Of a stretch of DNA of 64,000 nucleotides, positions 1-64,000 are shown one piece after another. The DNA lies in assembly GCF_900111965.1 (NCBI RefSeq), contig NZ_FOJT01000004.1:124001-188000 (forward strand), read 5' to 3'. Below the pieces are notes generated by a model. That model saw nothing but the letters and a program-made list of their open reading frames with translations, had not been told where the DNA came from and ran no database searches. Each line of letters opens with the position of its first letter. Position 1 is the first letter of the stretch. This DNA comes from Flavobacterium swingsii (GTDB taxonomy: Bacteria > Bacteroidota > Bacteroidia > Flavobacteriales > Flavobacteriaceae). Both the position numbers and the translations under genes were made by a program.

Positions 1-1
1 T

Positions 2-355
2 ATTGCGCCAGCAACCTCACGTTTAATCTATGTTCATGATCATTTCACTGAATTTGGTTCTGCTTTTGGTGTAGAGCAAGGGAAATCTAGTCGATTTGAA
101 TTTGGAGCCGCAATAAATGGTTATTATAAATTAAACTTGATGGAAAACATTTCTATGGAAAATATTTTAAATTTATATTCTAATTATTTAGACAAACCAC
201 AAAATGTTGATATCGATTATCAAATGAATTTAGTGATGAAAATAAATAAATATATTTCTACAAACGTAGCTTTCCAAGCTCTGTACGATGATAATGCTAG
301 AGGCGCTTTTCAAATTAGAGAAGTGTTTGGTTTAGGAGTAAATTACGGTTTTTAG
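2..355 (+). CDS. C-terminal part of DUF3078-like outer-membrane protein (5' end outside window)
   Basis: The reading frame is open from the first bases of the window and ends with TAG at 353-355, giving about 117 visible residues. The visible part alternates polar and hydrophobic residues and ends in Gly-Tyr-Gly-Phe, the terminal aromatic residue typical of outer-membrane beta-strands. The segment resembles the end of DUF3078 proteins, which have no assigned function and are common in Flavobacteriia. The internal ATG at 137 is not a likely start because coding similarity continues upstream of it. The family name is from memory and the missing N-terminus prevents a firmer call. A strong terminator follows. 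Confidence 0.6.
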   Translation: MAPATSRLIYVHDHFTEFGSAFGVEQGKSSRFEFGAAINGYYKLNLMENISMENILNLYSNYLDKPQNVDIDYQMNLVMKINKYISTNVAFQALYDDNARGAFQIREVFGLGVNYGF

Positions 356-370
356 ATTAAAAATATTTTA

Positions 371-413
371 AAACAAGAAAATCCCAACTATTATAGTTGG
401 GATTTTCTTGTTT
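371..413. terminator. Bidirectional intrinsic terminator
   Basis: A 20-bp perfect stem (371-390 with 394-413) has a 3-base loop. The arms begin with A-rich and end with T-rich sequence, so it can end transcription on both strands. It lies between the convergent DUF3078-like gene and ribE. Confidence 0.85.
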
Positions 414-438
414 TAAATAGTTAACCCTGAATGAAATA

Positions 439-1035
439 TTATTTATCAAGATGCAAACCGTGTAATCGCGCTACATATTTTCCGATAACATCAAACTCTA
501 AGTTTATTTTTGTCCCAATTTTAAAATCGCGAAAATTGGTATGCTCATAAGTATAAGGAATAATCGCCACACTAAACTCATTTTCTTTAGAGTTTACAAC
601 CGTTAGGCTCACGCCATTTACAGTAATAGAGCCTTTTTCGATAGTAATATTATGTAAACTTTTGTCATATTCGAAAGTAAAATACCAGCTTCCGTTAGCT
701 TCTTCAATATTTGTACAAATCGCAGTTTGATCTACGTGACCTTGCACAATATGTCCGTCAAGTCTATCTCCAAGTTTCATGGCACGTTCCAAATTCACCA
801 CGTCATTTACATTCCAAGAAGACAAATTAGTTTTATCAATTGTTTCTTTGATGGCAGTTACAGTATAAACATCATTATCTATATTTACAACTGTTAAACA
901 GATGCCATTATGTGCTACACTTTGGTCTATTTTAAGTTCGTTTGTAATGTTAGACGCTACTTTAATATGAATATTTTCACCGTCTTTTTCTAAAGCTTTT
1001 ATCGTACCGAGAGTTTCTATGATTCCTGTGAACAT
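439..1035 (-). CDS. ribE: Riboflavin synthase, alpha subunit
   Basis: This enzyme dismutates two 6,7-dimethyl-8-ribityllumazine molecules into riboflavin and a pyrimidinedione in the cytosol. The 198-residue protein starts with the family's MFTGIIE signature. It shows two tandem lumazine-binding repeats, residues about 1-90 and 98-190, each with an NG(I/V)(C/S)LTV motif. The length is close to the usual 200-215 residues. The start at 1035 leaves a leader of about 20-25 bases behind a TAnnTTTG box at 1065-1072. It is divergent from pdxA, another cofactor-biosynthesis gene, and the two promoters overlap. The gene name ribE or ribC depends on the naming scheme; the function is secure. Confidence 0.95.
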   Translation of the reverse strand: MFTGIIETLGTIKALEKDGENIHIKVASNITNELKIDQSVAHNGICLTVVNIDNDVYTVTAIKETIDKTNLSSWNVNDVVNLERAMKLGDRLDGHIVQGHVDQTAICTNIEEANGSWYFTFEYDKSLHNITIEKGSITVNGVSLTVVNSKENEFSVAIIPYTYEHTNFRDFKIGTKINLEFDVIGKYVARLHGLHLDK

Positions 1036-1052
1036 TGCTGGTTTTATTTTAG

Positions 1053-1060
1053 TAAATTTG
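1053..1060 (+). promoter_or_regulatory. Promoter -7 box of pdxA
   Basis: TAAATTTG matches TAnnTTTG, 33 bases upstream of the pdxA ATG. A TTG at 1035-1037 could serve as a poor -33 element. The box is only 4 bases from the opposing ribE box. Confidence 0.6.
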
Positions 1061-1064
1061 CATT

Positions 1065-1072
1065 CAAAATTA
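1065..1072 (-). promoter_or_regulatory. Promoter -7 box of ribE
   Basis: On the minus strand it reads TAATTTTG, a full match to the Bacteroidota TAnnTTTG box, 30 bases upstream of the ribE ATG. Confidence 0.6.
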
Positions 1073-1092
1073 GCAATAAATACGTTGAACTG

Positions 1093-2142
1093 ATGACAAA
1101 AAGAGCAGAAAATATAATTGTAGGTATTTCTATAGGGGATTTAAACGGAATTGGAAGTGAAGTAATCCTAAAATCGTTCGAAGATTCGAGAATGTTAGAA
1201 TTATGTACGCCCATAATTTTTGCTAATGTAAAAATCCTTTCATTTCTAAAGAAAGAACTTCGATTAGAGGCGCCTTTGCACGGAATAGACAGATTAGACC
1301 AAATGGTTATTGGTAAAATAAATGTATTGAATGTTTGGAAAGAAGGCGTAAATATAAATTACGGTCAATTAGATAATGAAGTGGGAAAATATGCTATAAA
1401 ATCTTTTGTGGCAGCAACAAAAGCTTTAAAAGAAGGCGATATAGATGTTTTAGTTACCGCACCCATAAGCAAATCGAATATTCAAGCCGAAGATTTTAAA
1501 TTCCCAGGTCACACCGATTATTTAGATCAAGAATTAGAAGGCGATGCGCTAATGTTTATGATTCAAGATAATTTACGCGTAGGATTACTTACAGATCATG
1601 TTCCGTTAAGCGATGTGGCAAAACATTTGACTGAAGAATTAATTAGAAAAAAAATAAAAACAATAAATAAATCGTTAATTCAAGATTTTGGTATCAGAAA
1701 ACCAAAAATTGCAGTTTTAGGACTCAATCCACATTCTGGAGACAATGGAGTTATTGGTGACGAAGAAGATAAATTAATCAAACCAACATTAAAGAAAATT
1801 TTCGATGAAGGAACTTTGGTTTTTGGCCCATTTTCTGCCGATGGTTTCTTCGGAAGCAATCAATACGAAAATTATGATGCCATAATTGCGACTTATCATG
1901 ATCAAGGATTAATTCCTTTCAAAACTTTATCTTTTGGAAAAGGAGTCAATTATACAGCGGGTTTAAATAAAGTAAGAACATCACCAGACCACGGAACAGC
2001 GTTTGAAATTGCAGGAAAAGGAATGGCTAATAATAATTCGTTTTTAGAAGCAATATATGCAGCAATAGATATTTTTAAATCTAGAAATGAATACGCCGAA
2101 ATCACAATTAGACCGCTTAAAACAAAAGAAAAGCAGTTATAA
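1093..2142 (+). CDS. pdxA: 4-hydroxythreonine-4-phosphate dehydrogenase
   Basis: PdxA oxidises 4-phosphooxy-L-threonine with NAD, giving the 3-amino-1-hydroxyacetone phosphate used by PdxJ in pyridoxal phosphate synthesis. The 349-residue protein has the N-terminal GDLNGIGSE motif (residues 15-23), the APISKSN segment, the metal-binding PGHTDYL and the TYHDQGLIPFK region near residue 267. The C-terminal SPDHGTAFEIAGK block is also diagnostic. Length is normal for the family. It is the first gene of a rightward run leading into the DUF177-rpmF-fab genes, although a separate promoter follows it at 2186. Confidence 0.96.
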   Translation: MTKRAENIIVGISIGDLNGIGSEVILKSFEDSRMLELCTPIIFANVKILSFLKKELRLEAPLHGIDRLDQMVIGKINVLNVWKEGVNINYGQLDNEVGKYAIKSFVAATKALKEGDIDVLVTAPISKSNIQAEDFKFPGHTDYLDQELEGDALMFMIQDNLRVGLLTDHVPLSDVAKHLTEELIRKKIKTINKSLIQDFGIRKPKIAVLGLNPHSGDNGVIGDEEDKLIKPTLKKIFDEGTLVFGPFSADGFFGSNQYENYDAIIATYHDQGLIPFKTLSFGKGVNYTAGLNKVRTSPDHGTAFEIAGKGMANNNSFLEAIYAAIDIFKSRNEYAEITIRPLKTKEKQL

Positions 2143-2185
2143 ACAAAAAAATGTTGATAACGCTTTTAAGTTTATAAAAAATTTA

Positions 2186-2193
2186 TATCTTTG
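2186..2193 (+). promoter_or_regulatory. Promoter -7 box of DUF177-rpmF
   Basis: TATCTTTG matches TAnnTTTG. It decides the start of the next gene: an upstream in-frame TTG at 2191 lies inside this box, so the ATG at 2227 is preferred. Confidence 0.6.
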
Positions 2194-2226
2194 CACTCCC
2201 TAATAAAGGAACAAATTGTTGTTAAG

Positions 2227-2790
2227 ATGAAAGTTACAAATGAATTTTTAATCCCATTCATAGGATTGAAGCTAGGTAAACATCAGTTTGAATACCAAAT
2301 TAGTAAAGCGTTCTTTGAGCACTTTGAGTTTGACGAATTTGAAAGCGCCAACATCAAAGTAAACATAGTATTAGAGAAGAAAAACACAATGCTTGAGTTA
2401 AATTTCAAACATTCAGGAACCATAAACGTTCCGTGTGATTTAACTAGCGAAGATTTTGATTTACCAATAAAAGGAAGTCTAAAACTCATCGTTAGATTTG
2501 GTGAAACTTTCAATGACGAAAATGAGGATTTACTCATTTTACCCATAGGAGAGCACCAAATAGATGTCGCACAGTATATTTATGAAATGGTTGTCTTGTC
2601 TATACCGCTTAAAAAAACACATCCAGGTATAAAAGATGGTACTTTAGAAACTAAAGCACTATCCAAACTGAAAGAAATAAGTGTTACTGAACAAACACTG
2701 GAAGAAAAAGTTCAAGAAGAAACAGAAATAAAAGCAGAGAATACAGACCCGCGTTGGGACAAATTGAAAACACTATTAACGGATAAATAA
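2227..2790 (+). CDS. DUF177 (YceD-like) protein
   Basis: This 187-residue protein belongs to the YceD/DUF177 family, which in many bacteria sits directly before rpmF and has been linked to 23S rRNA metabolism. Here the stop is followed by rpmF after 9 bases, the same context. The start is taken at ATG 2227 (MKVTNEFLIPF) because an alternative TTG at 2191 would put the start inside the promoter box. The core carries the family-like run of acidic and hydrophobic residues with PCDLT near residue 68. The C-terminal 30 residues are acidic and end in a DPRWDKL motif typical of the family. Exact biochemical role is not known from sequence. Confidence 0.85.
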   Translation: MKVTNEFLIPFIGLKLGKHQFEYQISKAFFEHFEFDEFESANIKVNIVLEKKNTMLELNFKHSGTINVPCDLTSEDFDLPIKGSLKLIVRFGETFNDENEDLLILPIGEHQIDVAQYIYEMVVLSIPLKKTHPGIKDGTLETKALSKLKEISVTEQTLEEKVQEETEIKAENTDPRWDKLKTLLTDK

Positions 2791-2799
2791 TTTTGCAAA

Positions 2800-2994
2800 A
2801 TGGCACATCCTAAGAGAAAGATCTCCAAAACAAGAAGAGACAAAAGAAGAACTCACTATAAAGCAACTGTTGCTCAAATCGCAACTTGCCCTATAACTGG
2901 TGAAGCACATTTATACCACAGAGCTTACTGGCATGAAGGTAAAATGTACTACAGAGGTCAAGTAGTTATCGACAAACAAACAGCTGTTGCTTAA
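2800..2994 (+). CDS. rpmF: 50S ribosomal protein L32
   Basis: This is a 64-residue basic ribosomal protein. It begins [17 protein letters not shown], the standard L32 N-terminus with the HPKRK block. The zinc-type L32 proteins have two CxxC pairs; this one has only one cysteine, in ATCPITG, so it is of the zinc-independent form. It is co-transcribed with DUF177 and precedes the fatty-acid genes, the classical rpmF-fab layout. A strong terminator follows the stop codon. Confidence 0.97.
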
Positions 2995-3017
2995 TACATT
3001 TTATGTATAAAACACCT

Positions 3018-3043
3018 AACTCTCACTAAGTGAGAGTTTTTTT
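3018..3043 (+). terminator. Intrinsic terminator after rpmF
   Basis: A 9-bp stem AACTCTCAC/GTGAGAGTT (3018-3026 with 3030-3038) with a TAA loop is followed by a T run. Confidence 0.85.
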
Positions 3044-3155
3044 GTTGACTATAACCGAAAATAAAAATTGAAATAAAAGAACTTTTGTTTTAAAGTTTTT
3101 TTGTAACTTCATCGTCTTTTAAAATCTAAGTTTTTAAAAGTATTATTTGAACTTT

Positions 3156-4157
3156 ATGAATACAATTACTGCCGCAATTACTGCCGTTGGCGCATATGTT
3201 CCCGAGTTTGTTCTTTCTAACCAAGTGTTAGAAACCATGATCGACACTAACGATGAGTGGATAACAACTCGTACAGGGATCAAAGAAAGAAGAATTCTTA
3301 AAGAAAAAGGAAAAGGAACTTCTTATCTTGCTATAAAAGCCGCACAAAACCTAATCGAAAAATCAGGAATAAACCCTGCAGAAATAGATATGGTAATTAT
3401 GGCAACCACAACACCAGATATGCCAGTGGCATCGACTGGAGTTTTTGTTGCTACCCAAATTGGTGCTGTAAATGCTTTTGCTTATGATTTGCAAGCAGCT
3501 TGTTCTAGCTTTCTATATGGAATGTCAACCGCCGCCGCTTACATACAATCAGGACGTTACAAAAAAGTATTGTTAATTGGTGCCGATAAAATGTCATCAA
3601 TTATTGATTATACAGACAGAGCTACTTGCATCATCTTCGGAGATGGAGCAGGAGCCGTTTTATTTGAACCAAATACAGAAGGTCTTGGTTTGCAAGATGA
3701 GTATTTACGTTCGGACGGAATAGGAAGAGATTATTTAAAAATTGATGCTGGAGGTTCTATTTTGCCATCATCAAAAGAAACAGTTGAAAATGGGTTGCAT
3801 ACCGTTTTTCAAGACGGAAAAACAGTTTTCAAATATGCCGTTTCTGGAATGGCTGATGTAAGTGAAAAAATTATGCAACGCAATAATTTATCGAATGATG
3901 ATGTAAACTGGTTGGTAGCACACCAAGCAAATAAACGTATTATCGACGCCACTGCGCAACGTATGAATCTTGACGAATCTAAAGTTTTGTTAAACATTCA
4001 CCGTTACGGAAACACCACTTCGGCAACTTTACCATTATTATTAAGTGATTTCGAAAATCAATTAAAAAAAGGAGATAACCTTATATTTGCTGCCTTTGGT
4101 GGCGGATTCACTTGGGGATCTATCTATTTAAAATGGGCATATAATAAAAAGGATTAA
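3156..4157 (+). CDS. fabH: Beta-ketoacyl-ACP synthase III
   Basis: FabH condenses acetyl-CoA or branched acyl-CoA primers with malonyl-ACP to start fatty-acid elongation. With the ATG at 3156 the protein has 333 residues, standard for FabH. The catalytic triad is visible: Cys116 in AACSSF, His256 in AHQANKR and Asn286 in RYGNTTSA. The glycine-rich FAAFGGGFTWGS C-terminus is also present. A TTG three codons upstream (3147) was not chosen. It lies between rpmF and accBC, and in this group FabH usually supplies branched-chain primers, which is family knowledge and not seen here. Confidence 0.96.
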   Translation: MNTITAAITAVGAYVPEFVLSNQVLETMIDTNDEWITTRTGIKERRILKEKGKGTSYLAIKAAQNLIEKSGINPAEIDMVIMATTTPDMPVASTGVFVATQIGAVNAFAYDLQAACSSFLYGMSTAAAYIQSGRYKKVLLIGADKMSSIIDYTDRATCIIFGDGAGAVLFEPNTEGLGLQDEYLRSDGIGRDYLKIDAGGSILPSSKETVENGLHTVFQDGKTVFKYAVSGMADVSEKIMQRNNLSNDDVNWLVAHQANKRIIDATAQRMNLDESKVLLNIHRYGNTTSATLPLLLSDFENQLKKGDNLIFAAFGGGFTWGSIYLKWAYNKKD

Positions 4158-4160
4158 ATG

Positions 4161-4202
4161 ATTCAAGAATTGAAATATTAATATTTTGATTCTTGAATTT
4201 TT
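4161..4202 (+). terminator. Terminator-like hairpin after fabH
   Basis: ATTCAAGAAT (4161-4170) pairs with ATTCTTGAAT (4189-4198), with a second palindromic AATATTAATATT between them, followed by T-rich sequence. Confidence 0.65.
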
Positions 4203-4236
4203 AAAATAATAAAAACTATAACTAAAACGAATAACC

Positions 4237-4716
4237 ATGGATTTAAAAGAAATTCAAAATCTAATCAAATTTGTAGCAAATTCAGGTGTTGCAGAAGTAA
4301 AGTTGGAAACAGGCGATGTAAAAATCACAATTAGAACAACTTTAGAAGGTAGTACAGAAACAACTTATGTACAACAAATACCTGCTCAAAACATGTTACA
4401 ACAAGCAGTAGCTCCACAGCAAATTGCACCAGTTGCTCAAACTCCAGTTGCGCCAGCAGCAGATGAAAATGCTAAATACATTACTGTAAAATCGCCAATT
4501 ATTGGAACTTTTTACAGAAAACCATCACCAGACAAACCAATGTTTGTTGAGGTTGGAAGCACAATCGGAAAAGGAGATGTTCTTTGTGTAATTGAAGCTA
4601 TGAAATTATTTAACGAAATCGAATCTGAAGTTTCAGGTAAAATCGTTAAAATTTTAGTAGACGATTCTTCACCAGTAGAATTCGACCAACCATTATTCTT
4701 AGTAGATCCATCATAA
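4237..4716 (+). CDS. accB: Biotin carboxyl carrier protein of acetyl-CoA carboxylase
   Basis: BCCP carries the biotin that shuttles CO2 between biotin carboxylase and the carboxyltransferase. The 159-residue protein has an N-terminal helical region (residues 1-35), a Pro/Ala/Gln-rich linker (about 50-80) and a C-terminal biotinyl domain. The biotinylation site is EAMK with Lys123. Size and order match AccB. It is followed by accC on the same strand after an 88-base spacer that contains a palindrome, so the pair is probably one transcription unit. Confidence 0.97.
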   Translation: MDLKEIQNLIKFVANSGVAEVKLETGDVKITIRTTLEGSTETTYVQQIPAQNMLQQAVAPQQIAPVAQTPVAPAADENAKYITVKSPIIGTFYRKPSPDKPMFVEVGSTIGKGDVLCVIEAMKLFNEIESEVSGKIVKILVDDSSPVEFDQPLFLVDPS

Positions 4717-4733
4717 AGAAATTATAAATGCTA

Positions 4734-4763
4734 AATTTTGAATGATGAATTTCATCGTTCAAA
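4734..4763. repeat. Palindrome in the accB-accC spacer
   Basis: TTTTGAATGATGAA is followed at once by TTTCATCGTTCAAAA, a stem with one mismatch, and then by repeated AAATTTAAAAT-like runs. The latter resemble low-complexity spacers common in Flavobacterium. It could be an RNA processing or attenuating stem. Confidence 0.5.
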
Positions 4764-4804
4764 AAAATTTAAAATTTAAAATTCAACATTTAAAATTTCA
4801 AACG

Positions 4805-6151
4805 ATGTTTAAAAAAATATTAATTGCAAACAGGGGCGAAATAGCACTTCGTATTATTAGAACCTGTAAAGAAATGGGTATTAAGACCGTTGCGGTTTAC
4901 TCTACAGCCGACGCTGAAAGTTTACACGTAAAATTTGCTGACGAAGCAGTTTGTATTGGGCCGCCACCAAGTAATTTGTCTTACTTAAAGATGTCAAATA
5001 TTATTGCTGCTGCCGAAATTACAAATGCAGATGCAATACACCCAGGTTACGGATTCTTGTCTGAAAATGCTAAGTTTTCTAAAATATGTCACGAACATAA
5101 TATCAAATTTATTGGTGCTTCACCAGAAATGATTGATAGGATGGGAGATAAGGCTTCGGCAAAATCTACCATGATTGAAGCAGGAGTTCCTTGTGTTCCA
5201 GGTTCAGTAGGAATTTTAGAATCTTACGAACAAGCAGAATCATTAGCTGCCGAATTTGGCTACCCAGTAATGCTTAAAGCAACTGCTGGTGGTGGTGGAA
5301 AAGGAATGCGTGCGGTTTGGAAACAAGAAGATTTACTAAAAGCTTGGGAAGGTGCTCGTCAAGAGTCAGCTGCAGCTTTTGGAAATGACGGAATGTATCT
5401 TGAAAAACTAATCGAAGAACCTCGTCATATTGAAATACAAATTGTAGGAGATTCTTTCGGGAAAGCTTGCCATTTGTCAGAAAGAGATTGTTCGGTACAA
5501 CGTCGTCACCAAAAATTAACTGAAGAAACTCCATCTCCATTTATGACCGATGAACTTCGTGAAAAAATGGGATTAGCAGCAGTAAAAGCTGCCGAATATA
5601 TTAAGTATGAAGGCGCAGGAACGGTTGAGTTTTTAGTAGACAAACACCGTAATTTCTACTTTATGGAAATGAATACTCGTATCCAAGTAGAGCACCCAAT
5701 TACAGAACAAGTTATCGATTACGATTTAATTCGTGAGCAAATTATGGTAGCTGCTGGAATTCCTATTTCAGGAAAAAATTATTTACCACAATTACATGCG
5801 ATTGAATGTCGTATTAATGCGGAAGATCCTTATAATGATTTCCGTCCTTCACCAGGAAAAATTACGGTTTTACATTCACCAGGCGGGCATGGAGTTCGTT
5901 TAGATACGCATGTTTACGCGGGTTATACAATTCCACCAAATTATGATTCGATGATTGCTAAGTTGATTACAACAGCGCAAACACGTCAAGAAGCTATCAA
6001 TAAAATGAAACGTGCTTTAGACGAATTCGTAATTGAAGGAATTAAAACTACCATTCCTTTCCACAGACAATTAATGGATGATGAAAGATATGTTGCCGGT
6101 GATTATACCACAGCATTTATGGATACTTTTGTAATGAAAGAGCCAAGATAA
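4805..6151 (+). CDS. accC: Biotin carboxylase subunit of acetyl-CoA carboxylase
   Basis: AccC carboxylates biotin on BCCP using ATP and bicarbonate, the first half-reaction of malonyl-CoA formation. The true start is the ATG at 4805, giving [17 protein letters not shown], the family's invariant N-terminus; an open frame back to 4742 only reads through AT-rich spacer. The 448-residue protein has the glycine-rich ATP-grasp loop ([12 protein letters not shown]) and the [11 protein letters not shown] block with the catalytic Glu and Arg. Length is standard for a stand-alone AccC. A terminator follows the stop. Confidence 0.97.
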
Positions 6152-6157
6152 ATTGAC

Positions 6158-6187
6158 AATCCCACTCGAAAGAGTGGGATTTTTTTG
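6158..6187 (+). terminator. Intrinsic terminator after accC
   Basis: AATCCCACTC (6158-6167), loop GAAA, GAGTGGGATT (6172-6181), then a T run. Confidence 0.9.
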
Positions 6188-6205
6188 TTAGAAATTAAAG
6201 TGGAA

Positions 6206-6241
6206 TTTGAAAAAATCATACATTTTAACTTCGTATTTTTG
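6206..6241 (+). promoter_or_regulatory. Promoter of rnpA
   Basis: TTTG at 6206-6209 and TATTTTTG at 6234-6241 fit the -33/-7 pair with a slightly long 24-base spacer, 17 bases before the start codon. Confidence 0.55.
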
Positions 6242-6257
6242 CCTTTTATAATTATTA

Positions 6258-6632
6258 ATGAACAACACGTATCCAAAGACCGAAAAGCTAAAAAGCAAGA
6301 CAACCATCGATTTACTATTTTCGGAAGGGAAATCGGTGTCTAAATACCCTTTACGATTGGTTTATGTTCCTATCGATTTAGAAAAAGAGGAACAAATAAA
6401 AATGGGTGTTTCGGTTTCTAAAAAATATTTCAAAAAAGCAGTAGATAGAAATTATTTCAAACGTGTTTTGCGAGAAACGTACCGTTTAAACAAACATTTG
6501 TTGTTAGAAAATTCAGAAAAAAAGTACGGTTTTATGTTTTTTTATCAAACCAAAGATCGTTTGACATATCAAGAGATTAATGAAAAAACGATTCAACTGT
6601 TTGAGAAATTCGTGGCTTCGATAAAAGAGTAA
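6258..6632 (+). CDS. rnpA: Ribonuclease P protein component
   Basis: RnpA binds the RNase P RNA and helps it remove 5' leaders from tRNA precursors. The 124-residue basic protein has the family features: an N-terminal PKTEKLKSK segment, the LVYVP strand, and the RNR-type signature in KKAVDRNYFKRVLRE around residues 62-76. It is not next to rpmH, unlike in many bacteria. A TAnnTTTG promoter lies just upstream. Downstream lies a repeat and a bidirectional terminator shared with pckA. Confidence 0.94.
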   Translation: MNNTYPKTEKLKSKTTIDLLFSEGKSVSKYPLRLVYVPIDLEKEEQIKMGVSVSKKYFKKAVDRNYFKRVLRETYRLNKHLLLENSEKKYGFMFFYQTKDRLTYQEINEKTIQLFEKFVASIKE

Positions 6633-6655
6633 CGGTTTATTTTCAAGATCTGTCT

Positions 6656-6703
6656 TTCCCACGAAGGTGGGAAGCCAAAATAGATTCCCGCCTGCGCGGG
6701 AAT
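6656..6703. repeat. REP-like pair of GC-rich hairpins
   Basis: Two short stems lie side by side: TTCCCAC/GTGGGAA (6656-6673) and ATTCCCGC/GCGGGAAT (6684-6703). Their GC content stands out in this AT-rich genome and there is no T run after them. They resemble dispersed palindromic units and not a terminator. Confidence 0.7.
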
Positions 6704-6721
6704 GACAAAAAAACGAAAAAC

Positions 6722-6756
6722 AAAAAAGAGTTACTCTAGTGAGTAACTCTTTTTTT
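6722..6756. terminator. Bidirectional terminator between rnpA and pckA
   Basis: A 10-bp stem AGAGTTACTC/GAGTAACTCT with loop TAGT is flanked by A6 on the left and T7 on the right, so it serves both convergent genes. Confidence 0.9.
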
Positions 6757-6777
6757 ATAAACCGAATTAATAACGTA

Positions 6778-8403
6778 TTATAATTGTGGTCCTGCTTTTA
6801 TTAGATTTTTTCCTTCTTCGTTATCTGTATATTGAACAAAGTTTTTAATAAATCTTCCTGCTAAATCTTCTGCTTTTGTAGTCCATTCTGAAGCATCTGC
6901 ATACGTATTTCTTGGGTCAAGAATATCTGTGTTCACATCAGGCAAAGTTGTTGGAACTGCAAAATTGAAAATTGGCACTATTTTAGTTTCTGCTTTTTCG
7001 ATAGAACCATCTAAAATAGCATCAATAATGGCACGAGTATCTTTTATAGAAATACGTTTTCCTGTTCCGTTCCAACCGGTGTTTACCATATAAGCCGTAG
7101 CTTTATGTTCTTCCATTTTCTTTACCAATTCCTGTCCGTATTGTGTTGGATGAAGAGATAAAAACGCTTTTCCGAAACAAGCCGAAAAAGTAGGCTCTGG
7201 TTGTGTTACACCTCTTTCTGTTCCTGCTAATTTTGCAGTAAATCCAGATAAGAAATAGTATTTAGTTTGTTCTGGTGTTAACTTAGATACTGGAGGCATA
7301 ACTCCAAAAGCATCAGCAGTTAAGAATATTACTTTTGTTGCGTGACCTGCTTTAGATACCGGTCTTACAATATTATCAATATGATCAATAGGATAAGAAA
7401 CTCTTGTGTTTTGAGTAACCGATCCGTCTTTGAAATCTATTTTTCCGTTAGCATCAACTGTTACGTTTTCAAGCAAAGCATTTTTACGAATGGCTTTGTA
7501 GATATCTGGTTCGTTTGCTTCACTTAAATCGATTGTTTTTGCGTAACAACCACCTTCAAAATTGAAAACCCCGTCGTTATCCCAGCCGTGTTCGTCATCA
7601 CCAATTAATTCACGTTTTGGATCTGTAGATAAAGTTGTTTTTCCTGTTCCTGACAATCCGAAGAAAACCGCTACATCACCGTCTTTTCCTTTATTTGCAG
7701 AACAGTGCATTGAAGCCATTCCTTGAAGTGGTAAGTAATAGTTCATCATCGAGAACAATCCTTTTTTCATTTCTCCACCGTACCAAGTTCCTCCAATTAA
7801 TTGGATTTTTTCAGTCAAGTTAAATGCTACATATACTTCAGAATTTAATCCGTGTGCTGCAAAATCTTTAAATTCAGTTTTAGAACCATTCATTACTACG
7901 AAATCTGGTTCTCCGTAAGTTTCCATTTCAGCATCGGTTGGACGGATAAACATATTTTTTACAAAATGTGCTTGCCAAGCTACCTCAACAATAAAACGAA
8001 CTTTTAGACGAGAATTCTCATTAGCACCACAAAAAGTATCTACTACAAAAAGTCTTTTTCCAGATAATTGCTTAACTGTGGTTTCTTTTAGCGCATTCCA
8101 AGTATCTTGAGAAATTGCTTTGTTATCATTTACTGCTTTGTCTGAAGTCCACCAGATTGTGTTTTCAGTTACCGCATCTTTTACAATATATTTGTCTTTT
8201 GGGGAGCGACCTGTAAATTCGCCTGTCATTACATTTACAGCGCCAAGCTCTGTAAGTTGTCCTCTTTCGTAGCCTTCAAGAGCAGGATTTAACTCTTCTT
8301 GGTATAAAAATTCAAACGAAGGATTATGAATTATTTCTGAAGCGTTTGTTATTCCGTACTTTTCTAACGAAATCGATTTCGTAGATTGTTTATATGTTTC
8401 CAT
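6778..8403 (-). CDS. pckA: Phosphoenolpyruvate carboxykinase (ATP)
   Basis: This enzyme converts oxaloacetate and ATP to phosphoenolpyruvate, CO2 and ADP, the entry step of gluconeogenesis. The 541-residue protein has the ATP-type P-loop GLSGTGKTT (residues 249-257), the metal-binding DDEHGW (269-274), the substrate-binding FTGRSPKDK and the [11 protein letters not shown] kinase segment. Length is typical of the ATP-dependent class and unlike the longer GTP class. It is a single-gene unit with its own promoter and a terminator shared with rnpA. Confidence 0.97.
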
Positions 8404-8438
8404 AAATAGTTGTATGTGTTGAATACTTTAACAAAACG

Positions 8439-8446
8439 CAAAAGTA
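8439..8446 (-). promoter_or_regulatory. Promoter -7 box of pckA
   Basis: On the minus strand it reads TACTTTTG, a TAnnTTTG match 36 bases upstream of the start codon. Confidence 0.55.
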
Positions 8447-8473
8447 TAAATATTATTTCAAACAGCTTAAGTA

Positions 8474-8860
8474 TTATCCTTTTTTTATACCTATATAATA
8501 AAAAGAAAATGCCCAAGAAGTAATAAGAAGTAAACCACCAATTGGTGTTATTGGTCCTAAAAATTTAAAATTTAAACCCATTACTCCGCTTAACGACAAT
8601 AAAAATATAGATCCTGAAAATAAAATGGTTCCAAACAAGGTCAGGTAAAAAACAATCTTTTTTTGTTTCATTTCCATGAATGTTGTCATGCTTACAAAAA
8701 TTAGAAATAAAGCGTGGTACATCATATATTTTACACCAACTTCAAATGAAGAAAGTAGTTCCGGTGTTAAAACTTTTTTTAGTGCATGCGCTCCAAAAGC
8801 ACCTAACACAATCGAAACAAATCCAAAAACTAATGCTGTAAGAATGATTTTCTTGCCCAT
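8474..8860 (-). CDS. DUF423 integral membrane protein
   Basis: A 128-residue protein with four hydrophobic segments (about 5-27, 43-61, 70-92 and 98-122). The N-terminal FGFVSIVLGAFGAHALK motif is the signature of the DUF423/YgdD family of small inner-membrane proteins, whose function is not settled. The first segment is followed by a helix and a YMMYHALFLI segment also typical of the family. It is divergent from the saccharopine dehydrogenase-like gene, with one promoter box for each gene in the 84-base gap. Confidence 0.88.
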   Translation of the reverse strand: MGKKIILTALVFGFVSIVLGAFGAHALKKVLTPELLSSFEVGVKYMMYHALFLIFVSMTTFMEMKQKKIVFYLTLFGTILFSGSIFLLSLSGVMGLNFKFLGPITPIGGLLLITSWAFSFYYIGIKKG

Positions 8861-8894
8861 AATCTTTTTAATTAAAACTTCTGTTTTCTTTCGT

Positions 8895-8902
8895 CAAAAA
8901 TA
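8895..8902 (-). promoter_or_regulatory. Promoter -7 box of the DUF423 gene
   Basis: On the minus strand it reads TATTTTTG, 35 bases upstream of the start codon. Confidence 0.5.
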
Positions 8903-8913
8903 TAACATTTCAT

Positions 8914-8921
8914 TACATTTG
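8914..8921 (+). promoter_or_regulatory. Promoter -7 box of the saccharopine dehydrogenase-like gene
   Basis: TACATTTG matches TAnnTTTG, 24 bases upstream of the start codon at 8945. Confidence 0.5.
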
Positions 8922-8944
8922 CGTCACTTTTTTACAATCAAAAA

Positions 8945-10315
8945 ATGAGAAATGTACTTATTATTGGAGCTGGACGCTCAGCTTCATCACTTATAAAATA
9001 TCTTTTAGACAAATCTGAAAGCGAAAATTTGCATCTTACTATTGGCGATTTATCACTAGAATTAGCCCAACGCAAAACCAAAAACCACAAAAACGCAACC
9101 GCTATTGCTTTAGATATTTTTGATGCAAATCAGAGAAAAACTGAAATTCAAAAAGCAGACATTGTTATTTCTATGTTGCCTGCGCACATGCATATCGAAG
9201 TGGCGAAAGATTGTGTTGTCTATAAAAAACACATGGTAACCGCTTCTTATATTAGCGATGCCATGCAAGAATTAGATGCTGCTGCTAAAGAAAATAATTT
9301 GGTTTTCATGAACGAAATCGGACTAGATCCAGGTATCGATCACATGAGTGCCATGAAAGTTATTGATGAGATTCGTAGCAAAGGCGGAAAAATGATACTT
9401 TTCGAATCGTTTTGTGGCGGATTAGTAGCGCCAGAATCCGATAATAATCTATGGAATTACAAATTTACTTGGGCACCAAGAAATGTAGTTTTGGCAGGAC
9501 AAGGTGGAGCAGCAAAATTTATACAAGAAGGGACTTACAAATATATTCCGTACCACAAATTGTTTCGTAGAACCGAATTTCTAGAAGTAGAAGGCTATGG
9601 TCGTTTTGAAGGTTATGCCAATCGTGATTCTCTAAAATACCGAAGTATTTATGGTTTAGATGATGTCTTGACTTTGTATCGAGGAACTATTAGAAAAGTA
9701 GGCTATTCCAAAGCATGGAATATGTTTGTGCAATTAGGAATGACCGACGATTCATATATAATAGATGATTCTGAAACGATAAGTTACCGCGAATTTGTAA
9801 ACCTATTTTTACCATATCACCCAACGGATTCTGTCGAAATAAAACTTCGTTTGGCTCTAGGTATTGAACAAGATGATATTATGTGGGACAAATTATTAGA
9901 ACTCGATTTGTTTAACAAAAACAAAATTGTAGGTCTAAAAGATGCCACACCAGCACAAATTCTCGAAAAAATATTGACCGATAGTTGGACTTTGCAACCA
10001 GAAGACAAAGACATGATTGTCATGTATCATAAATTTGGTTATGAACTAAACGGCAAACAACACCAAATAGATTCTAAAATGGTTTGTATTGGAGATGACC
10101 AAACTTATACTGCAATGGCAAAAACAGTAGGATTGCCAGTAGCTATGGCGACTTTACAAATCTTAAACGGAAAAATAACAACTCCTGGCGTTCAGTTGCC
10201 TATAAAAGAGGAAGTATATTTACCAATTCTAAAAGAATTAGAAGAATTTGGTATCCATTTCAAAGAAACCGAAATGCCTTATGTGGGTTACAATCCCGAT
10301 AAGGTTAGAAATTAA
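8945..10315 (+). CDS. Saccharopine dehydrogenase family protein
   Basis: The 456-residue protein has an N-terminal NAD(P)-binding Rossmann fold with the loop VLIIGAGRSASSL (residues 4-16), then the saccharopine dehydrogenase C-terminal fold with EIGLDPGIDHMSAMK. Length and motifs fit bacterial saccharopine dehydrogenase (glutamate-forming) or lysine dehydrogenase-type enzymes, which act in lysine catabolism. The sequence alone does not decide the substrate. A very long terminator hairpin follows, then an Lrp/AsnC regulator on the same strand; that pairing supports an amino-acid-responsive role. Confidence 0.85.
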   Translation: MRNVLIIGAGRSASSLIKYLLDKSESENLHLTIGDLSLELAQRKTKNHKNATAIALDIFDANQRKTEIQKADIVISMLPAHMHIEVAKDCVVYKKHMVTASYISDAMQELDAAAKENNLVFMNEIGLDPGIDHMSAMKVIDEIRSKGGKMILFESFCGGLVAPESDNNLWNYKFTWAPRNVVLAGQGGAAKFIQEGTYKYIPYHKLFRRTEFLEVEGYGRFEGYANRDSLKYRSIYGLDDVLTLYRGTIRKVGYSKAWNMFVQLGMTDDSYIIDDSETISYREFVNLFLPYHPTDSVEIKLRLALGIEQDDIMWDKLLELDLFNKNKIVGLKDATPAQILEKILTDSWTLQPEDKDMIVMYHKFGYELNGKQHQIDSKMVCIGDDQTYTAMAKTVGLPVAMATLQILNGKITTPGVQLPIKEEVYLPILKELEEFGIHFKETEMPYVGYNPDKVRN

Positions 10316-10340
10316 ACAAATATTTGCAACTTGTTTTTTT

Positions 10341-10398
10341 AACAGAAATTCCACTTATTTACACAAACTAATTCGTGTAAATAAGTGGAATTTCTGTT
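10341..10398 (+). terminator. Long perfect hairpin after the saccharopine dehydrogenase-like gene
   Basis: The 24-bp arms at 10341-10364 and 10375-10398 are perfectly complementary around a 10-base loop. A T7 run precedes the left arm and TTTG follows the right arm. It probably ends the upstream transcript but is longer than most terminators nearby. Confidence 0.75.
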
Positions 10399-10408
10399 TG
10401 CAATATAG

Positions 10409-10438
10409 TTTGTGTTTGAAACTAAATCTCTATTTTTG
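10409..10438 (+). promoter_or_regulatory. Promoter of the Lrp/AsnC regulator
   Basis: TTTG (10409-10412), an 18-base spacer and TATTTTTG (10431-10438) form a close match to the Bacteroidota consensus, 17 bases before the start codon. Confidence 0.65.
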
Positions 10439-10455
10439 ATTTAAATTTATAACTC

Positions 10456-10926
10456 ATGAAGATAAATCAGCTACAAATAGAAATAGATGGCATCGATAAA
10501 GAGATTCTTCGTTTCCTGATGGAAGATGCACGAAAACCAATACTTCAAATTGCTAATAAAATAGGAATTTCTGGTGCAGCCATTCACCAACGATTGCGAA
10601 AACTAGAAGATGCAAATGTGATTTCTGGGTCAAGACTAATCGTAAACACAAAAGTTTTGGGTTACAATACCATGGCTTTTGTCGGCGTTTATTTAGACAA
10701 AGCATCAAGTAATTCCGAAGCTGTAAAAGAATTAAAAAAAATTCCCGAAGTATTAGAATGTCATTATACGACAGGAAACTGGAGTATTCTTATCAAAATT
10801 ATTTGCCGTGACAATGAGCATTTAATGAACTTGCTGAACAAAAAAATACAACCTATTGATGGTGTTTCGAGAACAGAAACATTTATTTCTTTAGACCAAC
10901 AAATAGAAAGACAAATTCAGTTGTAA
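10456..10926 (+). CDS. Lrp/AsnC family transcriptional regulator
   Basis: A 156-residue regulator with an N-terminal winged helix-turn-helix (residues about 8-60) containing ILRFLMEDARKPILQIANKIGISGAAIHQRLRKLE-type spacing, and a C-terminal AsnC/RAM ligand domain (about 68-150). These proteins form octamers and respond to amino acids. It follows a saccharopine dehydrogenase-like gene, so lysine or a related amino acid is a plausible signal; this is inference. It has its own promoter, which would allow autoregulation. Confidence 0.92.
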   Translation: MKINQLQIEIDGIDKEILRFLMEDARKPILQIANKIGISGAAIHQRLRKLEDANVISGSRLIVNTKVLGYNTMAFVGVYLDKASSNSEAVKELKKIPEVLECHYTTGNWSILIKIICRDNEHLMNLLNKKIQPIDGVSRTETFISLDQQIERQIQL

Positions 10927-11041
10927 ATCAATTACAAATTACGAATTAAAAATCACGACTAAAGAAAATTAATCTAAGTTTTAATTCCTAGCACGATGTC
11001 TTTCATCTATTATCTATATTCTTAATTTTAGTATAAATCCT

Positions 11042-11049
11042 TATCTTTG
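11042..11049 (+). promoter_or_regulatory. Promoter -7 box of the LpxH-type gene
   Basis: TATCTTTG matches TAnnTTTG, 17 bases before the start codon at 11066. Confidence 0.55.
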
Positions 11050-11065
11050 CTTCAAACAAAACCAA

Positions 11066-11818
11066 ATGACTATTTCATCATCTAAAAAAATATACTTTGC
11101 CAGCGACCAACATTTAGGCGCGCCAACTGCCGAAGCTAGTTTTCCTCGAGAGCAAAAATTTGTTGCTTGGCTCGACGAAGTAAAGCAAGATGCCGAAGCT
11201 ATATTTTTGTTAGGGGATTTATTCGATTTTTGGTTCGAATACAAAACGGTTGTTCCACGAGGTTTTGTTCGTGTTTTGGGAAAATTAGCCGAGATTCGTG
11301 ACAGCGGAATCCCAATTTATTTCTTCGTAGGAAACCATGATTTATGGATGGGAGATTATTTCGAAAAAGAACTCAATATCCCTGTTTATCATACGACTAA
11401 AGAATTTACTTTCAATAATAAAACATTTCTTATTGGACACGGAGATGGTTTGGGCCCTGGCGACAAAGGCTACAAGCGCATGAAAAAAGTTTTTACTAAT
11501 TCATTTTCAAAATGGATTTTTAGATGGTTGCACCCAGATATTGGTGTAAAACTAGCACAATATTTATCAGTAAAAAACAAATTAATTTCAGGCGACGAAG
11601 ATGTTCGCTTTCTTGGAGAAGAAAATGAATGGTTGGTGCAATATGCTAAATACAAACTACAAACCAAACACTATGATTTCTTTGTTTTTGGTCACCGTCA
11701 TTTACCTATGGAAATTCAAGTGGGTGAAAATTCAAAATACATTAATCTAGGCGACTGGATTGGCTATTTTACTTATGGTGTTTTCGACGGAAATACTTTC
11801 GAACTTAAGAAATATTAA
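11066..11818 (+). CDS. lpxH: UDP-2,3-diacylglucosamine diphosphatase (LpxH-type metallophosphoesterase)
   Basis: LpxH cleaves UDP-2,3-diacylglucosamine to lipid X and UMP in lipid A synthesis on the inner-membrane surface. The 250-residue protein carries all metallophosphoesterase blocks in order: SDQHLG, GDLFDFWF, GNHDLWM, GHGD and GHRHLPM. The GDLFDFWF spacing and Trp/Phe-rich cap are typical of LpxH-like proteins and unlike generic phosphoesterases. It is monocistronic. The gene symbol rests on motif pattern; another UDP-sugar hydrolase of the same fold is possible. Confidence 0.82.
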   Translation: MTISSSKKIYFASDQHLGAPTAEASFPREQKFVAWLDEVKQDAEAIFLLGDLFDFWFEYKTVVPRGFVRVLGKLAEIRDSGIPIYFFVGNHDLWMGDYFEKELNIPVYHTTKEFTFNNKTFLIGHGDGLGPGDKGYKRMKKVFTNSFSKWIFRWLHPDIGVKLAQYLSVKNKLISGDEDVRFLGEENEWLVQYAKYKLQTKHYDFFVFGHRHLPMEIQVGENSKYINLGDWIGYFTYGVFDGNTFELKKY

Positions 11819-11824
11819 AAGAAA

Positions 11825-11856
11825 TTTGTGTAATCTGTCTTTAAAAACTAATTTTG
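11825..11856 (+). promoter_or_regulatory. Promoter of the TPP riboswitch transcript
   Basis: TTTG (11825-11828), 20 bases, then TAATTTTG (11849-11856). Transcription would start just before the aptamer. Confidence 0.6.
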
Positions 11857-11857
11857 C

Positions 11858-11938
11858 ACCGTCTCAAAGGGGTGCTCTAAATAACGAGCTGAGATTATAC
11901 CCAAAGAACCTGGGCAAGTAATGTTGCCAAGGGAATAA
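11858..11938 (+). ncRNA. TPP (thiamine pyrophosphate) riboswitch
   Basis: The conserved THI-element blocks occur in order and spacing: GGGGTGCT (11869-11876), CTGAGAT (11889-11895), the run of ATACCC, GAACCTG (11906-11912) and a terminal AAGGGAA (11929-11935). The element lies in the 5' leader of the TonB receptor, about 100 bases before its ATG. Downstream are a near-palindrome GATAATGTGCACGTTATC (11948-11965) and a small hairpin, CGTAAA-ATC-TTTACG, directly before the ATG. Either could be the expression platform that hides the start region when TPP is bound. Confidence 0.93.
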
Positions 11939-12038
11939 TGACAAAAAGATAATGTGCACGTTATCCGAGTCATTGAAACATCAATTTATTAATTTAAAAA
12001 AAGAATAATTCCCCCTTTTATTCGTAAAATCTTTACGG

Positions 12039-14174
12039 ATGAAAAATTTATTTAATTACAAAAGCTTTTTGCTTTCAATCGCTCTTCTTGGTTCTTACCT
12101 TTCTTATTCACAAGAAGCAGACACTACAAAAACCAAAAATCTGGAAGAAGTCATGGTACAGGCGATTCGTGCGAACGAAAAAACACCAGTTACTTTCACC
12201 AATTTTACCAAAAAGGAAATTGCCAAAAGAAACTTAGGACAAGACATTCCTACTTTAATGAACTATTTGCCATCGGTTGTGACAACTACTGATGCTGGAA
12301 ATGGCGTAGGCTACTCCGGAATTCGCGTTCGTGGTAGCGATGCCACTCGTGTCAACGTAACCATCAATGGGATTCCATACAATGATTCTGAAAGTCACGG
12401 AACCTATTGGGTAAACATGCCAGATTTTGCTTCTTCGGCAGAAAATATTCAATTGCAACGTGGTGTTGGAACCTCAACTAATGGAGCCGGTGCTTTTGGA
12501 GCCAGTTTAAATGTATTAACCGAAGGAACAAACAAAATTGCTGGAGGAGAAATTTCAAACTCATTTGGAAGTTTCAACACTCACAAACACACCGTAAAAT
12601 TCAACACAGGTTTGATGAATGATCATTTTGAAATTTCAGGAAGATTGTCAAAAATAAAATCTGACGGTTATGTAGACAGAGCCAAATCTAATTTAAATTC
12701 TTATTTTTTACAAGGTTCATACACAGGTAAAACTACACAAATTAAAGCCTTGGTTTTTGGAGGGAAAGAAGTGACTTACCAAGCTTGGTATGGTGTTGAT
12801 AAAGAAACTTTAGAAAGCGATCGAACTTTTAATGCTGCAGGAATGTATACTGACGCTGATGGCAATACTCAGTTTTATGAAAATCAGGTAGACAATTACA
12901 ACCAAGATCATTATCAATTGCATTGGAATGAAAAAATATCTGACAAATTCAACACTAATTTGGCTTTTCATTATACCAAAGGAAAAGGATATTATGAAGA
13001 ATTTCAGGAAAAGGCAACGTTTGCAGATTATAATTTAAACGATGTTACTATAGATGCAACGACCATCACCGAAAGTAACTTAGTGACTCGAAAATGGTTG
13101 AATAATGATTTTTACGGACTGACTTTCTCTGGGAATTATAAAACCGAAAAACTAGATGTTATTCTTGGTGGTGGCGCTAACAAATACGAAGGTTTGCATT
13201 ACGGACAAGTTATTTGGGGGCAATATGCTTCAAATTCTACCAATTTTTCTCACTATTATGATGATTATGGTATTAAAACCGATGCCAATGTTTTTGCTAA
13301 AGTCAATTATCAAATCACCGAAAAACTAAATATTTACGGAGATTTACAACTAAGAAATGTCAATTATAAAGCCAATGGTGTTCAGGCAGATTTTGTAAAC
13401 GAAACTTTCAATTTTTTCAATCCGAAAGCCGGAGTAACGTATAGTTTGAATCAAAATTCGAATTTTTATGCGTCTTATGCTCGAGCCAATCGTGAGCCTA
13501 ATAGAACCGATTACAAAAATGGCAATCCAAGACCTGAAAAATTAGATGATTATGAATTGGGTTGGCGTTTCGTAACTCCAAAAACCCAACTAAACATTAA
13601 TGGTTATTATATGTTTTACAAAGACCAACTGGTTTTAACTGGAGCTTTAGACGAAGTAGGAAGTCCAATCAGAAAAAATAGCGGTAACAGTTATAGATTG
13701 GGAGTTGAGTTGAATGCTAAATTTCAAATTAACGAAAAATGGACAGTCGCTCCGAATTTCTCATTAAGTGACAATAAAAACATCGATTACATCAATGATG
13801 AAGGTGGAAACTTAACAAATTTAGGGAAAACAACCATTGCTTTTTCTCCAAAAATAGTCGCTGGAAATATATTGACGTTTTCTCCATTAAAACCTTTGCA
13901 AATTGGACTATTATCAAAATTTGTCGACAAACAATTCTTATCAAATATTGAAGATTCGAACGCAACCTTAAAAGATTATTTCATACAAGATTTACTTATT
14001 GATTATGAATTTAAACCGACTAAGATTTTTAAATCAATTCATTTAAATCTTTTGGCTAATAACATTCTTAATGTAAATTATGTCTCAAACGCCGCTGATT
14101 ATGGTGGAGGATATATTTATTATTATCCACAAGCTGGAGCAAATGTTTTAGCAGGTTTGACGCTGAAGTTTTAG
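12039..14174 (+). CDS. TonB-dependent outer-membrane receptor, TPP-riboswitch controlled
   Basis: This 711-residue protein has a signal peptide (residues 1-25, ending LSYSQ), a plug domain from about 45 to 165 with the VRGSDATRVNVTINGIPYN segment, and a long beta-barrel ending in Phe. It lacks the N-terminal carboxypeptidase-like domain of SusC proteins, so it is a metabolite-type receptor. Its position behind a TPP riboswitch suggests uptake of thiamine, a phosphorylated form or a precursor, powered by TonB-ExbBD. No inner-membrane partner gene follows; a terminator ends the unit. Function is from context and could also be another thiamine-related ligand. Confidence 0.88.
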   Translation: MKNLFNYKSFLLSIALLGSYLSYSQEADTTKTKNLEEVMVQAIRANEKTPVTFTNFTKKEIAKRNLGQDIPTLMNYLPSVVTTTDAGNGVGYSGIRVRGSDATRVNVTINGIPYNDSESHGTYWVNMPDFASSAENIQLQRGVGTSTNGAGAFGASLNVLTEGTNKIAGGEISNSFGSFNTHKHTVKFNTGLMNDHFEISGRLSKIKSDGYVDRAKSNLNSYFLQGSYTGKTTQIKALVFGGKEVTYQAWYGVDKETLESDRTFNAAGMYTDADGNTQFYENQVDNYNQDHYQLHWNEKISDKFNTNLAFHYTKGKGYYEEFQEKATFADYNLNDVTIDATTITESNLVTRKWLNNDFYGLTFSGNYKTEKLDVILGGGANKYEGLHYGQVIWGQYASNSTNFSHYYDDYGIKTDANVFAKVNYQITEKLNIYGDLQLRNVNYKANGVQADFVNETFNFFNPKAGVTYSLNQNSNFYASYARANREPNRTDYKNGNPRPEKLDDYELGWRFVTPKTQLNINGYYMFYKDQLVLTGALDEVGSPIRKNSGNSYRLGVELNAKFQINEKWTVAPNFSLSDNKNIDYINDEGGNLTNLGKTTIAFSPKIVAGNILTFSPLKPLQIGLLSKFVDKQFLSNIEDSNATLKDYFIQDLLIDYEFKPTKIFKSIHLNLLANNILNVNYVSNAADYGGGYIYYYPQAGANVLAGLTLKF

Positions 14175-14190
14175 AGTTAAAATTAAAATT

Positions 14191-14229
14191 AAAAAAATCC
14201 ATCAAGAGACAATCTTGATGGATTTTTTA
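14191..14229. terminator. Terminator after the TonB receptor gene
   Basis: AATCCATCAAGA (14196-14207), loop GACAA, TCTTGATGGATT (14213-14224), with A7 before and T6 after. Confidence 0.88.
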
Positions 14230-14235
14230 TTTAAC

Positions 14236-14368
14236 AACATCTCGTGGCTTGCAGAAGTTGGGGATTTGGTTAGCCTAAACTTTCGATTAAGCACTGAAAA
14301 TCAAAAGTACAAAACAAACTTTAAATTAAGTCCTAAAACCCCAATTTCTTAAAACCGCTGTTGTATGC
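14236..14368 (-). repeat. attC-like imperfect palindrome of unit A
   Basis: On the gene strand the arm GCGGTTTTAAGAAATTGGGG pairs with 14244-14263 on the far side (about 15 of 20 positions). It begins with GCATACAAC and shares AACAGCGGTTTTA with unit C and the CTTAATTT block with unit B. Confidence 0.6.
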
Positions 14369-14374
14369 AGGCTT

Positions 14375-16066
14375 TTATAACTTTTCTATTTTATCGCTAT
14401 ATTCTCTTTTAAGTTCGGATAATTCTTCTTCCCTTAAAAAATAATCATTTAACCATTTAAGTTGCCGAACAATTTCATCTTTTACGTATTGTTCACTTTT
14501 TTTATTTTCAAAAATTTTAAACGCATCTTCAACAATTATTTTTATTACATTTAATTTGAGTTCAATATCAATTTTTTTTGAAGATATGCTTCTAGCAATC
14601 ATAAAAAAATCATCGATATGATCGTTATACAAATTCTTCTTATTGTTTAATTTTGTTAGTAAATATGAAAAATCGTATAATGTACTTAAACCATATTTTT
14701 TCTTTTGTATTATCCATTCTTCTATTTGATGATGTTGATAAAACTCAATACCTCTATAAATTTCATTATTGATTGCTAAATCAGTAATTCTTCTTGCTCG
14801 ATATGAATATTCTTGAAAAATTTCATTTTCTTGATATTCAGTCAATGTTTTTGAATTTGTTATTGTGTCAAATAAATTATTTAATTGCCAACAGAAATTT
14901 GAATAAACATTTTTATTTTTATTTTCTATTGCAATTTGTAATGGTTTAAATAAGATATCTGGTAATTCTGTTTTTAAATAAAACCAATAATTTTTAGGAA
15001 TGGTCATTTCATAATTTCGTTCTTTTTTTAAGTTTTGCATATTATAATCCATTGTTGGAACTTCTTCATCAGAATAATTCATAGATTTTATATGTTCTTG
15101 TATTACAGAAATAACTTTATTCAGCAAGTATGATTGTTGATTGTAAAAATTATTGTTTTCAATTAATAATCTATATAAATCAATTATTGTTTCATCTATT
15201 GGATTATTTCGAAGTATTCGAATTTCGTTATTAGCTAAATGCAGATGAGTTCTTAAAAGATTATTCAAAAGTACACTTACTGTAATTTCATCAATTTCTT
15301 CAACAGATACTTTTTTAAAATGCCTGCAAATAAAATTATAAGCATATAAATTCTTAAAAATTACTTTTTTTTCTGTTTCTTTATTTAACGGAATTATTAG
15401 TTTTTCATATAAATCATTTAGTATTGTTTGTGGCAAACCCCAATCATTTTCTTTTATTGCCGAAACACCAATATCTTTTAGTTGAATTAGCTTATTCTTT
15501 TCAAGATTTTCAATCAAATTTACATCATTCTCATTATTTGGGTCGTATAAGTTGCTAATATCAATTTCTGTTACTTTTTTAATTAATTCTTTTATTGTGT
15601 CATAAGAACTAGAATGCTTAATGCATAAAATAATTAAAGGAAATTGTATAAAAAGATTACCAAAAGTGATAAAGCTCGAAAAATACAATAAAGTGATAAT
15701 TGTATTAATATTTGCAATTTGAATTGTAAAAACTGATAAACTTATAAATATAAGAGAACCACAAAAAAGACTGAATGTAAGTTTAATCCAAGTATTGTCT
15801 AAAATGAAATCAAATGAATTTCTCCTAATTTTTTTTGAAAAAGCATTGTAAACAACAAGCAGGATAGTTAAAATAAAACTTGAAAACCCTATAATTATTG
15901 AAAACAATCTTAAAATATACGATTCTGCGGATTCAATTTTTTGAAGATGAAAATAATCAGGAATTATTTGTAGAAAAGGAATTTGAACAAATATGAATAA
16001 TAACATAAAACAGAAAATTAATTTTCCATTATATAATTTTGATATTGTTTGTATGATTTCTTTCAT
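14375..16066 (-). CDS. Unrecognised membrane protein in cassette-like unit A
   Basis: I do not recognise this 563-residue protein. The N-terminal third has four hydrophobic segments (about 16-35, 50-72, 90-115 and 118-145), and the rest is a soluble, mostly helical, Asn/Ile/Lys-rich region with many charged residues. The architecture resembles DUF2254-type proteins only in its four N-terminal helices, which is weak. Base composition is visibly more AT-rich than its neighbours. The ORF fills a cassette-like unit and has no recognisable promoter of its own. Its function cannot be inferred; a membrane-bound sensor or defence role would be a guess. Confidence 0.7.
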   Translation of the reverse strand: MKEIIQTISKLYNGKLIFCFMLLFIFVQIPFLQIIPDYFHLQKIESAESYILRLFSIIIGFSSFILTILLVVYNAFSKKIRRNSFDFILDNTWIKLTFSLFCGSLIFISLSVFTIQIANINTIITLLYFSSFITFGNLFIQFPLIILCIKHSSSYDTIKELIKKVTEIDISNLYDPNNENDVNLIENLEKNKLIQLKDIGVSAIKENDWGLPQTILNDLYEKLIIPLNKETEKKVIFKNLYAYNFICRHFKKVSVEEIDEITVSVLLNNLLRTHLHLANNEIRILRNNPIDETIIDLYRLLIENNNFYNQQSYLLNKVISVIQEHIKSMNYSDEEVPTMDYNMQNLKKERNYEMTIPKNYWFYLKTELPDILFKPLQIAIENKNKNVYSNFCWQLNNLFDTITNSKTLTEYQENEIFQEYSYRARRITDLAINNEIYRGIEFYQHHQIEEWIIQKKKYGLSTLYDFSYLLTKLNNKKNLYNDHIDDFFMIARSISSKKIDIELKLNVIKIIVEDAFKIFENKKSEQYVKDEIVRQLKWLNDYFLREEELSELKREYSDKIEKL

Positions 16067-16107
16067 TCGTCATTTTTGGTAAGCTTGTATACAACTTATA
16101 GCTTTGT

Positions 16108-16143
16108 GAGGGTTTATAATTAAACCTTTAATTATAAACCCTC
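16108..16143 (-). terminator. Hairpin spanning the end of the Rieske-like gene
   Basis: A perfect 17-bp stem (16108-16124 with 16127-16143) with a CC loop contains the last codons and stop of the Rieske-like gene. No T run follows on the minus strand; the cassette-like unit A starts 13 bases further. Confidence 0.6.
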
Positions 16144-16556
16144 AAATTAGCACCACTAATTTCAACTCTATAAGGTTTTAAAGAATATTGTCCTGTGCCA
16201 ACTGCAACTCCTCCGGTGTACAAACTGTATTCTTTGCTGTCGCAAGAACATTTTCCGTTAATCCCATTTAGGGTAAGTTGCGTGCAATCACTTGGGTATT
16301 GGTTTGGGCAACTGGCTTCGAAAGCGCGATAATCATCGGTACCAACTTTCATCATAATAATTCCTTTTATTCCAGCCCCAGCATTGGTAATTAAAACAGG
16401 ATTGCTAGGAAAATTAAGGTTGCTATAAGAAGGCAAATTCGTATTTATAACTACTGAAAAAGAGTAATTTGGCAAATACGGATTGTCACTTACAACCTTA
16501 TCTTTGTGGCAAGATAAAGCAAGAATAGCTATTATTATGAGGAAATATCGTTTCAT
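16128..16556 (-). CDS. Lipoprotein with Rieske-like fold lacking cluster ligands
   Basis: A 142-residue predicted lipoprotein: signal peptide MKRYFLIIIAILALSC with the lipobox cysteine at residue 16. The second half looks like a Rieske domain: CPNQYP, then CSCDSKEYSLYTGG and the Pro-rich end LKPYRVEI. In true Rieske proteins the motifs are CxH and CxxH; here the histidines are replaced by Asn and Asp/Lys, so a [2Fe-2S] cluster is unlikely. The start is the ATG at 16556, since the longer frame would begin with TTG at 16571. A TAnnTTTG promoter lies upstream. The biological role is unknown. Confidence 0.75.
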   Translation of the reverse strand: MKRYFLIIIAILALSCHKDKVVSDNPYLPNYSFSVVINTNLPSYSNLNFPSNPVLITNAGAGIKGIIMMKVGTDDYRAFEASCPNQYPSDCTQLTLNGINGKCSCDSKEYSLYTGGVAVGTGQYSLKPYRVEISGANLRVYN

Positions 16557-16586
16557 TTTAAAAATTTTCAACCTATTTTGTTAGAA

Positions 16587-16594
16587 CAAATTTA
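16587..16594 (-). promoter_or_regulatory. Promoter -7 box of the Rieske-like gene
   Basis: On the minus strand it reads TAAATTTG, 31 bases upstream of the ATG. Confidence 0.55.
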
Positions 16595-16656
16595 ATTTAA
16601 TTAACTTTGTAATAGTATGATTGTCATATAAAATTACAAACTGAAATAAAAAATAA

Positions 16657-16664
16657 TATCTTTG
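16657..16664 (+). promoter_or_regulatory. Promoter -7 box of greA
   Basis: TATCTTTG matches TAnnTTTG. The transcript would start near 16670, directly at the leader hairpin. Confidence 0.6.
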
Positions 16665-16670
16665 CCGAAA

Positions 16671-16697
16671 GAAATCCCGTCGCGATGGGATTTTTTC
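16671..16697 (+). terminator. Terminator-like hairpin in the greA leader
   Basis: AAATCCCGT (16672-16680), loop CGCG, ATGGGATTT (16685-16693), with six Ts from 16691. It lies between the promoter and the greA start and could attenuate or stabilise the transcript. Confidence 0.55.
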
Positions 16698-16720
16698 TAT
16701 TTATATATAACGAATAAATT

Positions 16721-17197
16721 ATGAGTACAGTATCTTATTATACAGCCGAAGGATTAAAAAAACTAAAAGACGAGTTAGAACAACTCAAAGCAATTGAACG
16801 CCCAAAAGCGTCGGCAGATATTGCAGAAGCAAGAGATAAAGGTGATTTATCTGAAAATGCCGAATACGATGCTGCAAAAGAAGCACAAGGTCTTTTAGAG
16901 TTGAAAATTAAGAAAATGGAAGAAGTATATTCTAACGCTCGTTTAATCGACGAATCTCAGTTAGATGTTTCAAAAGCCTTGGTTTTATCGCATGTGAAGA
17001 TTAAAAACCAATCTAACGGAATGGAAATGTCTTACCATTTAGTTGCCGAAAGTGAAGCAGATTTGAAGACAGGGAAAATATCAGTAACTTCTCCTATCGG
17101 GAAAGGATTACTAGGAAAATCTGTTGGAGAAATTGCCGAAATTACCGTTCCTAACGGAACTCTTAAATTTGAAGTTCTAGAAATTACAAGAGATTAA
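16721..17197 (+). CDS. greA: Transcription elongation factor GreA
   Basis: GreA enters the secondary channel of RNA polymerase and triggers cleavage of backtracked RNA. The 158-residue length is exactly that of typical GreA. The N-terminal coiled coil (about 8-75) holds the conserved tip motif DLSENAEYDAAKE, whose acidic residues act at the polymerase active site. The C-terminal FKBP-like domain ends with ITSP-like ISVTSPIGKGLLGK. It has its own promoter and a leader hairpin, and is followed by the HIT gene after 57 bases. Confidence 0.96.
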   Translation: MSTVSYYTAEGLKKLKDELEQLKAIERPKASADIAEARDKGDLSENAEYDAAKEAQGLLELKIKKMEEVYSNARLIDESQLDVSKALVLSHVKIKNQSNGMEMSYHLVAESEADLKTGKISVTSPIGKGLLGKSVGEIAEITVPNGTLKFEVLEITRD

Positions 17198-17254
17198 TTT
17201 TTTAAGTTTAACTGTTTAATTGGCTAACCGATTAAACGAATAACCGATTAAACA

Positions 17255-17641
17255 ATGTCAATATTTACCAAAATAGTAAACGGAGAAATCCCTTGTTACA
17301 AAATTGCCGAAGATGACAATTTTTTAGCATTTCTCGACGTAAATCCGAATGCAAAAGGACACACTTTGTGTATTCCGAAGCAAGAAATAAACAAGATTTT
17401 CGATATAAACGATGATTTGTATTTGGGATTGATGGCTTTCGCCAAAAAAATCGCAGTTGCCTTAGAAAAATCGGTTCCGTGCAAACGAATTGGCATGGCG
17501 GTTATAGGACTAGAAGTTCCTCACGCTCACGTGCATCTTATTCCGCTTAACGAAATGGACGAAATGCGTTTTCAGAATAAAGTAAGTCTAACACAAGAAG
17601 AATTTTTAGCTTTGGTTAAAGTAATTCAAGGAAATTTATAA
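17255..17641 (+). CDS. HIT family hydrolase (HinT-like)
   Basis: A 128-residue protein of the histidine triad family, which hydrolyses nucleotide phosphoramidates and related substrates. It starts with MSIFTKIVNGEIPCYKI, as do HinT proteins, and carries the active-site motif PHAHVHLIPL near residues 91-100. The size matches single-domain HIT proteins. It is likely co-transcribed with greA, the usual neighbour in this group. The exact substrate is not predictable. Confidence 0.92.
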   Translation: MSIFTKIVNGEIPCYKIAEDDNFLAFLDVNPNAKGHTLCIPKQEINKIFDINDDLYLGLMAFAKKIAVALEKSVPCKRIGMAVIGLEVPHAHVHLIPLNEMDEMRFQNKVSLTQEEFLALVKVIQGNL

Positions 17642-17655
17642 ATTTTATTTACATC

Positions 17656-17684
17656 AAACCATCGGTTATTACTGATGGTTTTTT
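17656..17684 (+). terminator. Terminator after the HIT gene
   Basis: AACCATC (17657-17663) pairs with GATGGTT (17674-17680), extended by wobble pairs, then T run. Confidence 0.8.
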
Positions 17685-17704
17685 AATTTAATAACCACAA
17701 TACC

Positions 17705-19606
17705 ATGAAAAAAATACTGATTTTAATACTATTCACAATGAGTTTAAACGTTGTTGCGCAAAATACAATGTCACCAGAATTATTATGGAAACTAGGACGA
17801 GTTACTGCTTTAGGAATTTCTAAAGATGGAAAAAACGTAGTTTATAAAGTTTCGACACCATCAATAGAAGAAAATAAGTCGGACTCGAAATTTTATACCA
17901 TTCCAGTAATTGGAGGAAAAGCGACAGAAGTAAAAGACACCAAAGACTTATTAATTGACAAAAACATTTCTCCTGACGGAAAATATATCGTTTACAACGA
18001 AGAAGTAAAAGTTGATAAAGTTCACGGAAAAGATTATTATCCAGAATTAGATAAATCGAACGTTCAAATATACAACGGTTTAGATTATCGTCATTGGGAT
18101 ACTTGGAACGAAGGAAAATTTAACCATGTTTTTTATAAAGAAAACAAAGAAGGTTCGGTTGGAATAGATATTCTGAAAGACGAAAATTTCGATTCACCTC
18201 AAAAACCATTTGGTGGCGACGAAGATTATATTTGGTCGCCAGACAGCAAAAGTATTTTGTATGTATGCAAAAAAGAAGCGGGAACAAAATATGCTATTTC
18301 GACCAACACGAATATTTACGAATACAATCTTGAAACCCAAAAAACCATCAATAGAACCGAAGCCAATTTAGGTTACGATACCAATCCGGTTTTTTCACCA
18401 CAAGGAAATTTAACGTATTTGCAAATGAAACGCGATGGTTATGAAGCCGATAAAAACGATATTATTGTCGATTTCAAAGGCATAAAAATGAATCTAACCG
18501 CAAATTGGGATAACTCAGTTGCTAGTTTTTCTTGGAGTAAAGACGGTAAAAAAGTATATTTCCTTGCAGCAACAGACGGAACACAACAATTATTTGAAGT
18601 TAATTTTCCAGGACTAACAAGAATTGCTGTTACGGTAACTCAACTTACTTTTGGTGATTTTGATGTGCATGATATTGTAGACATTACTGCCGATAATGCG
18701 ATTGTTACAAGAACAGATATGAATCATGCATTAGAAATTTATTCATACAATTTGAAGAAAAAAACATGGTTGCAACTCACGAAAGTAAACAATGATGCTT
18801 ACGCTAAATTAAATTTACCAAAGTATGAAAGACGTTATGTAACCACAACCGATGGCAAAAAAATGTTAGTTTGGGTTATTCTTCCACCTAATTTTGATGC
18901 AACTAAGAAATATCCAACCTTATTATATTGTCAAGGCGGGCCACAAAGTCCGTTGACACAATTTTATTCTTTCCGTTGGAATTTCTCACTTATGGCATCG
19001 CAAGGATATGTCGTAGTAGCGCCAAACAGAAGAGGAATGTATGGTCACGGACAAGCTTGGAACGAGCAAATTTCTGGCGATTGGGGCGGACAAGTCATGC
19101 AAGATTACCTATCAGCAATAGATGATGTTTCTAAAGAAAATTATGTAGACAAATCTCGTTTGGGTTGTGTTGGTGCTAGTTATGGCGGATATTCGGTATT
19201 TTATTTAGCAGGAATTCACAACAACAGGTTTAAAAGTTTTATTGCCCACGATGGTGTTTTCAATACCCAAAGTATGTTTGGTACAACGGAAGAAGTTTTC
19301 TTTAACAACTGGGATTTTGGTGGTGCTTATTGGGAAAAAGACAATAAAATTGCACAACAAACCTATACTAAATTCAATCCTATAAATTATGTAGAAAAAT
19401 GGAATACACCAATTCTAATTATACAAGGCGGAAATGATTTTAGAGTACCGATCGGGCAAGGGCAAGAAGCATTTCAGGCAGCACAATTGCTAGGAATAAA
19501 AAGCAGATTTTTGTATTTCCCAGAAGAAAATCATTGGGTTTTGAAGCCACAAAATGCACAGGTTTGGCAAAAAGAATTTTACAAATGGTTGAAAGAAACG
19601 TTGTAA
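17705..19606 (+). CDS. Secreted S9 family peptidase (prolyl oligopeptidase fold)
   Basis: This 633-residue protein has a signal peptide (residues 1-19, ending VVAQ), an N-terminal beta-propeller with WD40-like repeats (about 35-370) and a C-terminal alpha/beta-hydrolase domain. The catalytic triad is visible: Ser492 in GASYGGY, Asp578 in GGNDFRVP and His610 in ENHWV. Family members remove peptides or acyl-amino acids from short peptides in the periplasm. The layout is closer to acylaminoacyl-peptidase-type than to the DPP IV homologue at 58123. It is a single-gene unit with a terminator. Confidence 0.9.
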   Translation: MKKILILILFTMSLNVVAQNTMSPELLWKLGRVTALGISKDGKNVVYKVSTPSIEENKSDSKFYTIPVIGGKATEVKDTKDLLIDKNISPDGKYIVYNEEVKVDKVHGKDYYPELDKSNVQIYNGLDYRHWDTWNEGKFNHVFYKENKEGSVGIDILKDENFDSPQKPFGGDEDYIWSPDSKSILYVCKKEAGTKYAISTNTNIYEYNLETQKTINRTEANLGYDTNPVFSPQGNLTYLQMKRDGYEADKNDIIVDFKGIKMNLTANWDNSVASFSWSKDGKKVYFLAATDGTQQLFEVNFPGLTRIAVTVTQLTFGDFDVHDIVDITADNAIVTRTDMNHALEIYSYNLKKKTWLQLTKVNNDAYAKLNLPKYERRYVTTTDGKKMLVWVILPPNFDATKKYPTLLYCQGGPQSPLTQFYSFRWNFSLMASQGYVVVAPNRRGMYGHGQAWNEQISGDWGGQVMQDYLSAIDDVSKENYVDKSRLGCVGASYGGYSVFYLAGIHNNRFKSFIAHDGVFNTQSMFGTTEEVFFNNWDFGGAYWEKDNKIAQQTYTKFNPINYVEKWNTPILIIQGGNDFRVPIGQGQEAFQAAQLLGIKSRFLYFPEENHWVLKPQNAQVWQKEFYKWLKETL

Positions 19607-19610
19607 TATC

Positions 19611-19642
19611 AAAAACCTTCAATTAAAGTTGAAGGTTTTTTT
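19611..19642 (+). terminator. Terminator after the S9 peptidase gene
   Basis: AAAAACCTTCAA (19611-19622) pairs with TTGAAGGTTTTT (19629-19640) around a 6-base loop. Confidence 0.85.
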
Positions 19643-19732
19643 ATTTCTTAATTAAAACCTAAATTGTTGTTAAATTAAAAAATAAGAAAGAACATTTTTT
19701 AATTTTACCAATCTTTAAAAAACAATAAAACT

Positions 19733-20920
19733 ATGAATACAATTAAATCAATAGTTATAGCGACTTCATTAATAGTTAGTGCTTCAAGTTTTGCACAAGA
19801 CAATTTAGTGAATTCATTAAAAATTAATGCAAGCGAAAAAAGCAAAGAAGCATTCAAATTTACTGATGTAATTAATCTAGAAAATACTTCTGTAAAAACA
19901 CAAGGTTCATCAGGAACTTGTTGGAGTTATTCAGCAAACTCATTTTTAGAGTCAGAAATGATTCGAATGGGGAAGAAACCGGTAGAATTATCTCAAATTT
20001 TCTCAGCGCGTAATGCGTATGTAGAAAAAGGAAGAAATTATGTTCGTATGCATGGCGCTGTTACACTTGGTGATGGTGGTGCATTTCATGATGTGATGAA
20101 TATGTATCGTAAGTACGGTGCGGTTCCACAATCGGTTTATACAGGTTTAAATTACGGAACCGAAAAAAATAAATTTGGCGAAATGGCAGCTTTAGGCGAA
20201 GCTTTACTTGCTGCGGTTGTAAAAAATCCTAACGGAGAGTTGACGCCAAACTGGGAAAAAGCGTATGCAGCAGTTATCGATTCTTATCTAGGAACTGTGC
20301 CAAAAACTTTCGATTATAACGGAAAAAAATACACACCTGAAACTTTTGCAAAAGAAGTTGTAGGTATAAATGCTGATGATTATATCGAAATTTCTTCTTT
20401 ACAAGAATATCCTTATTATTCGAAATTTGTATTGATGGTTCCAGACAACTGGTCATTTGATCAAGTATATAATGTTCAGATTAATGAATTGACAGATATT
20501 ACAGATAATGCTTTAAAAAATGGTTATACCGTTGCTTGGGCTGGCGATGTTAGCGAAAAAACATTCAGCTGGAAAAATGGTGTTGCTTTTGTTTCTGAAA
20601 AGAAAGTTGAAGATATGACTGCCGAAGAAAAAGCGGATTTGTTTAATGGTCCAAAGAAAGAACCTGTTGTTACCGAAGAAATGCGTCAAAAAGGTTTTGA
20701 TAATTACAACACAACTGACGACCATGGTATGCATATTGTGGGTTTAACAAAAGATCAAACAGGTAAAGAATATTATATTGTTAAGAATTCTTGGGGAACT
20801 ACAAACGATTACAAAGGATATTTGTATATGAGTAAAGAGTTTGTAAAATACAAAACTACGGCTCTTATGGTTCACAAAAAATCGATTTCTGCAGATATGG
20901 CTAAGAAGTTGAAAGTATAA
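19733..20920 (+). CDS. Secreted C1 family cysteine peptidase (aminopeptidase C/bleomycin hydrolase type)
   Basis: A 395-residue papain-fold peptidase with a signal peptide (residues 1-22, ending SSFAQ). The catalytic residues are visible: Cys63 in SSGTCWSYS, His334 in GMHIVGL and Asn352 in KNSWG. The large insert between them and the C-terminal KEFVKYKTTALMVHK resemble the bleomycin hydrolase/PepC family. These enzymes act mostly as aminopeptidases. A signal peptide is unusual for cytosolic PepC but common for the Bacteroidota homologues. It stands alone between terminators. Confidence 0.88.
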   Translation: MNTIKSIVIATSLIVSASSFAQDNLVNSLKINASEKSKEAFKFTDVINLENTSVKTQGSSGTCWSYSANSFLESEMIRMGKKPVELSQIFSARNAYVEKGRNYVRMHGAVTLGDGGAFHDVMNMYRKYGAVPQSVYTGLNYGTEKNKFGEMAALGEALLAAVVKNPNGELTPNWEKAYAAVIDSYLGTVPKTFDYNGKKYTPETFAKEVVGINADDYIEISSLQEYPYYSKFVLMVPDNWSFDQVYNVQINELTDITDNALKNGYTVAWAGDVSEKTFSWKNGVAFVSEKKVEDMTAEEKADLFNGPKKEPVVTEEMRQKGFDNYNTTDDHGMHIVGLTKDQTGKEYYIVKNSWGTTNDYKGYLYMSKEFVKYKTTALMVHKKSISADMAKKLKV

Positions 20921-20940
20921 TTTTAATAGAATTATTTATA

Positions 20941-20978
20941 AAAAAAGGGAGTGTTCAAATTTGAACACTCCCTTTTTT
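20941..20978. terminator. Perfect 19-bp palindromic terminator
   Basis: AAAAAAGGGAGTGTTCAAA pairs with its exact complement at 20960-20978 with no spare loop bases. The A6 and T6 ends make it bidirectional. Confidence 0.9.
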
Positions 20979-21058
20979 TATTGACAGAAAGCAGAATCAA
21001 AATCATGTGGTTTTAACATCTTTTGTGCTTTGATTTTAATTGAATAAAACAGGTAGTT

Positions 21059-21127
21059 TGTCATTCTGACGAAGGAAGAATCTCATCAATACTATCATTA
21101 TGAGATTCTTCCTTCGTCAGAATGACA
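21059..21127. repeat. REP-like long inverted repeat
   Basis: Arms of 27 bases (21059-21085 and 21101-21127) are perfectly complementary around a 15-base loop. They begin TGTCATTCTGACGAAGGAAG. The sequence belongs, as far as I recall, to a dispersed GTCATTCTGA...GAAGAATCT family. There is no T run. The rest of the 337-base gap 20921-21257 holds only this element and the terminators on each side. Confidence 0.8.
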
Positions 21128-21207
21128 ATATTATTCATAAATATTCTGGTGTTTTTAAAGTTTAAATGGTATAAGATAAATTATTTTATTTGTGAAGAGC
21201 TCAAAAA

Positions 21208-21237
21208 AAAGTCCCGAATTTCTTCGAGACTTTCCTT
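21208..21237. terminator. Terminator of the adhesin operon (minus strand side)
   Basis: AAAGTCCCGAA (21208-21218) pairs with TTCGAGACTTT (21223-21233) with one mismatch; A8 lies to its left, which is a T run on the minus strand. Confidence 0.7.
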
Positions 21238-21257
21238 TTTAGTATTTAGTAAAATGA

Positions 21258-23132
21258 TTATTTTTTAATAATCATAAACTCAGAACGTCTATTTTTTTGG
21301 TGTTCTTCTTCAGTACATTTATCACATGCTACTTTTGGTTCAGATTCTCCAAAACCTTCTCCCGAAATTCTTGCTGCTGCAATTCCTTTCGAAATTACAT
21401 ATTGCACAGTCGATTTTGCTCTACGTTGAGACAAAATCATATTGTATTTGTCATCACCGCGTGAATCTGTGTGCGATTTAGCAAAGATTACCATTTCTGG
21501 ATACTGATTCATCACTGCGACTAATTTATCTAATTCAGTTGCACCATCTCGTGTAATATTACTTCTGTTAAACTCGAAGTTAATCTCGTTTAGTATAACT
21601 TCAGTTTCGGTAACAATAGCTTCAATAGGACTTAAATCTGTGTTTAAAGCAACTTCTCCTCCTTTAGATTTATCCATAGGGAAAACATCGCTTGTGTAAC
21701 CAGATTTATCTACATTAAGAAAATAGGCTTTGTCACATTCTAGGCGAAAATTAGCATTTCCCATATCGTCTGAAACGGCATTTCCAACAACATTTTTATT
21801 TTCATCCACAACAGTGATGTTTGTATTTGCTAAAACCAAACCTGTTTTTTTGTCATGAACTGTAGCGATTAGATTTACATTACAAACGGGTATTGCAAGA
21901 TAAATATCATCATCTCCTTGTCCGCCATCTCTATTACTAGATAAAAATGCGGTTTTTTGTTCTTGATTGAATGTAAATCCGAAATCATCTTTTTCGCTAT
22001 TTACAGGTTTTCCAAGATTTATTGCTTCGTTATTTTTAGTTGTATCGAAAGCAAAAACGTCAAGTCCACCTAATCCTTTTTTTCCGTTAGATGCAAAATA
22101 TAAGGTGTTATTATCTGCTATAAATGCTGACATTTCATTTCCTTCGGTATTTACTTTGTCGCCTAAATTTTCTGGTTTACCAAAACTTCCGTCTCCGTTT
22201 ACAGCTACTTTCCAAACATCGGTTTTTCCTAATGTTCCTGGCATATCGGAAGTAAAATATAACGTTTTTCCGTCTTTACTTAACGAAGGACTACTCGTGT
22301 TGTATTCTTTCGAATTAAATGAAACAGCAGAAATGTTTGTCCATTTTTCGTTTTCTTTAGTCGCTTTGAAAATGTTCATTTTACCCATTTTCGTTTTTTT
22401 ATCTTGAGACTTAACGAATTTTTTATCGAAAAAACTCTCACGAGAAAAATACATAGTATTTCCATCGGTACTTATAGTAACAGGGCCTTCATGATATGCA
22501 GTATTCAAATCATCAACCAAAACAGATTTACTATTTACTTTTCCGTCTTTGAAATCGGTTTTGTAAACATCTAAAAATGGTTGATCATTCCACTCGTAAG
22601 TTTTTCGAGCTGTATTTCTTGCGCTAACAAAATAAATCACATTATCTTTTAGGTAAGGACCAAAATCTGAATACTTAGAATTAAATTCTAATGAATGTAC
22701 ATCAAACATTTTTGTCTTTCCTAATAGTTTAGCCAGATAATTGCCATCTTCATTTATGCTTTGTGCTCTCTTATCATTAGGAGCTAAGCTTGCAAATTTG
22801 TTCATTTGCTCTGCCGCTTCATTATATTTTGTATTGGCTTTTAGCATTTGAGCATAACGGAAATAGGTTTCGGCATCTTGCTGTTTTGTTACAGCTTGTG
22901 CATACCATTTTTCGGCTTCGATGGAATTAAAAACATTGTAATAACAATCACCTAATTGTTTGAAAACATAAGTATCTGCTTTGCCTTTATCTGTTAACTT
23001 TAAATATTCTTTAACGGCATCTACATAGTCATAGTTGCTATAAAGTTTGTCTGCTATTTTTGTGTCTTTATTTTGTGCTTTACCAGTCGTTAAGACTAGA
23101 ATAAAACTTAAAGCTATATATATTTTTTTCAT
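21258..23132 (-). CDS. OmpA-family protein with TPR and WD40-like repeats (PorE-like)
   Basis: A 624-residue envelope protein with a signal peptide (residues 1-19), tetratricopeptide-like helices (about 25-140), a region of PD40/WD40-like repeats (about 140-400) with SPSLSKDGKTLYFTSD, a carboxypeptidase-regulatory-like segment (about 410-480) and a C-terminal OmpA peptidoglycan-binding domain (about 510-624) with HTDSRGDD and LSQRRA. This is the architecture of PorE-like proteins that tie T9SS components to peptidoglycan. It is the last gene of the operon adhesin-SprF-OmpA. Its specific partner is inferred from that position. Confidence 0.88.
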   Translation of the reverse strand: MKKIYIALSFILVLTTGKAQNKDTKIADKLYSNYDYVDAVKEYLKLTDKGKADTYVFKQLGDCYYNVFNSIEAEKWYAQAVTKQQDAETYFRYAQMLKANTKYNEAAEQMNKFASLAPNDKRAQSINEDGNYLAKLLGKTKMFDVHSLEFNSKYSDFGPYLKDNVIYFVSARNTARKTYEWNDQPFLDVYKTDFKDGKVNSKSVLVDDLNTAYHEGPVTISTDGNTMYFSRESFFDKKFVKSQDKKTKMGKMNIFKATKENEKWTNISAVSFNSKEYNTSSPSLSKDGKTLYFTSDMPGTLGKTDVWKVAVNGDGSFGKPENLGDKVNTEGNEMSAFIADNNTLYFASNGKKGLGGLDVFAFDTTKNNEAINLGKPVNSEKDDFGFTFNQEQKTAFLSSNRDGGQGDDDIYLAIPVCNVNLIATVHDKKTGLVLANTNITVVDENKNVVGNAVSDDMGNANFRLECDKAYFLNVDKSGYTSDVFPMDKSKGGEVALNTDLSPIEAIVTETEVILNEINFEFNRSNITRDGATELDKLVAVMNQYPEMVIFAKSHTDSRGDDKYNMILSQRRAKSTVQYVISKGIAAARISGEGFGESEPKVACDKCTEEEHQKNRRSEFMIIKK

Positions 23133-23149
23133 TTTTTCTTTCGATTATA

Positions 23150-24064
23150 TTAGAAATAACGTGGCGATGTTGATACTTTCTTAGGGAAATTTAAATCAAA
23201 CAACAAAATTGCTTCGTATGATGATGGCGTAGCAACTTTCAAATCCGAAACAATATGGTCGTAAGCAATACCTGCGCGAATACCATCTGTGATTTTACAA
23301 TTTACCATGGCTCCAAAGGAATCTTGTAGTCTATAAGTTGCACCGATTTCAAATTTGTCATAAAACATAAAATTTGTTGATACATCTAGTGAAGTTGGTG
23401 CGTTTATAGCCGATTTTACCATAAAAAATGGTTTAAACTTTACCGTTGGATTCAAATCGAAAACATAACCTCCTGTTAAAAAATAATGCTGAATCTCCGA
23501 GCCGTATTGTCTTCCATCATAATCTAGATGTACAGATTTTAACATATTAGGAACTGAAAAAGCCAAATAATATTTGTTTGTATAATAAAATAATCCTGCG
23601 CCAATATTTAGATTAGATGTTGATGTGTTTGCGGCAAAAGAACCATCAGTTGGCACTGGCAAAGTACTACGAAAGCTATTATCTACTTTTAACATCGAAA
23701 CTCCAGCTTTCATCCCCATTGCTAATTTGTGTTCTCCACCCAAATTTAACGTATATGAGAAATCTCCATAAATGTTGGTTTCATCAACAGGTCCAATCCT
23801 GTCAGAAATTATAGAAAGTCCAGCTCCTACATTTTTACCCACTGGTGAATGTCCTGTAGCGGTAAACGTGGTTGGTGAATCTTCTATTTCAACCCATTGT
23901 TTTCTAAATAGCAATCCTAACGACAAGTTCTCTTTAGATCCTGCATAAGCCGGATTTATAACATTCATATTATACATGTATTGTGTATAATGTGGGTCTT
24001 GTTGGGCTTGAGCATCAAAAAAAGCTACTAAAGCAAGAATTGACGTGAAAAATAATTTTTTCAT
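23150..24064 (-). CDS. PorP/SprF family T9SS membrane protein
   Basis: A 304-residue outer-membrane beta-barrel with a signal peptide (residues 1-20). The N-terminal PHYTQYMYNMNVINPAYAG motif is diagnostic for PorP/SprF. In flavobacteria, SprF-like proteins work with type-B cargo proteins of the type IX system; the gene next to this one encodes such a cargo, which is the usual pairing. The stop is followed by the OmpA gene after 17 bases. A hairpin between it and the adhesin gene may lower its expression. Confidence 0.93.
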   Translation of the reverse strand: MKKLFFTSILALVAFFDAQAQQDPHYTQYMYNMNVINPAYAGSKENLSLGLLFRKQWVEIEDSPTTFTATGHSPVGKNVGAGLSIISDRIGPVDETNIYGDFSYTLNLGGEHKLAMGMKAGVSMLKVDNSFRSTLPVPTDGSFAANTSTSNLNIGAGLFYYTNKYYLAFSVPNMLKSVHLDYDGRQYGSEIQHYFLTGGYVFDLNPTVKFKPFFMVKSAINAPTSLDVSTNFMFYDKFEIGATYRLQDSFGAMVNCKITDGIRAGIAYDHIVSDLKVATPSSYEAILLFDLNFPKKVSTSPRYF

Positions 24065-24088
24065 TTTAGTCTGTTTTTTATTTTAATA

Positions 24089-24120
24089 AACGGTAGACTG
24101 CTTTTAAGTAGTCTACCGTT
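24089..24120 (-). terminator. Hairpin between adhesin and sprF-like genes (possible attenuator)
   Basis: AACGGTAGACT (24089-24099) pairs with AGTCTACCGTT (24110-24120), and the inner bases extend the stem. On the minus strand it follows the adhesin stop and is followed by AT-rich, not purely T-rich, sequence. Confidence 0.65.
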
Positions 24121-24130
24121 ATCTTTTTTA

Positions 24131-27100
24131 TTATTTATTAATGTAAATCCAACCTGTTTTAGTTTCGCCATTATTTTGCTCTATTACATAGTAATAAGTT
24201 CCATCTGGTAATTGCTGACCTTTGTCTGATTGTCCGCTCCATTGGTTTGTGTAATTAGCAAAACTGTAAACTTTGGCTCCGTATCTATTAAATATTTCCA
24301 ATTGTTTTACGTTTAATCCTCTCAAATCGAAAGTGTCGTTATCGCCATCTCCATTTGGTGAAATACCTTTTTGTATTGTACATACTGAAGTTATAACATC
24401 AAATACTTGAGTACCTGTACAACCGTCAGGTATTGTAGTGATTGTTACCGTAAATGTTGTTGGAATAGTTGTTGACGGATTGTTTCTAACATATTCAGAA
24501 ACATTAAATGTATCAGAATTTGTACCAACTACAGTACCTGATGCGTTTTCCCAAATATATGTAACATTACCACTTCCTGGTGTATATGATCCACTTATAG
24601 GAGATGCTGTCAAGATATAATTTTGTCCTGCACATTCTCCATTTGTTCCAATAGGAATATTTATAGGGTCTGGAGAAACAGTTATTTGTTGTGTCGATAT
24701 ACAACCTAAATTATTAACAGCTACTGAATAAGTACCATAATTTGTAACATTTATAGTGCTTGTTGTAAGCGAAGTATCTACAATTGAGTTATAACTCCAT
24801 GTATAAGTTATCGCTGGATCAGTTATTGAAAAGTTATTAGGAACTACTGATAATGCTGCAGTCTCATTAACACATTTAACAATATTTGTTCCAGATAATG
24901 TAAAGTTCGGAACTGCATTAACTGTAAATGCTAATGATAAAGGTATAACATTAGTACAGCCATTAAGCGTTATTGTTACAGCATATGTTCCTGTTACAGT
25001 TACCGGAACAGTGTTAGTCGTTCCTGCAATAGGGTTTCCTCCTAATGTCCAAGAATATGTTGCTCCAGTAGTGTAATTTGTTGGTGTTACAATTATAGTT
25101 GCTGTGCCATCACTACAAATTGTATCATCTGCATCAGATGAAGCTATTGTTGCTGTAGGATTTACATTAATTGTAATACTTGCTGTTTCAAATACATTTG
25201 GACATCCATTTGCAGCTGCAATTGTATTTGTTACAATATAGGTACCTGAAGTACTTGCCGCTAAATCTACCTCACCAGTAACTCCATTTATAACAAGACC
25301 TGTAGTAGAAGTAAAAGCTCCTGCAACACCACCACCTGTAAAAGTTGGAGATGCAGTTCCTGCATTTTGGCAATACGGAGAACCAGCATAGCTAAATGTT
25401 GCAATTGGTAGTGTTGTAATTGTAATTGTATTTGAAGAAATAACATCTGCACAACCTCCAGAAGCAAGAATTGTATTTGTAACCGTATAAGTTCCTGGTG
25501 TACTTGTTGCTAAATCTACAACTCCAGTCGTAGAATTAATCACTAAACCTGTTGTTGAAGTAAAAGCTCCTGCAACACCACCACCTGTAAAAGTTGGAGA
25601 TGCAGTTCCTCCATTTTGACAATATGGTAACAAACCATAATTGAAGGTTGCAATTGGTAATCTTGTAATAGTTACTGGTGTTGTAGTCAAAAATGTTGGA
25701 CAACCAGCAACTGTTGCAATAGCATAGTTTACGATATAATTGCCAGGTGTACTAGTACTTGGGTTAATCGCTCCTGTTGTAGTATTAATAGTTAAACCTG
25801 CAGGGACAGCATAATAATTACCGCCGACTGTACCTGTTTGTGTTACTGTTTTTATAACAGTATCATTACTACAATATGCTGGTGCACTATAAGAAATAGT
25901 AGCATTTGCAGGCGCAGTTATCTTAATAAGCCATGTTGATGTTGATGTTGTACAGTTACCTGCTCCCAAAATCGTATTAGTAACAGTATAAGAACCTAAA
26001 GTACTTGCTCCAATATTTATTTCTCCAGTTACAGGATTAATTACTAAACCTGGCGTAGAGCTAAATGTTCCCGCTGTACCACCTGATTGAAGTGTTGGAG
26101 AAATATTTGCCCCATCCTGACAGAAAAATGATCCAGGATAACTAAAGTTAGTATAAGGACAGCAAAATGTCGGAATAGGTCCTGTTGTTTGAGTAATTCT
26201 TACAAAACCTTTATCTTGAGAAAAGTTTGTAATCATAAGAACATATACTTGTCCTGCTATAGCGCCATTTACGGTAAATGTTTCTGTAACCGCACCAGAA
26301 AAACTACAAAAATTTCCTGTAGGAGCCGCATTAGCTGTACTTATTGAAGAACATGCTATTGATGTACTAGCGTAAGGTCCCCAAGCTACAAAATCGACAT
26401 CTAAACCTGCTCCCGTAAATGTATTATTTCTACTTTGTTCTAGGAAAAACGTATAATTACCATTTGTAGGTATTGTTAAGTAATAAAATGTTGGTGCTGG
26501 TGCACTTCCTAAACACCCTACAGTAGTACTAGTTGTAGAGTATGGGCTAACTGGGTTAGGTAATGTAGGAACTCCCACATTATTTGGTATTATAACTGGG
26601 GTTATAGCACACAATGGCAAGGCAGTAGGACACGTAATTTGCGTTGTTCCTATACATAAATCAAATTGTATTGTCGAAGCAGTTGTACTAGTAGAATATA
26701 CTCTTACATAATACGTTTGTCCAATTATCAATCCGTTTGTATTGTTTGATTCTGTAGCTGTTACACATCCTCCAAATTGTGTCAGGGCACCACAACTACC
26801 AGTGTATAAAGCATATTGTAATCCTGTAGGATTTGTGGCATAATTTAGTCCTAATAATGAGACGTGGTGTGTGGTTGCTGTAGCGGTAAAATGATACCAA
26901 ACATCATCATTATCTGCTGTTGCTCCACAAGAATTGGCTTCAGGTGATGCAGTCGCAGCATTAACAGTTCCTGGTACCGTTTGTAAACAATTTGTATTTT
27001 GATTTACCGGTGCCAGTATAGACCCTATACATTCATCATTTATAAGTAATGTAGTAAAGCTTCTAGGTCCTCCCCAAAGACTAACCTCAGTAGGAGAACA

Positions 27101-30100
27101 ACTTGCTCTCACATAGTATTCATAACAAGTGCCTGGAAGTAATCCAGTTGTAATATATGGATTCGTCGTTGCAGTAGCCCAGCCAGTAGCTGTTGCTGTT
27201 GGTGCTGGTGATCCACAAGGTAAAACCAATACTTGCCATGTTGTGGCTTGACTACCATTAGGATTTAATGGTTGGTTCCAGCCTAATATTGCTGTTGTTT
27301 GTGTAATATTAGAAACTGTTAATAATTTTGGTTTAGCACATGGTGGTGGTGGACCACAAGTCACATTAGAAGTCCAACCTGCTCCTTGACCACTACTATC
27401 ACTTCTAAATCTAAAAGTCAAACAACCATCAGTACTTGATGATGTAAATGGGCCTGGAATTGCAGTTCCCCAATAAGATCCAGCGACTCCGCCAGGTACA
27501 TTTCCTGCTCCATTTGCACTAGCAATTTGTGGTGCAGCAACGCTATTTCCATCAAAAACATATAATCCGTCCCAATTAGTTTCTGTGTCAAATGATGTAA
27601 AGGTCACTGTAACAACATCACCAGGATTACTTGGACATATTGTAATAACCGAATTTTCATTATTTCCATAAATTGCAGTAGGTCCTCCAGTATCGAAGAA
27701 ACCTCCTCCACAACCAGGGAATGTAGTTGCAGTTTTTACTCCAGACCATGGTCCTGTATCACTTGCAGAACAAACACCTCTTACATAAAAATCATAACAT
27801 GTACCTGGGTTTAATCCTGTCATAACGAAAGGATTTGTAGGAGCAAGAACCCATCCTGTAGATGCTCCTGTTGGCACTGGAGAACCACAAGGCAATGCAA
27901 TGCAATTCCATGAAGTTGCAGCTCCAGCATTTGTCCACCCTACAGTAACGGTAGATGATGTAATTGCTGTAGTTGTTAATGTTGTTGGCGCTAAACACGT
28001 AGGTAGTGTTGTAAATGTTTTAACTATCGACCAGTTACTATTACTTGCGCCACAAACTGCTCTTACATAAAAATCATAAGTTGTATTTTGTGTAAGTAAA
28101 GTAACAGCAAGAGGATTTGTTGTCACTCCTGGATATGTAGGTGTTGATGCTGCTGTAGGCGCTGGAGAACCTGTAGGAACTAAATAAACATCCCAAAGCG
28201 TTGATCCATTTGGTGTCCAACCTAAATTTGCAGTTGTTGTAGTAATGGCTGTGTTTGTTAGATTTGTTGGGTCTAAACACGCTGCCTGACTACAATTAAA
28301 TGAAGTTGCATATAACTGCCCTAAAGACAATACTGTTGTCGGTTTTGTATATATCGTTTGTGAAAAAGGAGCGTTATTAATGATTGAAATATTAACCCTA
28401 GTAGGAACTGTACCCACTACTGTCCAAACTAATTCGAAAGGATAATTTTGACATAATGTAACTGGTACATTTAATGAAGTTCCTGTTGTAAATTGAGGTC
28501 CTAAGGTTTTTATAACATAACCATTTTGTCTAACTTCCATTTGTGCACCTGACCATTGCGCAGTTGTTGATGCTAATCTAAATGTATAAGTACACTGATC
28601 TACAACTTCACAAATATTAGTGTTAAATAGGTAAGGTCCAGCCCATGGGCTAAATATACCTGCTCCGCAATCTGATCTTACCCAGTATTGATAAGCAGTT
28701 CCTATTGTGAGTCCTGTATTAACAAGGAAGTTTGTGTTTGTATTGGCTGTAACACCAGCTCCTGTAGGAATTGAACCTCCAGCTGGTTGTACTGCTACTT
28801 GCCAAGATGATGCGCCAGTAGGATTAGTCCAAGATAAACTTGCGGTAGTCGTTCCTATATTTGTAGTAGGTAATCCCGCAGGAGGCGTACACGTTACTGG
28901 TTGAATGACTAATGTGTACGGTGTAGATTGCGTCGTAGCATTTGTTGAAATAACAAAAACATAAGTTTGACCTGCAACAACCGCTAAACTAGGGATAACC
29001 CTAGGTGTATTAGTAGTGGCGGCAACACCTGCTAAACAAGCCACGCCAACATTTGCACAACCATTATAAACAAAAATAGCAGAGTTAGTGTTTGTTGGGG
29101 TCATTGTTACACTTATATTCTCTGTCGTTGTAGCTGTATAAGAATAAAACACCTCATAACCCTGAAGATAATTCGTTGCTCCACCTGCACATCCACCACC
29201 TTGCGGTACATCTACCTCATCACCATATAAAATAGTATCACTAGAGTGACTATATGTTGAGCTACCTATTACAATAGGTGATACACAGATTGATCCTAAA
29301 GGTTTTGTAGAAAAAAGTAGCGACATCCAAGCGCTATTAACTCCTCCTGCACAAAGAGAACGAACGTAAAAAATATAATCAGTTCCTGGTGCAAGTCCTG
29401 TTGCAGGATAAGTTGGCGTTCCAGAAACTATTACTCCAGCTCCTGTTGGTGTTGAAGCAACTGGAAGAACTTCTATTTCCCATTGTGTTGCGCTTCCAAC
29501 ATTTGTCCAATTTAAAGTTGCGGAAACTGAAGCTAAATTAGTTACATTTAAAGCTGTTGGGTTTAAACATTGCTCAACAACTTTAACATCATCTATTAAC
29601 CATCTGTCACCAGTAGTTGGACCTGCTGGTTGTGTATTAACCTTAACAAATGCGATATATAATTGTGTGCCTGCTGGGTAAGCAGCCAAACTAACTATTT
29701 TTTCTTCATAAGTAAGCGGGTTTACTGTATTAAGTGTTAAATCAGTCCAAGTTTGTACCGTTGTATATGCCGCTTGGTTGGTTTGACTCGCATTTGTAGA
29801 AACTCTAATTTCGTAAGTAGTACCATTGTCAGGTATAATTGTTTGTCTGGTAAAAAAGCGTAATTGCGAATTGACCGTCACCGTAATTTGAGGAGACACT
29901 AGCCAATCTTCTGACGTGTTTCCTGCTAATATGTTTTCACGATCAACAATTGCGGCTTTCAGGCCAGAATTGACCCTTGTTAGGTCGGTTGTTTCGGCCC
30001 AGCCAACTGCTGTTCCTACCCCATTATCTAAAACTATCCAGTTACCTGGTGTTGTAGGTGGAAATGTAGCTCCTTCAAATCCTTCATTTATTTGGGAAAA

Positions 30101-30151
30101 TCCCAAAAAAGGAAGAATCATCATGAAAAATGCTAAAATAATTTTTTTCAT
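24131..30151 (-). CDS. Giant T9SS type-B adhesin with FN3 and Ig-like repeats
   Basis: A 2006-residue secreted protein. Signal peptide 1-20; then a choice-of-anchor-type domain (about 21-190); FN3-like modules with the pattern ATLNWT...YxFYVRSxC at roughly 195-285, 425-515, 630-720, 722-815 and 945-1045; a CUB-like domain near 817-940; Ig/PKD-like repeats around 1350-1700; and the C-terminal type-B sorting domain (about 1920-2006, ISPNGDGDNDTFDLRGL through IYINK). The sorting domain directs export by the type IX system to the cell surface. In gliding flavobacteria such proteins resemble SprB and aid motility or attachment. Its promoter box is at 30191-30198. The PorP/SprF and OmpA genes follow on the same strand. 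Confidence 0.93.
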   Translation of the reverse strand: MKKIILAFFMMILPFLGFSQINEGFEGATFPPTTPGNWIVLDNGVGTAVGWAETTDLTRVNSGLKAAIVDRENILAGNTSEDWLVSPQITVTVNSQLRFFTRQTIIPDNGTTYEIRVSTNASQTNQAAYTTVQTWTDLTLNTVNPLTYEEKIVSLAAYPAGTQLYIAFVKVNTQPAGPTTGDRWLIDDVKVVEQCLNPTALNVTNLASVSATLNWTNVGSATQWEIEVLPVASTPTGAGVIVSGTPTYPATGLAPGTDYIFYVRSLCAGGVNSAWMSLLFSTKPLGSICVSPIVIGSSTYSHSSDTILYGDEVDVPQGGGCAGGATNYLQGYEVFYSYTATTTENISVTMTPTNTNSAIFVYNGCANVGVACLAGVAATTNTPRVIPSLAVVAGQTYVFVISTNATTQSTPYTLVIQPVTCTPPAGLPTTNIGTTTASLSWTNPTGASSWQVAVQPAGGSIPTGAGVTANTNTNFLVNTGLTIGTAYQYWVRSDCGAGIFSPWAGPYLFNTNICEVVDQCTYTFRLASTTAQWSGAQMEVRQNGYVIKTLGPQFTTGTSLNVPVTLCQNYPFELVWTVVGTVPTRVNISIINNAPFSQTIYTKPTTVLSLGQLYATSFNCSQAACLDPTNLTNTAITTTTANLGWTPNGSTLWDVYLVPTGSPAPTAASTPTYPGVTTNPLAVTLLTQNTTYDFYVRAVCGASNSNWSIVKTFTTLPTCLAPTTLTTTAITSSTVTVGWTNAGAATSWNCIALPCGSPVPTGASTGWVLAPTNPFVMTGLNPGTCYDFYVRGVCSASDTGPWSGVKTATTFPGCGGGFFDTGGPTAIYGNNENSVITICPSNPGDVVTVTFTSFDTETNWDGLYVFDGNSVAAPQIASANGAGNVPGGVAGSYWGTAIPGPFTSSSTDGCLTFRFRSDSSGQGAGWTSNVTCGPPPPCAKPKLLTVSNITQTTAILGWNQPLNPNGSQATTWQVLVLPCGSPAPTATATGWATATTNPYITTGLLPGTCYEYYVRASCSPTEVSLWGGPRSFTTLLINDECIGSILAPVNQNTNCLQTVPGTVNAATASPEANSCGATADNDDVWYHFTATATTHHVSLLGLNYATNPTGLQYALYTGSCGALTQFGGCVTATESNNTNGLIIGQTYYVRVYSTSTTASTIQFDLCIGTTQITCPTALPLCAITPVIIPNNVGVPTLPNPVSPYSTTSTTVGCLGSAPAPTFYYLTIPTNGNYTFFLEQSRNNTFTGAGLDVDFVAWGPYASTSIACSSISTANAAPTGNFCSFSGAVTETFTVNGAIAGQVYVLMITNFSQDKGFVRITQTTGPIPTFCCPYTNFSYPGSFFCQDGANISPTLQSGGTAGTFSSTPGLVINPVTGEINIGASTLGSYTVTNTILGAGNCTTSTSTWLIKITAPANATISYSAPAYCSNDTVIKTVTQTGTVGGNYYAVPAGLTINTTTGAINPSTSTPGNYIVNYAIATVAGCPTFLTTTPVTITRLPIATFNYGLLPYCQNGGTASPTFTGGGVAGAFTSTTGLVINSTTGVVDLATSTPGTYTVTNTILASGGCADVISSNTITITTLPIATFSYAGSPYCQNAGTASPTFTGGGVAGAFTSTTGLVINGVTGEVDLAASTSGTYIVTNTIAAANGCPNVFETASITINVNPTATIASSDADDTICSDGTATIIVTPTNYTTGATYSWTLGGNPIAGTTNTVPVTVTGTYAVTITLNGCTNVIPLSLAFTVNAVPNFTLSGTNIVKCVNETAALSVVPNNFSITDPAITYTWSYNSIVDTSLTTSTINVTNYGTYSVAVNNLGCISTQQITVSPDPINIPIGTNGECAGQNYILTASPISGSYTPGSGNVTYIWENASGTVVGTNSDTFNVSEYVRNNPSTTIPTTFTVTITTIPDGCTGTQVFDVITSVCTIQKGISPNGDGDNDTFDLRGLNVKQLEIFNRYGAKVYSFANYTNQWSGQSDKGQQLPDGTYYYVIEQNNGETKTGWIYINK
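25290..25630 (-). repeat. Near-identical internal repeats in the adhesin gene
   Basis: A block centred on 25310-25375 and its copy about 246 bases away at 25556-25620 are almost identical at the DNA level (both contain GCAACACCACCACCTGTAAA). They encode the protein repeat PTFTGGGVAGAFTSTTGLVI twice. The 82-residue unit looks recently duplicated or converted. Confidence 0.8.
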
Positions 30152-30190
30152 AGTTATTAATATTTTCGGTTAATTGGTTTATTCAATCTC

Positions 30191-30198
30191 CAAATATA
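30191..30198 (-). promoter_or_regulatory. Promoter -7 box of the adhesin operon
   Basis: On the minus strand it reads TATATTTG, with a TTTG about 22 bases further upstream, and lies 40 bases before the adhesin ATG. Confidence 0.6.
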
Positions 30199-30304
30199 AA
30201 AAAAATTAATAATTTAATAACAAAAATTAACAAAATACAACTTTTAGATAATAAAAATGTATTTTTCATTCCATTAATAACTATTTTTTTAGTTTCAAAA
30301 TGAG

Positions 30305-30312
30305 TAGATTTG
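30305..30312 (+). promoter_or_regulatory. Promoter -7 box of hflX
   Basis: TAGATTTG matches TAnnTTTG. Its end overlaps a TTG that could be read as an upstream start, so the ATG at 30328 is preferred. Confidence 0.55.
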
Positions 30313-30327
30313 TACTTTATTATAATT

Positions 30328-31563
30328 ATGTTAGAAAAAGAAATTATAAATTTTGAGAAAACTATCATTGTTGGTATCGTAACTCAAAATCAAAGCGAAG
30401 AAAAACTAAAAGAATATCTAGACGAATTAGAGTTTTTAACTTTTACCGCTGGCGGGGAAGTTGTGAAACGTTTTTCTCAGAAAATGGAACGCCCAAATCC
30501 CAAAACTTTTTTAGGAACTGGAAAAATAGAAGAAATTAATCTTTATGTAATTGAAAATGGTATTTCGACTATTGTTTTTGACGATGAATTATCGCCTTCT
30601 CAGCAAAAAAATATTTCCAAAATTATCGATTGCAAAATCCTAGACAGAACACACCTTATTTTGGATATTTTTGCCCAAAGAGCCGAAACTTCTTACGCAA
30701 GAACCCAAGTAGAATTAGCGCAATGCATCTATTTATTGCCAAGACTTTCCGGAATGTGGACACACCTAGAACGTCAAAAAGGTGGTATAGGAATGCGTGG
30801 TCCTGGAGAAACCGAGATTGAAACCGACCGACGAATTGTGCGTGACAGAATCGCTTTACTTAAAGAAAAGATAAAAACGATCGACAAACAACAATCGATA
30901 CAAAGAGGAAATCGTGGCGCGATGGTTCGTGTGGCTTTAGTTGGTTATACCAATGTTGGAAAATCGACCTTAATGAATGCCGTAGGAAAAAGTGATGTTT
31001 TTGTTGAAAACAAGCTTTTTGCAACGCTTGACACAACGGTAAGAAAAGTAGTGATTAAAAATCTGCCTTTTTTACTTTCGGATACCGTAGGTTTTATTAG
31101 AAAATTGCCAACACAACTGGTAGATTCTTTCAAAAGCACGCTCGACGAAGTTCGTGAAGCGGATCTGTTATTACACGTGGTCGATATTTCTCATCAAGAT
31201 TTTGAAGACCATATTGAAGCGGTAAATAAAATTTTATTAGATATAAAAAGTGCCGACAAGCCGACTATCATGGTTTTTAATAAAATAGATGCTTATACAC
31301 ACCTCACGATTGATGCGGATGATTTAATGACCGAAAGAACCAGTAAACATTACACACTTCAAGAATGGAAAAACACTTGGATGAATAAAGTAGGTGAAAA
31401 AAACGCCCTATTTATATCGGCAACAAACAAAGAAAATTTCGAGGAATTTCGTAAAAAAGTCTACGAAACCGTTCGGGAAATACACATTACCAGATTTCCT
31501 TATAATAAGTTTTTGTATCCGGATTATGAAGACGCTATAGATAAAGAGGAAGAAGAGGATTAG
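30328..31563 (+). CDS. hflX: Ribosome-associated GTPase HflX
   Basis: HflX binds stalled or dormant ribosomes and splits or rescues them using GTP. From the ATG at 30328 the protein has 411 residues. The N-terminal HflX domain includes the GTGKIEEI and ELSPSQQKN segments; the G domain has the P-loop GYTNVGKST around residue 206, the DTVGFI switch and the NKID motif. The family RKLPTQLVDSFKSTLDE segment is present. The C-terminus is acidic. It is followed by a GC-rich palindromic region and cassette-like unit B. Confidence 0.95.
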   Translation: MLEKEIINFEKTIIVGIVTQNQSEEKLKEYLDELEFLTFTAGGEVVKRFSQKMERPNPKTFLGTGKIEEINLYVIENGISTIVFDDELSPSQQKNISKIIDCKILDRTHLILDIFAQRAETSYARTQVELAQCIYLLPRLSGMWTHLERQKGGIGMRGPGETEIETDRRIVRDRIALLKEKIKTIDKQQSIQRGNRGAMVRVALVGYTNVGKSTLMNAVGKSDVFVENKLFATLDTTVRKVVIKNLPFLLSDTVGFIRKLPTQLVDSFKSTLDEVREADLLLHVVDISHQDFEDHIEAVNKILLDIKSADKPTIMVFNKIDAYTHLTIDADDLMTERTSKHYTLQEWKNTWMNKVGEKNALFISATNKENFEEFRKKVYETVREIHITRFPYNKFLYPDYEDAIDKEEEED

Positions 31564-31595
31564 ATAGGTTTTCAAACACGAATTACACGAATCTC

Positions 31596-31695
31596 TAAGT
31601 TGGGAGCAAGGCGCGAACGCCTCCCTCCCAATGGGCGCGCCCTCCTCCCAACACGCGCTTTCGCGCAATTGGGAACAGCGCAAAGCGCGCGCCCA
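31596..31695. other. GC-rich palindromic segment before unit B
   Basis: About 100 bases with unusually high GC contain nested inverted repeats: TTGGGAG...CTCCC-type pairs around GGCGCGAACGCC, and GCGCTTTCGCGC next to GCGCAAAGCGCGC. No gene is credible here. It abuts the 5' edge of cassette-like unit B and may be a degenerate remnant of a similar palindrome, or a dispersed repeat. Confidence 0.6.
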
Positions 31696-32339
31696 TTAGT
31701 GGCAAGCTAAAAACGAAATACTGCTTATATGAAATTTTTGAAATCTATTTTTTGGAGAAAAACTAAAGACAGAATTATACTTTCAGACTCATTTTCTTTA
31801 TCTGTTGTAGAAGTGATTGAGGAAATAGACAATATAGACTCAGAAATCAGTGATGATCTATTTTATGAGATAATTTCTAAAAAAAATATAACTCAATTTG
31901 AAGCAAACGAAATTTATATTTTTTTACCGATAGCTTTTGCTCAACTTTGGGTATCAAAAGCAAATTGGCATGAAGAATACAATGAAATACTTCCAAACAA
32001 AAAAGAAGTGTCGAAAAGATACGATGAAACTGAATCCTTTCAAATAATAATTCAAATAGTTAAAGATTATTTTGAAAATAAACCTTCAAGAAATACTATA
32101 ATTCAAATTGGTGGAAGAAGTGCGGAAATTAATGCGATGAATAAGTTGATACTAGAAGGCGGAAAAGTTGAAGATGTTAAAATGACAAAGACAACAATAA
32201 TAAGATAGCCTGCCACTAACACACGCTACAAGCAATTTGGGTATTTGGCTTAATTTGAAATTGGTTTTGTATTTGGAAGATTAGGCAAATCCGAATAATG
32301 GGCTTAATTTAGTCCCAAACTGCTTGTAGCGCCAGAACG
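31696..32339 (+). mobile_element. Integron-cassette-like unit B
   Basis: One ORF fills 75 percent of the 644-base unit. The 5' edge TTAGTGGCAAGCTA (31696-31709) is complementary (13 of 14) to TAGCCTGCCACTAA (32206-32219), which contains the stop codon. The 3' part is an attC-like palindrome ending AACG before TTAA. If the unit closed into a circle at G/TT, R'' GCCACTAAC would face a perfect GTTAGTGGC. The start codon lies 33 bases from the edge. This is the clearest of the three units. Confidence 0.6.
31729..32208 (+). CDS. Unrecognised small protein in cassette-like unit B
   Basis: I do not recognise this 159-residue protein. It has no signal peptide or membrane segment. The first 20 residues are basic with a KFLKSIFWRKTK segment, the middle is acidic and helical (EVIEEIDNIDSEISDD), and the C-terminal part contains an IIQIGGRSAEINAMNKL stretch. 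The stop codon TAG lies inside the terminal repeat of the unit. It has no promoter of its own and is not related in sequence to the ORFs of units A and C. Function unknown. Confidence 0.75.
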   Translation: MKFLKSIFWRKTKDRIILSDSFSLSVVEVIEEIDNIDSEISDDLFYEIISKKNITQFEANEIYIFLPIAFAQLWVSKANWHEEYNEILPNKKEVSKRYDETESFQIIIQIVKDYFENKPSRNTIIQIGGRSAEINAMNKLILEGGKVEDVKMTKTTIIR

Positions 32340-32341
32340 TT
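32212..32341 (+). repeat. attC-like imperfect palindrome of unit B
   Basis: R''-like GCCACTAAC at 32212-32220, arm CGCTACAAGCAATTTGGG (32224-32241) against CCCAAACTGCTTGTAGCG (32314-32331), 17 of 18 complementary, and GTTAA at the end. The interior carries GGCTTAATTT twice, as in unit A. Confidence 0.65.
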
Positions 32342-32382
32342 AATAAATAAAAAATCCGTGTTAATTTGTATTTTCTGTAATT

Positions 32383-33633
32383 TTACATTCCACTTCTAAT
32401 TGCTTCAACAGGGTCTAATTTCGATGCCATATAAGCAGGAATTATTCCGGCAATAATACCTATAAGAACTGATATTCCGGTCCCAATAATAATATTCATA
32501 AAACCCAACGCAAATTCAAAATCAAGTGCGTGTGTTAATAAAAGAGATATTATCCAAACTAGAAAAATACCAATAATTCCACCAAAAAGAGACAGCACAA
32601 TGGCTTCAAATAAAAATTGAAGTAAGATGAATCTGTTTTTGGCTCCTAAAGATTTTTGTATTCCTATTAGGTTTGTTCTTTCTTTTACCGAAACAAACAT
32701 AATGTTTGCAATTCCAAAACCACCTACTAATAACGAAAAGAAAGCTATTGCGATACCAACCAAATCCATCAGACTTATTATTTCATCAATCATATCGGTT
32801 AAACCAGAAAGAACATTGACAAAAAAATTGTCTATTTCGCCTATTTTAATTCCTCTGTGATTGCGCAATTTTTGCTTTAATTCTCCTTTAAAAGCTTCAA
32901 TATCTACACCATCTACAGGTTTAATTAAAATGGCTGGCATAACCATCTCGTTGTTATCACCATATAATCGTCGTAAAAAATTAGACGGAATATAAGCTGT
33001 TGTATCGTCTTGTTCGTCAAAAACACTGGCGCCTTTCTTTTTTAAAACGCCAATTACTGTAAATGTCTGACCGTATAATCGTACTTTTTTTCCAATTGGT
33101 TCAATCGATTCAAATAAATTTTGAGCAATATCATGCCCCAATATTACTAATGGTGTGCCTGAATTTGATTCGGATTCATTAAAAAAACGACCTTTTTTTA
33201 AACTCAATGCCTGAATATCTTCAAGCTCATAGGTTGTCGGAATAACATTAATAGAACTTACCGTTTTTCCTTCGTATTTAATGTTTTCTTGTTTGGTAAA
33301 CATCTGGAAACACATCGCATCTAAGTCATTCAAAGACTTGCTCAAATATTCGTATTCTTCATAGGTAACATTAGGAAACTGCTCTTTTTTCCAGTCTGGC
33401 ACTTCAGTTGGTCCAAAAGAATCTTTAAGTAAGTAAATAGAATTTTTATCTAGAGAGCTTAAGTCGTCTTTTATTTTTTTGTCTAACGAGTCGACCGCAG
33501 CCAGCACGGCGATAATAGAAAAAATCCCAATAGTAACACCTAATAACGACAGCAAAGTACGCAGTTTGTTATTCCGTAATGCATTAATCGCAAAACTGAA
33601 ACTTTCTTTAAGCAATCGCATGTATAGTATCAT
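32383..33633 (-). CDS. MacB-like ABC transporter permease
   Basis: A 416-residue inner-membrane protein with the MacB/FtsX fold: one N-terminal transmembrane helix (about 20-45, LRTLLSLLGVTIGIFSII), a large periplasmic domain (about 50-280) and three C-terminal helices (roughly 290-315, 335-365 and 380-405). It ends in PVEAIRSG, typical of the family. Such permeases pair with an ATPase to move peptides, lipids or lipoproteins by mechanotransmission. No ATPase gene is adjacent, so the partner must lie elsewhere. A downstream ATG (33621) is an alternative start. Confidence 0.9.
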   Translation of the reverse strand: MILYMRLLKESFSFAINALRNNKLRTLLSLLGVTIGIFSIIAVLAAVDSLDKKIKDDLSSLDKNSIYLLKDSFGPTEVPDWKKEQFPNVTYEEYEYLSKSLNDLDAMCFQMFTKQENIKYEGKTVSSINVIPTTYELEDIQALSLKKGRFFNESESNSGTPLVILGHDIAQNLFESIEPIGKKVRLYGQTFTVIGVLKKKGASVFDEQDDTTAYIPSNFLRRLYGDNNEMVMPAILIKPVDGVDIEAFKGELKQKLRNHRGIKIGEIDNFFVNVLSGLTDMIDEIISLMDLVGIAIAFFSLLVGGFGIANIMFVSVKERTNLIGIQKSLGAKNRFILLQFLFEAIVLSLFGGIIGIFLVWIISLLLTHALDFEFALGFMNIIIGTGISVLIGIIAGIIPAYMASKLDPVEAIRSGM

Positions 33634-33893
33634 AGGAATATTTGTAATGTAAAATTGATTAATTCTTAGTTAAAAAACCTAACAGAAAATTAATTCTTAA
33701 CAGGCGTGTTCTTTTTCAGCCACTGATTACACAGATTAGCACAGATTTTTTTCAACTAGATGCAAAATCTTTTTAATCCTTTAAATCTGTGGCAAAAAAA
33801 ATAAAAAAGCAATGTGTTTTTAGGCTATAGCTAATAGGTGTATAATTTTAAATTTTTGTTACAATCTTATCTCAAAATTAATTACAAAAAAAC

Positions 33894-33901
33894 TACTTTT
33901 G
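33894..33901 (+). promoter_or_regulatory. Promoter -7 box of purH
   Basis: TACTTTTG matches TAnnTTTG, 23 bases before the start. The rest of the 290-base gap 33634-33923 holds no credible gene, only AT-rich sequence and a CACTGATTACACAGATTAG stretch that resembles a repeat common in this group. Confidence 0.5.
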
Positions 33902-33923
33902 CAAAATAAATTACAACAACACA

Positions 33924-35456
33924 ATGAATACTACAAAAACAATCCAATCGGCACTTATTTCGGTGTTTGACAAAGAAGGTCTAGAACCAATTGTTAGAAA
34001 ATTACACCAACAAAACGTTACTATTTACTCGACTGGAGGAACCGAAGATTTTATAAAAAATCTAGGAATTCCTGTAGTTCCTGTAGAAGACGTAACGTCT
34101 TATCCATCAATCCTTGGCGGAAGAGTAAAAACTTTGCATCCAAAAGTTTTTGGAGGAATTTTAAACCGTCAGGACAATGCAACCGATGTGCAACAAATGC
34201 AAGAATTTGACATTCCACAAATAGATGTTGTTATTGTCGATTTGTATCCGTTCGAAAAAACAGTTTCATCAGGCGCAAGCGATGCCGATATTATCGAAAA
34301 AATCGATATTGGTGGGATTTCACTTATTCGTGCTGCTGCAAAAAACTTCAAAGACACCGTAATTATCCCTTCGGTAAATGAATATGTATTATTTTTAGAT
34401 ATTATTTCAAATAATAACGGACAAACTACGTTACAACAAAGAAAGCAATTTGCAACCAAAGCTTTTAATGTTTCGTCACATTACGATTCGGCGATTTTTA
34501 ATTATTTTAATACAAATAAAGAAGAAGTTGTTCTGAAAATTAGCGAAACCAAAGCCGACGTTTTACGTTACGGAGAGAATCCGCATCAAAAAGGATTTTT
34601 CTTTGGAGATTTCGATAAAATATTTACAAAATTGCATGGTAAAGAATTATCATATAATAATTTACTTGATGTAGATGCAGCCGTAAATTTGATGGGAGAA
34701 TTTAAAAATGACGAGCCAACATTTGCAATCTTAAAACACAATAACGCTTGCGGAATTGCGACAAGAAAAACAATGAGAGCAGCTTATTTAGACGCATTGG
34801 CTGGCGATCCAACATCAGCATTTGGAGGAGTTTTAATTGCTAACGGAAACATCGATTTGGCTACAGCCGAAGAAATAAATAAATTATTCTGCGAAGTAGT
34901 TATTGCGCCAAGTTATGACGAAAATGCTATCGATTTATTACAAGAAAAAAAGAATAGAATTATACTGGTTCAAAAAGAATTGAGCTTACCAGAAACTTCA
35001 GTTAGAAGTTGTTTGAACGGAATTTTGGTTCAAGATAAAGATTTAATTACCGATGGCGAAGCACATTTAAAAACTGCCACAAAAACAGCACCATCGGCAG
35101 CAGAAATTGAAGATTTATTATTTGCATCAAAAATTTGTAAACACACAAAATCGAATACAATCGTTTTGGCAAAAAACAAACAATTGTGTGCTTCTGGAAC
35201 AGGACAAACCTCGAGAGTCGATGCATTAACTCAAGCAATTCACAAAGCAGTTTCGTTTGAATTTGATTTGAAAGGAGCAGTAATGGCGAGTGATGCTTTC
35301 TTCCCTTTTCCAGATTGTGTCGAGATTGCAAAAAATGCAGGAATAGCAGCTGTGATTCAACCTGGCGGATCTATAAAAGACGAATTAAGCATAAATTATT
35401 GTAACGAAAATAATGTTGCAATGGTATTTACGGGAATTCGTCATTTTAAACATTAA
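33924..35456 (+). CDS. purH: Bifunctional AICAR formyltransferase/IMP cyclohydrolase
   Basis: PurH performs the last two steps of IMP synthesis: formylation of AICAR with 10-formyl-THF and ring closure. The 510-residue protein has the IMP cyclohydrolase domain first (residues about 1-135, with STGGT and GGRVKTLHPK) and the formyltransferase domain after it, with RYGENPHQ, the LKHNNACGIA segment carrying the catalytic Lys-His, and the C-terminal DAFFPFPDCVE and VIQPGGSIKDE. Length and order are standard. It lies just ahead of the mreB operon, which has its own promoter. Confidence 0.96.
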   Translation: MNTTKTIQSALISVFDKEGLEPIVRKLHQQNVTIYSTGGTEDFIKNLGIPVVPVEDVTSYPSILGGRVKTLHPKVFGGILNRQDNATDVQQMQEFDIPQIDVVIVDLYPFEKTVSSGASDADIIEKIDIGGISLIRAAAKNFKDTVIIPSVNEYVLFLDIISNNNGQTTLQQRKQFATKAFNVSSHYDSAIFNYFNTNKEEVVLKISETKADVLRYGENPHQKGFFFGDFDKIFTKLHGKELSYNNLLDVDAAVNLMGEFKNDEPTFAILKHNNACGIATRKTMRAAYLDALAGDPTSAFGGVLIANGNIDLATAEEINKLFCEVVIAPSYDENAIDLLQEKKNRIILVQKELSLPETSVRSCLNGILVQDKDLITDGEAHLKTATKTAPSAAEIEDLLFASKICKHTKSNTIVLAKNKQLCASGTGQTSRVDALTQAIHKAVSFEFDLKGAVMASDAFFPFPDCVEIAKNAGIAAVIQPGGSIKDELSINYCNENNVAMVFTGIRHFKH

Positions 35457-35462
35457 TTTTAT

Positions 35463-35470
35463 TACTTTTG
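35463..35470 (+). promoter_or_regulatory. Promoter -7 box of the mreB operon
   Basis: TACTTTTG matches TAnnTTTG, 39 bases before the mreB ATG and directly after purH. Confidence 0.5.
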
Positions 35471-35509
35471 TTCAGTATTTAATATAAATAAATTTAACCC
35501 TGACTAAAT

Positions 35510-36538
35510 ATGGGATTTTTTGATTTCATGACCGAGGATATTGCGATAGATCTTGGTACCGCAAACACGCTAATTATTCACAACGACAAAGTTGTGATAG
35601 ATAGCCCGTCAATATTAGCTCGCGACCGCATTTCTGGCAAAATAATTGCTGTAGGTAGGGAAGCAAGTTTGATGCAAGGTAAAACCCATGAAAACATAAA
35701 AACCATTCGCCCATTGAAGGACGGAGTTATTGCCGATTTTGATGCTTCGGAGCAAATGATCAAAATGCTTATTAGAAGTATTCCTGCTTTGCAAAAGAAA
35801 TTATTCACACCAGCTTTGCGTATGGTTATTTGTATTCCTTCTGGGATTACTGAGGTAGAAATGCGTGCGGTAAAAGAATCAGCTGAACGTGTAAACGGAA
35901 AAGAAGTGTACTTGATACATGAACCAATGGCAGCAGCAATTGGTATTGGTGTTGATATTATGCAACCTAAAGGAAATATGATTGTCGATATTGGTGGTGG
36001 TACTACCGAAATTGCGGTTATAGCGCTTGGTGGAATTGTTTGCGACAAATCAGTTAAAATTGCGGGAGACGTTTTTACAAACGATATTATTTATTACATG
36101 CGTACTCAACACAATTTATTTGTGGGTGAAACAACTGCTGAGAAAATAAAAATCGAAATAGGAGCAGCCATCGAAGATTTAGATTCTCCGCCAGAAGACA
36201 TGTCGGTACAAGGACGTGATTTATTGACAGGGAAACCAAAACAAGTTGAGGTTTCTTCTCGTGAAATTGCAAAAGCGTTAGATAAATCTATTCAACGTAT
36301 TGAAGATGCTGTAATGGAAACATTATCGCAAACGCCACCAGAATTAGCAGCCGATATCTATAACACAGGAATTTATCTTGCAGGAGGAGGTTCGATGTTA
36401 AGAGGATTAGATAAACGTATTTCTCAAAAAACAGATTTACCAGTTTTTATTGCTGAAGATCCATTAAGAGCAGTAGTTCGTGGAACAGGAATGGCACTAA
36501 AAAACCTTACAAAATATAGAAGTATTCTTTTAAAATAA
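35510..36538 (+). CDS. mreB: Rod-shape determining protein MreB
   Basis: MreB is the bacterial actin that guides the elongation machinery along the inner membrane. The 342-residue protein has the actin-fold motifs: DLGTANTLI near the N-terminus (phosphate-binding loop 1), DIGGGTTEIAVI (loop 2) and the adenosine motif YLAGGGSML. Length is typical. The N-terminal MGFFDFMTEDIAIDLG is as in other Bacteroidota MreB. It is the first gene of a five-gene operon with mreC, mreD, mrdA and rodA. Confidence 0.97.
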   Translation: MGFFDFMTEDIAIDLGTANTLIIHNDKVVIDSPSILARDRISGKIIAVGREASLMQGKTHENIKTIRPLKDGVIADFDASEQMIKMLIRSIPALQKKLFTPALRMVICIPSGITEVEMRAVKESAERVNGKEVYLIHEPMAAAIGIGVDIMQPKGNMIVDIGGGTTEIAVIALGGIVCDKSVKIAGDVFTNDIIYYMRTQHNLFVGETTAEKIKIEIGAAIEDLDSPPEDMSVQGRDLLTGKPKQVEVSSREIAKALDKSIQRIEDAVMETLSQTPPELAADIYNTGIYLAGGGSMLRGLDKRISQKTDLPVFIAEDPLRAVVRGTGMALKNLTKYRSILLK

Positions 36539-36547
36539 TAAGTATAA

Positions 36548-37378
36548 ATGCAGCAAATAATTAATTTTGTATTTAAAAACAGCACGCGTTTGCTGTTTTT
36601 GCTGCTTTTGATAACTTCATTAACACTCACCATACAATCACATTCCTATCACAGAAGTACCGTTGTAAATTCGACAAATGTACTTACAGGTTCTGTTTTT
36701 GAAAAAATGAGCGAAGTAAATACGTATTTTAGCTTAAGAGAACAAAACAATAAATTAGCACAAGAAAATGCTAGTTTGCGCAAAATTCTTTTCAATCAGA
36801 AAGACAGTACTACAATTCTAAAGAAAGACAGCTTAAAAGGTTACGATAAGATAGATGTAATTCAGTCTAGAGTAATCAATAATTCATACAGTGTTTCCGA
36901 AAATTATTTAACCATAAACAGTGGTGCTCTTCAAGGAATTAAAGAAGACATGGGTGTGGTAAACAGTCAAGGAATTGTAGGAATAGTCGAGAAAGTTTCG
37001 CCAAAATATGCCACCATATTAAGTGTTTTGAATGTGAAATCTAAAATCAATGCCAAGGTTAAAAAATCGAACCATTTTGGCTCTTTAATTTGGAATGCAA
37101 AAAATGCAGGTTATGTGCAACTAATTGAAATTCCAAGATTAGCATCGGTAAAAAAAGGAGATACCATTGTAACTGGAGGAAACTCGAGAATATTTCCTGA
37201 AAATATCCCAGTTGGAATTATCGATAAAGTATATACTGATACCGAAACAAATTATTATACTCTAAACGTGAGATTATTTAACGACATGACCAATCTAAAC
37301 CATGTGTATATTATCTCAAATAAAGAAAGTGCCGAAATAAAAAAACTAGAAAAAGAAACAATCAAAGCTGATGAATAA
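36548..37378 (+). CDS. mreC: Rod-shape determining protein MreC
   Basis: MreC links MreB to the periplasmic synthases PBP2 and RodA. The 276-residue protein has a single N-terminal membrane anchor (about 13-30), a coiled-coil region (about 57-85, with ENASLRKILFNQK) and a beta-rich domain (about 95-260) containing GIVGIVEKVSPKYATILSVL. Length is normal for MreC. The start is 9 bases after mreB, and the end overlaps mreD by 8 bases, so translation is probably coupled. Confidence 0.93.
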   Translation: MQQIINFVFKNSTRLLFLLLLITSLTLTIQSHSYHRSTVVNSTNVLTGSVFEKMSEVNTYFSLREQNNKLAQENASLRKILFNQKDSTTILKKDSLKGYDKIDVIQSRVINNSYSVSENYLTINSGALQGIKEDMGVVNSQGIVGIVEKVSPKYATILSVLNVKSKINAKVKKSNHFGSLIWNAKNAGYVQLIEIPRLASVKKGDTIVTGGNSRIFPENIPVGIIDKVYTDTETNYYTLNVRLFNDMTNLNHVYIISNKESAEIKKLEKETIKADE

Positions 37379-37877
37379 TGCATTGATACTAAATATCGTT
37401 CGTTTTATTTTCCTGCTTGCGGCGCAAATTGTTATTTTCAATAATATCGATTTGTTTGGCTATATAAATCCATATCCATACATTTTATTTATTTTATTAT
37501 ATCCAGTAAACTCTAACCGTGCAGGATTATTAGTAGCCAGTTTCTTGTTGGGTTTAACAGTCGATATGTTTACAAATTCTGGAGGAATTCATGCCGCTTC
37601 ATGCTTAATATTAGCTTATTTGCGACCAACTTATTTTAAATTTGCTTTCGGTTTAAGTTATGAATATCAAACCATTAAAATTAATGACAGGCTTTCGCCA
37701 GAAAGATTTACATTTATATTCATTTCGATACTTACCCATCATTTTATATTGTTCATGTTGGAGTATTTTAAGTTTACTTTTATTTTAGAAGCGTTGCTAA
37801 GAACAATTGCTACAGCCATTTTTACATTAATAATAAGTATTATAATTATCTATTTATTTAAGCCAAACAAACGATGA
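37371..37877 (+). CDS. mreD: Rod-shape determining protein MreD
   Basis: MreD is a small inner-membrane partner of MreC. The 168-residue protein is very hydrophobic with about five membrane segments. It has the family-like HAASCLILAYLRP stretch and starts within the last codons of mreC. Sequence similarity in this family is low, so the call depends mainly on operon position, size and topology. Its stop overlaps the start of mrdA. Confidence 0.88.
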   Translation: MNNALILNIVRFIFLLAAQIVIFNNIDLFGYINPYPYILFILLYPVNSNRAGLLVASFLLGLTVDMFTNSGGIHAASCLILAYLRPTYFKFAFGLSYEYQTIKINDRLSPERFTFIFISILTHHFILFMLEYFKFTFILEALLRTIATAIFTLIISIIIIYLFKPNKR

Positions 37878-39814
37878 GAAAGCTATTACTTCCAGGGATA
37901 GTTATAGTTGCTGGTATTCTTATCATAGCAAGACTCTTTTTTTTGCAAATTATAGATGACACTTTCAAACTAAAATCCGAAAATATTTCGATAAAAATAA
38001 AATATGATTATCCAGAGCGAGGTTATATTTATGATAGAAATGGAGAGCTTATGGTTGCCAACCAACCGTCTTATGATATCATGGTGGTGCCAAGAGAAAT
38101 AAAAAAAATAGACACTGTCGAATTTTGTACTCTTTTGAACATTACCAAAGAAGATTTTGTAAAAAAAATAGAAAAAGCAGTTGTTTACAGTCCCATGTTA
38201 CCATCGGTATTTTTAGGACAATTAAACAAATTAGAATATGCAGCTTTTCAAGAAAAAGAAAGGAAATTCGAAGGATTTTATATTCAAAAACGTTCCCTAC
38301 GAGATTATCAACTGAATGCTGGCGCTAATGTTTTTGGGTTTATAACTCAAGCCAATGAAGCAATAGTAGCAAAAAACCCGTATTATAAAAGTGGCGATTT
38401 ATTAGGAAAACAAGGCGTTGAAGAAACTTATGAAGTAGAACTTCGTGGAACAAAAGGAGTGAAACACATACAGAGAAACCGTTTTAACCAAGAAATAGGA
38501 CCATACAAAGAAGGGAAATACGATACAATTGCGCTACAAGGAAAAGATATTACACTAACTATTGATGCTGAACTTCAAAAATACGGAGAAGCGTTAATGA
38601 AAAATAAACGTGGTGGAATTATAGCAATTGAACCTAGTACTGGCGAAATTTTATGTTTGGTTACTGCTCCGTCATACGATCCAGCGATTTTAGTAGGAAG
38701 ACAACGTTCTCGAAACTATACAAAACTATACAACGACTCATTAGCAAAACCTTTATACGATAGAAGCTTATTGGCTGAATATCCGCCAGGTTCGCCTTTT
38801 AAAATATTGACAGCCCTAGCGGGATTGCAGTCACAAGTTATAGATACATCGAGTTCTTTTGTTTGTAATCGTGGTTTTAGTTATGGTCGAGGGAGATTTA
38901 TGGGCTGTCACTGTGGTGGAGGTGTTCGCAAACTACACATGGGAATTGCAAAATCATGTAACGCTTACTTTGGGAATACTTACTTACGAACTATTAATAA
39001 ATATACAAATACAGCAGAAGGTGTTGATGCTTGGAGTGCTCATCTAAAAAGTTTTGGAATGGGTCAGTTTATGGGCTATGACTTACCTACAGGTCGTAGA
39101 GGAAAGATTCCAACATCGGAAACCTATAAAAAAATGTATCCAAACGGTGGTTGGAGAGCAACGGCAACTGTATCTAATTCGATAGGACAAGGAGAAGTTT
39201 TAATGACGCCAATTCAGTTGGCAAACATGATGGCAATCGTAGCAAACGAAGGTTATTATTACACACCTCACATCATTAAAAAAATTAAAGGTCAAAATAT
39301 AGACGTCAAATTTAGAACCAAACACGTAACAACTATCGACAAGAAATATTTCAAACCAGTTATTGAAGGTTTAGCCGAAGTATTTAAGACAGGAACTGCC
39401 TATTTCCTAAAAGTAGACGGAATGGAAATTTGCGGAAAAACAGGAACTGCAGATAATTTTGCTCGAGTAAATGGGAAACAAGTCATGCTAAAACCCCATT
39501 CGGTATTCGTGGCCTTTGCACCCAAAAAAAACCCTAAAATTGCTATTGCTGTTTTAGTCGAAAATGGGGGTTATGGTTCAACCGTGGCAGGTCCAATCAC
39601 TACATTAATGCTTGAAAAATACATTAATAAGAAAGTACTAATGAAGGATAGAGAAAAGCGTGTCTTGGAAACTAGTCTTCAGGGAGAATACAACCGATTT
39701 TCTAAAAAATACCTCGATTCTATGTATAGAGTAAAGGTTCGTAAAGACTCTATCTTAAGAGTTATTAATGCAAAAAAACTAGATTCGATTAAGAAAATCA
39801 AACCTACAACGTAA
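37874..39814 (+). CDS. mrdA: Penicillin-binding protein 2
   Basis: PBP2 is the transpeptidase of the elongasome. The 646-residue protein has an N-terminal anchor helix (about 5-27), a dimerisation domain, and a transpeptidase domain with the active-site motif SPFK (Ser307), SCN in KSCNAYF and KTG (Lys522). The SxxK is usually STFK in this family; the Pro at the second position is unusual but frequent in Bacteroidota homologues as far as I recall. The ATG overlaps the mreD stop by 4 bases. RodA, its polymerase partner, follows with no gap. Confidence 0.94.
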   Translation: MRKLLLPGIVIVAGILIIARLFFLQIIDDTFKLKSENISIKIKYDYPERGYIYDRNGELMVANQPSYDIMVVPREIKKIDTVEFCTLLNITKEDFVKKIEKAVVYSPMLPSVFLGQLNKLEYAAFQEKERKFEGFYIQKRSLRDYQLNAGANVFGFITQANEAIVAKNPYYKSGDLLGKQGVEETYEVELRGTKGVKHIQRNRFNQEIGPYKEGKYDTIALQGKDITLTIDAELQKYGEALMKNKRGGIIAIEPSTGEILCLVTAPSYDPAILVGRQRSRNYTKLYNDSLAKPLYDRSLLAEYPPGSPFKILTALAGLQSQVIDTSSSFVCNRGFSYGRGRFMGCHCGGGVRKLHMGIAKSCNAYFGNTYLRTINKYTNTAEGVDAWSAHLKSFGMGQFMGYDLPTGRRGKIPTSETYKKMYPNGGWRATATVSNSIGQGEVLMTPIQLANMMAIVANEGYYYTPHIIKKIKGQNIDVKFRTKHVTTIDKKYFKPVIEGLAEVFKTGTAYFLKVDGMEICGKTGTADNFARVNGKQVMLKPHSVFVAFAPKKNPKIAIAVLVENGGYGSTVAGPITTLMLEKYINKKVLMKDREKRVLETSLQGEYNRFSKKYLDSMYRVKVRKDSILRVINAKKLDSIKKIKPTT

Positions 39815-41071
39815 ATGAAAAACCAGAGCGTTTCAAGTAATATCGACTGGATAACCGTTGCAATATACACGGTACTCGTGGTCATTGGCTGGATGAATAT
39901 CTATTCTGCCGATATGACTACAAATTCCGAATATTATCTCGATTTCAATCAAAATTACGGAAAACAACTTATCTTCATTTGTCTAAATGTTGTTTTAATT
40001 ATCGTAATCTTAACTATCGATTCTAAATTTTACGAAAAATTCTCAAGCGTAATATTTGGCGCTTCCTTAGTATTGTTGCTAGGACTATTTGTTTTCGGAA
40101 AAACAATTGCGGGACAGCGTTGCTGGTATGCCATAGGAAGTATGACGCTGCAACCTTCGGAATTTGCAAAAGCCGCCACAGCACTTGCCTTAGCTAAATA
40201 CCTAAGTGATAGCCAAGTAAACCTAAAAAACATAAAACATCAAATCCTTGCTTTACTAATCATAGCATTGCCTATATTATTAATTTTGCCACAGCCCGAT
40301 CCAGGAAGCGCACTAATATTTATAATGTTTATACTAGTACTAAATAGGGAAGGATTGCCGTCATGGTACTTATGGACAGGGTTTATAGCGGCCATATTAT
40401 TTGTTATGACACTTGTAATAAAACCACAATATGTAATCCTAATAGCCTTTATAGGTATTGCATTACACTATCTTAAATCTAGAAGAATTAACCGAAATAT
40501 AATAGCAAGCACAATAGTATTGGTGCTAATGTCAGGTTTTGTATTTTCAGTCGATTATGTTTTCGAAAACGTATTCAAACAACACCACCGTGACCGTTTT
40601 AATATTTTATTAGGCAAAGATGTCGATATGGACGGTATTGGCTACAACACAAACCAGTCAGAAATTGCCATAGGATCGGGTGGCTGGATTGGCAAAGGAT
40701 TTCTAGAAGGAACGCAAACCAAAGGAAATTTTGTGCCAGAACAACACACCGATTATATTTTTACAACCGTAGGCGAAGAATGGGGATTTGTAGGTTCACT
40801 CGTATTAGTTTTGCTTTTCGTTGGACTAATTTTGCGTGTGCTTTATCTCGCAGAAAACCAGAAAACAAAATTTAGTCGAGTGTATGGTTATGGCGTCGCA
40901 GCTGTATTATTCACACACTTTTTTGTAAACATATCTATGGTAGTGGGAATTTTTCCAACCATAGGAGTTCCGCTTCCATTTATGTCTTATGGTGGTTCGA
41001 GTTTGTGGGGATTTACCATTTTGTTATTCATTTTCATAAAAATGGATGCTAATAAAGTAAACGAATGGTAA
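39815..41071 (+). CDS. rodA: Peptidoglycan glycosyltransferase RodA
   Basis: RodA polymerises glycan strands from lipid II and works with PBP2. The 418-residue protein is a SEDS-family membrane protein with about ten helices. The family signature is seen in GVGxSxG-like LPQPDPGSA and in the C-terminal FPTIGVPLPFMSYGGSS, which lies in the last helices. It starts directly after the mrdA stop and closes the elongasome operon. The region after it to 41535 holds repeats and two terminators. Confidence 0.95.
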   Translation: MKNQSVSSNIDWITVAIYTVLVVIGWMNIYSADMTTNSEYYLDFNQNYGKQLIFICLNVVLIIVILTIDSKFYEKFSSVIFGASLVLLLGLFVFGKTIAGQRCWYAIGSMTLQPSEFAKAATALALAKYLSDSQVNLKNIKHQILALLIIALPILLILPQPDPGSALIFIMFILVLNREGLPSWYLWTGFIAAILFVMTLVIKPQYVILIAFIGIALHYLKSRRINRNIIASTIVLVLMSGFVFSVDYVFENVFKQHHRDRFNILLGKDVDMDGIGYNTNQSEIAIGSGGWIGKGFLEGTQTKGNFVPEQHTDYIFTTVGEEWGFVGSLVLVLLFVGLILRVLYLAENQKTKFSRVYGYGVAAVLFTHFFVNISMVVGIFPTIGVPLPFMSYGGSSLWGFTILLFIFIKMDANKVNEW

Positions 41072-41074
41072 TAT

Positions 41075-41222
41075 AAGGAGCTACTCCAGCTATACACTAC
41101 AAGCTTTTTTTCTCTCGTTTGTTTTTTTTCAAGCCACAAAAGGAGCTTCTTGCAGTCGCTCTTTTCTGTCAGAAAAAAATACAACGAGACTCAAAAGGCT
41201 TTCCGTTTCTATCTGGGCTAAA
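41075..41222 (+). repeat. Dispersed-type repeat after rodA
   Basis: Noncoding sequence beginning AAGGAGCTACTCCAGCTATA and ending in ATCTGGGCTAAA. The pattern of GAGC/GCTC boxes and T-rich segments resembles a repeat I recall from Flavobacterium intergenic regions. An ORF could be drawn through it but has no gene-like features. Confidence 0.5.
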
Positions 41223-41230
41223 ATTCCTCT

Positions 41231-41390
41231 CTCTGCGAAGAGTTATTAAAAGAAAAAGCAACTCCCTTGATGAGTTGCTTTTTTATTCTCTTTGTGGGCA
41301 CGGACTATCGGAGTTAGTGAGTATTTATTTACGTCTGCGAAGTCAGAGACATTCGCAGAGCCGTTCTAAGTTTATTCACTCTTCGCAGAG
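41231..41390. repeat. Inverted CTCTGCGAAGAGT repeats
   Basis: CTCTGCGAAGAGT (41231-41243) recurs as ACTCTTCGCAGAG (41378-41390), a 13-base perfect match, with partial copies at 41333-41344 and 41352-41360. They surround a terminator. Confidence 0.7.
41253..41283. terminator. Terminator after rodA region
   Basis: AAAAAGCAACTC (41253-41264) pairs with GAGTTGCTTTTTT (41272-41284). Confidence 0.8.
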
Positions 41391-41434
41391 CGGGGAAAAT
41401 TAAACTAATTCTTTTTCAAAACCACTATAACAAA

Positions 41435-41465
41435 AAAAGCAACAATTTTTACTTGTTGCTTTTGT
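41435..41465. terminator. Second terminator, shared with the immunity-like gene
   Basis: AAAAGCAACAA (41435-41445) pairs with TTGTTGCTTTT (41453-41463), with A and T runs on both sides. Confidence 0.75.
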
Positions 41466-41535
41466 TTTTACTTGTAGTACTTGACTTTGTTTGTGGGAAC
41501 AGAATGCAATTCGCTATCGTACGTTTCCGTAGTCT

Positions 41536-41775
41536 TTATTTTAAAGTTAAATATCGTTCTAAATCTAACCTATCTTCTTTTAAAGGAGGAATTATAATAT
41601 CAAATAACTCGGCTTGAGATTTCATTATGGTTAAAGTATCATAATACGCCATAATCTGACCTTTTAAATAATCCTTATCTTGTTCGTTACAATTAGATAT
41701 ATCATTCTCCAAATCTTTCAACTTTTTTATTTGAATAGACACAAGGTCTTCTAAATAATTCTTATAATTACTCAT
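41536..41775 (-). CDS. Small helical protein, candidate immunity to the RHS toxin tip
   Basis: A 79-residue, mostly helical acidic protein with no recognised domain. Its ATG is one base after the stop of the RHS-derived frame on the same strand, the normal position of an immunity gene behind an RHS toxin tip. It contains no signal peptide, which fits a cytosolic neutraliser. The role is inferred from position only. If the toxin tip is silent, the gene may also be unexpressed or read from a distant promoter. Confidence 0.6.
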   Translation of the reverse strand: MSNYKNYLEDLVSIQIKKLKDLENDISNCNEQDKDYLKGQIMAYYDTLTIMKSQAELFDIIIPPLKEDRLDLERYLTLK

Positions 41776-41776
41776 T

Positions 41777-42670
41777 TTATTTTGTCTCAGTTAAAATTCC
41801 TTTTAATATATTTTGTTGCTCTTTTTGACGTAGAATATCACTTGGCCATTTTTTCTCTATTAAAGCTTTTTGTTGACGTGGATCTAAAGATTCCCAAGCT
41901 CCTTTCTTCAGTTTTTCCATAGTTTCTTTTGGGTTTTTAATTAATTCTGTATGCTCATCTATTTGCCTTTGTAGTTTTTTTATTCCTTTTTCTAATTGCG
42001 CCTTTGTTTGATTTAGCGCAGTCTTGTAAAATCCTGAATGAGAACCTCCTTCCTTTGCAATCACATACGCACTTTTTTCAGATACTTTCTCTACAATTTG
42101 CGCTTCCCCTTGTTGTCCTGCTTTTTCAACAAGCTTTTTTTCAACTTCACCAACAATTTTTTCTTCAGCCTTTTTTAATGTAATTTTAGAAGTTACTTTA
42201 GTTAGAATTGGTGCAGCTTTCTTGAGAAGAGGTTTAAGAATAAGTTTATTAGCTACTCTCCCAGCAGCTGGTCCAGCACCAATAGTAATAAGACCAATAC
42301 TACGATCTGTTGATGCTTCATCATATTTTCTTTGATTATCTGCTTTATCTAGAGTTGGCGCCATTGCAATATCTGATACTAACAGTAGAGCTGCTATTAA
42401 TACCCAAGGACAGTCGCCGTCTGGATCACTATATTTTATAGGCATCCCATAATTTACCGCATAAGGACTCCAGAAAGATAAGCCATCGGGGTCGGGATTC
42501 CATCTTGTAGCTATTCTTGGATCGTATTCCCAAAACTTAGCTGTATAGTGATTTCCTTCTCCTGATATTTCATCTACTTTCTCTTGAGTATTAAACCCGT
42601 AACGGTAGGCTGTGCTTGATCCGTGGCGATTTGGAACCAGGGAACCAAAAGGATAGTAATCTTTATTTGC
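41777..42670 (-). pseudogene. 5'-truncated RHS repeat core with C-terminal toxin-like domain
   Basis: The frame is open from just after a TAA at 42671-42673 to the stop at 41777, about 297 codons, with no start at its upstream end (first ATG at 42445). The first 80 codons are an RHS core end: YYPFG, VPNRHGSS, YRYGFN and SDPDGD appear in order. Beyond it come hydrophobic and Lys/Glu-rich helices and a distal domain with SHSGFYKTAL and SLDPRQQKALIEKKWPSD. The last motif recalls C-terminal domains of other polymorphic toxins; its activity is unknown. The cut lies exactly at the conserved YYPFG point, so this is an orphan toxin tip with its immunity gene. Confidence 0.72.
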
Positions 42671-42714
42671 TTAACTCCAATAATTACAATGACTCACGCT
42701 AAATAAAAAATCTA

Positions 42715-42722
42715 TATTTTTG
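42715..42722 (+). promoter_or_regulatory. Orphan promoter box facing the nuclease gene's end
   Basis: TATTTTTG followed by GCAC is a good TAnnTTTG match on the plus strand, but the next gene is on the minus strand. It may be a relic of the region's rearrangement or start an antisense RNA. Confidence 0.3.
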
Positions 42723-42811
42723 CACTTTATAGCGTTTTTTGACATTTTTTGGGCATAAAAACCAGTAAAATAAGAACGTATTATTCATTACAAATCTAAC
42801 GAAAATAATGA

Positions 42812-43624
42812 CTAAAAACTCCAGCCTTTATAATCGGCCGATTTTTCTAATCGATTCTCAACACCATCAGGAAGGTTAGGAAAAAAATTAATTCCTGTCA
42901 TTTTTTCAATTTTATCAATCGGAACTACAAACATATTCAAAGGTTTTTCAGAATCTTCATGAGGCAACAAGAACGCAATTACTTTATATTCTCCTCTAGA
43001 ATTGTCTAACAATATTTTATAAAAATATTCAGGAACCGAAACGCCTTCGTTACCTATGGTTTCTAAATTATTAGTCAAAACACCACCCGTTACAATATAA
43101 ACACCATCATATTTTGCGGCCCAATATCTAGTTTTTTGTTCTAAGTTGTTCCAAATACCGGCATTAAAACCGTTTAGTTGCGGCGAAATATTCGAAGTAT
43201 AAAAAGTCTCGTCAAAAGCCTTACGAGAAAAACGACGGTCGGCAGCAGGACACAAATGGCCTTTGTCATAACCAGAACGTTTGTAGTTTTTCCAACTTGC
43301 AGAACCACTTTCTACCTCAGGATCATCAATAAAATAAGGTCTATCTAAATTAGAACGACTCAGCTGATTTTTCTTCAACTCATAAGCAACCCATTCTGCT
43401 TGCTCATGTTTTTCGCTATAGGATAAAGTATAAAACTCATGCTCGACAATCTCATTTGTGGTCGAAGTTGGCAAATAATAATTCTTATCACTTATAGAAA
43501 CAGTAGTGTTTGCAAGATTATTTTTAATTACACTATCTTTATTTTGGTCTGATTTTTGCTTACTACAACCACAGAACATAAAAAAAGAAGTAGTAAGGAT
43601 TAAAAAATTATAATAAAATCTCAT
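42812..43624 (-). CDS. Lipoprotein DNA/RNA non-specific endonuclease
   Basis: A 270-residue nuclease of the EndA/NUC1 family. It starts with a lipoprotein signal (lipobox ending MFCGC, Cys near residue 20). The catalytic motif is DKGHLCPAADRR, the DRGH block with Lys in place of Arg, followed by the metal ligand region NISPQLNGFNAGIWNNLE. The enzyme would degrade DNA and RNA at the cell envelope, giving nucleotides or clearing extracellular DNA. It is transcribed toward the RHS fragment but is not part of its unit. Confidence 0.9.
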   Translation of the reverse strand: MRFYYNFLILTTSFFMFCGCSKQKSDQNKDSVIKNNLANTTVSISDKNYYLPTSTTNEIVEHEFYTLSYSEKHEQAEWVAYELKKNQLSRSNLDRPYFIDDPEVESGSASWKNYKRSGYDKGHLCPAADRRFSRKAFDETFYTSNISPQLNGFNAGIWNNLEQKTRYWAAKYDGVYIVTGGVLTNNLETIGNEGVSVPEYFYKILLDNSRGEYKVIAFLLPHEDSEKPLNMFVVPIDKIEKMTGINFFPNLPDGVENRLEKSADYKGWSF

Positions 43625-43708
43625 AAAATTATCAAATTATTGTATTTTTATGAGGTAAATATAACAAGATATTGCTTCTATTTAGACTAAAAAAATAAAA
43701 AACAAATT

Positions 43709-44377
43709 ATGAAAACAAAAATTATTATTGCTGGACTAACACTTTTATTAGGGGTTACAGTAAATGCTCAGGAAACAACTACGATAACTCCAGAACAAGT
43801 AAAATTAGTGCGTCAAAAAGATTCTTTGATGAATATTCAGGCTACCAAAGATAAAATGCAAGCTGAAAAAGACAAAATTCAGGCTGAAAAAGATAAAGTT
43901 ACCGCTGAGAAAGAAAGAAAACGTGCCGAAGAAGAAAGTAATCGTGCCGAAAAAGAAAAAGACAGAGCTCAAAAAGATTTAGATAAAGCCGAAAAAGAAA
44001 AAAAACGTGCCGAAAAAGAAGCTGATAACAAAATAAAAAAAGAAGAGAAAAGAATAAAAGACGCTGAAAAAGCTGCCGACAAATTGGAAGCTGCTCAGAA
44101 AAAAATGGAAAAAGAAAGAGAAAAAGCAGAAAAAGACAGAGAAAAAGCTGCTAAAGCTCAAGAAAAGTACATGAGTGAAAAAGACAAGCTTCAAGATATT
44201 AATGAAGACATTGCAAAAGAGACAGAGAAACTTGACAAGCAAAACAAAAAAGGAAAATTATCGCCACAAGACATTGCAAAATGGAATGAGAAATTAGCCA
44301 AAATGAAAGAGAAATCAGCAGACCAACAAAAAAGAATTGAAAAAGCTCAAAGAGAATCTAATAAGTTATCTAAATAA
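43709..44377 (+). CDS. Secreted Lys/Glu-rich coiled-coil protein
   Basis: A 222-residue protein with a signal peptide (residues 1-21, ending VNAQ). Residues about 45-215 are almost continuous coiled coil built from Ala, Glu, Lys and Asp, with short repeats of AEKDKxQ and AEKExxRAEK. Composition resembles TolA-like or stalk proteins, but no domain is recognised. It probably forms an extended helical rod in the periplasm or at the surface. Its function is not known. A terminator follows. Confidence 0.8.
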   Translation: MKTKIIIAGLTLLLGVTVNAQETTTITPEQVKLVRQKDSLMNIQATKDKMQAEKDKIQAEKDKVTAEKERKRAEEESNRAEKEKDRAQKDLDKAEKEKKRAEKEADNKIKKEEKRIKDAEKAADKLEAAQKKMEKEREKAEKDREKAAKAQEKYMSEKDKLQDINEDIAKETEKLDKQNKKGKLSPQDIAKWNEKLAKMKEKSADQQKRIEKAQRESNKLSK

Positions 44378-44382
44378 ATTAC

Positions 44383-44407
44383 AAACCACCTTCGGGTGGT
44401 TTTTTTA
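44383..44407. terminator. Terminator between convergent genes
   Basis: AAACCACC (44383-44390), loop TTCG, GGTGGTTT (44395-44402), then T run. Confidence 0.88.
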
Positions 44408-44431
44408 TAATAAAATGTTTGGAATGCGATA

Positions 44432-46033
44432 TTATTTACTCAAATCAAAATCCTGATTTACGTCCCAATTGGCACGAACATCTATTTCCGTTGGGTAATG
44501 AACGACTTCTTCGGGCTGACGATTCTCTAAATAACTTCCTGTATCACGTTGTTTGTTCTTGTTTTGGTCGTATATTACACGAAGCGAATATTTTTGCGGT
44601 TCTACCAAAAGGAAATCGATAGTTGTATTGTTTTCTGAATATTCAGTGGCTAAAATTTTACCGTTTTTATCAGTCAATTCAATAATAACAGGAAAGGATT
44701 TTACGTTTTTTAAATTTATTTTCAGGTTCCCGTAATCAGCAAGAACTTTGGTGGAAAATTTAAAACTTAAACTATCATTTTTATGACCCAAATAATCTTC
44801 AACAGCATTTGGTAATAAGGAAAAAGTGTATTTTTCTTCTGGTTCTTTGGTAAATAAAATTTCCAAATTTTGATTGTATTCGTCATAATTGGTTTTAAAA
44901 TCAACTTTTGAAGAGTCTTTTTTTGTTAAAGTCATTTTCGTTAAATCGAACTTATCCAAAGGTGTTTTTGTAACAATACTGAAATTCTCTTTAAATGAAA
45001 TTGCTCCGCTTTGTTTCGGAGATAATTTTAAACTATCCTGATATTGGCTTTTTAATTTAACAATATAATCCTTTTTGTAGTTTCCATTCTCGATGTTTAA
45101 TTGAATGGAATCGTTTTTTATCGGCGCAAACCAAACCTGAACTGAATCTTTATTTTCAAATTTAGTCAACCTGTTTTTTATAATATTGTTGTTTTGTTTG
45201 GCTTCAATTTTTATGTTTTTCGCATTCCCTTCGTGACCAATAATTACTCTATTTCCTGAGGCTTGCGATGGTTTTTTTGTTTTAAATTTTGCTTCTTCTT
45301 TAAACAACTCTAATTCAAAAACAGATTTGTCCGGAACAGAAATTATTTGATTATAAAATCCTATTTTGTCTTTATTTGGGTCAAATTTGTAGTTGTCACT
45401 TTTTTCTTTTAGGGCAACTAATTTGTATTTCCCAGCTTTAATATTTTCTATTTTAAAAGATTTTAAACTATCAGCTGTATTGGTTATATAACGAGGTGTT
45501 TGCTTGTAAATAATCGAATCATTGTATTTTTCGTCGACTTCATAAAGCATTACATTTACAGATTTGTCAGTGTTTTTTTCGTAGGAATCTTTAATTATTC
45601 CTTCTATAGAAAGCGAATCGATATATGTTCCTGTAGAAAGCACATATTTTAGTTGCGGATAAGGATTTCCCTCGTTATAATCGACAATACTTTTCCCGAA
45701 ATTGAAGCTATAAGTGGTGTTTGGCTTCAAAGTATCGTTAATTTTAATGGTAATATATTTGCTTGCACTTCCTTGTGGTAAAACCGTTATGGGCGTTTTC
45801 ATAGGTGGCGAAACGATGAGTTGTTTTTGTAAATCTTTGATTTTTACATATTCATCGAAAGTGATTTTTATGGTGTTTTTGTCGAAATTTGTAGAAAAAT
45901 TCTCAGGAAAACTAGATGTGATTTTAGGCGGCATTATGTCTTTGTCACCACCAGTTATTGTGCCTCTTTTTGCGCAACTTACCACAATAAGCAACGTGCA
46001 AAAAACAACTGTTAGGATATGAATTTTTCTCAT
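44432..46033 (-). CDS. Lipoprotein with SbsA-type Ig-like domain
   Basis: A 533-residue protein with a lipoprotein signal (residues 1-20, IVVSC). The N-terminal domain (about 33-135) has the pattern of a bacterial Ig-like (Big_5/SbsA) domain: PPKITSSFPEN, then KITFDEYVKI and PNTTYSFNF. The rest consists of several beta-rich domains, including a carboxypeptidase-regulatory-like segment (about 140-240). Proteins of this kind are common in Bacteroidota, with unknown function on the outer membrane. It follows comF on the same strand after 87 bases. Confidence 0.85.
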   Translation of the reverse strand: MRKIHILTVVFCTLLIVVSCAKRGTITGGDKDIMPPKITSSFPENFSTNFDKNTIKITFDEYVKIKDLQKQLIVSPPMKTPITVLPQGSASKYITIKINDTLKPNTTYSFNFGKSIVDYNEGNPYPQLKYVLSTGTYIDSLSIEGIIKDSYEKNTDKSVNVMLYEVDEKYNDSIIYKQTPRYITNTADSLKSFKIENIKAGKYKLVALKEKSDNYKFDPNKDKIGFYNQIISVPDKSVFELELFKEEAKFKTKKPSQASGNRVIIGHEGNAKNIKIEAKQNNNIIKNRLTKFENKDSVQVWFAPIKNDSIQLNIENGNYKKDYIVKLKSQYQDSLKLSPKQSGAISFKENFSIVTKTPLDKFDLTKMTLTKKDSSKVDFKTNYDEYNQNLEILFTKEPEEKYTFSLLPNAVEDYLGHKNDSLSFKFSTKVLADYGNLKINLKNVKSFPVIIELTDKNGKILATEYSENNTTIDFLLVEPQKYSLRVIYDQNKNKQRDTGSYLENRQPEEVVHYPTEIDVRANWDVNQDFDLSK

Positions 46034-46120
46034 GAAACTTAATTTAATCAGTACAAAATAACGACTATATTTAGTGGAAACGAAATAATTTTAAATTTGT
46101 TTAACCTTTTTCAAATAAAT

Positions 46121-46804
46121 CTAGGATTGCGACATGGCAATGGTAACAATACTTAATTTTGCTCCAGGAATTTGTAAAACAGCTTTTCCGCAGGCTTCGA
46201 GTGTTGCGCCAGTGGTAAGAACATCGTCTATAAGTAAGAAATGTTTGTTGTGGTGAATGTTCGAAAATTGTACTTGAAAAGTGTTTTCGGATACGGAATT
46301 TCGATTTATTAGATTCTTTTTAGATTGTGTTACGGCATATTCGTTTCGGACTAAAACAGTATCGTCAAATTCTTTTTTCAACCCATTAGCAATAGCGTTT
46401 CCAAAAGTTGTTACCTGATTATAGCCACGTTCTTTCAATCTTTTTTTGTGCAAAGGAACTGGAATAATATAATCGATGTTTTGTAGTATTTGAATGTCAT
46501 TCAATTCATTAGCATACCAATTTCCCAAAATAAATCCTATTTTTTGATGGTTTCTATATTTTAAATTGTGAATGAGCTGTTGGGCGATTCCTTTTTTATG
46601 ATAATACAACATTGCCGAAACGTGCTCGACGGGAATTCGACCGTAAAATTTCTTAAAAGACTCATTACCAGAACGTAAAAAATCGGTGGTTAATGGTAGA
46701 TTGTGTCTGCATGAAATACAAATGGTGTCTTCGTTTTGCAAAAGCATTTCCGAACAACCAGAGCAAACATTTGGAAAGAATAATTTTATCAGTTTTTTAA
46801 GCAT
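46121..46804 (-). CDS. comF: ComF family phosphoribosyltransferase
   Basis: A 227-residue protein. The N-terminus has a zinc-finger-like pair, CSGC and CISC. The C-terminal phosphoribosyltransferase fold has the PRPP-binding motif LLIDDVLTTGATL near residue 192-204. ComF in other bacteria is needed for uptake of single-stranded DNA in natural transformation. The family name is firm; competence in this organism is an inference from family knowledge. Confidence 0.92.
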   Translation of the reverse strand: MLKKLIKLFFPNVCSGCSEMLLQNEDTICISCRHNLPLTTDFLRSGNESFKKFYGRIPVEHVSAMLYYHKKGIAQQLIHNLKYRNHQKIGFILGNWYANELNDIQILQNIDYIIPVPLHKKRLKERGYNQVTTFGNAIANGLKKEFDDTVLVRNEYAVTQSKKNLINRNSVSENTFQVQFSNIHHNKHFLLIDDVLTTGATLEACGKAVLQIPGAKLSIVTIAMSQS

Positions 46805-46875
46805 TTTGTCGATTTTATTTGTGATGATTTAAAATAATTTATAATTTTATTCAGAACTATAAATTTTCCTCAGGT

Positions 46876-47736
46876 ATGACGTTAAGAACTACCCTAACCA
46901 TGATAAAGCTTTCTTCCGTCGTTTTTGTATCTACAACTATGGTTTTTGCAGTAAAATATTACGATAGCCAAAGTAAAAACAAAAAGCTAAAGGAAACAAT
47001 TCAAATAGACAAAAAAACCTATGCGAATGATTTGAAAGAAATTTTCAATCGTTATGATTCTGAATTGCTAAAAAACAAAAACTTAATTCAATCTTCGAGT
47101 ATTTTAAAACAAGGAAAAGAAACTATTATTAATAAAAATGATTTAAAAATCGTTCGAGATTCAAATGATAGCTCTGAATTAATTAAAAACAATCCTATTT
47201 TAAGTAAAATAGATTCATTAGAAACTAGTTTAAGAAAGCAAAGTGATGAGAATAAATCACTTACGAATCAGGTAAGTATTTTGATTAATAAAAACAGAGA
47301 ATTACAAAAGCAAAGCTCGAATAACGAAAATACGATAACGGTTACTAAAAATCTAACAGCAATAAATGTGTATGCAAAAGCAATGAAAATTGTGTCTAAC
47401 AATATCATCGAAACCAAACGTTTTAGTAACACCGAGCAAATAAAAATCTGTTTTACTTTGTTAGAAAACAAAGCCGCTCTAAAAGGAAACAAAGATTTAT
47501 ACATTCAAATTGTAAATCCGAAAAATAAAATTGTAAGCAAAAATGGTGAGTTTGTAGAAGACAAAAACAAATTATTAGACTATACTGCAAAAACAAATGT
47601 TTTTTATAACAACGACCAACTCGATGTTTGCGTTTTTGTAGATCCCAATAAAAATGATATAGTAAAAGGAGATTACGAAATAAATATTTTTTCGGGAATC
47701 AACTTAATAGGAAACACAGTTTTTTCCCTCAAATAA
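46876..47736 (+). CDS. Unrecognised membrane-anchored coiled-coil protein
   Basis: A 286-residue protein I do not recognise. An N-terminal anchor helix (about 10-27) is followed by a Lys/Asn-rich coiled-coil region (about 30-160). The C-terminal domain (about 165-286) is beta-rich with several short strands (KICFTLLENKAAL, DLYIQIVNPKNKI, LDVCVFVDP) and ends GNTVFSLK. It probably faces the periplasm. It is divergent from comF and ends at a terminator. No function is proposed. Confidence 0.75.
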   Translation: MTLRTTLTMIKLSSVVFVSTTMVFAVKYYDSQSKNKKLKETIQIDKKTYANDLKEIFNRYDSELLKNKNLIQSSSILKQGKETIINKNDLKIVRDSNDSSELIKNNPILSKIDSLETSLRKQSDENKSLTNQVSILINKNRELQKQSSNNENTITVTKNLTAINVYAKAMKIVSNNIIETKRFSNTEQIKICFTLLENKAALKGNKDLYIQIVNPKNKIVSKNGEFVEDKNKLLDYTAKTNVFYNNDQLDVCVFVDPNKNDIVKGDYEINIFSGINLIGNTVFSLK

Positions 47737-47756
47737 TAAGTTTAAAAACAATATTT

Positions 47757-47825
47757 TACCGCAAATTCGCAAGTTAAGTAATTTAGATTGGTTTATTTAA
47801 TTAGCGAATTTTCGGTATTTTTTTT
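47757..47825 (+). terminator. Terminator-like hairpin before glyS
   Basis: TACCGCAAATTCGC (47757-47770) pairs with GCGAATTTTCGGTA (47804-47817) with one mismatch, then a long T run. Confidence 0.75.
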
Positions 47826-47950
47826 AAAATTAAATTTTCTTTTCTAAGAAATACACAACCATTTCTTTTGGGACTTTTGCGTTAAAAATAACCAAACTCA
47901 TTTTTTGTCACGCGCTAAAAATTTTTTCTAAATTTTTCATTCCCTTTTCT

Positions 47951-47958
47951 TATTTTTG
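47951..47958 (+). promoter_or_regulatory. Promoter -7 box of glyS
   Basis: TATTTTTG matches TAnnTTTG and ends 5 bases before the start codon, so a leaderless or very short-leader transcript would result. Confidence 0.5.
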
Positions 47959-47962
47959 CAAC

Positions 47963-49504
47963 ATGGCAAAACAAGAAGATTTATTTAAGAACGTAATTTC
48001 GCACGCAAAAGAATACGGATTTATTTTTCCGTCGAGCGAAATTTACGATGGTTTGAGCGCAGTATATGATTATGCTCAAAATGGTGCAGAACTAAAGAAA
48101 AACATTAGAGAATATTGGTGGAAATCGATGGTGCAAATGCACGAAAATATTGTAGGTATTGATGCCGCAATATTAATGCATCCAACGACTTGGAAGGCTT
48201 CCGGTCACGTAGATGCTTTCAATGATCCATTAATAGACAATAAAGATTCCAAAAAAAGATACAGAGCTGACGTTTTAATCGAGGATTATGCCGAGAAATT
48301 AAACCAGAAAGCCGAAAAAGAAATCGAAAAAGCAAGTATTCGCTTTGGCGAAAGCTTTAATCGTGAGGAATTTGTAACTACAAATGCTCGTGTGGTCGAA
48401 TATCTGTCTAAAAAGAACGAAATTCTAGCAAGAATGGCTCGTTCGTTAGAAACTGAAAATCTAGCCGACGTAAAAGCATTAATCGAAGAATTAGAAATTG
48501 CTTGTCCAGATTCAGGATCGAGAAATTGGACTGAAGTAAAGCAATTTAACCTGATGTTTGGCACAAAAATCGGAGCATCGGCAGAATCTGCGATGGATTT
48601 ATATTTGCGTCCAGAAACAGCACAAGGTATTTTTGTAAACTTCTTAAATGTTCAAAAATCGGGTCGTATGAAAATTCCTTTCGGAATCGCACAAACCGGA
48701 AAAGCGTTTAGAAACGAAATCGTTGCCCGTCAATTTATATTCAGAATGCGTGAATTCGAACAAATGGAAATGCAATTTTTTGTAAAACCAGGCGAAGAGA
48801 TGAAGTATTACGAATATTGGAAAACCACGCGTTTAAACTGGCATTTATCACTCGGATTAGGAAAAGAAAATTATCGTTTTCATGACCACGAAAAATTAGC
48901 ACATTATGCAAATGCAGCGGCCGATATCGAGTTTAATTTTCCATTTGGATTCAAAGAATTAGAAGGAATTCATTCTCGTACTGATTTCGATTTGAAAGCA
49001 CATGAGAAATTTTCAGGAAAAAAATTACAATATTTTGATACCGAAACCAATGCAAATTATACGCCGTATGTTGTAGAAACATCGGTAGGATTAGACAGAA
49101 TGTTCTTGGCAGTTTTTTCAAATTCATTAAAAGAAGAAACTTTAGAAGACGGTTCAACAAGAACAGTTTTGCAATTACCATCGGTTTTAGCGCCTACAAA
49201 AGCTGCCGTTTTACCATTGGTAAAAAAAGACGGTTTGCCAGAAGTTGCCAGAAAAATCATAGAAGATTTAAAATGGGATTTCAATGTGGCTTATGATGAG
49301 AAAGATGCCGTTGGAAGACGTTACAGAAGACAAGATGCTTTGGGAACACCATTTTGTATCACAGTCGATCATCAAACTTTAGAAGACGAAACGGTAACTA
49401 TTCGTCATCGTGATACTATGAAACAAGATCGAGTTAAAATTTCTGAACTAAGAAATATCATTAACAATGAAGTTTCAGTAAAAAACTGGTTAATGAAAAT
49501 GTAG
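47963..49504 (+). CDS. glyS: Glycine-tRNA ligase, class II single-chain form
   Basis: This enzyme charges tRNA-Gly with glycine in the cytosol. The 513-residue protein is the homodimeric form of the eukaryote/archaea type and not the alpha2beta2 form. Class II motifs are visible: the RPETAQGIFVNF block, the ARQFIFRMREFEQMEMQFF stretch and the C-terminal anticodon-binding domain (about 400-513). The N-terminal KEYGFIFPSSEIY is also typical. A terminator follows the stop. Confidence 0.95.
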   Translation: MAKQEDLFKNVISHAKEYGFIFPSSEIYDGLSAVYDYAQNGAELKKNIREYWWKSMVQMHENIVGIDAAILMHPTTWKASGHVDAFNDPLIDNKDSKKRYRADVLIEDYAEKLNQKAEKEIEKASIRFGESFNREEFVTTNARVVEYLSKKNEILARMARSLETENLADVKALIEELEIACPDSGSRNWTEVKQFNLMFGTKIGASAESAMDLYLRPETAQGIFVNFLNVQKSGRMKIPFGIAQTGKAFRNEIVARQFIFRMREFEQMEMQFFVKPGEEMKYYEYWKTTRLNWHLSLGLGKENYRFHDHEKLAHYANAAADIEFNFPFGFKELEGIHSRTDFDLKAHEKFSGKKLQYFDTETNANYTPYVVETSVGLDRMFLAVFSNSLKEETLEDGSTRTVLQLPSVLAPTKAAVLPLVKKDGLPEVARKIIEDLKWDFNVAYDEKDAVGRRYRRQDALGTPFCITVDHQTLEDETVTIRHRDTMKQDRVKISELRNIINNEVSVKNWLMKM

Positions 49505-49530
49505 TTTGATTTAAAACTTACTAAAAAACA

Positions 49531-49564
49531 AAAATCCGAATAGCAATATTCGGATTTTTTTGTG
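49531..49564 (+). terminator. Terminator after glyS
   Basis: AAAATCCGAATA (49531-49542), loop GCAA, TATTCGGATTTT (49547-49558), then T run. A near copy lies inverted at 50438. Confidence 0.9.
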
Positions 49565-49581
49565 GTATATTGAGCCTTATA

Positions 49582-49677
49582 TGTCTCGCCGGCTTTATGG
49601 CGGTTGCGGAAATTTACCACAAAATATTACAAATACAGAGCAAGCCTAGCAGTTCCATAAAACCGCTGTTAGCGGAT
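49582..49677 (-). repeat. attC-like imperfect palindrome of unit C
   Basis: Arm CGGCTTTATGG (49590-49600) pairs with CCATAAAACCG (49655-49665), 10 of 11. On the gene strand it begins CCGCTAACAGCGGTTTTATGG, sharing AACAGCGGTTTTA with unit A. Confidence 0.55.
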
Positions 49678-50355
49678 GTTTTCTTTTCTGTAAACTAATA
49701 TTTCAGGTGTATTAACATATTCATCTTCTTTTCTCCATTCTGAAATTTTCAATTCGTTAACAGGTTGTAGATTTTCTGTTTTCAATATTTCAATTGCAAC
49801 ATTCATTTTTTTGATTATGAAATCCGAAGTTAGTTTATTTATTATTATTGGAGTTTTCATAATTATATTTCCATTTCTCCAAATGATTAAATATTTACAA
49901 GGTAATAAACTCCATTTTGAATTTGCATATTTTGTATTTAGTTCAGTTAGTTTTTTGTGATTAATAATATTTTGTTCGGTTTCAATTCGCTCAAAATACA
50001 CATTAAATATTAAAGCACTTGAACGATTTCTGTCAACATAAGTTAACCAATCATAATATATATCAAATATAAAACCTTTGTAATTTCCAGTTATCCCTCT
50101 ATATTTATTTACTTTTTCTACTTTAAAACCAAGTGAAATTAACTTTTTAAAACTTTCACTTTCAATTATTTCACAATGCCTTTTATATCCCAGTTTTTTT
50201 GTTAAAAGCCCAAATGAGATAACAAAAAATGTAATCAGACAAAAAGCAATTAATGAGATTAGTAAATTTTTAGTTGTCAAATAAGTGATTACAGAAATTG
50301 GTATATTAAAGTAAAAAGAGATTATTATTTCTTCTTTTAATTCTGATTTTTTCAT
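49669..50355 (-). CDS. Unrecognised membrane protein in cassette-like unit C
   Basis: I do not recognise this 228-residue protein. The N-terminus has two hydrophobic segments (about 13-29 and 30-52), so it is a small membrane protein with a cytosolic C-terminal region of about 170 residues. The tail contains KGFIFDIYYDWL and several Lys/Ile/Asn-rich helices and strands. The stop codon TAA overlaps the terminal repeat of the unit. Base composition looks AT-rich against its neighbours. It has no relation visible to the ORFs of units A and B. Confidence 0.7.
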   Translation of the reverse strand: MKKSELKEEIIISFYFNIPISVITYLTTKNLLISLIAFCLITFFVISFGLLTKKLGYKRHCEIIESESFKKLISLGFKVEKVNKYRGITGNYKGFIFDIYYDWLTYVDRNRSSALIFNVYFERIETEQNIINHKKLTELNTKYANSKWSLLPCKYLIIWRNGNIIMKTPIIINKLTSDFIIKKMNVAIEILKTENLQPVNELKISEWRKEDEYVNTPEILVYRKENIR

Positions 50356-50437
50356 TTAATTTCAATTGTTATTCCGTAGCACGAAAATATCCGATAACTT
50401 TGGGATAATAGATGTATAAGTATAAAATTTAAAACAA

Positions 50438-50464
50438 AAAACCCGAATATTGCTATTCGGGTTT
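50438..50464 (-). terminator. Terminator of tRNA-Phe
   Basis: AAACCCGAATA, loop TTGC, TATTCGGGTTT. The core is the inverse of the glyS terminator. Confidence 0.75.
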
Positions 50465-50466
50465 CG

Positions 50467-50539
50467 TGGTACCTCCAGGGATCGAACCAGGGACACATGG
50501 ATTTTCAGTCCATTGCTCTACCATCTGAGCTAAGGTACC
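50467..50539 (-). tRNA. tRNA-Phe (GAA)
   Basis: The minus strand folds as a tRNA: acceptor GGTACCT pairing with AGGTACC, D-arm GCTCAGATGGTAGAGC, anticodon stem with loop CTGAAAA, and T-arm with GGTTCGATCC. The anticodon GAA (plus positions 50504-50506) reads phenylalanine codons. CCA is not encoded. Confidence 0.97.
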
Positions 50540-50556
50540 GTCGCTTGATGCGGGTG

Positions 50557-50564
50557 CAAATATA
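50557..50564 (-). promoter_or_regulatory. Promoter -7 box of tRNA-Phe
   Basis: On the minus strand it reads TATATTTG, 18 bases upstream of the tRNA 5' end. Confidence 0.55.
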
Positions 50565-50612
50565 GAATGATTTTTCGTTTATCCAAAACAATTTTTTAAA
50601 AAAATCTATTCG

Positions 50613-50620
50613 TACCTTCG
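50613..50620 (+). promoter_or_regulatory. Promoter -7 box of the coaX operon
   Basis: TACCTTCG, one base from TAnnTTTG, lies 20 bases before the start codon. Confidence 0.45.
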
Positions 50621-50639
50621 CAAAATCAATATTAAACAA

Positions 50640-51374
50640 ATGATTCTAACGATAGATGTAGGTAATACAAGGATTAAAAGTGCTGTTTTTGAGAACAATA
50701 CGCTCATTGAAGCTTCTGTTTTTTCTAATGAAAATTTTCAGACAGAAATTGAAAATATTTTAAACGGAAACAAAAAAATAAACATTTTAGTAATAGCTTC
50801 GGTAGGAAAACTAGAAAAACAAGCTTTCGAATCGTTCTCAAACCGGGTAAAAGTTTATTTTATTTCTAGAGAAAGTGCTTTTCCATTTCAAAATAACTAT
50901 GCAACGCCAAGTACGTTAGGAATTGATAGAATGGTTTTGGCGGCTGGTGCGGTTTTACAATTCCCAAAACAAAATCGACTTATAATTGACGTAGGAACTT
51001 GTGTTACTTATGATTTTGTTGATGAAAACAATATTTACCAAGGCGGTGCAATTTCTCCAGGAATTCGTTTGCGATACGAAGCGATGCACAATTATACTGC
51101 AAAACTACCTTTGTTAAGTATTGAAGAACCAGAAAATATAATAGGAAATTCTACAAACGAATCCTTACATTCAGGCGTGATAAATGGTTTGACTTTCGAA
51201 ATTGAAGGTTATATTAACTCCTTAATGAGCAAAAATGAAAACTTTATCATAATTTTAACTGGCGGAGACGCTAATTTTTTGGCTAAACGATTAAAAAATA
51301 CCATATTTGCCAATTCAAATTTTCTTTTAGAGAGTTTGAACAATCTTTATCAATATCAAATAAAAAATGATTAA
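50640..51374 (+). CDS. coaX: Type III pantothenate kinase
   Basis: CoaX phosphorylates pantothenate, the first committed step of coenzyme A synthesis. The 244-residue protein has the ASKHA-fold motifs of this class: DVGNTRIKSAVF near the N-terminus, GIDRMVLAAGA and DVGTCVTYDFV in the middle, and GGAISPGIRLRYEAMH. Length is typical. It overlaps the next gene by 8 bases, so it heads an operon with a beta-barrel protein and lptC. Confidence 0.93.
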   Translation: MILTIDVGNTRIKSAVFENNTLIEASVFSNENFQTEIENILNGNKKINILVIASVGKLEKQAFESFSNRVKVYFISRESAFPFQNNYATPSTLGIDRMVLAAGAVLQFPKQNRLIIDVGTCVTYDFVDENNIYQGGAISPGIRLRYEAMHNYTAKLPLLSIEEPENIIGNSTNESLHSGVINGLTFEIEGYINSLMSKNENFIIILTGGDANFLAKRLKNTIFANSNFLLESLNNLYQYQIKND

Positions 51375-52614
51375 AAAATTTTTATTAAGTAGTTTTATAC
51401 TGCTTTCGCTACATAGTTTTGCTCAAGAAGGTACTGCTTCGCCTTATTCTTACTACGGAATTGGGGTTGTAAAATTTCAGGGAACTGTCGAAAATAAATC
51501 TATGGGAGGTTTGGGTATTTTGCCAGATAGTATTCATATGAATTTGCAAAACCCAGCATCATTATCAGCATTAAAATTAACCACGTATGGAATTGGGGGC
51601 ACATACAATACTTTAAAATTAAAAAACGAAACGACAACAGAGAAAGCTAGAAGAACCACGCTCGATTATCTTGCAATGGCTTTTCCTGCTGGAAAATTAG
51701 GTTTAAGTTTAGGATTAATGCCTTACTCATCAGTTGGTTATAAAATTAAAAGCGAAAAAAACATTACATTACCATCATCGCAAATCGTCTCCGAAATTTC
51801 ATCAAACTACGGAAGCGGAGGAGTAAATAAAGTGTTTGTTGGTGCTGGATATGAAGTTACACCTAAACTAAGTGTTGGTGCGGACTTGGGATATAATTTT
51901 GGGAAAATAGAAACAAACTCTGTTTATTCACGAAGTGATATTCAATTAGCTACAATGGAAGTAAACACTTCTGCGCTTAATGGTTTAAGTTTTAATACAG
52001 GTGCGATTTACAAATCGAAACTAAAAAAGTATGATTTAGTTTCTAGCGTTACTTTTTCTCCAGGAACAAACTTAAAATCTAAAAACACAAGAACCACTTC
52101 AACAATACCCTATACTCCAACTGTTGGAAGATCTGTAGAAGTTCCTGTTGCAGATTCTAATATAAAAATACCTACTAAATTTGCTTTTGGAGCAGGACTT
52201 GGTCACATTAAGAAATGGTTCGTAGGTTTCGAAACGACATTTCAAGGGGTAAGTAATTCAGGAAATGCGTATGCTTCAAATGTGTCTTTCGAAAGTGCAA
52301 CAAAAATAGCATTAGGAGGATATTATACACCTAATTACAATTCTTTTTCAAATTATTTAAATAAAATAACTTACAGAGCAGGTTTTCGTCACGAAAACAC
52401 AGGTTTAGTAATTAATAGTAAATCTATCAATGACACTGCACTTACTTTAGGATTTGGAATGCCAGTAGGAGGTAATTTTTCTAATGTTAATGTGGGATTA
52501 GAATACGGAAAAAGAGGAACTACAAATGTAGGTCTTATACAAGAAAATTATTTAAACATTTCTGTTGGTTTATCGTTTAATGACAGATGGTTTGTGAAAC
52601 GCAAATACGATTAA
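51367..52614 (+). CDS. Outer-membrane beta-barrel protein of unknown function
   Basis: A 415-residue protein with a signal peptide (residues 1-20, ending SFAQ). The sequence is a run of alternating strands with many Gly, Ser and Tyr, similar in style to FadL-type barrels (SPYSYYGIGVVKFQ at the start, and NLQNPASLSAL). No firm family. It overlaps coaX and lies 9 bases before lptC, which suggests envelope assembly or lipid handling. Specific function unknown. Confidence 0.75.
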   Translation: MIKKFLLSSFILLSLHSFAQEGTASPYSYYGIGVVKFQGTVENKSMGGLGILPDSIHMNLQNPASLSALKLTTYGIGGTYNTLKLKNETTTEKARRTTLDYLAMAFPAGKLGLSLGLMPYSSVGYKIKSEKNITLPSSQIVSEISSNYGSGGVNKVFVGAGYEVTPKLSVGADLGYNFGKIETNSVYSRSDIQLATMEVNTSALNGLSFNTGAIYKSKLKKYDLVSSVTFSPGTNLKSKNTRTTSTIPYTPTVGRSVEVPVADSNIKIPTKFAFGAGLGHIKKWFVGFETTFQGVSNSGNAYASNVSFESATKIALGGYYTPNYNSFSNYLNKITYRAGFRHENTGLVINSKSINDTALTLGFGMPVGGNFSNVNVGLEYGKRGTTNVGLIQENYLNISVGLSFNDRWFVKRKYD

Positions 52615-52623
52615 TTTCAATAA

Positions 52624-53181
52624 ATGACAATAAGATTTCAAATATTAAAAACAATAAAAAAAGTGATGCTACTTACTGTAGCAACACTTTTTTTTATTTC
52701 TTGTGAAAGTAATATTAATGAAGTTCGAAAAATAAATGTTGTCGAGTTTAATCCAGTTGGTGAAGCTAAAGATTTTAATCTAAAATACACCGATTCTGGA
52801 AAAATAAAAGCAGTTTTAGTGTCGCCACAAATGCTAGATTTTTCTCATTTAGAATTTCCATTTACCGAATTTCCAAAAGGCATAAAAGTCACTATTTATG
52901 ATGAGCGAGCAAACAAAAGTTTTGTAACTTCTAATTATGCCATTTCTTATGCAAATTCGAATTTAATCGACTTGAGTGGAAAAGTAAAAATAACCACGCA
53001 CGACGGAAAAACACTAGAAACAGAGCAATTGTATTACGACCAAAAAAACGAATGGTTTTTTACTCAAAAAACATATAAATTTACAAATAAAGGAAGTGTC
53101 ATCGAAGGATTAGGAATAGATTTTAGTAAGGATTTCAAGGTTTTAGATACACAAAGTATAACGGGGATTTACAGCATTTAA
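52624..53181 (+). CDS. lptC: LPS export periplasmic protein LptC-like
   Basis: LptC connects the LptBFG ABC transporter to the periplasmic bridge for lipopolysaccharide. The 185-residue protein has a lipoprotein-like or anchored N-terminus (LLTVATLFFISCES) and a beta-jellyroll region (about 40-175) with LKYTDSGKIKAVLVSPQM and KVKITTHDGKTLETEQLYYD, which is the LptC/OstA pattern. Bacteroidota LptC proteins are lipoprotein-like, which fits the Cys in FISCES. Its neighbours are envelope genes. Confidence 0.85.
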   Translation: MTIRFQILKTIKKVMLLTVATLFFISCESNINEVRKINVVEFNPVGEAKDFNLKYTDSGKIKAVLVSPQMLDFSHLEFPFTEFPKGIKVTIYDERANKSFVTSNYAISYANSNLIDLSGKVKITTHDGKTLETEQLYYDQKNEWFFTQKTYKFTNKGSVIEGLGIDFSKDFKVLDTQSITGIYSI

Positions 53182-53195
53182 AAAAAAATAAAAAA

Positions 53196-53390
53196 ATGAA
53201 TTATTTAAAATACACACAATACGTATATTTAGTTGCGGCACTATTTTTTGCATACGACGGATTTTCAAAATTAAATTCAGGCACAGATATGCCGTATTTA
53301 AGCTTTATACTTGCTGCTACTGCGGTATTTATGTTTTTCTTTCGCAGAAAATTCGCTAAAAAATTTGAGGATCAAGACAAGAATCAATAA
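53196..53390 (+). CDS. Small two-helix membrane protein
   Basis: A 64-residue protein with two hydrophobic segments (about 8-21 and 31-48) and a basic, hydrophilic C-terminus (RRKFAKKFEDQDKN). It sits 15 bases after lptC and 95 bases before the isomerase gene, so it is probably translated as part of the same operon. No known domain. Function unknown. Confidence 0.7.
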   Translation: MNYLKYTQYVYLVAALFFAYDGFSKLNSGTDMPYLSFILAATAVFMFFFRRKFAKKFEDQDKNQ

Positions 53391-53485
53391 AAAATTAAAC
53401 TTTCTATCAAAATAAAAGCTTTAGCCTTTTGATATTTGATAGATAATCGTATTTTCGCTCACTGAATAAAAAATATTTTAAGAAA

Positions 53486-55591
53486 ATGGCAGTTTTATCA
53501 AAAATTAGACAAAAATCGTTTCTAGTTATAGCAGTAGTAGGATTAGCATTATTTGCATTTATAATTGGTGCATTAATAGAAAATGGTGGTTTCGGACAAA
53601 CCGTTAGAAATGCAGGAACAATAAATGGTGTTGATATTCCTTTTGAAGAATTTAGAGGGAAAGTAGATATGGCTCAAAAAAGCCAGCAAGGACAAAACAT
53701 GTCTATTATTCAAGCAACAAATGGTGTTTGGGATCAAGAAGTAAGAAGAGTTTTGCTTCAAAAACAATGCGAAAAATTAGGTTTGCGTATAGGTGATGAT
53801 CAATTAATTAATATAATTAAGGAAGATCCTCAATTTTCACAAACGCCACAATTTTTGAATGCTGCAGGGAAATTTGATAAAGCAAAATTTAACGAAGCAT
53901 TATTGTCTTTAAAGAAAAATAGCCCAGAACAATGGGGGAAATGGTTAGAGGATGAAAAAAGAATTATGCAAGGTGCTGCTGAGCAAATGTATAACACAAT
54001 GGTTCAATCTGGTTTTTATACGACACAAGCAGAAGCAAAATTTAACTACGAATTAGAGAATAATAAAGTTACTTTCGACGTAGTTTCTGTACCATATTCA
54101 ACTATTGATGATAAAAAGGTAGAGCCTACAGATGCTGAACTAATAGCTTTTATGGAAAAAGACAAAAAGAAATACAAAGCTGACGAATCTCGTGAGTTAG
54201 AATTTGTTTTAATCGAAGACAAAGCATCGGCAGAAGACAAAAAAGTAGTAGAAGACAAAGTAAACGGATTATTAAATTCTGTAGAAGACAATCCAGTGAC
54301 TGCAACTGTAAATGAAGCTAAAATTGGATTTAGAAACACACCAAATTTAGTAGAATTCGTGAATGCAAATTCAGATATAAAATACGATTCTACTTATGTT
54401 GCTAAAAAGGACTTGCCAGCAGAACACGCAGAAGCATTATTTAATTTAGCACCAGGACAAGTTTACGGACCATATACGTTTGGTGATTACTACTGTATTA
54501 CAAGAACTTTAGGAAGAAAAGCAAGTGCAAATGCAAAAGCTAGTCATATCTTAATAAGTTATGAAGGTACACAGGTGCCAAATAAAAAGGAAAAAAGAAC
54601 AAAAGAAGAAGCAAAAGCAAAAGCAGGATCATTGTTGGCTCAAGTTTTAGCAAATCCATCGGCATTCCAAATGTTGGCTTACACAAGTTCTGATGATTCA
54701 TCTTCTCAACAAGGTGGAGATTTAGGTTATTTTGGTCAAGGACAAATGGTAAAACCATTTAATGATTTTGTATTCTCAAACCCAGTTGGAAAAATTGGAA
54801 TGGTAGAAACTGATTTTGGTTTTCATATCATTAATGTAACTGATAAGCAAGATGCGGTTCGTTTGGCTACTATTGCACAAAAAATCTCACCATCAGAAAC
54901 AACAAGTGATCAAGTATTTACAACTGCAACTAAATTTGAAATGGCTGCAAACGAAAAAGCATTTGATGTTGCTGCCAAAGAAATGAAACTAACAGTTGCT
55001 CCAGTTGCTAAACTATTGGCTCTTGACGAAAACGTACAAGGTGTAGGAAATCAAAGAGAAATTGTTCGTTGGGCATTTGGTGCAAAAGAAGGAGAAGTAA
55101 AACGTTTCAATATTCCTGCGGGTCATGTAATTGCTCGTTTGAAAAAAGTAAACGAAGCTGGTTTGTTAACTATCGAAGAAGCAAAAATTGCTATTGGACC
55201 TAAATTAAGAAACCAAAAGAAAGCAGAACAAATCAAAGTTAAAATGGCTGGATTTACGCTTGAAGCAGTTTCAAAAGCGACTGGTTCTCCGGTAAAAGAA
55301 GCTTTAGATGTAGTTGCTGCAAATGCTTACATACAAACTATTGGTGCAGAACCTAGAGTAGTAGGAACAGCATTTTCTCTAAAAGCAGGCGTTGTTTCTC
55401 CAACTATCGATGGAAATTCTGGAGTATTTAAAATTAAAGTAAAATCTAGCACAAAAGCACCAGCTGCTGCAAGCTATACAGATATTGTAACAAGACTAAA
55501 CGGACAATCTAAAGGATCTGCTCCAGGAAGAGTTTACAATGCACTTAGAAAAGATGCTACTATCGAAGATAACAGAGCTCAATTTAACTAA
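53486..55591 (+). CDS. SurA/PpiD-type peptidyl-prolyl isomerase
   Basis: This 701-residue protein is anchored by one N-terminal helix (about 12-30) and faces the periplasm. It has the SurA_N-like chaperone region (about 40-230) and a parvulin domain (about 345-460) containing KASHILISYEG and DLGYFGQGQMV. A second partial isomerase-like region follows. Such proteins help fold outer-membrane and secreted proteins. It comes last in the coaX to isomerase unit, a sensible position for an envelope gene, and a terminator follows. Confidence 0.9.
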   Translation: MAVLSKIRQKSFLVIAVVGLALFAFIIGALIENGGFGQTVRNAGTINGVDIPFEEFRGKVDMAQKSQQGQNMSIIQATNGVWDQEVRRVLLQKQCEKLGLRIGDDQLINIIKEDPQFSQTPQFLNAAGKFDKAKFNEALLSLKKNSPEQWGKWLEDEKRIMQGAAEQMYNTMVQSGFYTTQAEAKFNYELENNKVTFDVVSVPYSTIDDKKVEPTDAELIAFMEKDKKKYKADESRELEFVLIEDKASAEDKKVVEDKVNGLLNSVEDNPVTATVNEAKIGFRNTPNLVEFVNANSDIKYDSTYVAKKDLPAEHAEALFNLAPGQVYGPYTFGDYYCITRTLGRKASANAKASHILISYEGTQVPNKKEKRTKEEAKAKAGSLLAQVLANPSAFQMLAYTSSDDSSSQQGGDLGYFGQGQMVKPFNDFVFSNPVGKIGMVETDFGFHIINVTDKQDAVRLATIAQKISPSETTSDQVFTTATKFEMAANEKAFDVAAKEMKLTVAPVAKLLALDENVQGVGNQREIVRWAFGAKEGEVKRFNIPAGHVIARLKKVNEAGLLTIEEAKIAIGPKLRNQKKAEQIKVKMAGFTLEAVSKATGSPVKEALDVVAANAYIQTIGAEPRVVGTAFSLKAGVVSPTIDGNSGVFKIKVKSSTKAPAAASYTDIVTRLNGQSKGSAPGRVYNALRKDATIEDNRAQFN

Positions 55592-55613
55592 TAGGTTAAG
55601 TTTTATAAATATA

Positions 55614-55642
55614 AAAATCCCGAGCAATCGGGATTTTTTTGT
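55614..55642. terminator. Terminator between the isomerase and GHMP kinase genes
   Basis: AAAATCCCGA (55614-55623), loop GCAA, TCGGGATTTTT (55628-55638). It can serve both convergent genes. Confidence 0.85.
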
Positions 55643-55665
55643 TTTAATAAAGAGTCAAAATTCTA

Positions 55666-56577
55666 TTACAATATCATCTCATCATAAGAAACCACAACAT
55701 TATACCCTTTTGATGAAAAATAAGCCGTTGGATTATTCTTAGAAACAACCATTACAAAATCACCGCCCCAAGCGCCAAGACTTTTTACAGAGCCATCAAA
55801 ATCTGGAAATAAAACTTCTTTTACAGGTTGCATTTCTAAGATTTTAGTCATCAAAACTTCGTGTTTTTCTATTAGTTTAGCAAATTCGTCTAACTCGGTT
55901 GCGTTTATTATAGCTTCTGTAATTTCATTTATTGTTGAAATTGAATCTGCAAGATTCTTTTGTTTGCTTCGATAATTTGCAATGGCTGTTTTGCTATTTT
56001 GCTTTTTGTTAAGGTAAACAAAGTAAATGTTTTCCTTGAATGTTAGATTAAAATAAATTGGTTTTACCAATGGTTTTTCGTTTGCCAATTGATACAAAAT
56101 CGGCGAATTATTTTGCGCACAAGCAATGTCGTAGCCACTTCCGCCGAAAGCGTTTTTAAGCAAAGTAAAAGCATCAATTTGTAACCAACTAGCAATATTA
56201 TTTATTAAAGTTGATGAAGTGCCCAATCCCCAAAATTTAGGAAAAGTAAGGTTTGTAGAAACAATATAGCCATCAGATTTAGTAATAAAACAAGAATTTA
56301 GTTTGTAAGATTCATGCAGAATTTCGATTAAAGTTGTTTTTACTACATTGTCTTCAAATGATTTTTTATTTACAATCTCGGAAAATAAAATAGTATCATT
56401 AAACCAAATACTATCATCGGAATCATAACTTTTCCAGACGATTTTTTTATCTGAACCATTTTCTATAATAAGATTCTGACCCATTTTTGTAGGCAAAGCC
56501 AAAGCTAATGCGCCATCTAAAACGACATATTCGCCCGTAATGAGTAATTTTCCGTTACTGTAAAATGTTTCTTTCAA
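55666..56577 (-). CDS. GYDIA family GHMP kinase
   Basis: A 303-residue kinase of the GHMP superfamily. The phosphate-binding loop PKFWGLGTSSTLI (around 113-125) and the signature GGSGYDIACAQ (around 146-156) are visible. Family members of this type in Bacteroidota are thought to act in the mevalonate pathway, such as mevalonate or phosphomevalonate phosphorylation; the substrate is not decided by sequence. It follows HMG-CoA reductase on the same strand, which supports isoprenoid synthesis. A palindrome lies between the genes. Confidence 0.85.
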   Translation of the reverse strand: MKETFYSNGKLLITGEYVVLDGALALALPTKMGQNLIIENGSDKKIVWKSYDSDDSIWFNDTILFSEIVNKKSFEDNVVKTTLIEILHESYKLNSCFITKSDGYIVSTNLTFPKFWGLGTSSTLINNIASWLQIDAFTLLKNAFGGSGYDIACAQNNSPILYQLANEKPLVKPIYFNLTFKENIYFVYLNKKQNSKTAIANYRSKQKNLADSISTINEITEAIINATELDEFAKLIEKHEVLMTKILEMQPVKEVLFPDFDGSVKSLGAWGGDFVMVVSKNNPTAYFSSKGYNVVVSYDEMIL

Positions 56578-56592
56578 GTTTCTTTTCTTATT

Positions 56593-56625
56593 AACCCTTC
56601 TAGGGTTTCAAACCCTAGAAGGGTT
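56593..56625. repeat. 16-bp palindrome between HMG-CoA reductase and GHMP kinase
   Basis: AACCCTTCTAGGGTTT, one base, AAACCCTAGAAGGGTT. It is perfect, without a T run, and lies within the operon. Each arm also contains the smaller palindrome of CTAG. It looks like a dispersed unit. Confidence 0.8.
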
Positions 56626-56636
56626 GTCTAAAATAT

Positions 56637-57953
56637 TTACTTTCTTAAATCTTCAATAAAAGCAACAACTGCCGAATGCGAAACTGTATTTTCTTTGAAA
56701 TGATTTTTTATTAAAATCCTTTCGTTTTCAGTAGCTTCAAACTGATTGATGATATTATTCAGGTGCATTTTCATGTGTCCTTGCTGAATTCCGGTGGTGG
56801 TTAGGCTTCGTAAAGCTGCGAAATTTTGCGCCAATCCAGCGACAGCCACAATTTGCATGAGCTCGTGTGCCGACGGTTTTCCTAACATTTCTAACGACAT
56901 TTTTACCAGCGGATGCAACGAGGTGAGTCCACCAACGGTTCCTAATGCCAACGGAATTTCTATCCAAAAGGTAAAAATATCATTTTCTATTTTGGCGTGC
57001 GATAAGCTAGAATATTGTCCGTTTCTGGAAGCGTAAGCGTGAATTCCGGCTTCGACTGCACGAAAATCGTTTCCTGTTGCTAGGACCACAGCGTCAATTC
57101 CGTTCATGATGCCTTTGTTGTGCGTTACGGCTCTGAAAGGTTCTATTTCGGCAATTTTGACCGCGCGAATGAATTTTTCGGCAAATTCTTGTGGCTTTTC
57201 TATATTTTTTTCTGCTAATTCTGAAACTGGACAAGAAACTTCGGCGCGAACGATGCAATTGGGAACATAATTAGAGAGAATGCTCATTACGACTTCGATA
57301 TTTTTCTCTTCTTCGGATAAAATGTCAGATTGTAATGCTTCTTCTTTTAGTGTTTTGGCAAATTGCTCTAAACAAGAATTGATGAAGTTGGCACCCATAG
57401 AATCTTTAGTTTCAAAAGTGGCGTGCAGTTGGTAATAATTCTCTAATTCAGATGTTTTATCACGCAATTCGATATCGAGAATTCCGCCACCGCGTTTTTG
57501 CATGTTTTTAGTAATGCTTTCGGTTTGGCTAAAGAATTTTGATTTTATTTGATTGAAAAAAGCAATTAAATTTTCCGAATTGCCTTTGAAAATAAAATGA
57601 ACTTGTCCTATTTTTTCGGAATTAAGGACTCTGGTTTTAAATCCGCCACGAGTTCCCCAATATTTTGCCGATTTAGAAGCTGCAGCAACGACAGAGCTTT
57701 CTTCAATAGCAAACGGAATGGTGTAATTTTTACCGTTTATCAAGAAATTAGGAGCAACACCAAGTGGTAAATAGAAATTTGTAATGGTGTTTTCGATAAA
57801 TTCATCATGTAATTTTTGCAATTCTAAATCAGAATTCCAATATTTTTTGATGGTTTTTGTTGCTTCTTCTGCATTAGAAAAATGAGTAGAAGCAATCCAA
57901 TTTATTTTTTCTTCTTTGGTTAATTTTGAGAATCCGGAAATCGCTTTTGTCAT
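56637..57953 (-). CDS. Hydroxymethylglutaryl-CoA reductase, class II (degradative type)
   Basis: HMG-CoA reductase interconverts HMG-CoA and mevalonate. With the ATG at 57953 the protein has 438 residues (MTKAISGFSKLTK). It has the catalytic Glu region in PFAIEESSVVAAASKSAK, the HNKGIMNGIDAVVLATGND block with the catalytic Lys and Asp, and GTVGGLTSLHP. The class II type is soluble. In these bacteria the enzyme feeds isoprenoid synthesis through mevalonate even though class II is called degradative. An upstream extension to 58019 lacks an initiator at the promoter's expense and is rejected. The GHMP kinase gene follows. Confidence 0.94.
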   Translation of the reverse strand: MTKAISGFSKLTKEEKINWIASTHFSNAEEATKTIKKYWNSDLELQKLHDEFIENTITNFYLPLGVAPNFLINGKNYTIPFAIEESSVVAAASKSAKYWGTRGGFKTRVLNSEKIGQVHFIFKGNSENLIAFFNQIKSKFFSQTESITKNMQKRGGGILDIELRDKTSELENYYQLHATFETKDSMGANFINSCLEQFAKTLKEEALQSDILSEEEKNIEVVMSILSNYVPNCIVRAEVSCPVSELAEKNIEKPQEFAEKFIRAVKIAEIEPFRAVTHNKGIMNGIDAVVLATGNDFRAVEAGIHAYASRNGQYSSLSHAKIENDIFTFWIEIPLALGTVGGLTSLHPLVKMSLEMLGKPSAHELMQIVAVAGLAQNFAALRSLTTTGIQQGHMKMHLNNIINQFEATENERILIKNHFKENTVSHSAVVAFIEDLRK

Positions 57954-57976
57954 ATCGACTCTTGTTGTTTGAAATG

Positions 57977-57984
57977 CAAATATA
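57977..57984 (-). promoter_or_regulatory. Promoter -7 box of HMG-CoA reductase
   Basis: On the minus strand it reads TATATTTG. It lies inside the longer possible frame, which is why the ATG at 57953 is taken. Confidence 0.6.
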
Positions 57985-58122
57985 AGGTTTGAAGTTTGAT
58001 TTTTGGATGAGATTTGCAACGGAAAATATTTTTTTATTGTCTAAACTCGTGCTTTTAACAGTCATAATTGCGATTATGTCCGAATTTTTCACTAAAATTG
58101 GCATCGTTTATAATAATTTTAC

Positions 58123-60294
58123 ATGAAAACAATACAAAAAGCATTCGTTTTATTCTTATTTACTTCATTATCAGCAATTGCGCAACAAAAAATTACTTTA
58201 GAAGAAATTTGGGGCGGAGCCTTCAGAACTCAAGGAATGACTGAGTTGGCAGCTTTGAAAAACACAAATCAGTACACTGTTCTTAATTTTGACAAAGAAT
58301 CAAAAACAATGCAAATCGATTTGTATGATTTTGCTACTTTAAACAAAGTGTACGCACTTGTAGATTCTAAAGATTTTAAATTATTAACAGGTATAGATAG
58401 TTATACCTTTAGCAAAGACGAAAAGAAAATTTTAATTGCAAATAACAGTGATCAAATTTTCCGTCATTCATTTGTGGCGAATTATTTCATTTATGATATT
58501 ACAGCACAAACATTAGTCAAATTAGCTGATTACAAAGTACAAGAGCCTAATTTTTCGCCAGATGGAACTAAAATTAGTTACGCTTTCGAAAACAATATGT
58601 ATTTGTACGATATCGCGACTAAAAAACACACACGAATTACAAAAGACGGTAAGAAAAATGCCGTTATTAATGGAGTTACAGACTGGGTTTATGAGGAAGA
58701 GTTTGCCTTTGTAAAAGCGTATGACTGGAATTTAAATTCAGACAAAATTGCGTTTATTCGTTTTGATGAAACCGATGTTCCTGAATTTTCGATGAATGTT
58801 TACGGACAAGAATTATATCCAGTTACCGAAAGATTCAAATATCCAAAAGCTGGAGAAAAGAATTCATTGGTTTCATTGCATATTTATGATGTAAAAACTG
58901 GAGAAACCAAAAAAGTAAATTTAGACCAATACAGCGATTTTTATATCGCTAGAATGAAATGGACCAATGAGGGCAATACCTTAAGCGCTCAAGTCTTAAA
59001 TCGTCATCAGGATAATCTGGATTTGTTGTTTGTAGACGGAAATTCGGGAGCAACAAAAGTAGTTCTAAACGAAAAAGAGAAGGCTTATGTTGATGTGACG
59101 GATAACTTAACTTTCCTAAAAGACAATAGTTTCATTTGGACATCTGAAAAAGATGGTTTCAACCACATTTATCACTATAGTAAAGAAGGAAAGCTGAAAA
59201 GCCAAATCACAAAAGGTCTTTGGGAAGTAACTAATTATTATGGTTTTGATGAAAAAGCGGGAACAATTTACTATCAATCGGTAGAAAATGGTTCGATAAA
59301 TCGTGATGTGTACAGCATCAAATTAAACGGAAGTGGAAAAACTCGTTTAACTTCTTCGACAGGAACAAATGTAGCGACTTTTAGCCCGAACTTTCAGTAT
59401 TTTATCAATTCATATTCTAGTGCTAAAAACGCACCAAAATACACTTTGAATGAATCTAAAACTGGAAAAACGATTAAAACTATTGTTTCTAACGAAGTTT
59501 TAGAAACTAAATTAGCTTCTTACAATTTACCATCGAAAGAGTTTTTTGAATTAACAACTGAAAAAGGAAACAAACTAAATGCTTGGATGATTAAGCCAAA
59601 AGATTTTGATGCAAACAAAAAATACCCAGTATTTATGTATCAATATTCTGGTCCAGGATCACAACAAGTAAACAATGATTGGAATGCTTCAGACGATTAC
59701 TGGTTTATGATGTTGGCGCAACAAGGTTACATCGTAGCTTGTGTCGACGGAAGAGGAACAGGTTTTAAAGGAGCTGATTTCAAAAAATGTACCCAAAAAG
59801 AATTAGGAAAATTAGAAGTAGAAGACCAAATTGATGCTGCGAAAGTTTTTGGAACTTATGCTTATGTAGATAAATCAAGAATTGGAATTTTTGGTTGGTC
59901 TTACGGAGGTTTTATGGCTTCGAATTGTATTTTTCAGGGAGCCGATGTTTTCAAAACAGCCATTGCCGTTGCGCCAGTAACTTCTTGGAGATATTATGAT
60001 AGCGTTTATACTGAAAGATATATGCAAACACCGCAAGAAAATGCAAGTGGTTACGATAATAATTCGCCAATAACACATGTGAGTAAACTAAAAGGTAATT
60101 TTCTTCTAATACACGGAACTGCCGATGATAACGTACATGTACAAAATACAATGAAAATGATTGAAGCTTTGGTACAAGCCAACAAACAGTTCGATTGGGC
60201 AATATATCCAGATAAAAATCATGGGATTTATGGCGGAAAAACAAGATTACAATTGTACACTAAAATGACCAATTTTATTAAAGAAAAATTATAA
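58123..60294 (+). CDS. Secreted S9 peptidase, dipeptidyl peptidase IV type
   Basis: A 723-residue protein with a signal peptide (residues 1-20, ending AIAQ), an N-terminal DPP IV beta-propeller (about 80-450) with the Glu pair motif WVYEEEFAF for binding the peptide N-terminus, and a C-terminal hydrolase domain. The triad is Ser593 in GWSYGGF, Asp668 in GTADDNVH and His700 in DKNHGI. It removes dipeptides, mostly after proline, in the periplasm. Two POT transporters follow on the same strand, so the products are probably imported. Confidence 0.93.
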   Translation: MKTIQKAFVLFLFTSLSAIAQQKITLEEIWGGAFRTQGMTELAALKNTNQYTVLNFDKESKTMQIDLYDFATLNKVYALVDSKDFKLLTGIDSYTFSKDEKKILIANNSDQIFRHSFVANYFIYDITAQTLVKLADYKVQEPNFSPDGTKISYAFENNMYLYDIATKKHTRITKDGKKNAVINGVTDWVYEEEFAFVKAYDWNLNSDKIAFIRFDETDVPEFSMNVYGQELYPVTERFKYPKAGEKNSLVSLHIYDVKTGETKKVNLDQYSDFYIARMKWTNEGNTLSAQVLNRHQDNLDLLFVDGNSGATKVVLNEKEKAYVDVTDNLTFLKDNSFIWTSEKDGFNHIYHYSKEGKLKSQITKGLWEVTNYYGFDEKAGTIYYQSVENGSINRDVYSIKLNGSGKTRLTSSTGTNVATFSPNFQYFINSYSSAKNAPKYTLNESKTGKTIKTIVSNEVLETKLASYNLPSKEFFELTTEKGNKLNAWMIKPKDFDANKKYPVFMYQYSGPGSQQVNNDWNASDDYWFMMLAQQGYIVACVDGRGTGFKGADFKKCTQKELGKLEVEDQIDAAKVFGTYAYVDKSRIGIFGWSYGGFMASNCIFQGADVFKTAIAVAPVTSWRYYDSVYTERYMQTPQENASGYDNNSPITHVSKLKGNFLLIHGTADDNVHVQNTMKMIEALVQANKQFDWAIYPDKNHGIYGGKTRLQLYTKMTNFIKEKL

Positions 60295-60314
60295 TTAAAA
60301 ACCAAAACTAAAAT

Positions 60315-61820
60315 ATGAATAATACAAATACACTTACATTAGAAGAAATTCAAAATTTTGAAGGTAAATATCCGAAACAACTTTGGTATTTATTTTTAGT
60401 TGAAATGTGGGAACGTTTCTGTTTTTACGGAATGCGTGGTGTTTTAACCATTTTTATGGCCGATCAGATTTTAGGATTAGCATTATCTGACAAAGATGCC
60501 AATTTAAAATATGGAGCTATTCAAGCTTTTGTATACGCTTTTACATTCATTGGAGGAATTTTTGCTGATAAAATTTTAGGATTTAAAAAATCACTTCTTT
60601 TTGGTGGTACTGTTATGATTCTGGGGAATTTAATTATTGCTTTTTCTCCACAAGAAATGTTTTATTTAGGAATCACACTTTCTATTATTGGAACTGGGTT
60701 TTTTAAACCAAATATTTCCTCAATGGTGGGTGAATTGTATAAAGAAGGGGATAGTAGAAGAGATGCCGGATTTGGATTATTTTATTCAGGAATAAACATT
60801 GGTGCTTTACTTGGTGGAGCAGTTTGTGTTTACTTAGGAACAAGTCCTGATTACGGTTGGAGTTATGCATTTTTATCTGCTGCAATAGTAATGGTTATCG
60901 GATTGATTACTTTTATTCTTACAAAAAAATCATTAGGCCCAATTGGAGATTCTCCTTTATTAAATTTGGAACCTCAAAAAAGAACAATGAGAGAAATTGC
61001 GGTATATGTTGGATCATTAATCAGTATTCCGCTAATTTTTATAATGATCAAAAATACAGATTATACTGATTATTTCATGTACACAATTGGTCCGTTGGCT
61101 ATTTTGTTTTTTCTTTATGAAACCTTCAAAGAGAAGGATATAAAAGCACAAAAAAAATTAATTGCCGCTTTTGTATTTATCTTGTTTTCAGTTATTTTTT
61201 GGGCGTTTTTTGAACAAAGTGGTGGTTCGTTAGCACTTTTTGCTAAAAATAATCTGAGCCATAATTTATTCTTTTTCGACATCAATCCAAATATTGTAAA
61301 CAATACTTCAAACTCATTATTTGTAATTATTTTTAGTCCAATACTAGGTTTAATTTGGCTTGCTATGGCAAAAAAGAAAATAGAACCTAATACTGTAATG
61401 AAATTTGGTTTAGGATTTTTGTTTTTAGCCGCAGCTTTTTATGTGTTTTATTACACTAAGTTTTTTGCAAATGCGGAAGGAATGACTTCTTTAAATATTT
61501 TTACATTGGCTTATTTGGTAATTACATTTGGAGAACTTTGTTTGTCGCCAATTGGATTGTCTATTATGACAAAATTATCACCTAAAAGATTGTCAGGAAT
61601 GATGATGGGAATGTGGTTTTTAGCAAGCGCTTATGGGCAATATGCTGCGGGTTTATTGGGAGCAGGAATGTCATCACCTGATGAAAACGCATCTCTAGTG
61701 ACAAAATTACAAGGCTATACAGATGGGTATTATCAATTAGCAATATATGCTTTAATTGCTGGAACACTACTAATTGTAGTTTCGCCTTTGATTAAAAAAT
61801 TAATGCAAGAAGTTAAATAA
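60315..61820 (+). CDS. POT-family peptide transporter 1
   Basis: A 501-residue inner-membrane protein with about 12-14 helices. The POT signature is visible: EMWERFCFYGMRG (helix 1, with the ExxER motif) and GTGFFKPNISSMVGELY. It imports di- and tripeptides with protons. The gene starts 20 bases after the DPP IV gene and 11 bases before a paralogue. The two probably differ in substrate range or affinity, which is an inference. Confidence 0.93.
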   Translation: MNNTNTLTLEEIQNFEGKYPKQLWYLFLVEMWERFCFYGMRGVLTIFMADQILGLALSDKDANLKYGAIQAFVYAFTFIGGIFADKILGFKKSLLFGGTVMILGNLIIAFSPQEMFYLGITLSIIGTGFFKPNISSMVGELYKEGDSRRDAGFGLFYSGINIGALLGGAVCVYLGTSPDYGWSYAFLSAAIVMVIGLITFILTKKSLGPIGDSPLLNLEPQKRTMREIAVYVGSLISIPLIFIMIKNTDYTDYFMYTIGPLAILFFLYETFKEKDIKAQKKLIAAFVFILFSVIFWAFFEQSGGSLALFAKNNLSHNLFFFDINPNIVNNTSNSLFVIIFSPILGLIWLAMAKKKIEPNTVMKFGLGFLFLAAAFYVFYYTKFFANAEGMTSLNIFTLAYLVITFGELCLSPIGLSIMTKLSPKRLSGMMMGMWFLASAYGQYAAGLLGAGMSSPDENASLVTKLQGYTDGYYQLAIYALIAGTLLIVVSPLIKKLMQEVK

Positions 61821-61831
61821 ATTAAATTATT

Positions 61832-63580
61832 ATGAATACAGAAAATTCAACAGACCAATTTTTTAAAAGCACCGTTTTAGGTCACCCAAGTGGTTTATTT
61901 GTTCTTTTCTTTACAGAAATGTGGGAAAGATTTTCATTCTACGGGATGAGAGCCCTTTTAGTAATGTTTTTTACCTCTACTGCTTTAGAAGGAGGTTGGG
62001 ACTGGACAAGAGAACAAGCGATGGCACTTTTTGGTTCTTATGTGGGACTTGTTTATCTGTCGACTATGATGGGTGGATATTTTGCGGATAAAAAAATAGG
62101 TTACAGATGGGCAGTTGTTATTGGAGCTTTATTAATGACATTAGGACATGGATCGATGGCATTAGAATCTCCGTTTTTCATTTACTCAGGTTTAATTTTA
62201 TTAGTTTTTGGAAATGGATTTTTCAAACCAAATATGACATCAATTGTATCTGAAATGTACAAAGACAGACCAGAGAAAAAAGACGGAGCCTATACTATTT
62301 TCTATATGGGTGTAAACTCTGGAGCTTTTTTCGGAATTGTGCTTTGTGGTTATTTAGGAGAACAAGTTGGTTGGAATTGGGGATTCGGTTTAGCAGGTGT
62401 TTTTATGCTTTTCGGATTAATTCAGTTTTGGTTGTCTCAAGATATTTTTGGTGATATAGGTTTAAAACCTGTCAAAAAAGAAGTAATGCTAACTGATGAA
62501 AACAACGACAAATTAAACCCGTTCCCAGTTTGGCAAATCGCTTTAATTGGCTTAATGACAACTTTAGGATTGGCTTGGATTATTTTCGAACCAGCTAAAA
62601 TCATCACAAATGGTGCTTTAGATATATTTAATTTTGAAGTGTTCGGATTGTCTGGAAATAATTTCACCATCTTATTAGCTATCTTATTATTCCTTTTTCT
62701 TTTGTTTTACAGATTGAGTAATTATTCTCAAATTACCAAAGAAAAAATGATTGCCGTTTCGTTTTTTGCATTTTTAACCATTTTCTTTTGGGCAATTTTT
62801 GAGCAATCTCCTGGAACACTTACGATTTTTGCAGATGATTATACCAATAGAGTTTTAGTAGGAAATGCGGGTATGATATTCAAATTTGTTAATGCAGCGA
62901 TAGTACTTGTTCCATTAGGAATTATTACTTGGGTTCTATTATTATTATTTAAACAAACTTTTGCTAAATATTCTGTTGCAAACATTGTACTCTCAATGAG
63001 TTTTGTAATAATTTGGGGAATTGCTTTTTGGATGTTAAAAAATCAATTTTCAGAAGATTCATTAGAAGTGCCAGCCTCTTGGTTTTCATCTCTAAACTCT
63101 TTATACATTATTGCTTTAGCACCACTTTTTTCTAAATGGTGGGAAAGTAAATACAATCCATCTGCCAATATGAAATATGCACTAGGAATGGTGTTTTTAG
63201 CAATCGGTATGATAACTGTAGCCATTGGTGCAAACGGAATTGCGCCTGGAGCAAAAACAGCTTCGGTAAGTATGATTTATTTAATATTGGTATATCTTTT
63301 TGTAACTATGGCCGAACTTTGTATATCCCCAGTGGGATTGTCTTATGTGAGTAAATTAGTTCCAGCTAGAATGATAGCCATGATGTTCGGAATTTGGTAT
63401 TTAGCCGTTGCAATAGGTATGAAAGGTGCTGCAAAATTTGGAGAAAACATAGATAAAATTGCTGATGAAAAAGGATTGAGTTATTTTTTCTGGATGTTAG
63501 CTATTGTATCTCTTATTGTTGCCGCATTATCATTTGTAATGTCGCCAATAATTAAAAAATTGATGCACGGCGTTAGGTAA
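61832..63580 (+). CDS. POT-family peptide transporter 2
   Basis: A 582-residue paralogue of the upstream transporter. It has EMWERFSFYGMRA at helix 1 and GNGFFKPNMTSIVSEMY. The extra 80 residues lie mainly in the middle, where an additional hydrophobic stretch and a longer loop are seen. Membrane helices are again about 14. It probably imports peptides as well. It is in one unit with the DPP IV and first transporter genes, and a thioredoxin-like gene follows after 22 bases. Confidence 0.92.
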   Translation: MNTENSTDQFFKSTVLGHPSGLFVLFFTEMWERFSFYGMRALLVMFFTSTALEGGWDWTREQAMALFGSYVGLVYLSTMMGGYFADKKIGYRWAVVIGALLMTLGHGSMALESPFFIYSGLILLVFGNGFFKPNMTSIVSEMYKDRPEKKDGAYTIFYMGVNSGAFFGIVLCGYLGEQVGWNWGFGLAGVFMLFGLIQFWLSQDIFGDIGLKPVKKEVMLTDENNDKLNPFPVWQIALIGLMTTLGLAWIIFEPAKIITNGALDIFNFEVFGLSGNNFTILLAILLFLFLLFYRLSNYSQITKEKMIAVSFFAFLTIFFWAIFEQSPGTLTIFADDYTNRVLVGNAGMIFKFVNAAIVLVPLGIITWVLLLLFKQTFAKYSVANIVLSMSFVIIWGIAFWMLKNQFSEDSLEVPASWFSSLNSLYIIALAPLFSKWWESKYNPSANMKYALGMVFLAIGMITVAIGANGIAPGAKTASVSMIYLILVYLFVTMAELCISPVGLSYVSKLVPARMIAMMFGIWYLAVAIGMKGAAKFGENIDKIADEKGLSYFFWMLAIVSLIVAALSFVMSPIIKKLMHGVR

Positions 63581-63602
63581 TGGCATTGTTTTTGATTGTT
63601 AA

Positions 63603-64000
63603 ATGAAAAAAGGAATGATGAAAAAAATACTCATAGCTTTATTCTTATTTATAGGAACAATGTCTATTCAAGCACAAGAGATTAGATGGGTGACGCTCGA
63701 CGAGGCGATGGCTAGACAAAAAAAGAGTCCAAAGCCCATTTTTATGAATGTTTATACCGATTGGTATGGACCTTGCAAAATGCTTGATAAAGAAACTTTT
63801 CAAGATCCTGAAGTTATAGATTTTATTAATAAAAATTATTACGCTGTTAAGTTTAATGCCGAAGGAAATTCTGTAGTTGCTTTTAAAGGAAATAAATTTT
63901 CTAATCCGGGATTCGATCCTAACCGAAAAGGAAGAAATAGCGCTCACGAACTAACTTCTTATCTTAAGGTTCAAGGTTATCCGGCGATGTATATTATAGA
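63603..64000 (+). CDS. Thioredoxin-like secreted protein (3' end outside window)
   Basis: The frame runs off the window end. It begins with a signal peptide (start at 63603 or, more likely, the ATG at 63618, MKKILIALFLF, ending IQAQ). The thioredoxin fold is shown by the region FMNVYTDWYGPCKMLDK, with WYGPCK as a variant having a single active-site Cys: the first Cys of CxxC is replaced by Tyr-Gly context, so redox function is doubtful. It is followed by a GNKFSNPGF insert and YPAMYII. It may belong to the peptide-transporter unit. Confidence 0.82.
   Translation, partial: MKKGMMKKILIALFLFIGTMSIQAQEIRWVTLDEAMARQKKSPKPIFMNVYTDWYGPCKMLDKETFQDPEVIDFINKNYYAVKFNAEGNSVVAFKGNKFSNPGFDPNRKGRNSAHELTSYLKVQGYPAMYII

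Follow-up and report, generated by a model that had tools for sequence, protein, structure and literature searches.

Introduction

Among the described systems, sedentary chromosomal integrons come closest to the elements analyzed here: both comprise a same-strand array of one-gene and gene-less cassettes, a folded palindromic site behind each gene, pairing between the 5' edge of a cassette and the far arm of its site, crossover at G|TT, an attI-like first site and single cassettes outside the array as well. The usual integron R box is 7 bases long. In contrast, the pairing arm here measures 14 bases with a near-invariable mismatch at position 10, the recombinase lacks the IntI-specific insert and possesses an N-terminal domain, and the recombinase gene is followed, at its 3' end, by the array on the same strand.

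According to the available text of PMC7790495, cassette capture requires helix I2, which is specific to IntI and occurs in no other protein, and the way in which integrons came to single-strand recombination is hard to reconstruct because intermediates are missing. According to the accessible part of PMC8138268, integrons cannot function without the insertion. The paper also distinguishes an 'integron-like' subgroup of simple tyrosine recombinases, among whose members the family described below may be; unlike in the system here, no cassettes or sites are named in that part for the insertion-less members. Furthermore, integron cassettes can insert at places dispersed over the chromosome, other than attI and attC, and these attG insertions (Loot et al. 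2024, as cited in another paper) resemble what we describe.

Three single-gene units, A, B and C, in the window (the whole 64-kb stretch of the Flavobacterium swingsii genome that was analyzed) are very probably mobile cassettes that belong to an integron-like system of the chromosome and have been inserted outside its array. No description of such a system was among the papers listed in our literature searches.

Layout of units A, B and C

The initial annotation had proposed three cassette-like single-gene units, and all of them were found where it placed them. Unit A (14238-16094, minus strand, exact edges) begins with the 14-base 5' edge TTGTATACAAGCTT (16081..16094, minus strand) at the left junction ATAAG|TT. 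Its sole gene (14375..16066, minus strand) encodes a 563-aa protein weakly similar to DUF2254 membrane proteins (26 bits, below the Pfam cut-off of 28.8). The attC-like site (14238..14374, minus strand) consists of the 14-base arm (14361-14374, minus strand), which is in contact with the stop codon, then AAC and an imperfect palindrome that terminates with G|TT at 14238/14237. Unit B (31696-32339, plus strand, exact edges) carries the 5' edge TTAGTGGCAAGCTA (31696..31709, plus strand) at the left junction CCCA|TT, a sole gene for a 159-aa protein (31729..32208, plus strand) and an attC-like site (32206..32339, plus strand) made up of the 14-base arm (32206-32219, plus strand) and a palindrome with the terminus GAACG|TT at 32339/32340. 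The seed of site model R1 comprises 19 sites, including this one, which scores 143 bits with the model. Unit C (about 49583-50397, minus strand) starts with the 5' edge TTATCGGATATTTT (50384..50397, minus strand) at the left junction CCAAAG|TT, and its sole gene (49669..50355, minus strand; 228 aa) has its stop codon within the arm (49669-49682, minus strand). Its attC-like site (49583..49682, minus strand) is of the type AACAGCGGTTTTA...AAAGCCGGCGAGAC with a degenerate 3' end, GAC|ATAT in place of GACG|TT, and is absent from the genome matches of R1 and of R2, a second model built from R1 matches. The degenerate right end of unit C counts against the explanation preferred below.

Pfam yielded no match for the proteins of B and C, and PADLOC none for any of the three units. 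Among about 95 loci compared, homologues of the three proteins were restricted to the window itself. In the window, Rfam at gathering threshold detected only a tRNA and a Flavo-1 RNA.

The edge of each unit had been claimed to pair with an inverse copy in front of its palindrome. Comparison with the reverse complement of this arm gave 12/14 matching bases for unit A (differences at positions 7 and 10), 13/14 for B (position 10) and 12/14 for C (positions 4 and 10). At position 10, A stands against G in all three. This pairing goes beyond chance: on both strands of the window, matches of at least 12/13 (position 10 free) to each arm were limited to the arm itself and its own edge, and among 200 shuffled arms, one for A and none for B or C reached an equally good match within 4.2 kb upstream. 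The palindromes are likewise present, with the annotated blocks AACAGCGGTTTTA in A and C and CTTAATTT / TTTTGTA in A and B. However, if folded as single sequences, only that of B beats shuffles (z -3.3 for the top and -2.1 for the bottom strand), whereas those of A and C do not (z -0.15 to -1.05).

Cassette array and site family

An integrase or array had been reported as missing, which holds for the window but not for the genome, since both were found on other contigs. There, about 28 sites in the same orientation start right behind a tyrosine recombinase gene, and the cassettes between them contain one gene or none. Units A, B and C are satellites of this genuine array, which is situated in another part of the genome. 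A simple scan revealed 13 same-strand sites on contig C3 (15.9 kb), and further sites are located at the ends of contigs C7 and C10, in the latter case downstream of the recombinase gene. The C10 and C7 ends have an exact 585-bp gene-less cassette in common, and both ends of C3 fall inside it. One gene-less mini-cassette of about 150 bp recurs in identical form at three places with different neighbours and is bounded by G|TT, the edge type initially proposed. One array cassette codes for a TIR-SIR2 protein that matches anti-phage defence models.

Genome-wide, the covariance model R2 gave 45 matches at E <=0.01. A pattern search with AACAGCGGTTTTA, one mismatch allowed, led to 27 matches against 18 in the reversed control, eight of the 27 being site-like by eye. 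With a pattern for the 3' end of this site type, the control even had more matches (30) than the genome itself (18).

Array cassettes pair with their own arms at a mean of 8.1/10 bases, compared to 3.6 for the arms of other cassettes, and scores of at least 8/10 were reached by 69/87 own but only 77/7,482 non-own combinations. The pairing arm ends sharply at base 14. If the 80 of 85 cassettes with at least 6/10 edge matches are considered, position 10 is mismatched in 79/80; the edge base is A in all 79, and A stands against G in 70. Three of the 5/85 cassettes that failed this filter have a mini-cassette in between, and the other two are unexplained. Within the inner palindrome, 15/27 pairs show compensatory changes, which none of 500 shuffles reached. 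The bottom strand, whose folding the initial annotation had suggested as a check, proved more stable than the top strand in 76/80 sites. Taken together, the cassette architecture, the single site family and the scattered insertion that it had postulated are supported.

Linkage and distribution of sites and recombinase

Near 80 recombinase genes of the family, 78/80 R1 matches (E <=1e-3; in 37 loci) are located downstream of the gene in the same orientation, and so are 117/119 R2 matches, counted by eye. The number of R2 matches is biased, because many of the R1 matches that went into this model come from the loci then searched; position and strand pattern are less affected. In this genome, an attI-like site is located about 100 bases behind the recombinase stop codon. 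A loose TATA-like ... AG|TT motif recurs in 72/78 loci (shuffles 0.17), with a median distance of about 102 bases downstream of the stop codon, and, since a cassette edge follows it, presumably acts as attI. A conserved chromosomal address of the platform was considered and rejected, as gpmI is the neighbour in 1/80 loci only.

Sites were detected in 80/101 Flavobacterium genomes and in 35/52 of those without the recombinase (E <=1e-60), including G010, a single-contig genome with at least 19 sites. In a phylum sample of 395 genomes (recombinase threshold 1e-90), sites occur in 71/75 carriers of the recombinase, with no match in the other 4, and in 90/320 non-carriers. Site counts per genome are lower bounds, with up to 32 candidates scored per genome in the genus and 8 in the phylum, and the co-occurrence tests count related genomes as independent.

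The four carriers without a site match and the frequency of sites without the recombinase count against the preferred explanation; in the latter case, another recombinase could act. One might thus argue that a different enzyme, e.g., host XerC/D, recombines the sites and that the linked recombinase is incidental, and Xer indeed serves other mobile elements according to the available text of PMC7790495. However, such a scenario is improbable if confronted with the position and strand of 78/80 site matches, the conservation of the attI-like motif along with the recombinase and the presence of sites in nearly all carriers.

Relationship of the recombinase to IntI

The platform recombinase comprises 347 aa. 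Arg204, His294, Arg297, His320 and Tyr329, which we take to be the conserved catalytic residues of tyrosine recombinases, are invariant in 36 rows. The best sequence and fold matches of its catalytic part are XerA / XerC-like (PDB 4a8e, 5hxy), but in contrast to these recombinases it is linked to cassette arrays, and in the tree its family forms a clade separate from the Xer rows included, which are five only and long-branched.

Could the system be a canonical integron after all, its integrase a true IntI and its sites ordinary attC, unusual only as the first find in the genus? The architecture is alike, the pairing resembles that of R'' and R', the edges are G|TT, and the family adjoins IntI in the tree (support 97/83; few outgroup rows). 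However, the IntI-specific insert of about 41 residues, an additional domain around patch III, is absent in all 80 family loci kept (the top 80 among at least 549 relatives) and present in 28/28 scorable IntI (two of the 30 best matches were not scorable). The distance between KGxKDR and HxLRH is 64-65 residues in 80/80 family loci and 106 in 28/28 IntI, and an alignment to IntI4 (2a3v) skips IntI4 residues 185-242. The integron integrase model TIGR02249 scored 205.3 bits, below its cut-off of 265 (206-215.5 for three relatives), and no IntI above this cut-off was found in the genome. The NCBIfam model NF040815, for XerA / XerC-like recombinases, gave 217.7 against a cut-off of 220, which 2/3 relatives scanned passed. 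Furthermore, among phylum genomes without the family, IntI carriers have sites less often than others (17/91 vs 73/229), and R2 found no site at E <=1 in 30 IntI loci of about 3.6 kb each. Because the insert is missing, the canonical alternative is refuted as stated, and we consider it very improbable. The integrase search suggested initially thus did lead to a tyrosine recombinase that heads the array. This enzyme is related to IntI, yet is not IntI by definition, as it lacks the IntI-specific insert. Since the system appears to work like an integron but lacks this defining feature of IntI, it should be regarded as a variant of the integron rather than a standard one.

As a further alternative, the sites would be intergenic repeats or terminators behind accessory genes, with edge pairing as a by-product of duplication and no recombination. 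In its favour, the palindromes take a terminator-like position behind stop codons, and those of A and C alone fold no better than shuffles. However, this alternative is extremely improbable, since it leaves unexplained the constant mismatch in the 14-base arm and the match of this arm to the cassette's own edge, the arrays, the identical units between different neighbours and the link to a recombinase and an attI-like motif.

In addition, the recombinase has an extra N-terminal domain. Searched alone in five proteins, it gave nothing near the cut-off in Pfam. Its W...W pattern pointed to HARP, a structure-specific DNA-binding domain, and the top two Foldseek matches were 4o66 (SMARCAL1 HARP), albeit weak (E 0.27 and 0.32; TM 0.37). 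VIA-align reached a best Z of 4.5 for any chain, and HARP was not among the 50 matches listed. HARP as the identity of the domain is not supported, as the Foldseek ranks are not significant and VIA-align gave no support.

Proposed mechanism and significance

Apparent at sequence level are the array with its edges, arms and repeated units, the covariation, the attI-like motif, the co-occurrence and the missing IntI insert, whereas we infer excision, a single-stranded substrate, a choice of strand and the linked recombinase as the acting enzyme of the integron-like variant. A cassette would leave as a circle, which would place its 5' edge (TT plus 12 bases) beside its own attC-like site, where the edge could pair with the 14-base arm at the opposite end of the site. 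The bottom strand would form a long hairpin, and what is an A/C mismatch on the top strand would there be a tolerated T/G pair, which would mark the strand and hence the orientation. The recombinase would then cut at G|TT, and the cassette would insert at attI or at another cassette, and more rarely at AAG|TT in the chromosome. Such targets look like half of attI, and insertion there would give rise to scattered units.

We consider it fairly probable that this represents folded-strand cassette recombination without the IntI-specific helix, by a sister lineage of the integron integrases that is widespread in Bacteroidota and captures and scatters genes. The 14-base arm with its fixed A/C (bottom T/G) mismatch would serve as strand mark, possibly read by the N-terminal domain, and the system would represent either the pre-insert stage that is missing from integron evolution or a solution that arose independently. 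It may thus represent a second route of gene capture via folded single DNA strands. A relative without I2 that heads cassette arrays makes the origin of single-strand recombination directly testable. As the accessible text of the integron surveys checked (PMC9668308, PMC2426708) has integrases selected by the IntI-specific domain, such surveys would miss the genes concerned; if the reading is true, the sites of most Flavobacterium genomes point to an overlooked gene pool.

Scattered units and their targets

Comparison with relatives for empty sites had been proposed as a check. For unit B and its flanks, none appeared among the matches listed from 40 genomes, including that of the window; in the relatives listed, the left and right flanks are at separate places, and thus no empty site was readable, which counts against the preferred explanation. 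Of the 17 sites outside the main array, 11 have an edge of at least 12; the other 6, for which none was found, also count against it, as does L248, which is among the 11 good edges but pairs at position 10. Among the scattered units with an edge found, 6/9 reside at an AAG|TT target, compared to a background of 0.015. This preference distinguishes them from attG insertions (Loot et al. 2024, as cited in another paper), and the targets resemble the right half of the system's own attI-like site behind the recombinase gene.

Cassettes, array and recombinase

The initial annotation described three scattered single-gene units resembling integron cassettes, and all three were indeed found in the window: unit A (14238-16094, reverse strand), unit B (31696-32339, forward strand) and unit C (approximately 49583-50397, reverse strand). 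Each comprises one gene. While the product of unit A shows weak likeness to DUF2254, under the Pfam cut-off, no Pfam or PADLOC model matched the products of units B and C. Unit A neighbours a TonB-dependent receptor gene, unit B lies beside a GTPase and an FtsX-type permease gene, and unit C beside genes for a class II tRNA synthetase and a pantothenate kinase. On either side of unit C (49530-49565 and 50440-50465) there is a hairpin based on CCGAATATTGC; the two resemble each other and are possibly terminators. The window also contains an open reading frame of 2006 aa (24131-30151) and a Flavo-1 RNA (RF01705; 41079-41223, 54.2 bits).

The genome (2.57 Mb, 10 contigs, with the window on contig C7) yields four phage-integrase family matches, three above the cut-off. 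A tyrosine integrase, which the initial annotation proposed to look for, was located as a 347-aa gene near the end of contig C10; it scores highest of the four with the integron integrase model, yet stays under the cut-off. Immediately on its 3' side comes a small gene whose site resembles those of units A and C; a gene-less cassette with a B-like site follows, after which the contig ends. Contig C3 consists of an array of these cassettes, and further ones lie at the end of C7. The final 585 bases of C10 recur, reversed, at the end of C7, placing a repeated gene-less cassette where the assembly breaks; C3 likewise has its two ends within this 585-base cassette. Thus, one array split by this repeated cassette would be the simplest reading of the three pieces.

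With R2, the broader of two covariance models of the sites, 45 matches were obtained at E up to 0.01; counted by eye, 29 are on the C10 end, C3 and the C7 end, and 16 elsewhere. Since one of the 29 is a piece assembled twice, the array has about 28 sites. Unit C, whose site is too degenerate for the model, is missing from the 45. Five of the 16 form a second cluster (C10:219318-225695), away from the genome's sole recombinase of this family at the end of C10. One gene of the C3 array (L069:12460-13821) is a TIR-SIR2 gene matching Thoeris-type and related anti-phage defence models.

Taken together, the platform is likely integron-like, with a recombinase lacking the IntI-specific insert. No description of Flavobacterium cassette arrays, or of an integron-like system without this insert, was found among the listed titles and abstract beginnings of mostly open, non-preprint literature. 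The papers drawn on were PMC9024848, PMC8352920, PMC9668308, PMC7790495, PMC2426708, PMC8138268, PMC8618304, PMC11023631 and PMC12444791.

The recombinase family

Among the matches listed, the closest named relatives of the recombinase are from Flavobacterium, F. psychrophilum first (84%). Archaeal XerA and then IntI4 lead the PDB and fold matches. Two catalytic motifs are 64-65 residues apart in all 80 family loci compared (the best 80 of at least 549 relatives) vs. 106 residues in all 28 scorable IntI proteins (of the 30 best); therefore the insert is absent from the family. In a 55-row tree, the family and IntI each form one clade (100/99) and are sisters (97/83), a relationship that is provisional because the outgroup consists of just five long-branched Xer rows. 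The N-terminal domain (about 60 residues, with two tryptophans invariant in 30 aligned rows) is predicted with moderate confidence to comprise four strands and two helices. A fold search gave no significant match for it; SMARCAL1 HARP ranked top at E 0.27, and a second structure comparison did not confirm HARP.

Pairing of cassette ends and folding of sites

At 87 neighbouring sites, a cassette's edge (its first bases, starting with TT) matches its own arm, the complement opening its attC-like site, at a mean of 8.1 of 10 positions, vs. 3.6 for the arms of other cassettes. Of 85 cassettes, 80 passed a filter of 6 of 10, which is biased to positions 3-12 and favours neither an end at 14 nor a failure at 10. 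In these 80, pairing reaches 94-100% at positions 1-8, 72% at 9 and 1% at 10; it is 84-92% at positions 11-14 and 9-35% further on. Position 10 is mismatched in 79 of the 80, the edge base always being A; in 70 cassettes the arm's reverse complement has G, giving an A/C mismatch on the top strand and a T/G pair on the bottom strand. When edge and site are joined, the bottom strand folds better in 76/80 cassettes (mean -28.6 vs. -24.7 kcal/mol for the top strand). Outside the main array, an edge matching at least 12 of 13 bases is present for 11 of 17 sites, ten of them with A/G at position 10, and absent for the other six. Units A, B and C, whose edges lie outside the set that yielded the position-10 rule, all show this A/G difference (3/3). 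They are very likely cassettes.

Covariation bears on whether the sites act folded or double-stranded. In 19 sites of the same type (136 aligned columns), 15 of 27 predicted pairs changed on both sides and 96% of cells pair, although the structure was derived from this same alignment, which favours it. None of 500 shuffles matched these values, while 20 of 500 matched the further pair types; sliding the structure by one column halved pairing. This pattern would be expected if a strand folds; a double-stranded site offers no easy explanation for it. We infer a single-strand mechanism in which the position-10 mismatch would play a role.

Probable movement and insertion

A gene-less mini-cassette of about 150 bases exists in three identical copies, two in the C3 array (L069:8268 and L069:9910) and one at the C7 end (L070, reverse strand, 10847). 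Each sits between a site end ...ACG and the TT of the next cassette, with differing neighbours. Its end is a palindrome with a 16-base stem free of mismatches (by eye), and it looks like a selfish cassette. In addition, two C3 cassettes (L069:5978-6586 and 11713-12309) have genes of about 200 aa that are nearly identical (by eye). Within the genome, these repeats give the strongest evidence that exact units move.

AAG precedes the TT in 6/9 scattered single cassettes with a found edge (background: 1.5% of TT in the window). Behind 72 of 78 family recombinase genes lies a TATA-like ... AG|TT motif, its median distance from the stop codon being about 102 bases. The motif is loose enough to be present in 17% of shuffles, and an earlier match was apparently picked in a few loci; A follows at position 10 in 67 of the 72. 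This motif and the AAG|TT preference make it reasonable that scattered cassettes would have been inserted at attI-like half sites.

Distribution

Among 101 Flavobacterium genomes, including the present one, 80 have sites and 49 the recombinase; with at most 32 candidates scored per genome, carriers have a median of 7 sites vs. 3 in non-carriers (p = 0.0016). Across a phylum sample of 395 genomes, sites occur in 71/75 carriers vs. 90/320 non-carriers (Fisher p = 6e-28, related genomes being treated as independent). Sites are thus often present in genomes that lack the recombinase; likewise, according to PMC9668308, attC clusters without integrase are frequent in integrons. IntI was above the cut-off in 105 of the 395 genomes, none of the 105 marked Flavobacterium. 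True IntI and this recombinase family occur together in 14 genomes of the phylum sample.
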